This document shows, piece by piece, positions 1 to 64,000 of a DNA stretch of 64,000 nucleotides. Every line of letters begins with the position of its first letter. Within the stretch, counting starts at the first letter, position 1. The position numbers and the translations under genes are program-made. The stretch covers positions 10,596,704 to 10,660,703 of the forward strand of contig OZ038452.1 of assembly GCA_964036195.1 (NCBI GenBank), written 5' to 3'. This DNA is from Sphaerolaimus hirsutus. Taxonomy: Eukaryota > Nematoda > Chromadorea > Monhysterida > Sphaerolaimidae. Below the pieces are notes generated by a model that was given only the letters and a program-made list of their open reading frames with translations, did no database searches and was not told where the DNA came from.

Positions 1-3000
1 CAAATTTCGCCACTGTGGCTGTTTTGCCCGCACCAGAGTCACCCCAAAGCACCAGCGGGCTGAAAACGATGATGGAAAATGTAAGGCAATGTAGTGAAGG
101 AATTTTTGCTGAAACTGCGTACAGTGACTTGTGCCGACAATTCTAAAAGTGAAAAAGTTCCATAATTTTGGAATAAAGTTCCATATCTGCGAGAAAATGC
201 AGTGAAGTATACTCACTAGTTAACTGCACTCACATGCCAATTTGCAGATAAATCGTCCATGTCGTTCCAGAGTTATAAGCATTTTAAAAATATTTCCGAG
301 AAAGCGAACCGACAAGCAAAATATTTTTTGAAATATTTTTAACTCTGGAACGACATGGACAGTTTATCTGCAAATTGGCATGTGAGTGCACTTAACTAGT
401 GAGTACGCTTCACTGCATTTTCTTGCATATATGGAACTTAATTCAAAAATTATGGAACTTTTTCACTTTTTAAAATTGTCGGCGTAAGTCGCAGTGTAAA
501 CGCAGCTTAAGGCGCTGCACACGGTTTTTCTGTGACGACAAAAATTTAGAGTTTTTGAAACTTTGTTGTCATAGAAAAACCATGTGAACAGCGCCTAAAC
601 ACAGATGAAACGATATGGTTACGTTCCGACATTTTCAAAATGTGCAGTTGCATTTAGAATATTGTGGAATCTTGTCGATTTCGACATTCGATACTCCGAT
701 ATGACCGCTCAGTCACCCATCTGACCTTCTATTTTCGGTGTCACTCAATTTGGCGTAGAGCTGTTCCAAAAGCTTGTCTCTACCACAATATGTTTTCGCT
801 CTGCCCAATGCGAAGTTCGAGTGTCTCGCCACCTCGCAATACAGCGGGTCCAGGGTGGGTGAGCCGCGCTTCCGGTTTGCATTTCGAGCATTCGTTATCA
901 ACACTTTCATTTCACTGATGAACATGTCTCCCATCTGCATTGGAATGAGTTTCCATGCAGTTCCGATGATATGGGTTCAATTATCCTGTTCCCTGCCAAT
1001 TTTAAATACCACCTCCAAAAACCGCTGCCCCAAATGGCTGTCTTATACTTTGGATGGTTCATAAACTGAAATCTCCAAACTGTACATAAATAGATCCGAC
1101 AACATTTCCGTCACCACCATAGGTTTGGCTCGCTACGCATCTAAACCCGCTACGCATCTTGACCCGGCACTCATCTTGTGTTACTCATCTGTACTAGGGT
1201 TCAAACGGGATTGACTTTTCGGGATCGGGATCGGGATTGGTTTTTTGAGATTTCGGGATCGGGATTGGCCGGGATTGGGGTCACGGGATCGGGATCGGGA
1301 TCGGGATTGGCATTTTTTCGGGATCGGGATTGGGGTCTTGGGATAGAGATTTTGGCCAATGTTTTGGCATCCACAGTTGTTCATAAAGGTCCAAAAACAC
1401 TGTTGGATGCCAGAAACGTGGTATAAAATGAACGCTGGGGGTTTGCGTCCACATTTTTGCATGCAAAAACGTCGTTTTTCCACTTTTGATAATTTCCACT
1501 AATTTTTCCGGGATCGGGATCCCGGACTTTGGAGTTTCTCGGGATCGGAATCGGGATCGAGACTGCTAAATCCTGGAATTTCACGGGATCCGGGATCGGG
1601 ATCCCGTTTGAACTCTAATCTGTACCGCTATTACACATAAAAGATGCTTGCGGACAGAGGCTGATCCTTATCACTAAAAGGATTTAAACCTAGGTATATT
1701 TTGATAACTCTATTTTGACACATCAAAATGTCTCGAAGTAGAGTGAAAAACATGGCTCTTAATCTACTAAATGAGTGATAAGCCAAGCAGCCTCAAAGCT
1801 TCGCCATCAACTACTAGATAAAAATTGTGTTAAACACATTTTCCTGTTGACCATTGGTTCACGTCACCGTCAATTTGTTATGTAGTGCTTTAGCTACCAA
1901 AGCTTCAAAGTAAAACTACCTTTTTGAGGTAGTTCGCATGCGCTGGCAGTCTTGGATCCAACCCTTTTTCATCATCAAAAGGTACTGTAAATTCGTAAAA
2001 ATTTCTAGGTGGAAGGTGCTTTTTCAAGCGTGCTCGCAGCTCGTGTAGCATTTTGTAACTAGTTTCGTCAATCTGTAAGTTCGCAAAATTTTCGAAAACA
2101 ATAATAGGTATCTAGTGTACCGATATTTTCAAACTATGCGAACCTCTCCCCTTTCATAGGGTTGGACGAAATCGGCAAATCGTTTCACGCTGTCCACAGA
2201 GTTTTTGTTCATTTTTAGTCCATCCAATGTTCTTATGAAAACAAGCGCAGTTTTCTGTGGATTGTCTGCCTTGAAAATGCCTTGTTCTATTTCGCGCTCC
2301 GTTACTGATGCGATGTATTTGTATGGCGATTCTAGCTGTTCAGCACTTTCGTCACTGTGAGCGGGGGCAGCGTTGAGGTGGGTGTCATTTACTACTACGG
2401 TTTTATGTCCCTTGTGTGTGTGAACTCAAAGTTGCACACTTGCTAAAAATTATATTAGGTACTCACTTCTGAATGTTGTACACGGCGTTGGTGAGCACGC
2501 GGACAATCTCCGCCTCCTGCTGAAGCCAGCGCTGCTTGTCCGCTTTCCTCGCTTCCTCTGCGCACGCGCAATGGGTACTGAAAGCGTAAAAATACCTGCA
2601 GTCACAAAAGACCCACCATTATCCAAATCCAAATAGTGCGTGAAAACGTCCGTCACGGGCACGAGCACGTGTCTGGCGGGCACGACATTGTCGTCCCGCC
2701 TGTACCACTTGCGCAGCAGCTGCACCTCCGGCTGGCCGTTGGTGGCGGCGCACAGCTTGGTGAAGTCGTGCAGCGAGATCGACTTGGGCGCCGGTCGACG
2801 CCCGTAGCGGTCGCCGATGAACGCCTGTGTGGATGGTCTGTGATTGGTGCTAGAGTGTGATTTGCCGGTTGGGTTAGGTGAGCTCCGTCTGTTGAAATAG
2901 GCTACTGCTTCGTATTTGCGTTCTTACTAGCGGCAGCCCTTGGGCTGGTCCGCCAATGAGCATGTGACAATAAAAGTAATAATTGAGGCGTCCAATTCTA

Positions 3001-5869
3001 AAAGTCGACAAGTCCACAATATGAAAATTTCGAGTTAGGCCCAGAAACGTCATCTGGGGCTACTCCCGCACATTTTTCATAATTTTCCATAAGTTTTTTG
3101 ACCTCACATGCCCATATGGCATAGTGCCAAATTTTACATTTTTGGGGAAAAATGCACAGAATTTGGGCAAGAAGTCGACAAGTCCACTTAGTTTTGGGCT
3201 AAAAGGCGACAAGTCCATAATTTTTCCATAAGGCAGCCTCGGCTTCCCCGGGAACAAAAATGTTCTCGCGTGCAAGAAGTCGACAAGTCCATTTCCCTCC
3301 CCAAAACCGTTTTGCTCCTACCGAATGGAATTTTATGGACCCCCCATTTTTCACATATACGTTGAGATTAGGGGCTGAAAATTTGACACTTTATTGTCAA
3401 CATATGGAACTTACTGGAAAGCATGAGCCAAATTGGACACGCACCAGAGTTGCGAAAGCGTATTTACGCTTACCTGAAATACCCGGGTAAATGGGTATTT
3501 ATACTTACGCTTACGCTTACGCTTTCATAAAATACCCGTACGCTTTTTTACGCTTTCCCGGCCAAAATACCCGGGTACTAAAAGCGTAAAAAAGCTTTTC
3601 ACACAGTTTAGTTTGCGCTTTTGAAAAAGCATAAAAACACAAAAAAAGAGAGTGAACGAGGCTGCGTTCCAAAAAATGACTGCGGGTATGCAGTAATGCA
3701 CTGGAAATAGTAGCACATGTACAAATTGTGTCACAATATGAATGTCTTGTGAATATGTACTGTGTCATCGAGCAAAATTGTGGCTTCAGGTGAGAAAATT
3801 TTACTGAAAATGGATCCCGACGACAATTTTATCGCCCTTGACAGCACTAACTCCACTTTCGAAGATGAGGATGACTTAAGTGTTGCTGCCGATCAATAAC
3901 CAAACAAAACATGAGGGTAGACTATGGTAAATGGACACCCTAAAAATTTCACCGAGACCTTGATTTGGAAAGAATTCACTGAGTAAAAATATTTTTACGC
4001 TTACGCTTTTATTTACGCTTTCCTAGGTATTTTAAAAATACCTTACGCTTCCAGTATCCATACTCAAAATTTGGAAAGTGTATTTACGCTTACGCTTACG
4101 CTTTCCAAAAATACCGGTATTTTAACAACTCTGACACGCACCACGGGCCTGGAATTGGGTCTGAAACTTTAAATGCGATTTACTCAAAATCGCATTTTGT
4201 GGACTTTTAGAATTAGACGCCTCAATTATATGTTTAGTAATGCTGTAAGTGGTAGGTCATATAACTTTTAAGAAACGAGTAAATTGAAGCCCCGTCAGTG
4301 AAAATCTGTTTCACCTAACTTGACATTTTGTGACGTCACTTATCACCTACCACTTTATTGCCACTCGCTGAATTACTTTCCGTATCAAAATTTCAATCGA
4401 GTAAATACCACAGTTATTGCGCTTCACCAACAAAAAAGGCCGACCACAAAGCTGGGTCCGAGCGACACGTGCTTGCAGTGCTGCACCTCCCTGATGCACA
4501 GCTCCACGCCGCCCAAGTCGACGGCGGCGTGGTCGTTGACGCCCCAGCGCATGTCGGCCACGTGCACGTCGAGCGGCTCCGCCAGCCGGGCGCACCAGTC
4601 GCGCAGCTCGGGCAGGCACACCGTGAACAGGTGGTTCCGCTCGGGCAGGAAGTCTGCGTTGCGTTGTAGAATGGTCTATGTGCTCGAATAATTCCCCCTT
4701 GAAAAATCCTACTGTTAGACAAGTGAGGAGAAAATAATTCAACCACTTGAACAAGTCCCCACCTAAATGATGGAATAAAGATAATGCACATTTTTTTAAT
4801 ATCGAAGATGTCAGTCCAAGCAAGGGGGCTGCCTGTGTCTGTCTGATTTGATTCATCAAATGTAGTGCTAAAACAAATGGAACGTGCACTACCAACGGAG
4901 ACAGAACAAAATGTGTAAATAATGTTGTGTGACACGCTCGAAAATTTTGATGAAACAATAATTACCCCACTCGAATAGTCCCCCCTCAAACAGGTTTGAC
5001 AAAAATTGATTCCCGGGGGCATTATTCGAGTAAGTACGGTAGTACCTTGACAGCACCGATCGTTAGACTCACCATGGAATGTTGAGGATAGGAAAAATCT
5101 GACCACATTAGATTGCTGCAAATCTGCGGCTGGAGGGAATTCCTTGCCACTTAGCGCCGCCACATTCTTTTGCTGCATCTCCACTGCACTCAATTTTCTC
5201 CTGCTGTAGATTTTGTCACTTCTGTTTTCGGCTGTAAGTGGAATGGTCTTTTTATCTACCTAACGTATTCCCTCGTAAACCTCGTTCCCCTCCCATCGAA
5301 AACCCCCCTCAAAATTCCAACCATGAAAAAATAAACCACCGGTGAGTAGTTCGAGGAAATATTTGTATTACCGTATTACCTCGAAATACCCCCATGGGGG
5401 TTTATTATTTCCCCAGCAAAATTTGAGGGGGGGTTAATTCGAGGGGGGGTTTATTCGAGGGGGGGTTTTATTATTTCGTCAGAAATTTTCGTAAGGATCG
5501 TAGTAAATAGTAGGCATTTACGTACCCAAAATAGGTAATAAATGTGTCCAAACAGGATATATTTGGACATAAAAACGTAGATAGCTACACAAACTACTCT
5601 ATGTGTAGCTGCAATGCAAATTAACAGTAATATACATCATGTACATTGCGTACATGACGTATTTATTATGTACATGACGTACATCATTCCGAAGGGGGGG
5701 GTATTTCGAGGGGGGGGTTTATTATTTCCCCAGCCCATTTTGAGGGGGGGTTAATTCGAGGGGGGGGTTAATTCAAGGGGGGGATAATTCGAGGTAATAC
5801 GGTATATCCTTCTATTTTGCAATCGCTGTTAAACTCACAACGGAGTTGGAACGTCTGCATCAGCGTCAT
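1..5869 (-). CDS. NACHT/WD-repeat (NWD1/NWD2-like) STAND ATPase, 5' part, truncated by window edge
   Basis: Nine exons on the minus strand, in order of translation: 5869-5839 (ATG at 5869), 5231-5073, 4653-4445, 2824-2617, 2557-2467, 2354-2144, 2072-1920, 934-726 and 59-<1. Every junction is GT-AG and every phase matches, giving about 443 codons without a stop. Most donors are good; the one after 4445 (GTCGGC) is weak. An in-frame TAG lies just upstream of the ATG. Family signs in order are: VRFFLSSTFHDFLPERN, the opening typical of NWD1/TEP1/NPHP3-type N-termini; DVHVADMRWGV; FIGDRYGRRPAP; a WY..DDN.VPA block; SVTEREIEQGIF; then LYCEVARHSNFALGR. The last exon holds a Walker A P-loop, GDSGAGKT, at about residue 430. 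This is established as an N-terminal sensor plus NACHT ATPase; WD repeats would lie beyond the window. It is probably a cytosolic signalling or scaffold ATPase. Substrate and partner are unknown. Introns contain a foldback, hAT elements and a long inverted repeat. Confidence 0.85.
110..505. repeat. foldback element inside NWD-like gene intron
   Basis: Two arms of roughly 180 bases are near-perfect reverse complements. GTTCCATAATTTTGGAA and TGCCAATTTGCAGATAAA on the left reappear inverted on the right. The tips resemble the element at 9539-9910 (GCGTTTACAC type), so this is a MITE-like foldback lying between the exons ending at 726 and starting at 59. Confidence 0.8.
510..597. repeat. small foldback element, GGCG...TGTGACGACA type
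   Basis: AGGCGCTGCACACGG and TTCTGTGACGACAAA are mirrored by TTGTTGTCATAGAAA and CATGTGAACAGCGCCT. Arms are about 34 bases with an 18-base loop. It shares its end sequence with the larger element at 9539-9910. Confidence 0.7.
1195..1617. mobile_element. non-autonomous hAT element, TAGGGTTCAAAC ends, GGGATC core
   Basis: Termini are TAGGGTTCAAACGGGAT on the left and ATCCCGTTTGAACTCTA on the right. Flanking bases ATCTGTAC at 1187-1194 and 1618-1625 are an exact 8-bp target-site duplication. The interior is mostly short GGGATC/GGGATTGG repeats around a non-repetitive middle of about 200 bases that is also found in the copy at 43051-43466. No transposase is present. The 8-bp duplication with TAGGG ends is the hAT pattern. 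Confidence 0.88.
2979..4236. mobile_element. long inverted-repeat element, TTGAGGCGTC ends, carrying a nested hAT element
   Basis: The left end TTGAGGCGTCCAATTCTAAA and the right end TTAGAATTAGACGCCTCAA are inverted. Inside are several copies of GTCGACAAGTCCA. Related sequences occur at 16390-16992 and 53184-53260. A hAT element (3445-4133) is inserted within it, so the host element is older. It lies in an intron of the NWD-like gene. Confidence 0.75.
3445..4133. mobile_element. non-autonomous hAT element, CAGAGTTG ends, TTACGC core
   Basis: It begins CAGAGTTG and ends TTTTAACAACTCTG. An exact 8-bp duplication, ACACGCAC, flanks it at 3437-3444 and 4134-4141. Subterminal zones are arrays of TTACGCTTACGC. 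A middle part of about 350 bases is non-repetitive. No transposase gene was seen. Confidence 0.88.
5369..5804. mobile_element. TACCGTATT-type MITE, CCTCGAAATACCCC core
   Basis: The ends TACCGTATTACCTCGAAATA and TTCGAGGTAATACGGTA are inverted and bounded by TA, as expected for Tc1/mariner-like insertion. The interior holds runs of GAGGGGGGGTTTATTATTT and a spacer around GTACATCATGTA that recurs in the copy at 40219-40637. It lies between the first two coding exons of the NWD-like gene. Confidence 0.75.
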
Positions 5870-6305
5870 TTCGTTCAGCTTCAATTTTCGAATCTTCTAG
5901 AGAATCGTAGAAAAACGCATTTGAACAAAAAATATGTCAGATTCCAAACAACTTTGATAATTGTGGCCACACTCAGCGTTCAGTTCACATTTCCACTGGC
6001 GTGTTTTTAAATGTAGGTATCTGTCGCACCTGTAATCACTTGGCCTAGGTATATTTCTATCAAACCGACATCATCCGCGGCCCAAGCATGCGGCTTTTTT
6101 GCCCGCAGCATTTGCGACCAATCGCAGGGCCGCATCTGCGCTTGTGATGAGCAGTTACCGCAGCAACGAGCTACAGCAAACCACTGGGCCTATTTGAGCT
6201 TGTTTTGTTGGCATCGGCACGGCACCGTGTGTCCGTGTACACGTGAATTGTTCAGGAAAACTGTCGCAGCTGCTTGTGTTCAGTTCGTGTGATACTCCAA
6301 CAATA

Positions 6306-6550
6306 TACCGTATTTCCTCGAAATATCACCCTCGAATTAACCCCTCCCCTCGAAATACCCCCAGGTCTTTCGAGCTGGGGAAAAATTACCCCCCTGATAT
6401 ACCCCCGTCTGGAATTACGTATACCGTATTTCCTCGAAATACCCCCCCCCCCCCTCGAAATACCCCCCCCCCCCTCGTTTGACCCCCCCCCCCTCTCGGG
6501 ACCACTATGAAACAATCACCCCCCGGGGGGTATTTCGAGGAAATACGGTA
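6306..6550. mobile_element. TACCGTATT-type MITE, CCTCGAAATACCCC core
   Basis: The left end TACCGTATTTCCTCGAAATA and right end TATTTCGAGGAAATACGGTA are inverted, with poly-C-rich repeats such as CTCGAAATACCCCC between them. Open frames here encode only proline/glycine runs and are not genes. Confidence 0.8.
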
Positions 6551-6802
6551 AGTACATCATGTATGCAATGTATTTATTGCTGCCAGTGTGCATCGCAGCT
6601 ACACATATACCTACACTATTACTTTGTATAGCGATGTACATTGTATGTCCCAATTTATCATATTTAGTCACGGTTTTTACCAGTTTCAGTTATGTAATAG
6701 CGTTTTCCTTACTATAATTTTCACGAAAATTTCTGACGAAATAAAAGTTACAATTAAGTTAAATACCCTATTTGTTCTAAATAGAATGGCGGGTCTCTAA
6801 GG

Positions 6803-7070
6803 CCGGAATTAGAGCTCAGCGTCGATTCGACGTGAAATGATGACGTGAAATGTCGTCGTGAAATTAATTACACGAGTGTGGATCATGCTACGGGTCTACA
6901 ATTTTCTAAGGATAATATATGAATCAATACCTTAATCGTGTCCAATACTGAGTGTTATCAGCCACAACTAGAGCGAATTGAAAAATTCAATTTTTATCAT
7001 TTCACGTCATCATCATTTCACGTCACAGTGTCAGGGAACAACTTGACATTTCACGTCAGACTTTTGCAAG
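6803..7070. mobile_element. truncated copy of the GAGCTCAGC foldback family
   Basis: The stretch from AGAGCTCAGCGTCGATTC through GGATAATATATGAATCAATA and GAGTGTTATCAG follows the left arm of the element at 25023-27513 in the same order. The second arm is missing. Confidence 0.65.
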
Positions 7071-7084
7071 CAGCAGCAGTAATA

Positions 7085-7476
7085 GATAGGAGGCGTATCC
7101 AATAGAAGGTACACTTTTTCGACTTAATTTGGTCCACGAAATAAATAGAAGGGCGGTCTCCAATAGAAGGTAAACAAAGTACTGGAATTGGGCCAAATGC
7201 ATATAAAACATTATCAGCGCCTGCTGTGATTTAGTGGGTAGAGAGATGGTTCATTGATTTTGTGCTATTTTTACATCAAATGTTGAATGAACTCTTTATA
7301 TCCTCATTCTATAAACTGTCTGTGACGTAACACTTTCAAAAACCTTGGCAGATCAACTTGCAATTTAACTGGCTGAAATGTGGACAAAAAAAATAGAAGG
7401 GCGGTCTCCAATAGAAGGGCAGGTAAAAAAGTTGACAAAAAGTTGAAGGGCGCCTTCTAGTAGAAGAAATACGGTA
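7085..7476. mobile_element. TACCGTATT-type MITE, TTCTATTAGAAGG core
   Basis: The right end reads TCTAGTAGAAGAAATACGGTA. The interior repeats AATAGAAGG and GGGCGGTCTCCAATAGAAG. It is the same core family as 14809-14969 and 54015-54121. The left end is worn. Confidence 0.55.
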
Positions 7477-7477
7477 G

Positions 7478-7690
7478 TTAAAATTGGAAAAGTAGAGCTA
7501 ATTTGAGTGATTTTGAGCACTTTGAGAGATTTCACTCTCGTTCGTACAATATGCAACCGATAACTTGACGTGGGTCAATTTGTCATTCGTGACCCGATCT
7601 CCTTGGAATTCTGCCAAAATCAGTTCTGCCACTACCGCTGGCGAGCCCGCCCGATTGTATGTCTCCAATCCCATGAAGAACATTCAAAAG
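7478..7690 (-). other. fragment similar to the sequence at about 36425-36560
   Basis: On the minus strand, GATCGGGTCACGAATGA followed by TATTGTACGAACGAGAGTGA and CTCAAAATCACTCAAATTAG aligns in order with plus-strand sequence near 36430-36545. Short peptide similarity is visible (DRVTNDKL against DRVTYEKL), but both copies have stops. It could be a dispersed repeat or the worn end of a duplicated coding exon. Confidence 0.4.
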
Positions 7691-8209
7691 CAAAGTTTTA
7701 TTTTTGTGTCTCTATGTTACCGTGACCTTGATACCCTCAGTGACCAATATTTAATGTTTGGTTTGCCATTGAACCAAACAAATCAAAGGGCTAAAGACAT
7801 ATTTCCTGGAGTGTATGTACAAATTCAAAAATCCACTCCACATAAAAAAACAACAATATATGTAGGTGTAGACAAAGACAATACATAGACACCAAAGACA
7901 ATGTATTTTGTCGACAAAAATGTTGAATCAGCTGCAATCGACCACCGGCGCGGCTCGCCGTTCGCAACAAATTAATACCAGTTTGATTATTGAGATTATC
8001 GATGCACCAAGCCACAATCCAAACTGTCCGCCTATATTTCCGATGAACGTTGATACTGTCATCGAGTGCTTCTGTGGGGATGTGTAATTGTTTAATAAAT
8101 TGAATGTTTGAATTGAACCTAATTTGTCTGCTTGTGATTAATTGAGTAAGGAGTGACAATAAAAGTTTAAGCATTTTTAAATGGTTTTCCATCATTGAAA
8201 ACTAGCAAC

Positions 8210-9017
8210 CTGCTGAATGTCCACATATTGCATCTCACTGTAGGCAATGTCCAGAACAATGATGTCACTTCTGTACTTGTAATCTTTCTGTTGAGGTTCC
8301 TTGTTCCTCTCCACAAATTTCCACCATTCAAATTGTTGCCTGTATCTGTCAGTCGAGTCGATGCCCAGTTCCAATAATGTTTTTTCCACTGTCTTCTTGT
8401 AATGTTCTCGTTTTGTCGGGCACATGACTGTTTTTATTGGAGATCCATTTTCAGTAGCCAAATTTTCTAATCAACATAAACATTTCTTTACACAACTTCT
8501 ATCAAACATGCGATAACAAACCATTTCTTTCTGCTGCCATTTCAGAATATTTTATCCAGCATGTGATATTTTCATCATTTCCATCAATTATCTGATCCAC
8601 AAGACTTCGATCACCTTTGCCGTCACAAATTTTACTCACAAAACACACGATATCTTTTTCTTTCGGAACGATTTCATTTTCTGAAAAACCCAATTCTTTA
8701 AGTGATTTTCGCCCAGTGATTTTCGCCCTGTGATTTTTTAATACGCCCAGCGCTAATCGCCAGTCGCTTCTAATTCTAATTTCACGTCCATGCAGTCCTG
8801 TCATTGGTTTTAGTTTTCCGCTTCCGGATGTTTTTATTTCAGTTTTTCTTCTGCGCGCCACAAATGGTCTTTGGTCTCTGCGCTCGATAAATATTATTTG
8901 CTCGGGTTGGGAGTTTTTTTTCTTTGGCTCATGTTGTGGCACCAATGTTGCGGAAGTGGCCAATGCCCTGCGATGAACATAGAACCTTTGGATTTCATCG
9001 GAGATCAGGTTCTCCAT
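8210..9017 (-). CDS. two exons, possible distal part of DEG/ENaC channel
   Basis: Exons 9017-8522 and 8466-8210 join at a phase-matched GT-AG junction, giving an open frame of about 250 codons. The first exon is basic and low in recognisable motifs; it begins with an ATG that may or may not be the true start. The second ends DIIVLDIAYSEMQYVDIQQ, matching the membrane-proximal strand before TM2 in DEG/ENaC channels (hydrophobic-x-Y-x-E-x-x-Y...I-Q). It lies downstream of the channel exons on the same strand, so it could be their continuation. The phase from the last upstream exon (10060) does not fit the first exon as drawn, and no TM2 exon was found between 5.9 and 8.2 kb. A separate gene is possible. 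Confidence 0.5.
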
Positions 9018-9060
9018 TATAACTTTTACTAGGTATGGAATAAAATAAAGAATAAATAGG

Positions 9061-9520
9061 TACCGTATTACCTCTAATATAAGGTATACCTTATATTGTT
9101 TTCGTCAGATTTTTCGAGCCAAAAGTTATGCCTTATATTAGAGGGTGCCTTATATTAGAGGGTACCTTCAATTATTTTCACCAGATTTTACCAACAGTGA
9201 ACAACGATACAATTCATTTTTTTCAAATTAGAATGTACGAAATAGGTGGTACAGTATCACTACAATATGACAGAAGTCGACGAAGAGTTATCGCAGTGCC
9301 CTTTGGCACCATTTGCATCATTTTCCGCCATGTTTTGCAACCGTTTTTATGATTTTGCGCGTTTTGGCACGCAGCCAGCTGTGCCTTATATTAGCGGTAT
9401 GCCTTATATTAGAGGGTACCTTATATTTATTTCGTCGCGTTCAAAATAGCCAAAAGTTATACCTTATATTAGAGGGTACCTTATATTAGAGGGATGCCTT
9501 ATATTGGAGGTAATACGGTA
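9061..9520. mobile_element. TACCGTATT-type MITE, CCTTATATTAGAGGG core
   Basis: The ends TACCGTATTACCTCTAATAT and ATATTGGAGGTAATACGGTA are inverted and bounded by TA. The interior is built from CCTTATATTAGAGGGTA repeats around a unique middle whose sequence recurs near 63640-63700. It shares only its outer 14 bases with the poly-C MITEs. Confidence 0.82.
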
Positions 9521-9538
9521 TATAGATTATAAATTATC

Positions 9539-9910
9539 AGGCAGTGTTTACACGGATTCTTTGTGACGACAAAAATTACGATTTTTGTCAACCATATTTT
9601 GGGATGAAAACCAATTAGTAGATAGATCGAACGCCTCAATTGATCATTATTTGATCGACCCCATTACATGGAACAATCGAGGCCGCGTAGAACAAACCCT
9701 CCGACAAACCTACGACAACATGAAAAAGTGTGATCTAGTGTGCGTGATTAGGGAAATTATGGAATTTGATGTTTGCCTCAGGCAGTGAAGCTGGCACAAT
9801 CACAATCAATTGAGGCATCACACATGTGATATATTTCACGTTGATTCCACAAGAACAGTTGCAAAATTGCATTTTTTTGTCGTCACAGAAAATCCGTGTA
9901 AACGCCGCCT
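9539..9910. mobile_element. foldback element, GTGTTTACACGG ends
   Basis: The left GGCAGTGTTTACACGGATT and TGTGACGACAAAAAT are mirrored by TTTTTGTCGTCACAGAAAAT and CCGTGTAAACGCCGCC on the right. Middle sequence is unique. Confidence 0.75.
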
Positions 9911-10059
9911 TTAGTAAAAATTATGACGGATAAAAGAAAAGTTGCAGGTGCAGTTGCAGATGCATTGAGTATCGCGTTTGATCCTCTTGTAACTTTACAA
10001 CAGATGAATTCTGCCCTGAGTTTACGTTGGCAATAGCAACACAGTAAGTAAATACAAAC

Positions 10060-13000
10060 CTGAAGCTATAATGCTCACAAGGTGGCAGGCAATTTTTGGT
10101 ACACATCTGAATGCTTTCCGCTGATTGCAACAATTTCGTCCTGTTTACTGCGCATTGCTGCATCTGTATTTAAAAAAAAAATTACACTCGTTTTGCTTTA
10201 TAGTTACTGATGTGAAATCGCCATGGCGCTAGCGCCAAAGCAAAAGTGACATGGCGTTCTTGCCACTACTATGGCACGTTCGCTTCGTAGATATACGGTG
10301 TGTATTTTCTTTAAAAGTATATACCGTATTTCCTCAAAATACCCCCCCCCCCCGCCCTCGTTTGACCCCCTCCCCCTCTCGAGACCACTATGAAACAATC
10401 ACCCCCCCTCGAAATACCCCCCCCCGCCCTCGTTTGACCCCCTCCCCCTCTCGAGACCACTATGAAACAATCACCCCCCCTCGAAATACCCCCCCCCCAG
10501 ATTGAGTGTAAAGAGAACGTACATGACAAATGCTGCAGTTTGTGTTCTGCGTAGTGCAGACCACACGTTAAAACAATGTCGGAATTAGGGTGTCAAATTT
10601 CAATTTTCCGCAGGCAAATTTTTTCCGTTTTCCGGCTGCTGAAATTTTTTTCCGTTTTCCGTTCCATTTTCCGGCAACTTTTTTTCCATTTCCGTTTTTC
10701 CAGCCCATTTTCCGTTTTCCAGCTAAATTTTCAGTTTTTCCGCCTTTTTTCCGTTTTCCGCCTCAATTTCCAGTTTTTCCGCCTTTTTTCCATTTTCCGC
10801 CTCAATTTTCCATTTTTCTGCCTCATTTTACCTTTTTCTGGCTCAACTTTCTGTTTTCTGATCAGCCAACCTGGTAAAATTTCATGCAGATTGTCGATGA
10901 TGTAAATTTTTTTCTGTTTCCAGCAAAATTACTGCAAATTTTTTCCACTTCCAGCAAAATTTCAGCAAATTTTATCCATTTTCCAGCAAAATTTCAGCAA
11001 GTTTTTCCATTTCTGTGCAAATTTGATTTTTCTGTTTCCGTTTTTCTGGCCTATTTTTCGGTTTTCCAGCCGCTGAAATTTTTTAACCGTTTCCGTTTTC
11101 CGCCAAGTGCAAATTTTTTTCCATTTTCCGTTCCGTTTTCCGGATGCGAAAAATTTCTGGCGAAATAATCCCCCCCTCGAAATACCCCCCCCCTCGAAAT
11201 ATCCCCCCTCGTTTAACCCCCCCCCCTCTCGGGAGCACTATGAAACAATCACCCCCCCGGGGGTATTTCGAGGAAATACGGTAGGTAGGTACATTTTAAC
11301 AACTGTAAGTATGCGTAGTGTGATTATGTGCCTTTGCTACTGTCCTCACACTGAAAAGACATTCCATTGTTCTGGTATTTACCTGTTTAGTAGAACATTG
11401 CTTCAAATCCGCATACGGTGAACTGAGAAACTGCGATGCAATGGGCCTGATGCAGTCGCACCTGCGGTAGACATCGAACAGGGCGCACTGCAGTCTGCAC
11501 GTGCCCACGGAGTAGTCCAGCGACAACATCTTTGTAAGGTGTTGTTGTTGTTCATCGCAGATCTAATGCAATGGGCCTACACACACTAGTTTTCACCGTG
11601 ACTTCTGGTAAAACTGATATGGCGAAATTGCGACATACAGCCTACTCCTGTTGTATGCTATGTGTTTTAGTTTTCAAATTTTAACTTTCATAAATTCAAA
11701 TTCACACTAATTTAATTTCATTTAATTTCAGGGTAGAGCGGATCAACGTATAAGCAATTTAAAAAAATTTACTCATACATAAGGGACAGCCAAGATAAGG
11801 TCTGATCCTTCCGCACAGGATACAGTATAAATTTTACTAAAATCATTCAACCGTGTTGATTAATCTGCATTTGCATTTAAAATTAAGTTTTCGCACGAAG
11901 TCAGGGTGAATACTAGTGTGTTATTACAATGGTACAAGGGCATACAGAATCGGATGTTTTGGGTGTGGGCATGCAGAACGGAACATCAATAAAAATGGGG
12001 ATCTTCATGAACAAATTTCATGATTATTCTGTTATTTCTTGGACAAAAATTTGTTGACGTTCTTCTGTTTAAACGTTGTCGAGCAGGGACGTTCTTTTCG
12101 TTGCTGTCGTTCTAGTGGTGGGAGGTAATAACGAGATGCACGCCGCACCGGAATGCTCCGTATCACAGCAAAAAATGGGTGTGTGATGCGCGGTGAAGGT
12201 CCTGAAGTGACTTCACGCAGACGCGCAATGTCGGCGTGAAGACACTTCACTGCATTCCAGATGCTTCACGGCACTTCACGAACCATGCAAAGTATGCTGC
12301 AAAGGTTCGTGAAGTGAACTTCATGAATTTCGGTCTTCGTGAAGCTAGGTGAAGTGAGTTGAAGACACTTCACCGAAAACTTCGTGAAGTGTGTGGAAGT
12401 GAGTGGAAGTGTCTTCACAGAGCTCATTTCCACACACTTCACGAACCCATTTTTTGCTGTGTATGCCCTTGCCGTAAGCAAATATATTTGCGTGAATTGA
12501 AGAAATAAACGAATTTTACATGCATGTGATCTTTGGCTTCATCAGAACTCAAGCATAGCTTTCGCGGGGAGAAGATCATGCTTTTCTGCTGCATCATGGA
12601 CATTTTTGTGACTGATATTAACACCGACGTTCTTTTTCCGGTTTCAATCTGCAGGTATGCATTATAAATGTAGGGATTTCCCTGCCAATGTGAACATGGG
12701 TATAAGAAAATAAGCGTTTAGTTAGCATATCGTTGAATTTAACACATCTGTGACGCACATTGACACACTGTTTCTATTGAAAAAATCTTCGTAAGATTTA
12801 TATTAAAAAATACCAGAGCATATAAAAAAAGATTTTTTCTAATGTTTTTCTCCAGCAGTTAACAGGGATATTGAATTATATTTTTGAGAGATTTTCTGAA
12901 TTTTTTTAAATATCAGAAAATAACAAAACTCGCAAAATTTATTTACCGTATTACCTCGAAATATCCCCATGGGGGTTTATTATTTCGCCAGCAAAATTTG

Positions 13001-16000
13001 AGGGGTTGTTAATTCGAGGGTGGTTAATTCGAGTGGGGGGATTATTCGAGGTAATACGGTATATCCTTCTGACTATTCTCGCAGTGATTCAATTGTATAT
13101 TTTTGAGAGATTTTCTGATATTATTTTTAATTAGGTATATTTTCTCAATATCAGCCATATTTTCATTGCCAAGTGGGTAATATGCAATTATGAATTTATT
13201 TATCCCACTAACCAAAAGCTCAGCTTTTCCAGCCGGATCGAATGGGGCACCTATCTTCACCAACGCTCCATCATAGTCAGCTTTGTCATCGCTGCCATTC
13301 TGTTTGCAATAGTCAAGTTTCCAATCATCTTTATGCGGTAGCTCTGATCTACAGATGGCTCCTGATGGCATTCCATTTTTAGGGTTACACGAATGGATAC
13401 CGCTTTTCGGTGAGAAGTCATAGTCGGTCTGCTTGATTGTACACCCCGACGTGTGGATTACTGTGATAATTGAGCATAAATTTTGGTTGCTGTTGCTGTT
13501 GTTGAAACACTCTATTTTCCTGAAATAATCCAATTTTTTTATTTGGACTACACGAAGAAGTTCTTCCGTGTATCATTTAGGTAAAATCTAAAAAGTGACT
13601 TGAATATCAGGGAAGTTCTCATTCTCAAACAGCGTCAAAAATTTTTACGTTAATTAGAAATAACGGTGAAAGAAATCAGAATGGGTAAACATTCTAAACT
13701 GTTGTTCATTAAAAGGTATAAAATTTTAATCTGCCAGAGAAGTTGGGAATTATGAAAATAGAATGTCACAAAACGGAAATTTGGAAAACATTTTTGCCAG
13801 AAACAGAAAACTTTTTCTCTGAAAGTATTACTGCAATGTTTTTCAACAAACTGTTGTTTCTCCTGTCCAAATGCATCCTTGGATTGCTGTGCTCATAATT
13901 CAGATCGAGTACCAGACTGACACCTCTGCCAGCCACCGTCTGCGCCACCTTGTGTTTGTGCAGTTGCAGCATGAAACACTTGCCATAGTCAGGGTCGAAT
14001 ACCTAGGTCAAAAAATGCGGTGTGATATCGACATGTCGACGTATCGCCGAGTGATATCGATTATCAGAGGGACAGCTGACCTCTGAAATGTATTGCTTGC
14101 AGTCTCTGGAACCGGTGCCATCATCCGGGGAGCCAATTTGACACTCTCTGATGAACTGCTTCAAACGAAAACCCGCCTAAAAGAACGACGCAGTTCTCAC
14201 GACCATAGTTGTTAAAACTTTACTATAAAACTTTACTAAATACCTATTTATTTACTTTTACTCAAATAGCAAAGTACCAAGTAAACTTTAAAATTTTGTT
14301 ATTTCTAACAACTGTGTTGACGAATAAATTATAGGTAGGTATTTTGGTGCCTAGGTATTTGAAATTAGTTAAGTCTCGCAAACACAATCGCACCCTCAGA
14401 TAAACGTCTTCAGCGTTTTTAGGCGTCCAAATTCTATACGGCGGTGGTCTGATTGGACACTTCAAATCCGGACAAATGTCTCTGTTGGGCCCTTCTGTCG
14501 CGCGTCCTGCTTGCGCCTCCTTCACAAATCCGGGCAAAGTGGCTGGCGGAACTTCTCCGCCAGTGAAACCGAAACCATCGGAAATTGAGAAATCTCTGTC
14601 GTATGTGCGTGATAGGAGGCTGCGCGAGACGACTTGAATTAAGTTTTCTGTGTGACAAAGTGATCACCAGCGTGTTCTCAGCGCCGGAATGGCGCACTCT
14701 TGAGGATTTGGAGAGAAATTTAACATTGGATTTTAGTGGCCGGGAAAGATGTGATGTCAAGCGTTGTGTAAACTACCTTGTGAAAACTAGCACTGCGAAA
14801 ACGTTATTATCATATTTCTTCTAATAGAAGGGCGCCGTTCAATTTTTTCGATAACTTTTTCCCTGCCGTTATATTGGAGGCTGCCGTTCTTTTTTCTTCG
14901 TAAGTGTACCAAGTGCCCAAACCTGCCGTTCTATTGGGGGTATGCCGTTCTATTAGAAGAAAAACGGTATCTTCGGATTCCGAAGACCCCGCCTCAAAAT
15001 GATATTCGGTAAGACTGCTTGAATTGAAACAGTGCGAGTCGAGTCGAGGGCCGAGGGCTAACAAACAGTGTCTTTAAAACGTTTGCTAGAAAGACGCTGT
15101 TCTAAATATCAGTAGTGTGTGTCGTACCCGAGTAATCCGGTGAAGTCGTCCTTGCCAACGTCGAGTAAACCAAACACGTTTTCTTCCAGCCATGTTTTGT
15201 TCAGGGCACTGTCATTAACTGTTTCTCTGCAGATGGCGTTGAGGTGCATTTGCAGCTTGGCAAAAATGAAAGGAGCAGAGTAGAAGAGATGTCATGTTTA
15301 TGATACCATGGCGCCTTCGCGTCACTAGCCATGGCATAAATCTCTTTTTACAAAAGATGATAAAAATGGGCCCACATGAATAGTCCCCCGTCAGAATTAT
15401 CTCCCAGGGGTCTAACATAAGAATAGGTATACTGTACACAGACACACCTGTAATAATTGAATATTGCTTCATTCGTCTCACTGTAGCCGTGTTGCAGGTG
15501 GCTCAGATACGGGTAGTGTAGTTCCGCTAGATTCCGCTGGTGAAACCTCAGCGGCGGACAAATGTAGACGTCTGGTAAAATCATTGCATCGCTAGATCTC
15601 AAACTGAAAATTTGAATTTAGTTGTATTCAAATGTGAACCGAAGTGCCTATGTACAAAAGTGTTACGGCCGATACTTGTATTCCGACAATATCGGCTCCT
15701 GTATAAAATCGTTCAAAGTCTCGTAGAGTTGCCAGACGAGTGCAGCCACAGCCACGACAACAATGGCTGTCCATATAGTTATGTCCAATCTGCTTTTCCC
15801 TGCAATGGCATGGTACCTGAATGAAAAAGGCCCCGATTATACATGTGAAGTGGTGTAAAAAGCGCCAGAACTGCGTCCAATGGCGTCAGCCAGCACCACA
15901 AGCGCCACGGCGCTGTTTTTTCTGGCGCTAGCGTCAAGCGTTTTGTTCCTGGCCCCATGCAAAAATATTGCCAAGCGGCAAAGCTCCATGAGTAAAATCA

Positions 16001-16345
16001 TAAGCAACATGAGTAAAAACATAGTGCACTTAATTTCAGATAAGGCAGTTAAAATGACGAAAAAAATTTGCTATAAAGTAGCAATGATAAGTTACAGTTA
16101 CATTTGGTAATTATCCAGGTACTTCATTTTGCAGCTTCCAAAAGAATGGCATTTTTGACAAATTGGTTCAATTCAAAGCTGACGCACCAATCTGGCAGCG
16201 CGTGCAGGTCGGTCCTGTTGCACAACTCCTCCAGCCTTCTGGACCGGTCCAAGTGCGGCATGGAGCCATGGAGCACTTTCAAATGTGACCATTTGCCATG
16301 GATGGCGATCCTCGTAGTGCCTATCGCCTTTTTCACAGTAGACTG
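10060..16345 (-). CDS. DEG/ENaC family sodium channel (degenerin-like), N-terminal and extracellular exons
   Basis: Exons in translation order: about 16345-16188, 15816-15676, 15603-15448, 15226-15128, 14595-14394, 14002-13852 (donor tentative), 11529-11383 and 10163-10060. The first six join GT-AG with matching phase. Family signs: ELCNRTDLHAL in the cytoplasmic N-terminus (family motif T-x-x-H-G, here HA); a membrane segment TIWTAIVVVAVAALVW followed by Y-E-x-L; LPDVYICPPLRF, equivalent to the F-P-x-V-T-I-C motif after TM1; GKCF and GRGVSLVLDLN in the extracellular domain; then YSVGTCRLQC with CDC, and NCLPPCEHYSF. These fit trimeric amiloride-sensitive-type channels of the plasma membrane, used by nematodes in mechanosensation and neuropeptide gating. 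The true start is unclear: an in-frame ATG lies in the first exon near HGSM. The segment between 13852 and 11529 is not joined convincingly, and TM2 was not found. Confidence 0.75.
10322..11283. mobile_element. TACCGTATT-type MITE enlarged by an inserted hAT copy
   Basis: It starts TACCGTATTTCCTCAAAATA and ends GTATTTCGAGGAAATACGGTA-like at 11283. Two direct copies of a block of about 66 bases (CCCTCGTTTGACCCC with GACCACTATGAAACAATCA) lie at the left. The right portion contains the truncated TAGGGTGTC element listed separately. Confidence 0.7.
10586..11168. mobile_element. truncated hAT copy, TAGGGTGTC end, TTTTCCG core
   Basis: The left end TAGGGTGTCAAATTT is followed by TTTTCCG-rich satellite as in the complete copies at 25407, 30960 and 58888. 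The expected right end GACACCCTA is absent; the sequence runs into poly-C MITE sequence instead. Confidence 0.75.
11572..11935. mobile_element. foldback of the CACACACTAGTTTTC family
   Basis: It begins GCCTACACACACTAGTTTTC with ACCGTGACTTC, and the mirror sequence GAAGTCAGGGTGAATACTAG with TGTGTT closes it. It is related to elements at 28735, 52697-52934 and 63228-63490. Confidence 0.6.
12164..12461. mobile_element. MITE, CACAGCAAAAAATGGGT ends, GTGAAGTG core
   Basis: The ends CACAGCAAAAAATGGGT and ACCCATTTTTTGCTGTG are perfect inverts and are flanked by TAT on both sides. The interior is a satellite of CTTCACG/GTGAAGTG units. A worn relative lies at 33257-33593. Confidence 0.75.
12944..13061. 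mobile_element. short TACCGTATT-type MITE
   Basis: A 118-base element with ends TACCGTATTACCTCGAAATA and ATTCGAGGTAATACGGTA. It is the minimal form of the poly-C family, with one core unit on each side. Confidence 0.78.
13213..13519 (-). CDS. possible exon with cysteine-rich open frame, unidentified
   Basis: An open frame of about 100 codons begins after the acceptor TATTTCAG at 13520 and has plausible donors near 13213. It contains several cysteines (ECFNN, NLCSIIT, SGCTIK, SCNPKNG, AICRSEL, DYCKQN), suggesting an extracellular segment. It sits within the DEG/ENaC exon series on the same strand, but neither its sequence nor its start phase fits the preceding exon well. It may be a variable extracellular exon of that gene or belong to something else. 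Confidence 0.35.
14809..14969. mobile_element. TACCGTATT-type MITE, TTCTATTAGAAG core
   Basis: TTCTTCTAATAGAAGGGCG on the left mirrors TTCTATTAGAAGAAAAACGG at the right. Inner repeats of GCCGTTCTATTGG occur. The left terminus is worn. Confidence 0.6.
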
Positions 16346-16389
16346 AGGCGGTCGATCGGTGCTGATGCGAAATGTAAGCGGCCCGACAC

Positions 16390-16992
16390 GTTTTTTTTCG
16401 TGAAATCAGTTCGATTAGCTAAATATAACATAAATTTTTGACCTGACATGCCCCTATTTGATACTGTCAAATTTAACATTTTTTGGGAAAAGTGCGAAAA
16501 AAATTGGGCAGGAAGTCGATAAGTCCACAACCACATAGTTTTGGGCCAAAAGTCGACAAGTCCACCTTCCACAGCTTCTTTTGTTGTGAAAAAACACGAA
16601 ATATGATAAGTCCACCATGGGCACCGATTTCTAAAAGTCGACAAGTCCATAAATTGCCCATAACCACAAGGCAACCTCATCGTCGCCGAGTCCGAGAACA
16701 AATATTTTGCTGCGTGCAGGAAGTCGACAAGTTTATTTCCCTCCCCAAAACAATTTTACACTGTCCAAATGGGATTTTATGGATACACCCCCTGTTTCAC
16801 ATATACGTTGAGAGCAGTTGCACAAAATTTGACACTTTATTGTCAACATATGTAACTTAATGGTACGATGAGATAGCCAAATTGGACACCTCCCACTCCC
16901 ACGGACCGTGAATTGGTTCTGAAACTTAAAATGAGATTTACTCAAAATCGCATTTTGTTGACTTGTCGACTTTTAGAATTAGACGCCTCAAT
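16390..16992. mobile_element. relative of the TTGAGGCGTC element
   Basis: The right end reads TTTTAGAATTAGACGCCTCAA, and several GTCGACAAGTCCA units and the block CATATACGTTGAGA match the element at 2979-4236. The left boundary is unclear; it abuts the first channel exon. Confidence 0.6.
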
Positions 16993-17404
16993 TTCAGACA
17001 CAAAGAGTCGGTCTGCCAGAAAAAAAACCAGTCGGGCTAATTAAATTCCGTCCCTGTTGTCATTGTCCATTTCTACACCTTCTGGTTGCGGTGATTTCAG
17101 TGGGTCGCCATTTCCCTAGTGAATTTGTTTGTGATATTACACAGAAATTTTTTAATCCTGTGTTCATTCTCAAAAAGACAAGTTACTTTTTGTAGTCATG
17201 TCAGAAAGCTTACCAACACCTGCTGCAATTTCTGTATCGCGTGCGACATTTGTCAAGCCATCATTTTTTAATTGTCTTAATGTTTTGTATGTTTTATGGG
17301 TGTAAGTGCCTGCGCAAGCTTTCCCTGTAAACGAATTCTTACTGGAAACTAAAAATGTTGAAGTGTGTTTTGAAAGAATGATGATATTTTATGACATTAT
17401 CGGA

Positions 17405-17600
17405 AGTAGCTCCCAGATCTGTGAAAGCCCTGTTATATGTCAAATATCGTGAAAAGTGTAAAATGTCATGCAAAATGTCAAAATGTTCTTTTCTCTTTTT
17501 TTGGTCAGTTGACAAATTTTCATGATACATTACGGCATCTTCATGATACGTTTTACATGGCATTTCAGAGCACCTGGGAGTGGCGTGAGAAATCATTATT
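17405..17600. repeat. MITE with GTCAAATGTCATGC internal repeats
   Basis: It contains AAATGTCATGCAAAATGTCA and the inverse TGACAAATTTTCATGATAC. It is the same family as 30575-30745, 43990-45640, 53335-53715, 58545-58675 and 63706-63890, whose best-preserved tips read like GGCAATCCCGCACCCTGTAAA. Confidence 0.6.
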
Positions 17601-18200
17601 CCCCAACAGGAAAAATAAACCCTGTACGCTAAAAATGTAATAAAATTTGAGGAAAAAAAGCGTATTCGCAAAAAATGATACTCAGAAGAAAAAATCAGTT
17701 TACAGAATGAGCTTGTGCAGACACAATGCAGAGCGCAAGCTGTCCTTTCGAGCAAACTAGCTGGGATAATGACATCTTAAATTTCACAACATATCCGGGA
17801 ATTGGCTTCGATCAAAATCCCTGAAAGGATTCATGACGATTTTCAAATTTCAGTTTGCACATGGAAACTAGTTTACACGTTACACAGCCAGCTTGCGTCT
17901 CACCTAATGTTTTACACTTTCAGATTCTATGATCCATTTGAATATATGAAAGTATTTTGCATTTCATTGGATGCAATATGTTCACTAGGAAACAGGTTAG
18001 TGACGTTCACATTAAGGTGCGAAATGGCAGACTGAAAATAATACCTTGTGTTTGTATTGAAAAAGTCGGATTTCGGGTAAATACATGGTGTTTCAGATGA
18101 TATCGTTATTCGTGGTTCAAATGAACAATTTTTTGCCATGATCGGTGCATTGTAAATATGAAAATCGGTCAGCATATCCACTGACTTAAGCACTTATACG

Positions 18201-18465
18201 TACCGTATTACCTCGAAATACCCCCAGGGTGTTTATTTTTTCAGAGTGGAAATTTTGAGAGAAAAACGTGAAAAATGCGACAATAACCGCCATTTATAAG
18301 TTTTTACAGCCTTATATAAGGATGTAGATCGTATAAACGATGTTCTAACGCAACACAGTAAGTGTTTTGAACGTCTGTTATGCATTTCCCGGACCACAAA
18401 TACATAGTGCCCATTTTGAGGGGGGTATTTCGAGGGGGGGGGGGGTATTTCGAGGAAATACGGTA
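18201..18465. mobile_element. TACCGTATT-type MITE, CCTCGAAATACCCC core
   Basis: The ends TACCGTATTACCTCGAAATA and TTTCGAGGAAATACGGTA are bounded by TA. The middle shares TTTATAAGTTTTTACAGCCTTA-like sequence, in inverted order, with the copy at 61518-61761. Confidence 0.78.
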
Positions 18466-19447
18466 TTATCATTCACCAATCACCATGCAGTTGAAGACAA
18501 AACTTGCCACAAATTAGCTTTTATGATCCCCTGTAAAATACAATTACTCATTTTAGTAAAAGAAAATTGAGCATTAACATGGTTACAGATTGTCCCATAA
18601 ATATCCTCGACAAAGTACAAGTGCATATCCATCCACACTGTACTTGTGTACATTTGATCTGGGCAAACAGTGCGCAATAAATATGTATGTGGATTTAATG
18701 CACTTTTGTGATGGATTTTGTGCATGTTGACCATCCTATCATAACCCTCCTAAAAATATGTATTGTGGCAGCAGCTTTGGACCAGCCCCACAAAGAAAGT
18801 GATTTTGGCAGTTGGCCAAAAAGCAGCTAAGCAACTATTTACAGTAGTAAAGTTTTTTACCGAAATTTCAAACAATTTGGAAAACGCTTAAATCAGCTTT
18901 GAACACATTTGAGGTCACCCGAGCGAGTGATTTTTAAATCTAAAGCAACATAATATGTTGACAGCCACTTCATTCTTATAAATTAACCGCTTCGCTCCGC
19001 TCCCCATGGCCTATGCATGCCATTAAGGTTTGCGGCCTGCGCCTATACCAACCTTGCTTCGCTCGCCTCCTCACAACCTACAATTCACACATAATGGAAC
19101 CAATACAAGCAAAACACCACACAACCTTGCTAAGAAAAGCAACCCAACAACAAAAACATAACCATTTCACAAACCACAATCTGTTTAATCTGACTATCAA
19201 CGTTTTTATGCACAGTTTTTCAGCTTCTACACGTACACACACGTCTTCCAGTAAGCGAACGATGGTATCGAAATTTGTTACAAAACAGTCAACTTATATT
19301 TATATTCGTCTAAGCAATACATTCGACTCAAATACTTTCCACTTTGATTAAAATAAGACTTAAAAAGTAGAAGAATGCAGGGAGCTGCGCAGCAGAAATT
19401 TACCATACGATGTGTAGTTCCCGGGTGCAAGGTGGGTGTTATCGGCT

Positions 19448-19636
19448 CTCACTAGTTTACGGTCGAAATTTCGGGAACTGATAAAACTGTTTTGAACACA
19501 TCTGAGTTGGCAGAATGAATGTTTCCCATCTCGTTAAGCAGCCGTTGGCGGACTCCTGTCACTCCGGAAAACACAGAAAACACACAAGCTAAGCTAATTT
19601 ATCAGTTTTCGAAGTTTCGACCGTTAACTAGTGTGC
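19448..19636. repeat. foldback with ACTAGTTTACGGTCGAAA arms
   Basis: ACTAGTTTACGGTCGAAATT and GGGAACTGATAAA on the left are mirrored by TTTATCAGTTTTCGAAGTTT and CGACCGTTAACTAGT on the right. It is a MITE-like foldback with no coding content. Confidence 0.65.
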
Positions 19637-20043
19637 GTCATCATGGTTTTACAATCGAATACTATACTGGCGTCAACTTGGCCCGGAGCCAAGTGTCAAA
19701 TTCCTGGTCGAGTATTCTGTAAGGTTTCGTAAAATGGCAAATATTTGATTGCGTCATGTAGAAAAATTCACAGTGCCATGTGAAGTGACAACGGAAGCTT
19801 CAAATGTCCTGTAGCGACTATGTCCTGTAAAGGTTCAAATGTTATGTTCTGTTTGAGCGATGTTCACACTGCGATGTCAAGCGACAATGTTTCAAACGAC
19901 AATGTCACCCCATGAACTGCACCATAAGTTCTAAATATCGTCTGAAATACCTACGTCACTGGACTTGACAGTTGACACAATGTGTGATCGGCCGCTGGTG
20001 ACCAATAAACAAACGGAAGACGTGTCTCGTGTGTCGCAAACAG

Positions 20044-20234
20044 ACGTGCCACGGGCCGCGGCCGTCCAAAATCACGCTGCGCGGCACGTTCCGGCTGTGC
20101 GCCAAGCGGCCGGTGCTGAACACGGCGTCGAGCGCGTCGCCCGCGCCCGTGTTGGGCAACTTCGACAGCAGCGCGTCGGCCAACTTGAACGGGGCCAACT
20201 GGTCGCAGCTGCAGCCTCAGCCCCAGGCGCCCGG
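20044..20234 (+). CDS. exon, GC3-rich low-complexity linker, probably of MSP/ASH-domain gene
   Basis: An open exon between the acceptor at 20043 (CAAACAG) and the strong donor GG|GTGAGT at 20234. Almost all codons end in G or C, unlike surrounding DNA. The peptide begins TCHGPRPSKITLRGTFRLCA and becomes Ser/Ala/Asn/Gln-rich (NLNGANWSQLQPQPQ). No domain is recognised. The phase at its end (two bases) would fit the exon at 30511. A hAT-like element begins 14 bases past the donor. Confidence 0.6.
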
Positions 20235-20248
20235 GTGAGTGCACTGCG

Positions 20249-20424
20249 TAGTGTTTGGAACCCGAACCGTCGCGAACCTAAACCAAACCGAGCATATTTT
20301 CGCACCGGAAACGAATCTCCTACCGAACCGGAACCGCTGCCCGATACCCGAACCGAATTTTTGGGAACCGAAAGTCCGAAACCAGAGAACCGAAACCGAA
20401 AATTTTGGAATTCCGAACACTGCG
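20249..20424. mobile_element. hAT-like element, TAGTGTTTGGAA end, CCGAACC core
   Basis: The left end TAGTGTTTGGAACCCGAACC and right end GGAATTCCGAACAC are inverted. The interior is CCGAACCG/CCGAAACC repeats. The 8 bases before it, GCACTGCG, are nearly repeated after it (CACTGCG), as if the right junction suffered a small deletion. Confidence 0.6.
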
Positions 20425-20759
20425 CGTGCAGTTTGTTTGGTGACGGTTAAGTGAAAGTAAAATGCGAGGATTACGTACTATTAGTTTTTGGTCCTCGTTA
20501 ATGTGTGTAGGTAGCTTATCTTATTGTTTGCAAAGAATGTAATAAGAAAAGCAAAGAAAGTGATATTTAGGAAACATGGCAGAGTTTTAGTCAATGAAAA
20601 GTGACCATTACTTAATGAATGCCACATCACATTTTCGCTTTTCTCATCAGTTGACAAGTGGTACACTTGGTCGCAGGTCTGGCTTGAGCGAGCCCACTGA
20701 GCGGAGTGACAACCGTTGCCAGCATTGCCAAACTGTGCTGATTGCGATGCACCGTAAGG

Positions 20760-20940
20760 AATCGGTGACGAGGGTGCACTTCTACACACATATGCCCGGC
20801 CCGCACATACGCCCGGCCCGCACATAATGAAACCCGGCCCGCACAAAGGCCCGGCCGGGGTCCGCACATAACTGGTGCTATGTGCGTGGCGCCCCATGTA
20901 CGTGCCGGGCAAATGTGCGTGTGGGGCTTGTGATCGGATA
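20760..20940. repeat. GCCCGGCCCGCACATA repeat cluster
   Basis: Several units of CCCGGCCCGCACATA, then inverted GTGCGGGCC-like units, ending CCGGGCAAATGTGCGTG. Related GC-rich clusters lie at 27560-27710 and 52050-52180. This is probably the satellite core of another MITE family whose ends I did not define. Confidence 0.55.
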
Positions 20941-22584
20941 CCCCACAACACCCCCCCCCACATTTTACATTTTGTTTGACATGGCATCAATTTTTGAAAA
21001 TGTCATCTAAAATATAGTTGACCAAGAAGTCAAGTGATAAGACATTCCTATTTTACATCACATTTTCAATTGAGGGGGGGGGCTTTATTATTTTGTCAGA
21101 AAAATCGAAATTTTGGAGGGGGGGTATTTCGATGTGTGGGCTTATTTGAGGGAGGGGGGTTATTGTTTCATCAGAAAAATCGAAATTTTGTAGCTTTTCA
21201 CATAAACCGATTATGTTAGTGGCAGCTGAATACAAAGGGCTAAGCATTGTTCTTTCTTATGCTGCGATTACAGCTTGGGTGTAAAATTGACCAGGCATAT
21301 AATTGATTTTTGGGCGTAAAATTAATTACAGGTGAATGGATAAAGATATGGCGCAGGCTGTCCGCGAGATTTAGGTTTTTTTGGTATACCACGTAACACG
21401 CTAATTAGTCCATATGTACCCCGTGCTGACACGTCCTTTTGTTTATTACATAAAAAAGAGGTCACCTGGAAATTGATATCTTACCCGTCTAACGCGCAAA
21501 TGAGCGCGTGCGCAGACAATCGATGTTTCAATAACACGCAACAGGGGGGGTTATACGTATTTGTATACCACATTATTAGAAGACATGTGCGTTATAAAAA
21601 AACGTATACCCCGTCAAATTATTTGCAAAAAGCAGAAAACGTGTTATACTGAGGTTGTATACCACGTAAAAATTTTTTTACAACATCACAAACTGATTAA
21701 TATTGGGTCGGATGTGTGTTTAAAAAATACCAAAAACTTTCATACTCAACTAGACCCAACACACAAGTCCTGTGACGTGACCCGACCAGACCAGACCATC
21801 CCGGGCACATCTCCAACAACAAATTCCCAACAACCTCCATATCAAAACTTTCCACCACATAGCAGCGCGCCAAAATGTGGCTCTGCTGCAACCACTCATA
21901 TCCGTACTTGGCGCACCAAAATGTGGTTCTGCCAAATCAGAATGCCCAACTGATCGATCATGTGCAAAAAACGGGATCGGTATTTATAGGGGTCCGCGGT
22001 GCACGCTGCACTTAAGATTGGACAAAGATTTCCATCTGTTGTCCAATATTTAGGATCGAAAAAACATTTTCTCATGAGATAAGCTCTTTGTTTTTACTCG
22101 GAAAATCGGGGCACATGCCATTTCGGAGTGCTCTCGGGTTGCCCAATACAGTTTCATATAGTAAAGTCTCATACAGTGCCATTTGATCTCGGGAGCGTGC
22201 GGACTTAGTGGCTGATTGTATGTTTTCATCTCATATTATTCCCCGTACGTCCGGCTATGCTCATGCACTACACACGCGCCCAGTGAAAATCTGTTGTTTG
22301 TGCACAGATAAAAGGTCAGCCGACTAAAACTTCAGTAATGACTTGTAAAAAGGATTTGTAAAAAAACGCTTCATAAGGATTTGTAAAAAAACGAAAATGG
22401 TAGTTGACAGTTTGGAAAAGATAATTGATGCACGCGGCAGAGTCAAAAGCAATCCCGATGGCGCAAATTGTGTTGTCACGCAGATGTGAAGTGCAGTTTT
22501 ATAGTGTCGATTCAGGGTCATTTTTATTTTTTTATTTGTCAACCTGTTTATTTTTATTTTTTTCTGAGATTTTGCCAATCCTGG

Positions 22585-22800
22585 TGCCGGTTCCGCAAGT
22601 GGAAAAGTTAAGAGTTAAAACTTAAGAGTTGAGTAAAATGATAAATGATAAGTTACGAGTAAAGTTAAAAGTTAAAATTTGAGTAAAATCATTTGTCGTT
22701 TCACTCAACTCTTAACTCTTAACTTTACTCATAACTTGTCATTTGTCATTTTACTCAACTCTTAAATTTTAACTCTTAACTTTTCCACTTGCGGAACTGG
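22585..22800. repeat. palindrome of TTAAGAGTTAAAAC units
   Basis: CCGCAAGTGGAAAAGTTAAG at left and CTTAACTTTTCCACTTGCGG at right are exact inverts. Between them, AAGAGTTGAGTAAAATGA units mirror each other. Confidence 0.8.
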
Positions 22801-24694
22801 CCCCCTGGTCAACTGTAGTTGATGGGAATTAAGAAAAACTAATTCCATTCATTATTTATGACATTTGCAACAAATTCATTCATTGCTTTTATGGACAGTT
22901 CAATAAAGTGACCGCACCAAATCTCACCAACCTTTGTATGCTGGACGAAAATAGTTAAGAATACACTGCGGCAAAATGCACCGCAGCCAAACATGCATAA
23001 ATACGTAAATATACCAAGATGAGTTGACACTAAGATGCATGAGCACTGGCCTATACTATACTGGCAAAACAGACATGGGCAACTCGAGAGTAAATCGCCA
23101 TTTCTTTATGACATAAGGGATCAGCGTTTTTGATGTTGCATAAGTGGGGGGGGGGGGGCTGTGGTCAAGTTTTGAGCTGGATTAGGCCGCGACAGATAGA
23201 GATCAAAAGATAGGAACTGAAAAAATATCGGGATGGGATTAATGTGACGAAAATAGGCACGTGGGAAATAGACGTATTAGCGGCAGACCGCAAAGTATGT
23301 GCAGAATCCTACCGTAATTTAATGAATAAAATCTAGTCATAAATTTCTCAATTTATTATTCCATAGTAAAAACGAAATATTATGATGAAAAAACTGTATA
23401 ATTTGTGGTTTATTATTCAGGTGGGTTCTGGTAGGTTTCCATACTAAGTGTAATTTCCGACGATTATAATATGGGTCGGCAGCACTGTTAAATAGCGTTA
23501 AATAGCACTGTTAAAAAGCAAATATAATTAAATATAAGTTCAGAAAGTCATAGAAAAACGATTTAAATAGTGCTGGAAAAACCTGGCAAACATATAAAAA
23601 TAAAAACTGTTATATTTCGTAACATTTTATTAAATATAAATCTCTCAGATATTTTTCCAATGCTAGCTGGACACATGAAAATTAGATCGCATGCTTTGCA
23701 CAGAATGTTACCATATTTTGATGAATCAAGTCAATTGAAAAGTTCAATTTTCTGTTAAATGTTTGGTAGTTAAAAAGTGCAATTTCATGATACTATTTCA
23801 GGGTTATTATTCAGATAGGATATGGTAGATTCCAGTGCAAAGTGTGCCATCAAAGTTTGTGTGTAAACTCTACAAATTATAATAGTTAATTGTGGGAATG
23901 GGAGCTGTAATTATCATCCCCCCATGACCAGCAGCACATTATTCAGATAGGATCTACCATATTTCCCACGCGCCTATTTTTGTCACATTAATCCCATCCC
24001 GATATTTTTTCAGTTCCTATCTTTTGATCTCTATCTGTCGCGGCCTAATCCAGCTCAAAACTTGACCACAGCCCCCCCCCACTTATGCAACATCAAAAAC
24101 GCTGATCCCTTATGTCATAAAGAAATGGCATGTGCCCCGATTTTCCGAGTAAAAACAAAGAGCTTATCTCATGAGAAAATGATTTTTCGATCCTAAATAT
24201 TGGACAACATATGGAAATCTTTGTCCAATCTCAAGTGCAGCGTGCACCGCGGACCCCTATAAATACCAATCCCGTTTTTTTGCACATGATCGATCAGTTG
24301 GGCATTCTGATTTTGGCAGAACCGCATTTTGGTGCGCCAAGTACGGAAATGAGTGGTCGCAGCAGAGCCACATTTTGGGGGGCCTAGTTCTGTCACAAGT
24401 TATAACACGCTCTAACCCGCAAAAAATATTTTCTGCGGGGTATGACAAATGATGTAACACAATGCATTCCAAATGATGTGTGTTAGTGAAAAAAGTACCA
24501 CGCTAAACGGATTGACCCCTATTACGCACGCGCCCGCTAACCCGTAATGTGCCGTGTTAGCGAAATTAGCGTAAACAAAACCGCGCAAATTAATACTGGT
24601 GCGCGTTATGAAAAAATGCCATTCGCGTGGCAGTATACCACGTACGTATAACACGGGGTATACTTTCACGGTCAGCCTGATATGGCGTTCAGTC

Positions 24695-24915
24695 AAAGAA
24701 AGCGCACATGCAGATGTTGCTTGTGTCCAAAGCTCATCAGTTTATTTTGATTGTACTAGAAGTTATGAATTTTGGTGCAAATTTTACACCTTAATTTTAC
24801 GCAACTTACAGCACATAATTGAAAAAATTGTGCTAAAATTCATAACTCCCAGCACGAATCAAATAAACTCATGAGCTTTGGACACAGAAACGTCTGCATC
24901 TAAGCTTTCTTTGAC
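24695..24915. repeat. foldback, TCAGTCAAAGAAAGC ends
   Basis: TCAGTCAAAGAAAGC and GTGTCCAAAGCTCAT at left are mirrored by ATGAGCTTTGGACAC and GCTTTCTTTGACTGA at right, around GAATTTTGGTGCAAATTTTA. It lies near the right end of the 21257-25023 element. Confidence 0.75.
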
Positions 24916-25406
24916 TGAAATAACAATGTTGTATCTTTATTCATTCATCTGTAATAAATTTTACGCCCAAAATCAGTTTTACGCCCATCACTTTTATGCC
25001 CGAGCGGTAATCGCAGCATAATAAGGCTGAGATTAGAGCTCAGCATAAAATGATGATGTAAAATGACGTTGTAAAATTAGTTTAAATGAGTGTGGATGAT
25101 GCATTTTTGCATGTGGGTCTCCAATTTTTAATGGATAATATATGTATCAATACCTTAATTGTGACTGATACTGAGTGTTATCAGTGACAGCTGGAGCAAA
25201 TTGCAAAAAAAAATTCATTTTTTGTCATCACTTTATGTCAGGGAACAAATTTTACATTTCACATCAACAATTCCATGCTACCATTGACATGAAATGTAAA
25301 ATTTGTTCCCTGACATAAAATGATGATGTAAATATTTAAAATGAAAAAAATTGAATTTTGCAATTTGCTCCAGTTGTCTCTGATAACACTCAGTATCAGT
25401 CACAAT

Positions 25407-27375
25407 TAGGGTGTCAAATTTCCGTTTCCGTTTTCCGTTTCCGCCTTTCCGCAGGAAAATTTTTTACCTTTCCGTTTTCCGTTTTCCGGCAGCCGAAATT
25501 TTTTTACCTTTCCGTTTTCCGTTTTCCGGCAGTCGAAAAATTTTTACCTTTCCGTTTTCCGTTTTCCGGCAGCTGAAAATTTTTTACCTTTCCGTTTCCG
25601 TTTTTCCGGCCCATTTTTCCGTTTTCCGGCTGAAAAATTTTTACCTTTCCGTTTCCGTTTTACCAGGCCATTTTTCCATTTTCTGGCTCGATTTTCAGTT
25701 TTCTGGCTTTTTTCCATTGTTTTTCCAATCTGTATTTATCTTCAATTGGCTCATCCCATTGTGTTGTTTTTGTCTCTTGGAACAGCATTGACAACTGGGA
25801 TTTCAGGGTCAGTGAAACAGGTGCTGTGAACCCAATTGGGTCATATGCTGACACCAATAATTTATTCAAGTTTCATCTGGTTGGTGTTGTGATGCTGTCA
25901 ATTTGCAATTTTGGTGTTGATATTGCCAGCATGTCAGTTTGATTTTATTTCATGCCCATTACTGCGACAATTTTATTCACCTTTGGACTCCTGTCGTTTT
26001 CTGCTATTTCATTCATGACTGATCTGGAGTTTGACAGCCATTCCCTCATGTTCATAGAACATTGGTTAAATAAAGCTTTGACTTTGTAATATAGTTCTAA
26101 AGCTTCAACTTCATTCGTGACACTCATGATGAAGTTTTTGACGTAAATGTTGTTTATTATCATCGCCAACTGGTTTCGTTCCCCTTCATTTTCTTCATAT
26201 TCATTCATGTTGTTTATTGTCACATTTAAATGGTATTTTATGACTGCTCCCAAAATTGCTGGGCTGCAGACAAGTCCAAACAGTACACGTTTAAAACAAA
26301 GTACTATTAAGTTATTTTCAGTTACTGGTTTTGAGGCATCTTTCAGCCAGAAAAATCCTGTGTAATCTCTAGCTTGGTCATGCAATCCTATTTCCAAAAA
26401 TGCCTTTTCAATATCGGCAATTAATGCTAGATTGCCTGCCCTGAACCTCAGGAGTAGGCCCAGTGCTAATGGTGTTGTAATTGGTCCTCTAAAAAGGCAC
26501 TCGTTGAAACTGGGCTTACCTGCTGACCCATCGTACATAATTCTGCATGATTTCAATTTGTCCAGCATGATTACTGGCTGGTGTGGCAGGTAATGAATCC
26601 CCTTGTTGTCTGTTTTGTCATCACAGATCTCAATTATTCCCTTTTCTAGTTGGTCGTCCAAAACTTTTTGGTATTGTTCGAATAAGTTTGGATCTTTGTT
26701 GAATCTTCTTATCAGTGATTTAAACCACACCAAGGCTTCTGCTTTTCCCGTGGGCAGGTCACTGATACTCTCTTTATATGGCCAGTCAATATAGTATTGT
26801 TTGTTGTTGTCGTTGAATTTTATGCTATTTATTATCATCTCCTCTGCAATGTCATCATCAATTGCATAGGGGTCATCAGTGATTCCCACTGCTTCTAGAC
26901 TGTGAAATTGTCGTAGTGTTTCCTTTCCTATGGCCACTATGGCTACTTTTTGATGATTTTTTGTTGGTTCAGTTAAGCTTGAACTACAAGTGAAGTTACA
27001 GGCATGATCCATAGTTGCAGAATGTACAGCTACCACAATCAAAGCCAAACAGGCAAACCTGCATGCAGGTTTTCCTTCTGCAAATTTGTCTATTACCGTG
27101 CTAATTTCACTTTATTTTTTTCCGTTTCCGTGAAAATTTTGCTTTCCGTTTTCCGTTTTCCGGCATTTCATTTTTCCGTTTTCCGTTTTCCGGCCGACAA
27201 TTTTTTTTTACCTTTCCGTTTTCCGTTTTCCGCTGAGTGAAATTTTTTTACCTTTCCGTTTTCCGTTTTCCGGCAGAAATTTTTTTTTACCTTTCCGTTT
27301 TCCGTTTTCCGTAAAGTGAAAAATTTTTACCTTTCCGTTTTCCGTTTTCCGTAAAAAAATTTTTTTGACACCCTA
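25407..27375. mobile_element. non-autonomous hAT element, TAGGGTGTC ends, carrying a BEL/Pao fragment
   Basis: It begins TAGGGTGTCAAATTTCCG and ends TTTTTTGACACCCTA, with an exact 8-bp duplication GTCACAAT at 25399-25406 and 27376-27383. Both flanks inside are arrays of ACCTTTCCGTTTTCCG. The centre is minus-strand retrotransposon sequence. The related element at 58888-59625 has the same architecture with most of the centre deleted. Confidence 0.9.
25660..27048 (-). pseudogene. BEL/Pao-type retrotransposon reverse transcriptase fragment, decayed
   Basis: A 367-codon frame (27048-25945) continues in the same frame past two stops to about 25660. Recognisable blocks include HYLPHQPVIM, RIMYDGSAGKPSFNECLF, GPITTPLALGLLLRFR, ADIEKAFLEIGL and, after the stops, LVSAYDPIGFTAP. 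These match the order in BEL/Pao pol (primer grip, fingers and palm, connection). The catalytic Y-x-D-D position reads YVKN, so the metal-binding aspartates are lost. No protease, integrase or LTRs are present. It is cargo inside a hAT element and not an independent retrotransposon. Confidence 0.85.
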
Positions 27376-27559
27376 GTCACAATTAAGGTATTGATACATA
27401 TATTATCCATAAAAAATGGGAAGCCCCAACCCGTAGCATCATCGACACTCATTTAAGTTAATTTTACGACTTAATTTTATGTCATCATTTTATGCTGAGC
27501 TCTAGTCTTGGCTTTACCACTGTTCTCTGGCCTTTGTGTTTGCTGCAGCTAGTGTCATG

Positions 27560-27710
27560 TGTGGGCTCAGGTACACACCACCTTCCCCCCTCACCACCCG
27601 CGCGCACATACGTCAGGCACACACATGGGGTGGCATGCACATATCACCAGTTATGTGCGGGCCGGGCTTTTGTGCGGGTCGCGCATATGTGCGTAGGGGT
27701 CCTGCCCCAT
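27560..27710. repeat. GTGCGGGCCGGGC repeat cluster
   Basis: CGCGCACATACG, TTATGTGCGGGCCGGGC and CGCGCATATGTGCG resemble the cluster at 20760-20940. It is of unclear boundaries. Confidence 0.45.
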
Positions 27711-28056
27711 CGGTTACGTCAATTTGTGGATGTAATATAATATCCCGTATATTTTTGTAATATCTTTCCAAAGTTTACTTTTTTCTATCAGCATTGTCTA
27801 TCGTTTAAGTTTCCAATTGAGTCGTCGTATGCATCGGGGTTTACTATTAATCGTCATCTTGGACCGGATTTTTGCTTCTCATTTAATTTTCAGCGAAATA
27901 GAATGTTCGCAATTTCGTGAAATTTCACAATTGCAACGCCTATTCATTTGTGAAAAATGCCCTTGACAATTCACAATTATCAACAATATCTTTAATGGGC
28001 TGTAAAAAGGTGCACCAGTCAAAAGCAGTGTTGCTTTGCTGGCCACGGCGCCGCAG

Positions 28057-28154
28057 CGTTGGCAGTCACCATCCTCACGAACAAATCTGCCGCAGCCACC
28101 AGCAGCAACGCGTCCCCAGACAACGCGCCCTCCCCAGACAAGGCCGTCCACTCG
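28057..28154 (+). CDS. candidate exon, Ala/Ser/Pro-rich, GC3-biased
   Basis: Between the acceptor CCGCAG (28056) and a possible donor GTTACA (28155), one frame has strong G/C third-position bias and reads LAVTILTNKSAAATSSNAS then PDNAPSPDKAVHS. Composition resembles the other linker exons of the plus-strand MSP/ASH-like gene. Its phases do not fit the neighbouring exons as defined, so it may be an alternative exon or be misplaced. Confidence 0.4.
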
Positions 28155-28425
28155 GTTACACTGTTTACCGTACCGTAACTGTACCGGTGGTTGACACGGT
28201 AGAGGGTTGTTTTAACGGTATGGCTATTGTTTGCTGTATACCTAGCCGCCACGCACACTAGTTGACAACCAAAACTACATTTTGTGAAAGTATCTTGCTT
28301 GCGCGTTGTCGACTACGACGTAGTTTTGGACGCATACTTTGCACTCCGCCGAGTATACCCACGGTGAGAGTACCTTAACGATGATAAGAATGACTTGTTT
28401 TTTTTATCAAAGTGGATATGGAGAT

Positions 28426-30322
28426 TAGCATTCGAAAAATAACCCGTGATTTATATTTTCGAAAATCACAATAAATATAAATAACCCGTGATTTATATAT
28501 ATTTATATTTTTTCCAAATTCTGAGTGATATATTTATATATATTTTTTAAATTTGAAAAAAAATCACTGAGAAAATCACTCATACTTGATACATTGTGGT
28601 GCAATTATTGCGCTTTATGACTAAAACATGTAATCTGTGCAAGAGAAATTTGCGAGTGATTTTCTCCAGAAAATCTCTCTGTTCATGTAGAGCATTATTG
28701 GATTAAAATTTATTTGAAGCAGGTAAACATTGTGCCTACACACTAGTTTTCACCCTGACTTTTTTGAAAACTGAAATGGCCAAAAATGGTGAAATGTTTC
28801 CATCAAGTTTTCCACTACTGAAAGCTATATACAGGGTGGCGCACGTCAGGCGCACGGTTTCAATCTGCAGTCAACAAGTCAATGTTAAATGAAACCTGTT
28901 TAAATTTGGTATGGCAGTAGATAAATGCACCCCATTTAGTATGTTAAGAGCACATAGCAAAATTCTTATGTCGGAATGTGTAGCACATTGAACGGATGTT
29001 TTCCTTTGGAGTTATGTGAAGGAGAAGGTCCACAGTCCACAGTTGCCCAAAATAATGGACATTGAGCAGTTGAAGCATCTGATGGTCCAGCAGTTCAATG
29101 AAATTTTGCCTAGCATGCGTGTGAATGTTGTGGTTGAAATGCTTTATCATTTGGGTATTGTCATATTGCGATAATGGCGGTGGTTCTGTAGAGTGATGTT
29201 CCTTCATATGGTTTGATGTATGTGAAAATTTTGCGATATGAATGCGTGCTCTTAACATACTAAATGGGGTACATTTATCTACTGATATACCAAATTTCAG
29301 CACTTTTCATTTAAAATTGACGTGTTGGGAGCAGATTGAAACTGTGTGTCTGACGTGTGCCACCCAGTATGTTCTGTTTTCACAAATGGCATGAATTTTG
29401 GTGGGTGGTGTTGGCAAATAACTAGTTTGATTACAGCTCAAACTCAAATGATGACAAATGGTGACATCACCATCAATTAGTTTTCATTTTGTATGTGACA
29501 AAAATGTAAACTGTTTTAGTAACTTTTTTTATGTCATGCTGCTATGAATTCTATGGTTATCTTTTAGGTATAAAGCATCTCTCTATCTTATAACATACTT
29601 TCCTGAAATAAAACATGACTTTGAACCAAAAAATACCAATTTGATGTGATCAAAATTTATCTACAGTAATTGAAAGCTCAGTTTACCATTTTTGAAAACT
29701 GATGATGCTTGGTGACATGCACCAATGTGAGCTGTTTTCAAATATGGGGAACAATTGTGGAAAACTGTCACCATGGTGTCACCAGTGCCACTAGTGTCAT
29801 CACAATGTTGCATGAATGTAGCCATGTGTCCAAAAATGAGTTTTCACAGCACATCACCATTGAAAAAGTGCTGAGCATGAGCACCTATTTAGTCAAATAT
29901 CCATTGCCACAACCAGGCGCTATAGGTTGAGTGCTAAATATTTGCAGTGCAAAATATTTTTGAAGTTTTCATTGAGGTTGAACTGAAGGTTGAATTTTTC
30001 TGTGATATTTGCTTGATGTTTTCACTTGTAAAATATTGTATAACTGAATACTGCTTGTGGAATGATAATAAATGGACTGTGGTATATTAGAGTACATTTT
30101 TTTGCTTGCAAATGGTAAATAAAGCCCAGAATATTGCTTGAAATTGAAATAAAGCGCAAGTGATTTTTTGAGATTTTTTTCGAGCTTAGAGTTATTTTTT
30201 CAGTAATTTAATTATATTTTCTGGAGACCTAGAGTGATTTATATATATTTATATTTTTTCCAATATTGGAGTGATATATTTATATATATTTTCCAAAAAA
30301 TTGGTGATTTTTTCGAATGCTA
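28426..30322. mobile_element. non-autonomous hAT element, TAGCATTCGAAAAA ends
   Basis: The left TAGCATTCGAAAAAT and right TTTTTTCGAATGCTA are inverted, with an exact 8-bp duplication ATGGAGAT at 28418-28425 and 30323-30330. Subterminal zones repeat GTGATTTATATATATTTAT. A Tc1/mariner-like MITE (28832-29367) is nested inside. Confidence 0.88.
28832..29367. mobile_element. Tc1/mariner-like MITE, CAGGGTGGC ends
   Basis: The left CAGGGTGGCGCACGTCAGG and right TGACGTGTGCCACCCAG are inverted and bounded by TA on both sides. Subterminal blocks TTTAGTATGTTAAGAGCA and TGCTCTTAACATACTAAA are also mirrored. The 119-codon minus-strand frame inside is not recognisable as a transposase. Confidence 0.75.
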
Positions 30323-30510
30323 ATGGAGATCTCATCCTTGGTACACTCATTTGATTTCATTTGCCACAATTCACCTCACACACACCACTGAACAGACAAA
30401 CTTCAAGCGAACTGATAAATTATGCACCATCAACAATCATGTAAAATAGCACCCCTTTACCGTACCGTGTACCGGTGGTCCGTACCGTAAGTAACCATTG
30501 CGGTGGCCAG

Positions 30511-30571
30511 CTCTCCGGTGCCCGAGGCGATGGGCAGCAGAGACCCACTCGATTCCGTCGACCAGCAGCTG
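30511..30571 (+). CDS. candidate short exon of the plus-strand MSP/ASH-like gene
   Basis: After the acceptor GGTGGCCAG, a 61-base exon reads SPVPEAMGSRDPLDSVDQQL with G/C-ending codons and stops at a donor GTGGCA. It needs a two-base carry-over at its start, which the exon ending at 20234 supplies. A GTCAAATGTC-type MITE starts at its 3' side. Confidence 0.5.
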
Positions 30572-30574
30572 GTG

Positions 30575-30745
30575 GCAGTCCCGCAGTTTGTAAAGTGTTA
30601 TTTTAAGTGTCAAATGTAATATAAAGTGTCAAACAAAATAAGAGCAATTGTTTTGTCACTGAACTTTTGTTATTTTATAAAATATGACATCGCATGACAT
30701 TGACACTTTACATGACATTACAAGGTGCGTGACTGCCATCTGGCC
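30575..30745. repeat. MITE with GTCAAATGTAATATAAAGTGTC internal repeats
   Basis: The left GGCAGTCCCGCAGTTTGTAA and right TTACAAGGTGCGTGACTGCC are inverted, with AAGTGTCAAATGTAA-type repeats between. It abuts the exon at 30511-30571. Confidence 0.6.
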
Positions 30746-30959
30746 GTGCACGCACCACGAAGCCAGGATGACTCTGTTAGTTGTGTTTTATAGGTGCATA
30801 TTAAACTGAAGACATGCTGTGAAGAAATGTTACCATATTTTCATGAATTAAGTCACGTTAACAAATTAGGTATGCATCAAATTAGCCCGTACTGAGAGGC
30901 AATGCAATGTGGTGAGGACAAAAACAATTAGGCGGTTTATTGTATATTTCATTGGAAAG

Positions 30960-31596
30960 TAGGGTGTCAAAAAAAATTTTTTACGGAAAACGGAAACGGA
31001 AAAAATTTTTCAGCGGCCGGAAAACGGAACGGAAAACGGAAAAAAATGTGCACTTGGCGGAAAACGGAAACGGAAACGGAAAAAAATTTTCAGCGGCCGG
31101 AAAACGGAAAAAGAGGCCGGAAAAACGGAAACGGAAAAATCAAATTTGCATGGAAATGGAAAAAACTTGCTGAAATTTTGCCGGAAAACGGATAAAATTT
31201 GCTGAAAATTTGCTAGAAGTGGAAAAAATTTGCAGTAATTTTGCTGGAAACAGAAAATTTTTCACATCATTGACAATCTGCATGAATTTTTGCCAGTTTG
31301 GCTGATCAGAAAACAGAAAGTTAAGCCAAAAAAGGGTGAAATGAGGCGGAAAAGTGGAAAATTGAGGCGGAAAAACTGGAAATTGAGGCAGAAAACGGAA
31401 AAAAGGCGGAAAAACTGAAAATTTGGCTGGAAAACAGAAAATGAGCCGGAAAAACGGAAACGGAAAAAGTAGTTGCCGGAAAACGGAACGGAAAACGGAA
31501 AAAAATTTCAGCAGCCGGAAAACGGAACGGAAAACGGAAAAAATTTGTCTGCGGAAAACGGAAACGGAAAACGGAAAACGGAAATTTGACACCCTA
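30960..31596. mobile_element. non-autonomous hAT element, TAGGGTGTC ends, reverse orientation
   Basis: It begins TAGGGTGTCAAAAAAAATTT and ends GGAAATTTGACACCCTA, with an exact 8-bp duplication TTGGAAAG at 30952-30959 and 31597-31604. The interior is GGAAAACGG satellite, the complement of the TTTTCCG core in its relatives. Lys/Arg-rich open frames here are not genes. Confidence 0.9.
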
Positions 31597-32111
31597 TTGG
31601 AAAGCGTCGAGTCAGTTGGCTACATTATATGGGATTCCAGTTCAAACCTGAATCTTGAAAGTTTTCATTTCAAGTCTTTAAGTCGGGTCGGCCAGCCTCT
31701 CAAAGATAAACTCGAGCTCAATTATCAATTGACAAATTGATGACTGATGTTGGGTTAAGTTGCGAACCCCAAAAAATGTTTGCGTCTCTGGCGGAGAGTA
31801 TACTTCAAAATACTTTACATTTACGCGTACTTTCGCACTACACACACGTCACGCCCTACTATACTACTTCACTAGGTAGTGTGTGTAGGGCCTTTGGCAC
31901 TAGTTTCGCACTATTAACAACTCTGATATTGGCTTGATTACATGCAGACACAAGGCGAGTCTAACTCTCTGGACGCACACAAGCAGACACAACCCCCTTC
32001 CAAAGGTCCCTTCATTCATACAAATAAATGATTTAACTTAAATACATTGATGAGTTATGCTCAATGTTCCCATAATTCAATGAATAAGGTCAAGCGGTAA
32101 GTTGTTTGCAG

Positions 32112-33200
32112 CGGGCATTAGGACTGCAGCGGCGGCGGCGGGCGGCACGAGCAGCACGGACGACATGCTGAGCGGGACGAGCGTCGACGTGCCCAGCCTG
32201 GCCACAGACTCACAGTTGGTCCAGATACATATTTACCTACATATGTACACACACGCGCAGCACACATACTTCACTGGGGGTGCACTGCGCAGCCGACTTT
32301 ACTTTACACAACAGTTATTTATCATTGGAATGGAGAAGTTCAATGTTTTTTATTTAAACTTCGTTGTTGCAAGTTTGCATATGCATTTGCATCCCACACT
32401 AGGTAGTTTACAACAAAAATGTCAAAATTCACAAACCGGCTCTGAAAGCATTTCAGTTATTTCAGCACGAATAAAAAATCGTTTGAGAACACATCTGTTT
32501 TGAGTTTCCACAGGTAGTTACAATTTCTGAGTTCCCTGTTTCCACAGAAAACCAAACACGGAAACTCAATGCTTCCAACCAATCAAATGCTTCCGCCAGG
32601 GCGACCGTTGGCGGGGAATCGCAAGCTGACTGGCTGGAGGCGGAGCCGAGCAGCTGCGTCGTGTCCAACGTGCCCTACAGGAACGACCTCCTGCTGCGCA
32701 ACAAAAGCGACAAAACCCTCGCCTTTCTGCTCACAAGCAATGTGCCCCATCTGTTGGTCATGGAAATCTATAATAATGAAAAAGTGCAAAAATGGAAATG
32801 CCACCGATGGGAGTCGAACCCTTGACGAGTCGGTGTCTGTGTGCGCTAATATCTGAACCACCGGAATTGTCAAGGACTCAAAAATTTAATTCGTAGAGAT
32901 AAAAGTCATTTACCCGCCAAATTTCGGGAAACCCGATCAATAGCGGGGCATTATCGCAGAAGAATCCGTGAGAACAGAAACGCCGCCAGGTCTCATAATC
33001 AAAGTGAACCAAACATTGCAGCGTGTCATTCACGCCGATCAACGGCACGATGGCGCCGTCTGGCTGCACGGCCGTGACGGTCAACTGCGCCTCGTGCGAG
33101 CCCACGCTGCGCAACATGAAGACCGCCGGCGACAGGATCGAGGTTCACTACGCCGCCGTCGATGAAGCGACCGCTGCGGCCGCGGCCACCGACATCGCAG
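32112..33200 (+). CDS. exons of a protein with an MSP/ASH-like immunoglobulin fold
   Basis: Three exons: 32112-32218, 32532-32752 and 33022 to about 33200. The last two join with a donor GTTGGT, phase two. The first encodes an Ala/Gly/Ser/Thr linker (TSSTDDMLSGTSVDVPSL). The second ends with YRNDLLLRNKSDKTLAFLL then TSNVPH. The third continues VSFTPINGTMAPSGCTAVTV then GDRIEVHYAAVDEA. The pattern L-x-x-x-N-x-S...F-x-x-x-S-x-V-P...P-x-x-G-x-x-x-P-x-x-x...V-x-V, then D-R-x-x-V-x-Y, is that of MSP/ASH (papD-like) domains found in major sperm proteins, VAPs and centrosomal proteins. The 3' end is uncertain. Further exons upstream (20044, 28057, 30511) may belong. Function is not assigned. Confidence 0.6.
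32800..32866 (-). pseudogene. tRNA-like sequence (tRNA pseudogene or SINE head)
   Basis: On the minus strand, GGTGGTTCAGATATTAGCGC resembles an A box and GGGTTCGACTCCC is a perfect B-box/T-arm. The acceptor stem does not pair (CGGTGGC at the 3' side has no GCCACCG partner), so it is unlikely to be a functional tRNA. Confidence 0.6.
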
Positions 33201-33256
33201 AGCAGGGACCTGATTTTATTTGCCCGACAGGGGGTTTCGGGCAGCCCGATATTTCT

Positions 33257-33593
33257 CACTGTAAAAATAGGTTTGTGAAGTCTGTGGAAGTGGTCTGGAT
33301 GCTCGTGAAGCGGCCTCTATGACGACACTTGCACACGCTTCATGACACCAGTTTGAGCTGAAGTGTTATCCAGATCCAGATGCTTCACCTATCATGTCGA
33401 CGGTCAAAATTTGTGAGAGGCACTTCAGCAACATCTCAGCGTACTTTGCATGGTTCGAGAAGCACCGTGATTCGTGAAGCGTCTGGGATGCACTGAATTC
33501 TCGCCACGTCGAAACTGCGTGTCTGTGTGAAGACGCTTCATTCACCCCACTTCAGCGCGCATTCACATCATTCATCGCTACTTTTTTGCTGTG
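33257..33593. mobile_element. worn relative of the CACAGCAAAAAATGG MITE
   Basis: It begins CACTGTAAAAATAGG and ends TTTTTTGCTGTG. The interior is rich in GTGAAG and CTTCAC motifs like 12164-12461. No duplication was recognisable. Confidence 0.55.
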
Positions 33594-33598
33594 TTTGC

Positions 33599-33894
33599 AA
33601 ACACCTTCCCGGTCACGTCCGGCAGCCATGTTTTGATTTTACTTCTTATATCCTATCCCCAGTTCTACGGCGCCCCCGAGGCTGAAACTTGGGGGAGATA
33701 TTGGCGCAACCCCCCTCTACCTCGCATGAATTGGGGGGGTCGCCGCGACCCCCCCCCCCCAATTCATGCGAAGTAGAGGGGGGTTGCGACAATATCTCCC
33801 CCAAGTTTCAGCCTCGGGGGCGCCCTAGAACTGGGGATAGGATATAAGAAGTAAAATCAAAAAATGGCTGCCGGACGTGACCGGGAAGGTGTTT
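33599..33894. repeat. near-perfect 296-base palindrome, AAACACCTTCCCGG ends
   Basis: From AAACACCTTCCCGGTCACGT to the mirror ACGTGACCGGGAAGGTGTTT the two halves are almost identical inverts, meeting at a C-run centre (near 33745-33760). Motifs GCTGAAACTTGGGGGAGAT and ACCCCCCTCTAC also occur, diverged, in the 1.45-kb foldback at 44080-45532. Confidence 0.88.
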
Positions 33895-34280
33895 ATTTCA
33901 CATTAAATGATGGTCGATAAATCAATCGGGCTGCCCGAATACTCGCTTCGGGCGAATTAAATTTTGCTACAGATGCGATCGCTGATCAATGCAAACAAGC
34001 CGCGCGTGAAAGTGCTTAAAATGACATTCAAACTGTGTGATTCCTTCGAGGGCTCCGGATAAATTTTGTGCTAAAATTTGCGAAGAACTAAAAATGTTCC
34101 AATTATTTGTCCTACAATAAATAAAATGTTTCGTGATGTAAGTTCACTAGCCTGATTATATCCGAACGTTATACCTATCTAAAATTATGTATGGACTGGA
34201 CTAGCATATCCAAAAATAATTTTTTAGAAAACAACAAATTAAAAATTAATAACGGCTTCATTTCTTGCAATTAAAAAGGC

Positions 34281-34776
34281 TACCGCATTTCCTCGAAATA
34301 TTAAAAGATATCTTGCAGTCTGTAGAATACTACCATATTTACTTGAATAACCCTATTCGCTTGTATAATCCCCCTGGGGGTTTATTATTTCGTCAGACTT
34401 TTTTGAGGTGGGATTATTTTAGGGGGGAATTATTCAAGGGGGGGGAATTATTGTTTTGTAAAAGTTTTCAAGCATGTTTATATCAATTCATGTTGCAAAA
34501 TAGGTAACTTTATTAGCAAGATAACATGATGCACACATTCCATTGCATTGCTGCACACCGAATGTACAGCATTTCCATTCATGAAACAAACTAGACGGAG
34601 CGTTTTTGCTTGGTCTGACTTCATCGATTATTTTTCTAAAGACGTGCAGTCTTTTTTAGTCCATGCGTGGGGGGATTATTCAAGGGGGGAATTATTTTTT
34701 TCCTCACGTGTCTAACAGGGAGGATGATTCGAGGGGTGACTTATTCAAGGGCGGAATTATAAAAGCAAAAACGGTA
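34281..34776. mobile_element. worn TACCGTATT-type MITE
   Basis: The left TACCGCATTTCCTCGAAATA and right AAAAACGGTA ends are degenerate. The interior has GGGGGAATTATTCAAGG-type repeats in place of the GAGGGGGGTATTTCGAGG of relatives. Confidence 0.55.
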
Positions 34777-35278
34777 ATAATAATAATTAAAAAATGCACA
34801 ATTTAAAAAAACAATCGACGAAGCCAGACCGAGCAAAAAATTTTCCAGCAAAAAAAACTCAAAACTTGTATCTGTCCAGCACTTGGACACAGCTCACGCT
34901 GCCATACAAAAGTTTGGTGACATTTTCAAATGTGATGCAGTTCTATACTGTGTTTTTAATTTGATGTTTTGTTTTCTTTATTCAGAGAATTTGTGAACGA
35001 ACAGATAAAGTTTCCTGGTAAGCTTATATTTATACAAAGGTAGACTTTTTGCAAGAACTCTAAGACGCTGGCAAACAATTTTCTAGTGAAATGAAAACGT
35101 GAAAAATTATTAGACAACAAAATTGCACACAAATGGTAATCACCACAAAAATACTGGCACAACACACAAAATTTCTTCAAACGTTTTTTGGTGGGCTTTT
35201 TTAATCCAAAAATCAGAATTTTTGAATATATGAATTTCGCTTCCGAATAAAAATGAAAGCATAAATCAAAATTTCACT

Positions 35279-35514
35279 GTGCGGTGGCGATTAAAAGGAT
35301 CAGAAATATGCCCAGCTGGAGTGAAAATCGCACAAAATGAAGAAAGAAAAAAACAATCCGATCAATTCCCATTGACGAGCAAGTATCAGGACTTTTTAAA
35401 CAGTAAAACGTCAGAAAAAAAGCATACATTTGGCTCGCTCCCAAATCGAGATACGTATAGCACATTGAACTATCTGTGCAACGGAAAAAATGCAGCCGTT
35501 CAGGGTATCCTAAG
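35279..35514 (+). CDS. candidate exon, unidentified protein
   Basis: The plus-strand frame ends at a strong donor AAG|GTAGGT. The peptide includes FPLTSKYQDFLNSKTSEKK then TFGSLPNRDTYSTLNYLC. The 5' boundary is not defined. It ends with two bases of a codon, which fits the exon starting at 42320, so the two could be spliced together across 6.8 kb. No family was recognised. An overlapping minus-strand frame with hydrophobic segments is an alternative. Confidence 0.4.
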
Positions 35515-36199
35515 GTAGGTAACGTATTTATGCGTACGGTGTGATTCACATTATATAACACAAAATATTTTGTTCATTTGATTTAACCCCAGCGCTTTCG
35601 GAAACTGTCCGATCAGGCAATAAATTGAGACTGGGTATATTACGGGGGAAAATATTTGATCTGGACTATCACTATACGAAAAGTTTAATTGACATCGTTA
35701 CTTAAGTTTAATTACAAGTTCTCTCTTCTTATTTATATCGATGGCTCAAAACTTGGCGCTTACAGAAGAAAAAAAAACAAATAAAAATGTTATAGCAGAC
35801 AATTTAGTGCAGAAACTTCTATTTTGTAATTTTACAATGTGTAAAAATTCACAAAAATTCAAAACAATCTTTAAAGCTCCTTCTTGTTTTTACAAAAAAA
35901 AACAACCAAGATGAAACTTCTTTCATTCAGATAAAAATCATAAAATTTTTTTCACTTTCTTGCAATCACACGGTACAAAACAAGTCAAAATTCAAGCGCA
36001 CGATTAAATGAAAATACCACAAGGAACGTTTTCTATGAATCATTCGGGGGGCATTAGATAGCAAGGAAAGGCGCAGATAAGCGCATAAAGTCCGCTAATC
36101 ACCGATTTCGACATTTCAATAATTCTCTTCGTTTTTTCGGATCGCCGACATTATCTGAACTTGGCATTTTTCCAATAAAGTATAATTCTGTATTTGGAT

Positions 36200-36840
36200 A
36201 CGATTACATATTGTACGAACGAGAGTAAAAGACACTAGATTACCGTCCGAGTCACAGATAATGTCCGCGGAATGTGATGAAGCCACCAGATATCGTCGCT
36301 AATGGCCGCCGACACACTGGCATGCAGCGCCGGTTTCACGTCGTCAACGGCGGTATACAAACGGGATATCAATACGGGCTTTTGGACAGGTGCCAAGTTA
36401 ACATAATGTCGGGATACGGTTATTTCGATGGATCGCGTCACGTATGAGAAGTTGGCCCTCATCCCAGTTGCGAGTTCCGTATTATACGAATGAAATGAAA
36501 GTTCAAAGCTTGCTCAAAATCGCTAAAATTGGCTCCACTTTGCCAATTCCCACCTTCACAATCGCCATTTTCGTTGATATACATGGTTATATAGCTTGTG
36601 TTAGCCTATTTTATTCATATTTATAGCGAATTTCGAAGTTTTGATCGGCTGCCAAGTTCTCGTACGGGGACTCTTCAATTTCGATCACAATTTCCAACAG
36701 TGGCTCCGCCTTTGAGGACTTTATTAGCGAAATACAAGAACAATAGTGCCTTTAAATCGCCGAGGGTATGGGCCGTCGTTTGGCAAAAAGATCGCAAAGG
36801 TGCAAAAAATAAAAAGTCGGTGCGAAAGTGACATATTGCC
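36200..36840 (+). other. dispersed repeat region related to 7478-7690 and 50040-50290
   Basis: TATTGTACGAACGAGAGT (36207) and CTCAAAATCGCTAAAATTGG recur in the 7.5-kb fragment. The segment CCAAGTTCTCGTACGGGGAC with TGGCTCCGCCTTTGAGGA aligns with the sequence near 50155-50225 (AAGTTCTCGTACTCCTGGAC). No intact frame spans it. Confidence 0.45.
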
Positions 36841-37336
36841 AAATCGCGACGACGTGTCACTTTTTTCACAAAGGAATTTAATTGGACACCCGAAATGTCG
36901 GTAAAGCCGAGCGATATGATTGTTCTAAATGACACGGCGTTGGTGCTGTCTTCCTGCGTGGCGGTGACTAGCACTGGAGTGATGGTTTGTGACTTTTTGG
37001 CACCGTGCCAATTTGCGGTCATGTTATGTGATTTCTGTTGTGTTCTTTTAGACTATAAAATGAGTTTAGGCATTATCTTTGAGCGCCAGTCGCGTTCTTG
37101 CCGTATTCAGATTTCCGATCATGTCTTTCATTCATGAGTGAAAAACGACTTAACATTCACAAGTCTTGTGTTAAGCCTTAAGAAAGTATTGTTCCAAGAA
37201 GCCCATAAAATGGCAGGCAAATCAAAGTTTTTTCCAGGGATATTCAACTTGATTATGAATTTGCTACTTTCGTGCCATGTGATTGGCCCAGCCTTGGCTT
37301 GTTTTGTCCTGAACAAACTGATGTTGACTTTTTCAG

Positions 37337-37481
37337 GTGTACCTGCCGCTGGCACTCGGACACAAATCCATTGGCACCAAGTATCGCATTGCAGGCAAGC
37401 AGCTGCCAGTTCTGATCAGGGTGGACGGGCACCTGCTCAATTACGAAGCGGTGTCTATGCTGAAGACTGAAATTTTTGCGG
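37337..37481 (+). CDS. candidate exon, unidentified protein
   Basis: Acceptor TGACTTTTTCAG at 37336 and possible donor GTTAGC after 37481. The frame with G/C-biased third positions reads VYLPLALGHKSIGTKYRIAG then KQLPVLIRVDGHLL. No family was recognised. Start phase 0 and end phase 1 do not match the neighbouring candidate exons, so another exon is missing or it belongs elsewhere. Confidence 0.45.
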
Positions 37482-38496
37482 GTTAGCGTCTATTCTGTTG
37501 TGTTGAATGTTAAAAACTCTGTCTTTTGATCGGCACTTAGGCAGGAACACACTCACGGATAGCACCATTGGGTAGCATTTCTCAATTTCATTTGGGAGCC
37601 CAATAAATTTTTTTTGTAATTTCAAGGAACAAACCCCTTCCAGAGGTCTCATGGGGGGCTGCCCGTTGTTTTTTGTTTCGTTGTCGCTGTGTGTGTGTTT
37701 TTGAGTGTTTTCGGTTCGCATTCGAGACAGTTACCGTATGAATACTATAAAATATCCAGGTACGCTGCCGCCGCTGCTCGCTCCCAGGCGCCAGCCGGAA
37801 GTTGGAACGTGGAAGCCCCTCGAAATAGCGCCGACACCCGCGAGAATGCATAATGTGAACAGTCCAGTGGAAAAACGAACGCCGGGAAAAAGGGTGCACG
37901 CGAGAAAGGTGTTGTTCTCTGTCTTTGTATTTTAAAAATCGAAGCTGATTTTGTGGCGTCTTGCTTGATGACCCTCAAAATACTTCAGCTCAAAATTAAC
38001 CACAGTATTTTCTCGAAATACCCCCGGGGGTTTATTTTTTCAGAGTGAGATTTTTGAGGGGAGGATTATTATTTCGCCAGAAAAATTTTTTAATCCCAGT
38101 GAGGGGTGACCGGTGTCTTTTAAACCTCAAAATAAAAAAACGTTTTTTATTTGAAAAACAGGCATCGAAACCGTTGTTTATAACATAGGCCAAAAAATGT
38201 TGTACTTATGTTATGCATTAGGTATTTTGCAATTTAAATTGCGCAAGCGCGCAATTTCACAAACACATTACCATTGGTGGTTCTTTTCATTAATTTTGAG
38301 GCATTTTTAGCGTGAAAGCTTCCATTTCTTCATGCTATTGTGTAATAATAAGCCGTGCTATGTTAGTGTAGTATAACATATCAGCCAATGTGCTCCCACA
38401 TACTTCTACTGTGTGAAACATCACTGTTTATGTATTAGCCTTTTCTTATAACCTTATATAATCATTATTCCGCCTAGCACTAGCACTATGCCCCTG

Positions 38497-38700
38497 CAGG
38501 GACGTAGCCAGGATTTTTGAGCAGGAGGGGGGGCGGATTGTGTACGGAGCCCGGCGAACGGGAGGGCGCCCCCTAAAATTTGACCCCTGTGGTAAAGGAA
38601 TGGCGCCTTGGCGCCAGCGCCATTCGTAGGCGCCACGCCATGGCGCAGTTGGCGTTGGCATTGTCGCTAAATACCGCTGTACATGTATGTATTTTACATA
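38497..38700. mobile_element. left part of a CAGGGACGT hAT element
   Basis: It starts CAGGGACGTAGCCAGGATTT and shows GGCGAACGGGAGGGCGCCCC and GGCGCCAGCGCCATTCG as in the complete copy at 47042-47483. No right end was found before the next element. Confidence 0.6.
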
Positions 38701-39066
38701 CATATACAGCTACCGGGACAAGAGTTAAAAAAACCGTTTTTAACTCCATTAAAAATAAATTTACAAAACGTTTTTATAAAAGGCCTTGTGTCAACATATA
38801 TATGTATACCAGACAAGTGGCAATACTCTGTGATGTTATACATGACCATATAATGGCTGTGGAGCCATGGGATAGCATAATAAGTGGTGATTTGTGTCAA
38901 AAATATCCATTTTTTGTCGACATGTTCGTGTATCACCTTATAGTGGAAAGTTCGTGACTTCAGGTGACAAATGAGTGCAAAATTTTTTTGACAGCTGTTT
39001 AAAAAAACAATTTCGATGCCTCTGTTTTTTTAATGACGGTTAAAAAAACATGTACTTTGTGGAGGC

Positions 39067-39512
39067 CAGGGACGTATCCAGGATTTTTGAGCGGGGGGGG
39101 GGCTGCTTGTTTACGGAAGCCGGCGAACGGGGGGGGCTCAGCCCCCCCCCCTAAAATTTTTCCCTATAAAGGGACGGAAAAGCGTTTTGGCGCTAGCGCC
39201 ATACAAAGGCACCATTCCATGGCGCTATTGGCGTTGGCGCCAGCGCCAGGAACCGCTTTAAATGTATGTAAAATGCATACATATACAGCGAAAATAGCAA
39301 AAATGGGTTTTATTTCCGAGTATATTGATTTACAGGGGCCGATCCGCCGAAAATACAATGCATGGGGACGAAATTGCGCGCTTGCGCGCAAAATTTTTTA
39401 AGAAACATCGGAAAATATATAGGAAAAGTTGCATTTTCCGGGACTTTTTGGGTCTCACCCCGGGAAGGGGGGGGCTGCAGTCCCCCCCCGCCCCCCCCTG
39501 GATACGTCCTTG
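39067..39512. mobile_element. non-autonomous hAT element, CAGGGACGTATCCAGG ends
   Basis: Ends CAGGGACGTATCCAGG and CCTGGATACGTCCTTG are inverted. Exact 8-bp duplication GTGGAGGC at 39059-39066 and 39513-39520. The interior contains GGCGCTAGCGCC, CATGGCGC and the block TTGCGCGCTTGCGCGCAAAA. Confidence 0.9.
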
Positions 39513-40218
39513 GTGGAGGCACATTGGCTGTATATTATATAGTACACCAGCATATAGTGGCTTATTATGACATTAAATAAGCTTTTACACTGAAAATGCC
39601 TCAAAACCAATTAAAACCACCACAAATAGTCAAGTGCAGGTAAAATTCGTGCTTGCGCGCAAAAAAATTGCAAAATACCTAGTGCTTAGTACTATAAATT
39701 CTAGCTAAGGTTTTTTAAAAACGGTTTCAATGGTTGGGTTTTTTTATAAATAAAACGTTTTTATTTGGAAAAAAACCCTTGAAAAAACTCCCGGCCATCC
39801 CTAGGTATCACTATTTTTTTGATTTCGTGATTTTATTCAACCGCAGGAAAGCGGCGGAATCGGTAAGCACCATCGCGTGGGCTACCCGTTGTCTTTGGAT
39901 AAAATTATGTCGCTGCCGCGATACCAGGGAAAAGGGATGATAACGTCAGTTTGATAGCCCATTTTAGTGAGATCTGACACTTTAGATATCGCTGAGAGGA
40001 TGCTTTCGTCCATGGGGCAGAGGCTGCGGTGCCTTGTACAACATGTTCGCTAGGATTTTTGAGCAGGGTGCCGTTTGTTTATGGAGCCCGGTGAACGGAA
40101 GGTGCTCAGCCCCCCTAACATTTTACTGACAGAATAACCAAATAATGCCATGGCGCAGACGCCATGGGCGTTGGGGCTGGTGCTGGCGCCAGAAAACGCT
40201 GTACTATGTAAAAATACA

Positions 40219-40637
40219 TACTGTATTACCTCGAATTATCCCCCCTTGAATTAACCCCCCTAGAATCAACCCCGCCCCCCCCCCCTCGAATTAACCACCC
40301 TCAAAATGGGCTGGGGAAATAATAACCCCCCTCGAAATAGTCCCCTCTAGAATGATGTACATCATGTATGCAATGTACCTACATAATGTATTTATTACTG
40401 CTAATTTGCATTGCAGTTACACATAGACTAGTTTGTGTAACTATCTAAGTTTTCACGTCCAAATATATCCGGGTTGCACACATTTATTACCTGTTTTGGG
40501 TACGAAAATGCCTACTATTTACTATGATCCCTACGAAAATTTCTGACGAAATGATAAACCCTCCTCGAATGAACCCCCCTCAAATTTTGCTGACGAAATG
40601 ATAAACCCCCATGGGGGTATTTCGAGGTAATACGGTA
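40219..40637. mobile_element. TACCGTATT-type MITE, CCTCGAAATACCCC core
   Basis: It begins TACTGTATTACCTCGAATTA and ends TTTCGAGGTAATACGGTA. A central block around GTACATCATGTATGCAATGT also occurs at 5500-5700 and 50440-50500. Confidence 0.75.
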
Positions 40638-40689
40638 CATATACAGCGGCCACATGCTTCTGTTGAGTGAATTGTCTAAGATTTGGGTG

Positions 40690-41745
40690 ATGGATCTTGG
40701 AATGATACGGGGTATGCGGTAGGGTGGTAGACGGTACGGCCTTGCGGTAAACCGTACGGTACGGTAAATTTCCCACTGTGCGGTAAACGGTACGGTACGG
40801 TAAATCTTCAATTTTTCGGTAAACGATACGGTACGGTAAATCCCAAAAGTGCGATACGCGGTACGGTACGGTACGGTAAATCCCGATTGTCTGGAAAGCA
40901 TCAATGACGGACTACAGACAATTTTTACTTCGCAAATTGACACCAAATTCAATTACACAATTTGATAACAGACTTAAGGACACAATAACAGTATGATGAC
41001 AGAAAATTACATTACCTGCAATGCAGTGGCTCAATATATAGGATTTTTCAAGGTGTAGAAGGATGAAAATTGAGTAAAATTGTTAAAAGTGGGTGAAAAA
41101 TTGCTAAAAGTAGGTGAAGAATAGTTGAAAATCAGTGCATCAGTACATCAGTGAAAAATCAGGTATATCAGTTCATATAGTACAAAAATAGCTGAAAAAA
41201 GGCATTAAGGTATGAATGCAATTTGGGGAGATACCACAACCCCATTCCATTGGAGACTCCTGCTGTGTAGCCATTGGAAAGCAACATAAACTTATTTCAA
41301 GTTGTTATTTTTAAGTCATTTTTATGTTGATTACCTTATGTATACCACACTACATACAACATATGTCACTCCAACAAATAAGCACTTAAGAAAAACTATA
41401 TACATTGAGAGTGATGTTTCTCACTGTAAGAGCATGTGGAAGCACATTGCCTTGGTTCTATAAACACATTATACCTATAGCATGACTAAATTATGACTTA
41501 TAATAATATAGCATGCAGAAATGGAATGACAGGAAAGTAGTGAAACCATGCTGTGAAATTTACGCGCTTGCGCACAAAAAATTGGCAGAACGTGACATAA
41601 ATTGTCATCAATAAATTGAACAATTTGAGGTCAATCTACCTAAGTAAAATTTACCACAATTTTTGCGGTAAATGAGTGCGGTACGCGGTACGGTACGGTA
41701 AATTTCGGAAAATGCGGTACGCGGTACGGTCATTACCAACATATC
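40690..41745. repeat. GGTACGGTACGGTAAAT satellite-flanked region
   Basis: GGTACGGTACGGTAAAT units occupy 40715-40885 and again 41650-41740, flanking 760 bases of AT-rich sequence with short repeats (GTGAAAAATTGCTAAAAGT). The tips, TAGGGTGGTAGACGGTACGG at left and CGGTACGGTCATTACCAACA at right, are weakly inverted. It has the design of the hAT elements here, but I found no clear duplication. Confidence 0.5.
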
Positions 41746-41759
41746 ATTTTGTACAATCA

Positions 41760-42130
41760 TTTTCCAATCGCCCAGCTATCTAACTATCTGGAGCGATTTT
41801 TCAGAAACTATACCCCAATTTTCACTCAAAATCGCTATTTTTCATACCTATATATACATTTTCACCTCCAAAATCACTAGTTCATGCGTCTAACTGGCTA
41901 TTTTCAGCTATTTTAAGTACTAAATGCTCTTGTATACTCATTTTGAGCTATTTTACACCTACTTTTAGCGATTTTTCTCCCTTTTCCTCCTTCTATGCCC
42001 CGAAAAAGCGTATATATCGAACCACCACAACCCACCCTCAACCCCCCCTCCAACCCCCCCCCCCAGAAATTTTTTCAGCTATCTATCCCTTCGGAGGAGC
42101 GATTTGCTATCTATCCAACCAATCGCAGGG
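41760..42130. repeat. dispersed repeat shared with 51595-51950
   Basis: CCCAGCTATCTAACTATCTG, GAAACTATACCCCAATTTTC and CACCTCCAAAATCACTAGTT recur in the same order at 51600-51790, and more distantly at 57290-57480. Ends were not defined. Confidence 0.65.
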
Positions 42131-42319
42131 TCAAAATTTAAGATACCCCTGCACTGGCTCCTGGATTGGGCATTTCACTTTGCAAAAAATCAGTAAATCG
42201 GCTTGGTGTCTCCAAAACACATTTTGTATATATTTATCGTCTGGACTTCATCCCGCCATACATGCATCATTGAAAAACATAACCAAAAACCATAATACCA
42301 AATTTATTTTTACACTCAG

Positions 42320-43782
42320 GTACAAGGGTCCCCTCTGTACATTGGTTCAAGGCGTTATCAAAGGCAAAATGAGTGACATTTTTGTGTTCAATAAAGACAT
42401 GAGCTACGATTTGCTGAAACAGAAGGATTTGTGCAATGTGGAAGTGATTGTGGTCCCTTTTCACAGGGTTCGTTTCCAGGTACCAGACTTTATTAGGAAT
42501 GCAAGCAGGCAAGGCAAATGTAAATTCTCATTATAATGATTGTTTTCCATACAAATTTTATTAAAAATGATTGATCGCAATTAAGGTTGGCAAGCGATTT
42601 TTTCCGATCCAATCTGATTTAAAAAAATCGCATAACCTGCTCCGATATAAACAAATCGCTGGCAAAAATTTTGGTGCTCATGCACCCAGGTAAGATAGAA
42701 TTTTTTCAAACCGTAATCACATTTTTGTTTTCCGTATACTTGTTGCGATTAGGGGTATTTTAGATTTTGACCCTCTGGGAGGTTGCATATAGTGAAAAAG
42801 ATATAGTTTAAAATAGGTAATAAGGAGCATTAACTTTATTGATTTGAAGCAAAACTTTGGGTATAATTTCGCAAAAATCGCTCCAGCTAGCATTTGGGGA
42901 AAAGTTTGCCCCCGAGATAAAGAGATAGCCAGGCGATTTGGGAGAGGTATCCGACATCTTGTTTTAAACTGGTATTTAATTAGGATTCTCCTTCCTAGCA
43001 AAGTGCTCAGTGTTCTTTAATGTTTTTTGGGTTTATTTACTGTCTATCGCTAGGGTTCAAACGGGATTGACTTTTCGGGATCCGGATCGGACTGGTTTTT
43101 TGAGATTTCGGGATCGGGATCGGGATTGGCCGGGATTGGGGTCACGGGATCGGGATCGGGATTGGGGATGTGGGATAGAGATTTTAGCCAATGTTTTGGC
43201 ATCCACAGTTGTACATAAAGGTCTAAAAACACTGTTGGATGCCAGAAACGTGGCATAAAATGAACGCTGGGGTTTTGCGTTCACATTTTTGCATGCAAAA
43301 ACGTCGTTTTTTCACTTTTGATAATTTCCACTAATTTTTCCGGGATTGGGATCCCGGACTTTGGAGTTTCTCGGGATCGGGATTTGAAAAGTTTCGGGAT
43401 CGGGATCGGGACTGCTAAATCCCGGAATTTCACGGGATCCGGGATCGGGATCCCGTTTGAACCCTATCTATCGCTACAAATCTATATTTACTCAAATATT
43501 TCCTCCCTATGAATAATTCCCTTTTAAATGCCTCCCCCCCCCCCCCAAAAAAATGTCCGCCTGAAAAGATAATACAGCAATTTATTCGACTAAATCCGTA
43601 ATCTATTTAATCTCACTTTCAACCACCAACAGCGCGTGCTCAAGCACAACCTGAAGACCACCTACGATGCCATTCGCGTTTGGCCGCTGAAAGGCCGCAC
43701 CTGCAGCGGGCAGCGAAGATTCATTCCGCTCGATTACGTGAATAAGGCCGACAAGAACGTCGCCGGCACGTCTCAGTCTCAG
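42320..43782 (+). CDS. two joined exons of an unidentified protein
   Basis: Exons 42320-42479 and 43633-43782 have acceptors CACTCAG and CCAACAG, donors CAG|GTACCA and CAG|GTTGAG, and match at phase 0. Third positions are G/C-rich in the second exon. The peptide reads GPLCTLVQGVIKGKMSDIFV, FNKDMSYDLLKQKDLC, VEVIVVPFHRVRFQ, then LKHNLKTTYDAIRVWPLKG and QRRFIPLDYVNKADKN. It looks like an ordinary conserved globular protein, but I do not recognise the family. A hAT element (43051-43466) sits in the intron. The upstream exon ending at 35514 is phase-compatible. Confidence 0.6.
43051..43466. mobile_element. non-autonomous hAT element, TAGGGTTCAAAC ends, GGGATC core
   Basis: Ends TAGGGTTCAAACGGGAT and ATCCCGTTTGAACCCTA. 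Exact 8-bp duplication TCTATCGC at 43043-43050 and 43467-43474. Its non-repetitive middle (TTTTGGCATCCACAGTTGT) matches the copy at 1195-1617 closely, so these two are true siblings. Confidence 0.92.
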
Positions 43783-43989
43783 GTTGAGTGCAATTTTTAT
43801 CGCAACATAAAATTAGGTGACATCGGAAAATTTAAGGATCAATTGTGCAAAACAACGTAAAAAAACGCAATTTTTGGGGTGGCGTCAGCGGTGACTGTGA
43901 CGGACGATTGCACCCTGTTTCCATGAATCCTGCATCTTGTGATGCCTAACCTCATTGAACACTTAGAAATTGTTTAGCGCATGTCCACA

Positions 43990-45640
43990 TTGTAAACATC
44001 AGGGGGAGTCCCGAATCCTGTTAAGTGTAAAGTAAAGCGTCAAATGGCATGTAAATAAGAAAAAGAAATGAAAGCTTTTAAACACCTTCCCGGACAAGTT
44101 CACCAACCATTTTTTTATTTCAGTTCGAACGCAATATCTCCGTCCATGGGGGTTTTATAAGGCTGAAACTTTGTATATATAAAGTTGTAAGACCCCCTTA
44201 CTCCCCAACAATGGGGGGAGGTGCGGCGACTCACTACAGGGTGGGTAGCCCTATATGCAACAATTTTTGTGCCGTTTTTGGTGTCCCAAGCAAGTTCACC
44301 ACCCACTTGATTAGCTTCACTTTGAAGGCTATATCTCCAGCTGTGAGGGCGGTAGAAAGCTGAAATTTGGGGGATGTCTTGATAACAACCCCCTCACAAT
44401 ACACCAGTGGGGCGGCTGCTGACGACCCACTAAAGCATGGGTCACTGCATATAAAGTGATAATTTTTTTAAGAACAGCCCAAGTGTCAGAAACAAGTTCG
44501 CCACCCAACTGTATTACAAAAAAAATGTTGTGAGAACATACCTGATATAAAATTGAATCAGATTTGAACCCTAGTTCTGCTCATAAAATTTTTTTCAGTA
44601 GGGCACCCACCCTGTCCCATAAACAGCAGACTGAAAATTTCACTTTAAACCAATTTTTTGTATCACACTTAAAAAGTTGGTTTACAAAGTTCACTAGGGG
44701 AGGGTCTAAGGTTCAAAGTTATGTAAACAACATAACCTCTAAAATGCTTCCATGAGGAAATTTATTTGGGGTGAATGAAAAAGTGAAAATTGTGTCAAAT
44801 TTTGTTCCTGAAATGACATCATTTTGACATCATAGAATTCACCCCAAGTAAATTTCCTTATGGAGGCATTTTATAGGTTATGTTGTTTACATAACTTTGA
44901 ACCTTAGACCATTCTCTAGTGAACTTTGTAAACCAACTTTGTAAGTGTGAAACAAAAAAATGGTGTTAAGTGAAATTTTCATTCTACTGTTTATGGGACA
45001 GGGAGGGTGGCCTAATGAAAAATTTTGTTTTTGGCTGAAATAGTGTTCCAACCCGTTTCAGTTTTATATTAGGTATGTTGTTGCAACATTTTTTCAATGC
45101 AGCTGGGTGATAAACTTGTTTTGGGACACTTGGGCTGTTTTTAGAAAATAGTCAACTTTATTCGCAGTGACCCATGCTTTAGTGGGTCGTTGGCAGCCGC
45201 CCCACTGGTGTATTGTGAGGGGGGTTGTTGGCAAAACATCCCCCAAATTTCAGCTTTGTACCGTCATCACAGCTGGAGATATGGCTCTTGTAGTGTAGCC
45301 AATCAAGTGGGTGGTGAACTTGTTTGGGACACCAAAAACGCCAAAAAAATTGTTGCATACATGGCGACCCACCCTGTAGTGAGTCGCCGCACCTCCCCCA
45401 TTGTTGGGGAGTAGAGGGGTCTTACAACTTTATATATACAAAGTTTCAGCTTTATAACACCCCCATGGACGGAGATATTGCATTCGAAGTGAAATAAAAA
45501 AATGGGTGGTGAACTTGTCCGGGAAGGTGTTTACTTCTGAAGTCCTGACATTTTGCAAGACATTTTATCAATTTGTATGACATTTAAAATGACACTTTAC
45601 ACTTTCACTTTACACTTAACAGGATGAGGAACTGCCGCCT
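43990..45640. mobile_element. GTCAAATGTC-type MITE split by a 1.45-kb foldback
   Basis: The left CGAATCCTGTTAAGTGTAAA and right TTTACACTTAACAGGATGAG are inverted and lie on either side of the foldback at 44080-45532, so the foldback inserted into a pre-existing MITE. Confidence 0.7.
44080..45532. repeat. 1.45-kb foldback, AAACACCTTCCCGG ends, tandem units in the arms
   Basis: The left arm runs inward from AAACACCTTCCCGGACAAGT, and the right arm mirrors it to ACTTGTCCGGGAAGGTGTTT. Each arm of about 600-700 bases holds successive diverged units marked by AAGTTCACCACCCACTTGAT, TATATCTCCAGC and GCTGAAATTTGGGGGAT. The arms are diverged by scattered changes. It is a larger relative of 33599-33894. 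No coding content was recognised. Confidence 0.85.
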
Positions 45641-46011
45641 GGTGCCGCTTCCAGACCCAGTAAAATGTCAAGTGTAATGCAAAGTGTCAAAAGTCGTGTC
45701 TCAAACATGATGTCAAATCCTCGTAGGTATATTCAGTTTTACTGATCTACTTTTGAAAAACATTATGACTTTTCGTATAACTTGACGCGTGGAATTAGGG
45801 CAACCCCCTCTAATTCCCTGTACTTAACCCCTGGTGAAATTTCATGCAAGGTGTCAAAAGTCATGCAAAGTGTGACATTTTTTCTGGTCGTTTGACAATT
45901 GTCATTACATTGACTTTAACATTTAGCATGACACTTTAATGACCGTTTACATTTTACAGGTTCTCGGAGTACATCCGGTTTCAATCTCTAAATCTCTGTA
46001 CCCTGTTTCAG

Positions 46012-46154
46012 GGTATGCCGGCTGTACACAATGACAATGAGGAAGAAACAGTGCATTCGGACAACGATGTGCAGTGCAGAAACGAAAATCTGGACAATTT
46101 GATTGTCGAGCAGTTGAACCAGTTTTCTTTTAGGAACCCTGCGTACACATTTGA
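46012..46154 (+). CDS. candidate exon ending in an NPxY-type cytoplasmic tail motif
   Basis: Acceptor CCTGTTTCAG at 46011 and strong donor GA|GTGAGT at 46154. The frame reads GMPAVHNDNEEETVHSD, then VEQLNQFSFRNPAYTFE. F-R-N-P-A-Y matches the F/Y-x-N-P-x-Y signal bound by PTB-domain and endocytic adaptors in receptor tails. The acidic stretch before it is also tail-like. No membrane segment was seen nearby. A MITE starts 28 bases past the donor. Confidence 0.45.
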
Positions 46155-46181
46155 GTGAGTGGATGGGGATCGGCGAGAACT

Positions 46182-46580
46182 CGGCCGTAAAGTAAACCCG
46201 GCCGTAAAGTAAATCCGTAAGGCATAGTTGTACAAACGTATTTACGTTTACTCGATAAATACGTATACTCGAGTGCTGCGTAAATACGTTTACGTTACCT
46301 CCCGAAAAAATACCGGTACTCACTTACTCGCGTACTTTGAAAGTACGCGGGTACAGAAAACGTGATTGAGAACATTTTTTGAGTGCATAAAAAGCAAAAA
46401 ATCACTCACATGAATATAAACGGCTGAAAAAATAGCGTAAAATAACATGAAAAATCTAGAATTCGCGATGGGTAGGGATAGCGACAACTCTCGCTTTCAC
46501 CTATACTCATTTTTACGTTTTCCTAGGTACAAAACTAAAGTAGCACCCTCTACTTTACGGCCGGGTTTACTTTACGGCCG
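46182..46580. mobile_element. inverted-repeat element, CGGCCGTAAAGTAAACC ends
   Basis: CGGCCGTAAAGTAAACC is present twice at the left, and its complement GGTTTACTTTACGGCCG with a second copy is at the right. The interior has TACGTTTACTCG/ACGTATACTCGAG repeats like the CAGAGTTG hAT cores. No duplication was identified. Confidence 0.6.
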
Positions 46581-46794
46581 GACCATCCCCGGTGGGGTCG
46601 ACTCGTCGAAATATTTTACGCGTTGCGTGATGTGATTCGAGGGATTTTAAGAATATTTTGAATGCTTTGGTCGAAAATAGGGTTGCAAAATGATTGATCT
46701 TTAAATTGCTCGATCAAAAAAAATTTATTTAAAAAATTGAGACTACATGTGCGTCCCAATGTAGAACAACGTAAAAGCTAAGAAGACCTCGCCT

Positions 46795-46910
46795 CAGGTG
46801 ACGGTGACTGCGGAAAAAATGGAATTTCCGTCGATGACTGTTGAAGCATTCAAAAAGCATTTTCCGTCGGAGCATTCAAAATACTTTATGCTTTATGTTG
46901 TTACGTTTTT
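46795..46910 (+). CDS. possible exon, unidentified
   Basis: After the acceptor CGCCTCAG at 46794 a frame reads VTVTAEKMEFPSMTVEAFKK then HFPSEHSKYFMLY before plausible donors. Composition is protein-like, but codon bias is weak and no join with the exon at 46012 keeps the frame. Low confidence. Confidence 0.3.
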
Positions 46911-47016
46911 GCATGCTAGTGTACATAGTTGTGCGTTGTACGTCATAAATAATGACATCTGCGATTTTTTTATGACTGGGAATGATGTCGCTTTCCAAAT
47001 AGGTGCATTCTGTAAG

Positions 47017-47787
47017 TAGGGCTCAAACGGATCCAGAATCCCAAAGACGAAGCCAGGGGGGGGGGGCGGGGGGGGGGGGAGAGCCCCCCCCCCCTTCCCG
47101 GGTCAGACCAAAAAGGTGACAGAAATGGCACTTCCAGACGACGATTTTGTCGTAGTTAGAAAAATTCTTGCGCGCAAGCGCGCATTTTACCGTCACAACG
47201 TAGATTTTCAGTTGACCAGTATCCGCGGCCTCAAAACCAGTAAAAAACCCTACATTCATGTCCGAGCCGCTGTATATGCCTGTAAGATACAGACATATAC
47301 AGCTCTTTTGGCGCCACTGCGAACGCCAGTGGCGCCATGGCGTCACGCCTACGAATGGCGCCAGCGCCATGGCGCCATTCCCTAACTGCAGGGGCAAAAT
47401 TTTAGGGGGGGGCCGCCCCCCGTTCGCCGGGCTCCGTATACAATGCGCCCCCTCCCCGCTCAAAAATCCTGGCTACGTCCCTGCAGAATCCTGCTACTTT
47501 TCAGGATATTGCGGTTCCGGATCTGATCCCTAGACTAAAAAAACAATCCTGATCGGGATCCCGCTCCCCGGTCTCGAAAATTTACAAAACCCTATTCAAT
47601 CCCGATACAACTTCCCCAATTTGCCAAATGAATTTTTACACTGGAAACTGTCAACTTCAAGTTTTTTAGACCTTATTTATGAAAAATTAGAGAAAAACCC
47701 CGAATACTAGAACTTTGCACAAAATCCTGATCCGGAAACATCAAAAAAGCAATCCCGATCCTGAAAGCCGATGCTGTTTGAACCATA
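47017..47787. mobile_element. hAT element, TAGGGCTCAAACGG ends, containing a second hAT element
   Basis: Ends TAGGGCTCAAACGGATCC and GATGCTGTTTGAACCATA. Exact 8-bp duplication TCTGTAAG at 47009-47016 and 47788-47795. The core has diffuse ATCCTGATC/ATCCCG repeats. A CAGGGACG element sits inside at 47042-47483. Confidence 0.88.
47042..47483. mobile_element. hAT element, CAGGGACGTAGCCAGG ends, nested
   Basis: The left CAAAGACGAAGCCAGG and right CCTGGCTACGTCCCTG are inverted. Exact 8-bp duplication CAGAATCC at 47034-47041 and 47484-47491, both inside the older TAGGGCTCAAAC element. It contains CATGGCGC palindromes and TTGCGCGCAAGCGCGC. Confidence 0.9.
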
Positions 47788-47799
47788 TCTGTAAGCTTA

Positions 47800-48780
47800 T
47801 CATCCAGATTTTACAGAATCTATGCACAAATGTTCGGAGAGTTTTATTTTTCACTTTTTTCAGTCACTTTGTCACCCCGTTCTAAATACTTTCGCTAATG
47901 CTGTTGTGTGGTTTGTTGATAATTTTGAATGCTTTCCCATGCTTTGGAAGTGTTTTGCTGGCAAATTGCCGTTCGCGTTTTTTAGTATTAATGTTCAAAT
48001 TACGTTGGATGATCAAATGATTTTCAGTTTTTTTTCAGTGATTTCAGTGAGCATTTTTGTTATGAGCATAAAAATGGTTGTCACACGGCGGAGTGGTCCG
48101 CCCATTTGCTGTCGTGAGCGTAATAATGTGATGATGGAGATTTTTGTGTGCATGATGTTTTGTGTGTCTTGCAGTTTCCAAGTTGCCTTTTTTGTGCCTT
48201 TGAGTTCGGTGGCATTACCTAGGGTTGGAAAAATCTATTTTTTTAGCTGCCTGATTTTTTGTAATGGGTGGAGTTAGGAAAAGTCCATTTTTCTCTTCGA
48301 TATCACCTCTGGTACTACCTTAAAGTTATAAATTGATAGCTAGTGTACTCGCTTATGTCTTCTGTGGTAAAATAATTAGTGTAAACATTTGGAAAAGCTT
48401 GCAATTTGGTCATTTTCAATATGTAAGTTAATAAGTTTGTTATATTTGCTGTGTACATTCCATTGACCATTTGCGATTTTGTTGGCAAAAATTGCATGTT
48501 CTTAAAATTTGGTGAGTGGTGCTTTTCCTTTTGCAGCAAATTTGGTGATTTGCAGCAAAAAAAAACAGTCAAAAATTCGCTTAAACCCTAGGTGGCATGT
48601 CAGTTATATTTATGTTACCCTCTACCTGCACACATTTGGCTGCATTAAATGACTAGTGTTTTTTAAAAATCAAATGATGAACACTAGGTAGTTTGTGAAT
48701 GGCATGCCAAATACGTTCGTGATCCTTACGACATTGCCTAATGTTTACGTTGATTTTTGTTGGTACTTTTTCGGATAGTC
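47800..48780. other. stretch without recognised gene
   Basis: A 151-codon plus-strand frame at 47822-48277 is T-rich (Phe, Val, Leu, Ile), lacks splice or family support and probably reflects base composition. No element ends were recognised here. Confidence 0.5.
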
Positions 48781-48788
48781 TTTTTGAA

Positions 48789-48890
48789 TACCGTATTTCC
48801 TTGAATTGCCCCCTCCATTGACTTACCCCTCCCCCCCCCCCCGAGGTTAGGAGGAATGACGCTCCTGGGCGTATTTCGAGGAAATACGGT
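48789..48890. mobile_element. minimal TACCGTATT-type MITE
   Basis: A 102-base element from TACCGTATTTCCTTGAATTG to GTATTTCGAGGAAATACGGT with a single poly-C core. Confidence 0.7.
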
Positions 48891-49047
48891 GATTTCATTT
48901 TGTGTTAGAGAAATCACAAAAAGTTTAGTGTAAATAAATGCATATAAACCGAATTAAACCGTCTACTATATACTTTCGATTTTTTTTTATAGGTACATAC
49001 CTAGGTATACCTTTATAAATATAACTTAATGAGAACGACCCTGTGCC

Positions 49048-49714
49048 TACGGTTCAAACGATATATCGTATCGAATATCGAATATCGGATATCGACCATT
49101 TTTTAATATCGAATATCGATATCGAAAATTTTGAAAAAATATCGAATATCGATATCGAAAATTTTGAAAAAAATATCGAATATCGATATCGAAAATTTTG
49201 AAAAAATATCGAATATTGATATCGAATATCGACCATTTTTTCGATATATCGAACCTATATTGTGTCCCTAAAAAGTTATCATTTTCATTTTGAGATATTT
49301 ATGATTGATCTGATCTGAGAATTGTATTAGATGAGTAAAAGTACAGTACTTATAATGTGATTTTTGTTGGAGTGCTAAATTTGAAGCCAGAAAATGCTGA
49401 TATTCTATTTTTTGCAGCATGCCATTAAGCAATCAGGTTATCAGTATGAACTAATATCTACCAATTGTTATTTGTCTGATACACATTGATTCATCATGTT
49501 TTTTCTACATGTTCTACTTTTGAGTGATGTAAACCTTGTTAAAATCACTTGTACCATTTACATTTAACTAAAGAGATGATTAACCATGCGTGCAACCACA
49601 TGAAAATACAATATGTCACTTGAAATATGCCTTGCTATACCAAAAGCAAATCGCAATATAGAATATCGAAAATATCGAATATCGATATCGCAAAGTCATA
49701 TCGTTTGAACCCTA
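49048..49714. mobile_element. non-autonomous hAT element, TACGGTTCAAACG ends, ATATCGA core
   Basis: Ends TACGGTTCAAACGATAT and ATATCGTTTGAACCCTA. Exact 8-bp duplication CCTGTGCC at 49040-49047 and 49715-49722. The left third is ATATCGAATATCGATATCG satellite; the rest is unique AT-rich sequence with a short ATATCGA block at the right end. Confidence 0.9.
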
Positions 49715-50323
49715 CCTGTGCCTAAAGACATGTATACCTGTTTGGCATGTAGACAACGGATCAGGGTTTGCCCCATCGCGAGGGCTGATAGATAGCGAAT
49801 CTCTCCTGGAGCAGCCCCCCATGGAACCCCGCGACGGGTCTACATGCCAAGCGGGCCTACGTCATCAGAACAGTGTAGGCTCACTTTGCATCTAACCAGC
49901 TTGGCATGTACAGCAGCGCCGCCATATTTATGTTGAGGTTATGCGCTGGATTAGTGAAAGATGGAAGGTGGTGTGTTAATTGCCACTTGTAGCTAATGAC
50001 GTTCCGGAGCTAAATATTTGAGTTTTTATTTTCGAATTTCCGCATTTTGCTGTCTCTGACCATATTATGGATGGGTCGCTTGCGCCCTCCCTCCACCCGA
50101 TTTCTACTTCATTTTATTTTTTATTTAAAGCGACGTCAAAAAATTTGGCATGTGGCGAAGTTCTCGTACTCCTGGACTTCTGGACTCCTCCAGAGAATAT
50201 TCCAGAATGGAGGCGGAGCTTTATCGAAACTCGTTGTCCGAAAACGCTGTCAAAATTTCGGAAAAGTCCCCGTATGATGACTTAACAGCTCTGCCAAAAT
50301 TGCGAAATCCGCTATAAATATGA

Positions 50324-50526
50324 ATACCGTATGACCTCGAATTAATCGCCCCTTGAATTAACCCCCCTCGAATTAACCCCCCTCAAAATGGGCTGGGGAA
50401 ATAATAACCCCCCCCCTCGAAATACCCCCCTCCAGTATGATGTACATCATGTATGCAATGTACATGATGTATTTATTACTGCTTATTTGTATCGCAGCTA
50501 CACATAGACTTGTTTGTGTAGCAATT
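50324..50526. mobile_element. left half of a TACCGTATT-type MITE
   Basis: It starts TACCGTATGACCTCGAATTA and includes the GTACATCATGTATGCAATGT block of 40219-40637. The right half is missing where the TAGTGATGG sequence begins. Confidence 0.6.
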
Positions 50527-50800
50527 AGTGATGGAATGGCGCCATGGCGCTGGCTCCCTTAAATGGCGCCAAATCGGTTGACACGTGTGCATTAACTGAT
50601 CCTTGTCAACTCAGATTAAGTCACGTGTCACAGGGGGATCTCCAAATGCACATGCAGCAATGCTGAAAAATAAATATTACAGCAAGTGCACTGGAAAATC
50701 GCTCTGCGAAATCTTAGTTGACACAGACGAGTTCATATACATGTGTCAACTAGTCTGTCAGCCGCCATTAGCGACCATTTCTGGTCGCTAATACTCTCGT
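50526..50800. mobile_element. left end of a TAGTGATGG hAT element
   Basis: TAGTGATGGAATGGCGCCAT with further GGCGCCAAAT matches the left end of the complete element at 59831-60704. No right end was found nearby. Confidence 0.5.
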
Positions 50801-51238
50801 TGTACCATAGATAGCTGTATCCAATACAAACTTGGACGCGGGCCAAGATATCATGAATGACACGATCCCAAAATTTAATGATTTTACGCAAAGGCGGGGC
50901 TTAACCAATGCTGAATTGACCTTTTAACCAAAACCTTTAGTTCTTAATCTTGGTAATTACATGGATTTAAAAAAGGGAGGTGCGCAAACTGGCGCCGCCT
51001 TTCTCGCGTCCTAAATGTGCAAAGTATCGCTCGAATTTGTCACGTAAAAGTCAAATTTAGTTTTACTAGTTTACATTTTGCGTGATATTCTGATATCGAC
51101 TTCTGACAATTAGACATAGATAACCCGTTTCATTTTCGTTTGGAAATAGCGTTAGGTCTTTCCATCGCGTTATCATCTAATCGCTGCAGGGACGGCATCG
51201 GTTTTCGATTGGGTCGCTGCCATTGAACGGGAAAAAGC

Positions 51239-51373
51239 ATGACCCAGGCACTGGAAAACAAGCAGTGGGATGAACTGCAGCAGCAGCTCGCCGCCTTGCA
51301 GCAGAAACTGAAGGAGGGTCAGCAGCTGGCGGATAGCAAGATAGATGATTTGAAACGGAAGGTGGAGAAGCTA
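51239..51373 (+). CDS. possible first coding exon, coiled-coil protein
   Basis: An ATG with an in-frame stop just upstream starts a 45-codon frame up to a donor CTA|GTTAGT. It reads MTQALENKQWDELQQQLAAL then KDGQ-like heptads through DSKIDDLKRKVEKL, a clear amphipathic coiled coil rich in Gln, Glu, Leu and Lys with G/C-biased third positions. No downstream exon was recognised before the cuticlin gene, so the rest of the gene is unknown. Confidence 0.5.
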
Positions 51374-51426
51374 GTTAGTTACTTTACAGTGGGGTTCAAC
51401 GCCGTATCCAGGGGGGGGGAGGTCGG

Positions 51427-51500
51427 GTGCAGTGACATAGTCAGGATTTTCGAGCGGGGGGGCGGATAGTAAACTGAGTCCGGCGAACGGGGGGGGGGGG
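51427..51500. mobile_element. left end fragment of a CAGGGACGT hAT element
   Basis: CAGTGACATAGTCAGGATTT and GAGTCCGGCGAACGG match the left part of the copies at 38497 and 39067. Confidence 0.5.
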
Positions 51501-51594
51501 GTGAATCAGAAAGAAATACCTTTGCTAATATTTACTTTGAGAAAAGTTTGATACTTTCAAAAACACTGGTGTGAATGCCCCCCCCCCAAAACCG

Positions 51595-51950
51595 CCCAGC
51601 TATCTTTCCTGGAGGCAAAATTTTGGGTTACTATCTCCTAAACCCCCACAAATCAGCCAGCTATCTATCTGGAGCAATTTTTGAGAAACTATACCCCAAT
51701 TTTTGCTCAAAATCGCTATTTTTCATACCTTTATATAGATTTTCACCTCCAAAATCACTAGTTCATGCGTATAACTGCCTATTTTCAGCTATTTTTAGTG
51801 CTATAAGTCCTTAGGTGAAAAATGGCTAAAAATGGTATATTTTTAGCCATTTTTCACATAATTTTAGCCATTTTTCTCGTTTTACTCCCTTCTATGCCTA
51901 TATATTGACACACATATTTGAACATCACTTGAAAAAGTGTCACGTGAAAA
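51595..51950. repeat. dispersed repeat shared with 41760-42130
   Basis: CAGCTATCTATCTGGAGC, CTATACCCCAATTTTTGCTC and CCAAAATCACTAGTTCATGC follow the same order as at 41775-41900. It ends in mirrored TTTTAGCCATTTTTCAC blocks. Confidence 0.65.
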
Positions 51951-52687
51951 ATCGGTGGATAATGGCTATTTTTGACCGTTTTTTTCACTTGACACTTTTT
52001 CAAGTGATTTTCAGATATCAGTGAAGTGAAAAAAGCTGTGCAATAACATTAGTGACCATCTGTCCGGTACGCAAAGATCATCAGCCACGTAAGTTACCGG
52101 GCAGATGTGCGTGGCGGGCACAATTTTGTGCATACCGGGCGTTTGTGCGTACCAGGCATTTGTGCGTAGGAGGCCTGACCCGCGCCAAGCACAGTTGTTA
52201 AAATGTACATTTACTCGAAAAATACACGTACGCGAGTACGTGGTGAATACATTTACATAAACTTTGAAAAAAAGTAATGTACTCACGTTTTCGCGTACAT
52301 TTTAAAAGTACATTCGTACAATGAAACTGTATTTTTTTTTTGCTAACAGCACAATTTTTGTTGCTAAAATAAGAAAATATTGAAGAAATCAGATCATTTT
52401 TCTAAAAAATGCTAATGATCACTAAAAACAACACATGACTTCCAGTCAGAGTTGTTATAAGTACCGAACTTTTTCAAAAGTATCCATACTGGTAAATAAT
52501 TTCATTTTTACCCACGTAAAAATACCCAGGTAATATACTTTGTTTTTACCCAGTACTTGGGTAAAATTGTGTAAAAGTATTTTCTCAAGTATTTTTGAGT
52601 AAATTGAGTATTTTTGTTAACGGAGTATAAAATAATTTTTTTGTGGCTGCATGGCTTACCTTCTTGGCTCACATTATACGAAATAAG

Positions 52688-53066
52688 TACCGTATTGTGC
52701 CTACACACACTAGTTTTCACCGTGACTTCGTGTGAAATTTTTTCAAATGCAGATTAACGAACACGGTTAAATGATTTAATTTAATTTAAATTTGAATTAC
52801 AATTTATGAAATTTAAAATTGAAAAATTTGAAAACTAAAACACATATAGCATAAAATAAGAGTAGGCTGGATGTCGCCATGTCGCCATTTCAGTTTTCAC
52901 ATCAGTCATGGTGAAAACTAGTGTGTGTAGGGCCATTACCTCAAATTACCCCCCCCCCTTGAATTAACCCCCCGCCCCCTCGAATAAACCCCCTCAAAAT
53001 GAGCTGAGGCAAATTATAAACCCCCCTCGAAATACCCCCCCCCCCAAATACCCCCCCCCCCAAATA
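52688..53066. mobile_element. TACCGTATT-type MITE interrupted by a TAGTTTTCACC element
   Basis: TACCGT with ATT at 52688-52696 continues as ATTACCTCAAATTACCCC at 52935. Removal of the inner element restores the usual TACCGTATTACCTC end. The right portion consists of CCCCTCGAAATACCCC repeats and lacks a clear terminus. Confidence 0.75.
52697..52934. mobile_element. nested foldback, CCTACACACACTAGTTTTC ends, 3-bp ATT duplication
   Basis: GTGCCTACACACACTAGTTT at left and AACTAGTGTGTGTAGGGCC at right. ATT is repeated at 52694-52696 and 52935-52937. Insertion is at the same base of the host motif as in the 63228-63490 element. Confidence 0.75.
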
Positions 53067-53183
53067 CAGTGTATACAGCATGTACACAACAAATACCACA
53101 GTGTGTGAACTGTATGATGCAGAACACACGTTAAAACCGATGACTGAGTGTACTTAGGGAAGGGTTTATGTGTATATACAGTT

Positions 53184-53260
53184 GAGGCGTCCAATTCTGA
53201 AAGTCGACAAGTTTAAAATATAAAAATTCCGAGTTAGGCCCGGTTTCAGTGTCAACATAG
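53184..53260. mobile_element. end fragment of the TTGAGGCGTC element
   Basis: TTGAGGCGTCCAATTCTGAA with GTCGACAAGT and CCGAGTTAGGCCC matches 2979-3050. Only this end is present. Confidence 0.6.
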
Positions 53261-53334
53261 CTGGCTGCAAGTGTAAAGTTTCAATTATTGATAGCAATGG
53301 TTTGCATTTTCAGTAGAAGGACTACTGGAGTGTG

Positions 53335-53715
53335 CTGGAACCTGGAAGTATTTGTAAAATGTTATGCAAAGTTTCAATTGTCATGACAAATGAAAAGTAA
53401 AGTGTCAATTGTCATGCAAAATGTCAAATGACATGTCAAATGTCAAGCAAAGTGTCAATTGTGCATCCAAACCTTATGTTTTTGTATCCAAACCTTATGT
53501 TTTTATATTCAAATGTTCACATAAGATTTGGATACAAAGAGAACAACAAGATTTGGATGCAAAATATAAGATTTGGATACAATTTGCTTGACAATTGACA
53601 CTCATTTATATTTGTCATGACAATTGACACTTTACATTTATCATGACAATTGACATTTTGCATGACATTTAACATTATATCTGACACTTTACAGAGCTGG
53701 GAACTGCCCCCAGTT
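53335..53715. repeat. MITE with GTCATGACAAATG internal repeats
   Basis: CAATTGTCATGACAAATG, GTCAAATGTCAAGCAAAGTG and their inverts (CATGACAATTGACAC) fill the region, with ACTTTACAGAGCTGGGAACT at the right tip. Confidence 0.6.
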
Positions 53716-54014
53716 CCGCGAATAAACAGGTACAAACTTAGGCAACAAGATAATTTTTTCACAAAAAAATATGAATTTTTTTTAAATTTTACAAAAATGA
53801 AAATTTTTATACAGTTTTACAAAAAATACCAAAAAACGACGTTTTTACATTTTTTTATTATTTCTTAATGTTCCATTTTATTTATTTTTATTCTTAAATT
53901 TTTCCATTTTATTTTATTTTGATTTTTTCCTGTGATTTTGCCAACCCTGCCTCTGATATTAAAATGTTGCTTAGGGTTCATCAAAAATAAGGCTATGTTC
54001 AAACGGGAAATGTG

Positions 54015-54121
54015 TGAAATAATAGAACGGCAGCCTCCAATAGAACGGTACCCCCAATAGAACGGCAGGTTAAAAAGTTTTGACAAAAGAGCGGCACTGT
54101 TCTATTAGAAGAAATACGGCA
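54015..54121. mobile_element. worn TACCGTATT-type MITE, TTCTATTAGAAG core
   Basis: AATAGAACGGCAGCCTCC at left and TTCTATTAGAAGAAATACGG at right. It is the same core as 14809-14969. Confidence 0.55.
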
Positions 54122-54566
54122 TGTAGTACCCAAATCCACAATAAAAACGCACGTTCAAATTTTGTTACGTGTGGAGGTTTGGGCATGTTTGGTTCTTGCG
54201 CTAATCTAGTCTTAACTTCGAATTCACTATCCAAAATAATTCCTTAAAATAATGCTGGGAAAGTATATTCACAACGCTGGCAAAATCGTCTGTTCCTTTC
54301 TCGTCATGCGTGCGCACTTGCATGCGTTTGTGTAGTTTGCGTGTCGGTAATTCGGTTCGCGTTAGAAAACTGATCAGAAGATAACGCGGGGAAACTGTCA
54401 ACTTTCGCCATTAACATTCTCATATTGATACCTACACTAAACAGCGCGACACGTTAAGTTGAACCGGCTTACCTTACCGTGACGGCGTAGTGGAACGCAC
54501 AGTGTTTGTGTCTATCTAAATATGCAACACACCGTGAAGCATGTCAAACTAACAGTGCAGGAACCA

Positions 54567-54573
54567 TATAAAA
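54567..54573 (+). promoter_or_regulatory. TATA box of the cuticlin gene
   Basis: TATAAAA lies 121 bases before the start codon of the cuticlin frame, in a position typical for a core promoter with transcription start near 54595-54605. No other TATA-like motif is as close. Confidence 0.6.
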
Positions 54574-54687
54574 GAGCTGGCGTGAGAGCGAAATGGCATC
54601 GAGCGGTCGAGTTCAGTCGTCTTCGAGTCTTCCAGCGGCGGCAACTGCATCTAGTTTGTCAACAGCGACACACAGAGAACAGGCGAC

Positions 54688-55907
54688 ATGGCGCGCATGT
54701 ACCTGCAGCTGTTGGCGGCGCTGTTGGCGGCCGCGTGCACCTGGGCCATCCCCATCGACAACGGACTGGAGGGCGAGCCCGAGGTCGAGTGCCTGGGCGA
54801 CTCGATCCAGATCAACTTCAACGCGCGCAACCCCTGGGAGGGCAACCTGTACGTCAAGGGGTTGTTCGCCGACGACGGGTGCAAGGTGACGGGCACGGGC
54901 GCTAACCAGCTCGCATCCATCGTGCTCGGTTTCGACTCGTGCAACGTGCAGCGGCAGCGGTCGCTCGAGCCGCGCGGCGTGTTCGTGCACGCGACCGTGG
55001 TGCTCAGCTTCCATCCCATCTTCCTGACCAAGGTCGACCGGGCCTTCCGCATCCAGTGCTTCTACATGGAGGCGGACAAGACGGTCAGCGAGGAGCTGGA
55101 AGTGAGCCCCATCACGACCGGCTTCGCCACCATGAACGTGCCCATGCCCGTGTGCCGCTACGACATCCGCGAGTCGTCCGACCCCGAGAGCAACCCCGTG
55201 CAGTTTGCGCTGATCGGCCAGTCCGTGTACCACCACTGGATCTGCGACACGGACACCGTGGACACGTTCTGCATGCGCGTCTACGACTGCAAGGTGGACG
55301 ATGGCAGCGGCCAGCGCGTCATCCAGCTCATTGACCAGGTACGTCACTCAGTTCGGTGCATGTGCACTGGCCTTGAACTGTGTGCAGTGCAGCGCAGCGC
55401 ATGCGACTCGTGTCCACGCAGGACGGGTGCGCGCTCGACCGCAACCTGCTCGACAACCTCGACTACCCCGAGGACCTGCGCGCCGTGAAGGAGTCGCACG
55501 TGTTCAAGTACGCCGACGTGCCCAACACGCAGTACGAGTGCCAGGTGGCGATCACGGTCAAGGACCCCGGCACCGAGTGCGCCAGGCCGGCGTGCGGCGA
55601 GGCGCCCGGCACCAGAGGCAAGCGCGCCGCCGAGCACGCGCAGGAGAAGGACATGGGCAGCATGGACGTGGCGCCGCCCAAGGCGCTCTTCGTGGGCGAT
55701 CTGGAGCTCACCGAGGAGGACGTGCCGGCGGCGCTGCTGGTGCACCACGTGCAGGCGCCAGTGAGCAGCCGAGGGACCGTCAGGGCGGCCGACCAGTTGT
55801 GCGCCTCCACGGGCGCCATCGTGTTCGTGGCCGCGCTTCTAGTGCTCGCCTTCACCGGCACCGCCACCGTGCTCGCCCTGATGCACGCGCGCAGACAAAC
55901 CAAGTGA
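54688..55907 (+). CDS. cuticlin-like ZP-domain transmembrane protein
   Basis: Two exons, 54688-55338 and 55422-55907, joined CAG|GTACGT and CACGCAG|GAC in phase 0, give 378 residues. Features in order: signal peptide (MARMYLQLLAALLAAACTWA, cleavage near 20-21); ZP domain from about VECLGDSIQINF (30) to CARPAC (275) with conserved cysteines and the cuticlin hallmarks FHPIFLTKVDRAF, QCFYMEADKTV and FALIGQSVYHHWICD; a furin-type cleavage site RGKR at 282-285; a spacer; a membrane helix GAIVFVAALLVLAFTG at about 348-368; and a short basic tail. Such proteins are secreted by epidermis, cleaved, and polymerise into cuticle layers such as alae and cortical ribbons. Codons are almost all G/C-ending, unlike the AT-rich flanks. 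The start is chosen for the signal peptide and because the TATA box lies just upstream. Confidence 0.93.
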
Positions 55908-56156
55908 TCATGCCATTTTAGCTTTGTCAACATCGGTACTGTTGTTTCAGGCCAATAAGACCAGGCCATGGCCAATAAGTTAGGTAGGTTCGTTTCCAAG
56001 TAGTATTATTCATCCGTATGTAAAGATTTAGTAGCTTAATTTATTTATTTATCATGTGCATTTATTTATTGCGTCAACATTACGCCAGTTCACCTACCCA
56101 TCGTTTATGATGTATTTTGATTGTCATTTTGAAGAGCGACACAGGGTTCCTTCATA

Positions 56157-56162
56157 AATAAA
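56157..56162 (+). terminator. polyadenylation signal AATAAA of the cuticlin gene
   Basis: AATAAA lies 250 bases after the stop codon and is followed by a T-rich stretch (TTGTTTGTGTTT). Earlier ATTTATTTATTT motifs at about 56040-56070 are AU-rich in the transcript and could affect stability. Confidence 0.6.
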
Positions 56163-56255
56163 CATGACAGTTCTGCTAAACTTGTTTGTGTTTCTTGACG
56201 CACTATCTTAACATCAAATCAAAGCATTGTTCAGTATCACAATAACACATTAACT

Positions 56256-56683
56256 TCCGTATTTCCTCGAAATAGCCCCAGGGGGTTTATTTTTTCAGAG
56301 TGAGAATTTGAGGGAGGGTTAAACGAGGGGGGTATTTCGAGGGGGGTTTATTTTTTCGCATTTTTTTTTGTTGAAATTCCAGTAATAAATTGTCGTCTGA
56401 AACGTACGCAGACGTCGAAAAATGCAACAAAAATCGCCATTTATAGGGCTCTAAAGACTTGTATAATTGTGTAGACGTATAAACACTGTTCTCACATAAC
56501 AGAGTCATCGTTTTTAACGTGTGTTCTGCATTGCCCGGATGACAAACCGCAGCCTTTGTCATTTACGTTCTCTATATACTAAATTGGGGGGGGGTTATTC
56601 GATGGGGGGGGGTTTATAAGTTCATAGTGTCCATTTTGAGGGGGGGGGGTTTCGAGGGGGGGGGATTTCGAGGAAATACGGTA
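56256..56683. mobile_element. TACCGTATT-type MITE, CCTCGAAATACCCC core
   Basis: It begins near TTCCGTATTTCCTCGAAATA and ends TTTCGAGGAAATACGGTA. The middle (GCAACAAAAATCGCCATTTA) is shared with the copy at 62338-62799 in inverted order. Confidence 0.72.
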
Positions 56684-56707
56684 CATAAATATGAGCGGTG
56701 TTGCAAT

Positions 56708-58030
56708 CAGAGTTGTTAAAAGTACTGAACTTTTTCCAAAGTATATGTAAACGTAAAGTATTTATTTTTTTACTCACCCCCAGAGTACAGAATATGTAAA
56801 GTAACATTTTTTACTTTTACTCATGAGTAAACATGAGTACTTTTCCCCTCAGAAAACGTCAAATTAAATACTTTTAAGGAATTTTGCCCTAATTTTCACA
56901 CAAAATCAGTGATTTCAGTACCTTCTGATGATTTAAACCTTCACGTTCAGCAGCAGGGTTGGCAAAGTCTCAGAAAAAAAATAAAAATAAAATGGAAAAT
57001 TAGAGAATAAAATAAAATAAAATAAAATGGAAAATTAAAAAAATAAAAATACAATTTTACTAAAATTTGAATTTTTGTAAAATTTTAGTAAAATTGTACA
57101 ATGATTTGAATTTTTGTACAATTTTAGTAAAATTTTACAAAAACTCGAGTGTCTGTTAATTTCTGTAGAAAGTTTTCTATCATGTTGCTTAAGTTCCTAG
57201 CTGCCAATTTGCAGAACTAGTGCCTTGTTGTATCTTTCATTGTTGTGATTGAAACATATCATTGCTCAAAATTGCAAATGTTCACATTTAAAAAAATATT
57301 TTCACCTTAAAGATCACTAATTTATGCGATTTGTTTCCCATTTTCTTCGTTCCATACCTTGGAAACGCGTAGATATTGAACCCCGCAAGCCCTCCCCCAC
57401 TCAAAAAACAACAACAAAATTTTAGGTATCTTCCCTTGGGAGGAGCAATTTGATGCATATATCCAGGACCTCCTGAGGGTCAAAATACAAAATGCCTACC
57501 TCACAACTCGTGTCAAAAGTTTACATAAAATTTTTTTTGTATTCATCTGCATGCTTCTAGCATGCATATTGTTTTATGTCCTTGCATCCAAGATTTCCGA
57601 TTTTTTGTAAAATTTTTGTAAAATATTTGTAAAATTTTTGTAAAATGGTTTCATTTTATTTTATTAATGACATTTCAGAATAAAATAAAATAAAATTAAC
57701 TGAAACATGAATAAAATAAAAATAAAATACAATTTTAGTAAAAAGGATTTTACTAAAACCAACCATGTTCAGCAGTTCGTGTGTGATGGTTTTTTAAATC
57801 TATTTTTCAAATTTTTTCCTCTTCGCTTTTTTTCTCACTTTTTTCCATCTGTGCCTTAAAAAATCCTAAAACAAAGCCTATCCGAAATACGTTTTCTGTA
57901 CTCGAGTACTTTCACAAAGTATACATGAAAGTGAGTACAGGTACTTTTTTCAAAGTATATGTGAACGTATTTCCTCAGTACTCAAGTATACGTACTTTTG
58001 AGTAAACATAAATACGTTTTAACAACTATG
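56708..58030. mobile_element. hAT element, CAGAGTTGTTAAAAGTACTG end
   Basis: Left CAGAGTTGTTAAAAGTA, right TACGTTTTAACAACTATG. The flanks GTTGCAAT (56700-56707) and GTTGCAAC (58031-58038) match in 7 of 8 bases. Tips carry AAAGTATATGTAAACGT-type repeats. The interior is AT-rich with AAAATAAAAT and GTAAAATTTT tracts, perhaps a further insertion. Confidence 0.75.
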
Positions 58031-58544
58031 GTTGCAACATTCCATGAGCACGTGCAACGAAAAAAAACACTTTCTGTATTTTCAGTCTTTCAATAATGAA
58101 TACCTATCTGTGTTTTGAGTTTTTAGCCTATTTTATTTTTATTTACAGCGATTTCGATTTTTTTGGCTGCCTGCCAAGTTTACATCTTCAGATTGAACTA
58201 CCTATACACAATGACCGGACTTTATCACCGTAGAACATTCGCAAACATACTTACTAGTGCAGCATCAAACAATCTTTCCGTGAACTTCAAAATATCCACA
58301 ACATTGAAGAACCCCCAAAATTCTCTTAAGAATCAGACTGGTAAATAAGTAGTCCCCGGTGGCGCTGGGCTAAATGGTTCCCTGGGAACTCTGCGCGGCG
58401 CGAAATCAATGGCACATGATGAGATGACCCCGCTTTGCGCGTTCTGTTAGGAGCTGGGAATTGGATCTTACAATGAATAGGGCCCGCATAAAAGCACCGC
58501 TTTTTGTTTGTTGTGTAGTCTGTGTAGCTGTGGGCACTCCCAGA

Positions 58545-58675
58545 CCCTGTAAAATCCCCAGTAAAATATCAAATGTCATGCAAAGTGTCAAAAGTCATGG
58601 AAAATGCCCTGCAAAATGGCAACTCGGTTGCATTTTGCAGGGCATTTTACAGGGTCTGGATCTAGCACCAACATT
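58545..58675. repeat. MITE with GTCAAATGTCATGC internal repeats
   Basis: The left CCCAGACCCTGTAAAAT and right ATTTTACAGGGTCTGG are inverted, around TCATGCAAAGTGTCAAAAGTC. Confidence 0.65.
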
Positions 58676-58692
58676 TTTGTATGGCTGAAGGG

Positions 58693-58880
58693 TAGTGATG
58701 GAACGGCACCGGGGCACCGGTGCCCCGGTGCTGGACATCGAGAGGCACCAGCACCATGCCGGTGCGGTGTGGTGCCCTTTTTCGAGGGTGCCCTGTCGGT
58801 GCCATTTTTTTAAGAATAGCACCGGTGCCGGTGCGGTGCGGTGCGATGCCATTTTTTTGAAGGTGCCAAAGGTGCTAGCA
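58693..58880. mobile_element. TAGTGATGG hAT end with GGTGCC core
   Basis: TAGTGATGGAACGGCACCGG leads into GGTGCCGGTGCGGTGCGGTG repeats. The core differs from the GCGCCAAGC core of 59831-60704 although the terminus is the same. The right part is interrupted by the TAGGGTGTC element at 58888. Confidence 0.65.
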
Positions 58881-58887
58881 CCAGGAC

Positions 58888-59625
58888 TAGGGTGTCAAAT
58901 TTCCGTTTCCGCCTTTCAGCAGGAAAATTTTTTACCTTTCCATTTTCCATTTTCCGGCAGCCAAAAAATTTTTACCTTTCCGTTTTCCGTTTTCCAGCAG
59001 CCAATTTTTTTTACCTTTCCGTTTTCCGTTTTCCGGCAGCTGAAAAATTTTTACCTTTCCGTTTCCGTTTTTCCGGCCCATTTTTCCGTTTTCCAGCCGA
59101 AAATTTTTTACCTTTCCATTTCCATTTTACCAGGCCAATTTTCCATTTTCTGGCTCGATGTTCAGTTTTCAGTAAATTCTTATTGTTGTAGTAGTGTATT
59201 TTTGCTACCTTTTGATGATTTTTTGTTGTTTCAGTTAAGCTTGAACTACAAGTGAAGTTACTGGCATGATCCATAGTTGCAGAATGTACAGCTACCACAA
59301 TCACAGCCAAACAGGCAACCCTGCATGCAGGTTTTCCTTCTGCAAATTTGTCTATTACCGTGCAAATTTCACTTTATTTTTTCCGTTTTGTGAAAATTTC
59401 ACTTTCCGTTTTCAATTTTCCAGCATTTCATTTTTCCGTTTTCCGTTTTCCGGCCGACAATTTTTTTACCTTTCCATTTTCCGTTTTCCGCTGAGTGAAA
59501 TTTTTTACCTTTCCGTTTTCCGTTTTCTGGCAGAAATTTTTTGTTACTTTTCCGTTTTCCGTAAAGTGAAAAAATTTTACCTTTCCGTTTTCCGTTTTCC
59601 GTAAAAAAAATTTTTTGACACCCTA
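58888..59625. mobile_element. non-autonomous hAT element, TAGGGTGTC ends, remnant BEL/Pao cargo
   Basis: Ends TAGGGTGTCAAATTTCCG and TTTTTTGACACCCTA. Exact 8-bp duplication ACCAGGAC at 58880-58887 and 59626-59633. About 180 bases in the centre (59200-59380) match the right edge of the retrotransposon cargo in 25407-27375 (for example CATGATCCATAGTTGCAGAA). Confidence 0.9.
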
Positions 59626-59830
59626 ACCAGGACCAAAGTGAAAGGGACCGGGAAAGCACCAGCCATGTTTTCATAGGGTGTAAAATTTCGTCCGAAGCAG
59701 GTGTTTAGTCATATTAGAAAAGCAGCAATATATTTACCCAACTGTTTTAGTCTACTTTGGAAAAAAATGTCCCATCAGATATATTTTGCAATCTGCCATA
59801 CCCATAGAACATCCACCCCATAGTCAGTAG

Positions 59831-60704
59831 TAGTGATGGAAAAAGCGCCAGACGTTTAGCGCCAAGCGCCAAAAGCGCCATGGCGCTTTTCCTACCCACA
59901 GCGCCAAGCGCCAATGGCGCCAGAGCAAAATAGCGCCAAGCGCCAAAAGCGCCATGGCGCTTTTCTGGATGTCAGCGCCAAGCGCCAATGGCGCCACAGG
60001 GTAATGGCGCCAAGCGCCAATAGCGCCAGCGCCAAAAAATTTTTCTTCAATTCGTTTGTAGAATAAAGACTACATAACTGCGACGTACTGCTGATGTCGA
60101 TGTAGTCGATTTAACTTTAACCATTAAAGTTCAATCCACCAAGTAAGGGGTAACTATTCAGGAAGGGGATTCAGTGATTAGAAAGCAAAAATCCATTTTC
60201 TTGAAATCAATTATCTCTTGTGTCTTAATCATCAACGTTTATAAGTTGAGGCTTAAAATGAATAAAGGTGGATACAATGGATACATTTTTGAGAAAACAG
60301 AAAGCACTTGCTCCACGTCCAAATATGATGACCTTTGAATAAAAAAGCACAATTAAACACCTCTACTTGTATTCTATGTAAATAAAGTTGTCTCCTAATA
60401 TAAATCAATATTTAATAAATATGTCCCATAACACCCTTACATAAATCAATATTTATTCAGTTGACCTAAAGTTGATCAACTGGAGTTTCAATTCCACAGC
60501 ATCATGGCAATTGTTATAATCAAGGTTGGCGCTTTTTTGGCGCCATTTAAAATGCCGGCGCCAGGCGCCAATAGCGCCACCAGAAAATGGCGCCAAGCGC
60601 CAATGGCGCCACGCTAAAATAGCGCCAAGCGCCAAAAGCGCCATGGCGCTTTCTGCTTTGGCGCTAGCGCCAGGCGCCAGCGCCATGGCGCTTTTCCATC
60701 ACTA
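59831..60704. mobile_element. non-autonomous hAT element, TAGTGATGGAAAA ends, GCGCCAAGC core
   Basis: Left TAGTGATGGAAAAAGCGCC, right GGCGCTTTTCCATCACTA. Exact 8-bp duplication GTCAGTAG at 59823-59830 and 60705-60712. Both subterminal zones of about 180 bases are GCGCCAAGCGCCAAAAGC satellite; the middle 450 bases are unique and AT-rich. Confidence 0.92.
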
Positions 60705-60934
60705 GTCAGTAGACAACAGTGAATTTGTGTATTGGAAATGTTTGTGTTTCATTTGTAATAATTCGAATTTCTTATAAAGTGATCGCCACATCATTCTGAT
60801 CATTTTAAGTGCTCAACCATCAAAATCGGTTGAAAATTCATGGAAATATGCCGTTCCGAAGGTGCGGTCTCTAAGATAATACTGATAAATACTTGGCATA
60901 AATGAATAAATAAAAGGCAATAAAAGGCAGCCGG

Positions 60935-61111
60935 CCGGTGCCCCAGTGTGCCGGTGATATCTTTTTCAAAAATGGCACCCGTGCCGGTGCGGTGCGGTGC
61001 CATTTTTTTGCCGGTGCCCAAGGTGCCAGGTGCCATTTTGACGGGATGGCACTGGTGCCGGGCTGCCGGTGCGGTGCGGTGCCATTTTTTCTGGTGCATT
61101 TTCCATCACTA
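60935..61111. mobile_element. right end of a TAGTGATGG hAT element with GGTGCC core
   Basis: GGTGCGGTGCGGTGCCATTT repeats lead to TGCATTTTCCATCACTA, the terminal inverted repeat of the family. No matching left end was found. Confidence 0.6.
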
Positions 61112-61517
61112 CAAAGGCGCAATAGTTATCGGTATCTCGAAATCAAATTCTGATGCTTTTTATGCTATTGTGCCGTCTCAGCCAAAACATTTCATGCCAT
61201 TCATTCATTCATAGCAATTCAACAATTTTTTTCATTTCATTTCTGTTATATTTGAACCCTTCTGTATAGTTTTAAACAAAAAAACCAGCCGTGCAAAACA
61301 GCCCTATAAACAGCCTAAATATTTCGTTCAAACCTAACACTTTTATGTTCATGACGAAATTCATGGCAAATGTCTGAGCCTTTAAATTAAAAGTTGTAAA
61401 ATTTGAAACTCTGAGAAGAGAGAAAACTAAAAAATTGAGAAAAATACTTCGTTTAAAGTTTAAGTCGAAATAAAGAATTTACTTGACATTTTCTGTGCTC
61501 AGGAACTTAATGATATT

Positions 61518-61761
61518 TACCGTATTTCCTCGAAATATCTCCCCTCGAAATACCCCCCCTCAAAATGGGCACTATGAATTTGTGGTCCGGGAAATGCATA
61601 ACAGACGTTCAAAACACTTACTGTGTTACGTTAGAACATCATAAATATAAGGCTGTAAAAACTTATAAACGGTGGTTTATGTTGCATTTTTCACGTTTTT
61701 CTCTCAAAATTTTCACTCTGAAAAAATAAACCCCCGGGGGGTAATTCGGGGAAATACGGTA
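61518..61761. mobile_element. TACCGTATT-type MITE, CCTCGAAATACCCC core
   Basis: Ends TACCGTATTTCCTCGAAATA and GTAATTCGGGGAAATACGGTA-like, bounded by TA. The middle matches 18201-18465 in inverted orientation. A right hAT end (TTTAACAACTCTG) lies just downstream at about 61797-61810 without its partner. Confidence 0.75.
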
Positions 61762-62337
61762 AATACTTTACATATATTTTGAGTAAAGTTCAGTACTTTA
61801 ACAACTCTGTCTCACAGCCATAAAAACTTCCGGACGTTATATTGACTTGTAATATAGATTGATGCTAACTGATTGCCAAGTTATGTCACAAAATTGGACA
61901 TTCTTTTCTGTGTTTTTCTGTGTTTGTTCTTTCTGTATCCTTACCTGAGTATGATAAATGATGCCTTCAAAGAATATGTCACATAGTTTTTGTATACCAA
62001 GCATAACACCTGGAAAAGTGACATATGCGCTACTGAAAAAGGTGAGATAATTTACTAGGAAAAAGGAGAGAAGTGATTAATTTAAGTGACAGTATAAAAG
62101 ACATTCGCTTGGCATTTTTCTCGTCAGGGCTTACCTCCAAATGTAGAGTTTTTCGGCAATTTCGACCCATGATTTATTTATGCAATTAACCATTGTTTCA
62201 AATGACTTCCTATTTTATGATTGACTTTAAGACTTTTGACGCCACTTTGACGCCTTTTGTAACTTGTGAGGAGACACTTTTAACGTTCGTTTTCCTAACG
62301 GCCGTTGATTTTCACGAACTTTCCTTTGCTCTTTGCT

Positions 62338-62799
62338 TACCGTATTTCCTCGAAATACCCCCCCCTCGAAATACCCCCCCCCCCCCTCGTTTGACCCCAC
62401 CCCCCCTCTCGGGACCACTATGAAAAAATCACCCCCCCCCCCTCGAAATACCCCCCCCCCAAATTGAGTGTAAGGGGAACGTACATGACAATAACTGTAG
62501 TTTGTGTTCTGTGTACTGCAGAACACACGTTAAAACAATGTCGGTGTCACGTTAGAACAGTGTACATACCATCTACATACTAATATTAGTCTACAGAACC
62601 TTATAAATGGCAGTTTTTGTTGCATTTTTCGACGTCTGGGTACGTTTCAGACGACAATTTCGTACTAGGTTTTCAAAAATTTTCTTGTGAAATAATACCC
62701 CCCCCCCTCGAAATACCCCCCCCCTCGTTTAACCCCCCCCCCTCTCGGGACCACTATGAAACAATCACCCCCCGGGGGGTATTTCGAGGAAATACGGTA
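62338..62799. mobile_element. TACCGTATT-type MITE, CCTCGAAATACCCC core
   Basis: Ends TACCGTATTTCCTCGAAATA and TATTTCGAGGAAATACGGTA. It contains three CTCGGGACCACTATGAAA-like blocks shared with 6306-6550 and 10322-11283. Confidence 0.8.
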
Positions 62800-63218
62800 G
62801 TTTATAAGAAGATGCTCGAAGGCGAAGCATGTTGTTGCGCAAATGCAAGCCTTTTTGCGACGCGTTTAATGGAATAATTCAACTTTTATTCTGAAAATGC
62901 TCAGTGAATGTTCTAAAACAGCGCACTACACGCGCTGTAACTTAAGCATTAGAAATTTTATTATCACCTTCTACGAAACACAATAGTGAACGGAAATGCT
63001 ATAAATATTTACTCTGCCTGGCACGATCTTAGCTTGTTCCTTCAAGAAGTCGGTATTTGAGCGCAATCAATATTTTGGCGATGTTTATTTTGTTAGCTTA
63101 AGCTCCATAGCGTGCCATCTGCGCTCGCGAGAAGCTTGAGAAATGCGCGGATCAAAATTTACTCCTACGTGAACGCGTACTTTTGCTCTAGTGAATTACT
63201 TTACCATTTCGTAATACT

Positions 63219-63700
63219 TACCGTATTGGCGCCACACAGACTAGTTTTCATGGTTCCAAAATGAAAACTGGTTCCCATCCCAATTCAAAGCTTGCTGACG
63301 AGTAAGACTACGCACAATTGTACACATATACTTCATAAAATAAATACCAGCTTTGTACATTGCGCTGCGCATACCACATGATTCAACACTTTTGGATTTG
63401 AAGGTCGTTCGTCGGCTCCTCAGCAAGCTTTGAATTGGGATGGGAACCAGTTTTCATATTGGAACCATGAAAACTAGTCGGTGTGGCCACATTACCTCCA
63501 ATTGTAGCTGCCTGTATTCACGTGCCTGTATTTACAATTCATTTCATCACTTTCTGTGGACCTACGATTAGGGGGTATCTGCAATCAGAGGGATGCACGC
63601 TATTTATCATTTTAGCCGACTTTCGCAACCATCTGACCCTACCAAACAGTGAACAACAATGCAATCCATTTGATCAAACTGGAATGTAACACTATTGGTT
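63219..63700. mobile_element. TACCGTATT-type MITE (CCTTATATT type) interrupted by an ACTAGTTTTC element
   Basis: TACCGT with ATT at 63219-63227 resumes as ATTACCTCCAATTGTAG at 63491. Later sequence (CAAACAGTGAACAACAATGC) parallels the middle of 9061-9520 (CCAACAGTGAACAACGATAC). The right end was not identified. Confidence 0.6.
63228..63490. mobile_element. nested foldback, GCGCCACACAGACTAGTTTTC ends, ATT duplication
   Basis: GACTAGTTTTCATGGTTCC and GGAACCATGAAAACTAGTC are mirrored, as are CATCCCAATTCAAAGCTTGC and GCAAGCTTTGAATTGGGATG. ATT flanks it at 63225-63227 and 63491-63493. Confidence 0.78.
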
Positions 63701-63705
63701 ACCAG

Positions 63706-63890
63706 GGGGCAATCCCGCACCCTGTAAATTGTATGTCAAGACTAAGAGTCAAATGTCAAGTAAAACCAAAAATACTTAATTACTGAACGTTTGACGCCTT
63801 TCATGGCAATTGACAAATTTGCATGACATTTTATATGACATTTGACACATGACTTTGCACTTTACAGTGTGCGGCTTGAAATTGAAATAG
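63706..63890. repeat. MITE with GTCAAATGTCAAG internal repeats
   Basis: The left GGCAATCCCGCACCCTGTAA and right TTACAGTGTGCGGCTTGAAA are inverted. Between are GAGTCAAATGTCAAGTAAA and its inverts. Confidence 0.65.
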
Positions 63891-64000
63891 GTTGACATTG
63901 CACCCGCAAGTAGAATATTTATTTATTTGCTATTATTGATTACTCGAAATTAATACTGAAAACGTAAATACGTCAAAAATTGTGCCAACACGCCAAACTA

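What the first reader, a model, noticed from the sequence alone, without database searches (positions are those of the whole stretch)
1195..60704. hAT-like elements built as conserved terminus plus private satellite core
In at least ten elements with exact 8-bp duplications the outer 10-20 bases are followed by a short-period satellite unique to that family: GGGATC, TTTTCCG, ATATCGA, GCGCCAAGC, TTACGC, TGATTTATATAT. In known hAT elements the transposase binds repeated subterminal motifs. I infer that each satellite is an amplified binding-site array and that families diverge by changing it. Such elements would also seed satellites around the genome. I know of no description of this as a general design in one genome.
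Basis: partly seen in the sequence, partly recalled or inferred. Interest (0 to 1): 0.85.

Follow-up and report, generated by a model that had tools for sequence, protein, structure and literature searches.

The report
hAT transposons with switchable docking arrays
In what looks like a nematode genome, several kinds of jumping gene carry many copies of a short DNA word just inside their ends, and sister kinds differ by the same one-letter change in every copy, as if a lock had been re-keyed for a new enzyme.

Summary
In detail: 12 hAT-like elements with exact 8-bp duplications, holding 2,378 of the window's 4,800 tandem-repeat bases. Of 28 hAT dimerisation-domain matches in the 348 Mb genome, 22 lie inside elements with the same kinds of ends and arrays, so these are hAT elements.

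(1) One terminus serves several cores. (2) Arrays at the two ends run in the same direction and are not mirrored: 44 direct, 0 inverted, 20 undecided of 64 elements. (3) Related elements share a subterminal scaffold but differ at one base of every unit. Against the consensus of 21 AAGCGT copies, an AAGTGT element differs at 14 of 14 unit positions, 0 of 70 other unit bases and 10 of 191 bases outside; three AAACGT elements differ at another unit base in every aligned unit.

Most likely the units are family-specific transposase binding sites, re-keyed together as the DNA-binding domain changes. Limits: the AAGTGT case rests on one complete element and two partial ends; no intact transposase or BED domain was obtained; binding is inferred from published hAT work.

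The parts
1195..1617 (+). A1: hAT element, terminus TAGGGTTCAAAC, CGGGAT units; duplication ATCTGTAC
   Evidence: 43 further matches in the genome by DNA search, some partial
1597..1606 (.). head-to-head unit pair CGGGATCCCG beside the right TIR of A1
   Evidence: read
43051..43466 (+). A2: second copy of the CGGGAT family; duplication TCTATCGC
47017..47787 (+). A3: old A-class element, decayed units, holds a nested hAT-like insert at 47042-47483; duplication TCTGTAAG
49048..49714 (-). A4: A-class terminus with CGATAT units; duplication CCTGTGCC
49059..49068 (.). head-to-head unit pair CGATATATCG beside the left TIR of A4
   Evidence: read
3445..4133 (+). B1: terminus CAGAGTTG, AAGCGT (TTACGC) units; duplication ACACGCAC
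3456..3471 (.). head-to-head unit pair AAGCGT-N4-ACGCTT near the left TIR of B1
   Evidence: read
25407..27375 (+). C1: terminus TAGGGTGTCAAA, TTTTCCG arrays at both ends in one direction; duplication GTCACAAT
25948..27108 (-). open frame inside C1 with a weak reverse-transcriptase match below the Pfam cutoff
30960..31596 (-). C2: TTTTCCG family; duplication TTGGAAAG
58888..59625 (+). C3: TTTTCCG family, nested in F2; duplication ACCAGGAC
28426..30322 (+). D1: terminus TAGCATTCGAAAAA, TGATTTATATAT arrays; duplication ATGGAGAT
59831..60704 (+). F1: terminus TAGTGATGGAA, AGCGCC/GCGCCA arrays; duplication GTCAGTAG; nested in F2
58693..61111 (+). F2: same terminus as F1 but GGCACC/GGTGCC arrays; no 8-bp duplication left
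56954..57767 (+). H: terminus CAGGGTTGG, AATAAAATAA arrays; duplication TTCAGCAG
39067..39512 (+). G1: hAT-like element CAGGGACGTATCCAGG without an array shared by both ends; duplication GTGGAGGC
56708..58030 (+). B-class element with GTAC-type core around H; duplication 7 of 8

Best explanation
These are non-autonomous hAT transposons whose subterminal repeats are family-specific recognition sites for the DNA-binding (BED-type) domain of the hAT transposase. Shown here: hAT membership; the same unit at both ends; arrays that run in one direction; related elements with one scaffold but a different base in every unit. Inferred: when a transposase lineage shifts its DNA-binding specificity, elements stay mobile only if their sites follow, so all units come to differ together while the scaffold is kept. 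A one-direction array between inverted TIRs gives the two ends different site layouts (head-to-head beside one TIR, head-to-tail beside the other), which may supply the end asymmetry that Hermes needs. Many sites per end probably help short elements capture scarce transposase.
For: 22 of 28 hATC matches lie in array-bearing TIR + duplication elements, 18 with exact and 4 with one-mismatch duplications; four representative peptides pass the PF05699 cutoff. Same unit variant at both ends in 15 of 16 A rows, 10 of 10 F rows, 7 of 11 B rows. B1 consensus (21 copies) against AAGTGT element L059: 14 of 14 unit positions changed, 0 of 70 other unit bases, 10 of 191 outside, p = 1.2e-15; against AAACGT elements L025, L066, L028: 13/13, 12/12, 13/13 changed, outside 25/191, 29/188, 25/191. 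Same-variant copies keep 15 of 15. B and A units vary less than other bases. Published: Hermes BED domain reads AAG(T/C) repeats and needs unequal ends (PMC10368747, passages); Herves binds four direct repeats of CGATTCAT, and binding words differ between hATs (PMC3143072, passages); hAT-type DNA-binding domains prefer CGG, CGC, GCGC or AT-rich words, and those of four hAT proteins match their own subterminal regions (PMC8097297, parts 1-2 of 3).
Against: No transposase with a DNA-binding domain and no binding data were obtained. C copies show no unit constraint (4 of 152 against 24 of 875 variable columns; 5 copies). The B contrast of unit against neighbouring end bases is only p = 0.07 outside CpG, and other-unit against outside bases p = 0.067 for L059 and 0.27 for L028. 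The AAGTGT case has one complete element plus partial ends in L044 and L060. 4 of 11 B rows lack one clear variant at both ends. G1 lacks an array, and the L class is undecided for direction.
Confidence: 0.7

Rival explanations
1. The cores are ordinary micro- or minisatellite growth by slippage inside the elements, without a role in transposition; the same-direction arrays are halves of one array split by later inserts.
For: Same-direction arrays at both ends are what a split array would give. TRF arrays also occur outside hAT elements, 1,018 bases in 44,956 bp assigned to neither class. C copies show no unit constraint.
Against: Slippage cannot change one base in each of 14 spaced units on a kept scaffold at both ends. 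The unit lies in the inner TIR. A and B units are more conserved than other bases.
Confidence: 0.12
2. The unit differences are mutational: CpG decay or strand-specific hypermutation of one family made the others.
For: AAGCGT to AAGTGT and GCGCC to GCACC are CpG transitions; 13 of 15 changed B1 units read G to A on one strand.
Against: The two plus-oriented units changed C to T instead, and all 15 give AAGTGT and none AAGCAT; 4 of 7 CpGs outside units are kept. The AAACGT shift leaves the CpG (13 of 15 and 15 of 15 kept). CGGGAT against CGATAT is not of this type.
Confidence: 0.08
3. The arrays bind a host protein (for example a domesticated hAT-type factor) and serve expression, silencing or nuclear positioning of the elements rather than transposition.
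For: Host proteins derived from hAT bind CGG or GCGC words (PMC8097297). Unit constraint alone does not name the binder.
Against: The unit is inside the TIR and differs between element families of one genome, as expected of family-specific transposases.
Confidence: 0.1

Closest known systems
Herves (Anopheles gambiae hAT; PMC3143072, passages)
   Same: A short word (CG/AATTCAT) repeated at both ends is the transposase binding site; four direct repeats suffice for binding; binding words differ between hATs
   Different: Fewer, imperfect copies; no family series with one scaffold and a concerted one-base difference in the passages seen
Hermes (Musca domestica hAT; PMC10368747, passages)
   Same: BED domains read short subterminal repeats; a quasi-palindromic pair follows the left TIR; end asymmetry is needed for activity
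   Different: Site is AAG(T/C), scattered; here denser arrays in one direction at both ends
hAT-19 and CGGBP-type DNA-binding domains (PMC8097297, parts 1-2 of 3)
   Same: Preference for CGG, CGC, GCGC or AT-rich words, found in subterminal regions of their own hATs; specificity differs between relatives
   Different: That work is on the protein side; membership of these elements in hAT-19 was not tested
MITEs that carry tandem repeats (review PMC9659126, passages)
   Same: Tandem repeats inside non-autonomous DNA transposons
   Different: Discussed there as sources of satellite DNA; here subterminal, at both ends, and continuous with the TIR
Atlantic cod gadMor-hAT-1784 (PMC12368964, passages)
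   Same: hAT MITE whose ends are built of tandem repeats
   Different: Units of 167-169 bp in 600-bp inverted ends; here 6-40 bp periods in one direction

Membership tests
hAT superfamily | 8-bp target site duplication | tested here: met
   12 window elements exact; B1 family 20 of 20 fetched copies, 18 exact and 2 with one mismatch
hAT superfamily | short TIR of hAT type (YANNG start) | tested here: met
   the YANNG rule itself is recalled; D1 (TAGCA) does not fit the last base
hAT superfamily | transposase with hATC dimerisation domain within the element | tested here: met
   22 of 28 genome matches for classes A (CGATAT), B (AAACGT), C, L and one F (possibly nested); none seen for the CGGGAT or AAGCGT families or for D and H
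hAT superfamily | N-terminal BED zinc finger and catalytic RNase H-like core | not tested
   PF02892 search did not complete; elements held are short derivatives
subterminal transposase-binding repeats as in Hermes and Herves | short word repeated near both ends | tested here: met
subterminal transposase-binding repeats as in Hermes and Herves | binding by the element's own transposase | not testable with these tools
   needs protein
random microsatellite expansion | unit identity independent of family and end | tested here: not met

The most novel reading that the evidence does not exclude
hAT families in this genome split by key switching: the transposase DNA-binding domain shifts its word by a base or two, and all of the dozen or more binding sites in an otherwise kept scaffold are replaced to match, giving sister families (AAGCGT, AAGTGT, AAACGT; CGGGAT, CGATAT, CGGGAC; GCGCC, GCACC) that no longer share transposase. 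One-direction arrays between inverted TIRs encode the end asymmetry. A second, TA-flanked class of elements in the same genome follows a like plan.
Probability: 0.5. Interest if true: 0.87.

Novelty: new variant of a known kind. Interest (0 to 1): 0.75.

Why it matters
If true, it lays open the DNA side of how transposon families split and how non-autonomous elements stay matched to a changing transposase: natural series with one scaffold and a dozen or more sites that differ by one base. That makes coevolution of transposase and site directly testable by binding assays, bears on how hAT DNA-binding domains (repeatedly domesticated as host factors) change specificity, and accounts for much of the short tandem repeat content of this window.

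Tried and rejected
Pattern AGGGTTCAAACGGGATYG in viral contigs: 13 loci; none continues into a GGGATC array, and 12 of the 13 share one other flanking sequence, so I treat them as unrelated. A-class scaffolds (same outer TIR, similar spacer) align too gappily to count unit by unit, so the counted claim rests on B. Considered and rejected: one core per terminus; arrays mirrored like the TIRs (one non-hAT counterexample at 46163-46594 is inverted). A random genome sample for element density could not be had. Autonomous copies: the 22 enclosures are 1.0-3.2 kb; the open frames I looked at hold only the hATC end. The genome-wide count of the TAGGGTTCAAACG terminus was given up; the zf-BED and AAGTGT searches did not complete.

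Literature: seven searches; no listed title or abstract start describes a concerted change of hAT subterminal words. The library holds open-licence papers only. I saw passages of four papers (PMC10368747, PMC9659126, PMC12368964, PMC3143072) and two of three parts of PMC8097297; the others as listings.

Full report
SETTING. The window is 64 kb of a 348 Mb, 762-contig genome. A cuticlin-like gene (query 54688-55338) has 111 protein matches; the named ones listed are nematodes, and the ten best are 59-68% identical over 88-99% of the query. I take the host as a nematode; no name is given.

OBSERVATION. A scan for exact 8-bp duplications flanking an inverted repeat listed 28 pairs, of which I accept 12 as hAT elements. 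With a longer inverted repeat and hAT-type ends, duplication lengths 6 to 10 gave 5, 0, 10, 0, 0, and 0 in each of 20 Markov sequences; the five at length 6 were not inspected. TRF arrays are concentrated in the 12: 2,378 of 4,800 array bases in 10,341 bp, circular-shift mean 762, 0 of 2,000 shifts as high.

hAT IDENTITY. PF05699 (hAT dimerisation) has 28 matches in the genome. I looked in the 3-10 kb held around each for known termini with an 8-bp duplication (up to 2 mismatches allowed; 0 or 1 found). 22 of 28 are enclosed: 9 in TAGGGTGTCAA elements with CGGAAA arrays, 7 in TAACGATGGCA elements with TTCGAA arrays, 3 in TAGGGTTCAAAC elements with CGATAT arrays (two of the three in one element), 2 in CAGAGTTG elements with AAACGT units, 1 in a TAGTGATGGAA-type element with GGCACC arrays (this one also shows a C-type end and may be a nested piece). 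Six are not enclosed. Four representative peptides score 32.5 to 65.3 bits against PF05699, cutoff 21.4. The enclosing elements are 1.0-3.2 kb, so they look like deletion derivatives. No hATC match was tied to the CGGGAT or AAGCGT families, nor to D or H.

ANATOMY. (a) One terminus, several cores: TAGGGTTCAAAC with CGGGAT, CGATAT or CGGGAC; TAGTGATG with GCGCC or GCACC; CAGAGTTG with AAGCGT, AAGTGT, AAACGT and GTAC-type cores. The CGGGAC case is one 139-bp element, L067:5378-5516. (b) In the A class the unit is the inner part of the TIR: TAGGGTTCAAACGGGAT against TAGGGTTCAAACGATAT. (c) Both ends agree: 15 of 16 A rows, 10 of 10 F rows and 7 of 11 B rows have the same main variant at both ends. 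In the A rows the other variants never exceed one hexamer at an end. Row caveats: L016 appears twice with two right ends, and in the 139-bp and 268-bp elements the two end windows overlap. (d) Arrays are direct. In C1, C2 and C3 TTTCCG/CGGAAA occurs 41, 34 and 26 times on one strand and 0 on the other. Over 64 elements in 270 kb of held sequence, direct end similarity exceeds inverted by more than 1.5-fold in 44, the reverse in 0, neither in 20. This is not a random sample (loci were centred on hATC matches or A1 copies), a few of the 64 are probably chance pairs, and the 8 L elements are undecided because TTCGAA is palindromic. In the window D1 scores direct by alignment (101 against 28) but not by shared hexamers (25 against 31), and A3 and G1 show no clear direction. 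(e) In three elements one end has a head-to-head unit pair beside or near the TIR (1597-1606, 49059-49068, 3456-3471; read).

CONCERTED DIFFERENCE. B1 (AAGCGT) has 40 scored matches including itself at 91-100% identity, of 2,884 first-look candidates. Of those 40 I fetched 20: all have an 8-bp duplication (18 exact, 2 with one mismatch) and 13 to 17 AAGCGT units. Against the consensus of these 21 copies, the ends of L059:1408-2179 differ at 14 of 14 unit C positions, 0 of 70 other unit bases, and 10 of 191 bases outside (p = 1.2e-15 for unit position against outside; p = 0.067 for other unit bases against outside). One of the 14 aligned units has an extra base. The interiors do not align convincingly. 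AAGTGT is also seen at one end of L044:383-1295 (exact duplication; no unit at the other end) and in a partial end in L060. I have no genome-wide count. Three AAACGT elements (L025, L066, L028) differ at the preceding base in 13 of 13, 12 of 12 and 13 of 13 aligned positions; other unit bases 1 of 70, 2 of 67, 5 of 69; outside 25 of 191, 29 of 188, 25 of 191. Same-variant copies L055 and L068 keep 15 of 15. Against a mutational cause: of 15 B1 units, the 2 plus-oriented ones changed C to T and the 13 minus-oriented ones G to A, so the change follows the unit (the point rests on those 2); all 15 give AAGTGT and none AAGCAT; 4 of 7 CpGs outside units are kept; the AAACGT shift keeps the CpG.

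CONSTRAINT. B, 21 copies, variable non-CpG columns: unit 5 of 68, other end bases 34 of 210 (p = 0.07), middle 110 of 351; CpG columns 8 of 34, 9 of 14 (p = 0.018), 18 of 26. A, 10 copies: unit 8 of 88, other 56 of 280; CpG 10 of 46, 8 of 14. C, 5 copies: 4 of 152 against 24 of 875; CpG 15 of 76 against 5 of 24, so no difference. I read the deficit in A and B as selection on lineages that could still move.

MECHANISM. Known hAT transposases read short repeated words inside the TIRs (Hermes; Herves), and hAT-type DNA-binding domains prefer CGG, CGC, GCGC or AT-rich words. The words here fit: 10 of 13 units contain CG against 23% of random window hexamers, 7 of 13 a CGG- or CGC-type triplet against 16%; I chose the 13 and they are not independent. 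I infer that each unit is the site of its family's transposase, that sites are multiplied because short elements compete for transposase, and that families split when the protein changes its word and all sites follow. That direct arrays avoid a long hairpin is speculation.

LIMITS. No BED domain, intact transposase or binding data. One of the 12 elements lacks an array, so the design is common here but not universal. Whether the elements seed free satellites was not tested.

Noticed in passing
5369-5804, 9061-9520, 10322-11283, 18201-18465, 40219-40637, 56255-56683, 61518-61761, 62338-62799: A second class of elements with TIR TACCGTATTNCCTC and TA at both ends also carries tandem words (CTCGAAATACC, CTCGAATTAACC, TAATATAAGG), mostly in one direction.
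   Followed up: partly
25948-27108: Element C1 encloses a 387-aa open frame with a weak reverse-transcriptase match (E 0.0057, below cutoff); sequence like 59223-59290 recurs in the shorter C3, which suggests captured DNA carried by the family.
   Followed up: partly
46163-46594: A pair of inverted GGCCGTAAAGTAAA repeats around a B-like piece: arrays mirrored, unlike the hAT elements.
   Followed up: no
38497-39512 and 47042-47483: CAGGGACGTAGCCAGG elements with 8-bp duplications and G-rich ends; one sits inside A3 with duplication CAGAATCC.
   Followed up: no
L064:2213-3297 and L064:6046-7130: Two copies of one TAACGATGGCA-class element on the same contig share the duplication CATACAGG, which suggests a local duplication or an assembly repeat.
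   Followed up: no
21960-24287: Large near-palindrome whose arms are close copies of each other.
   Followed up: no
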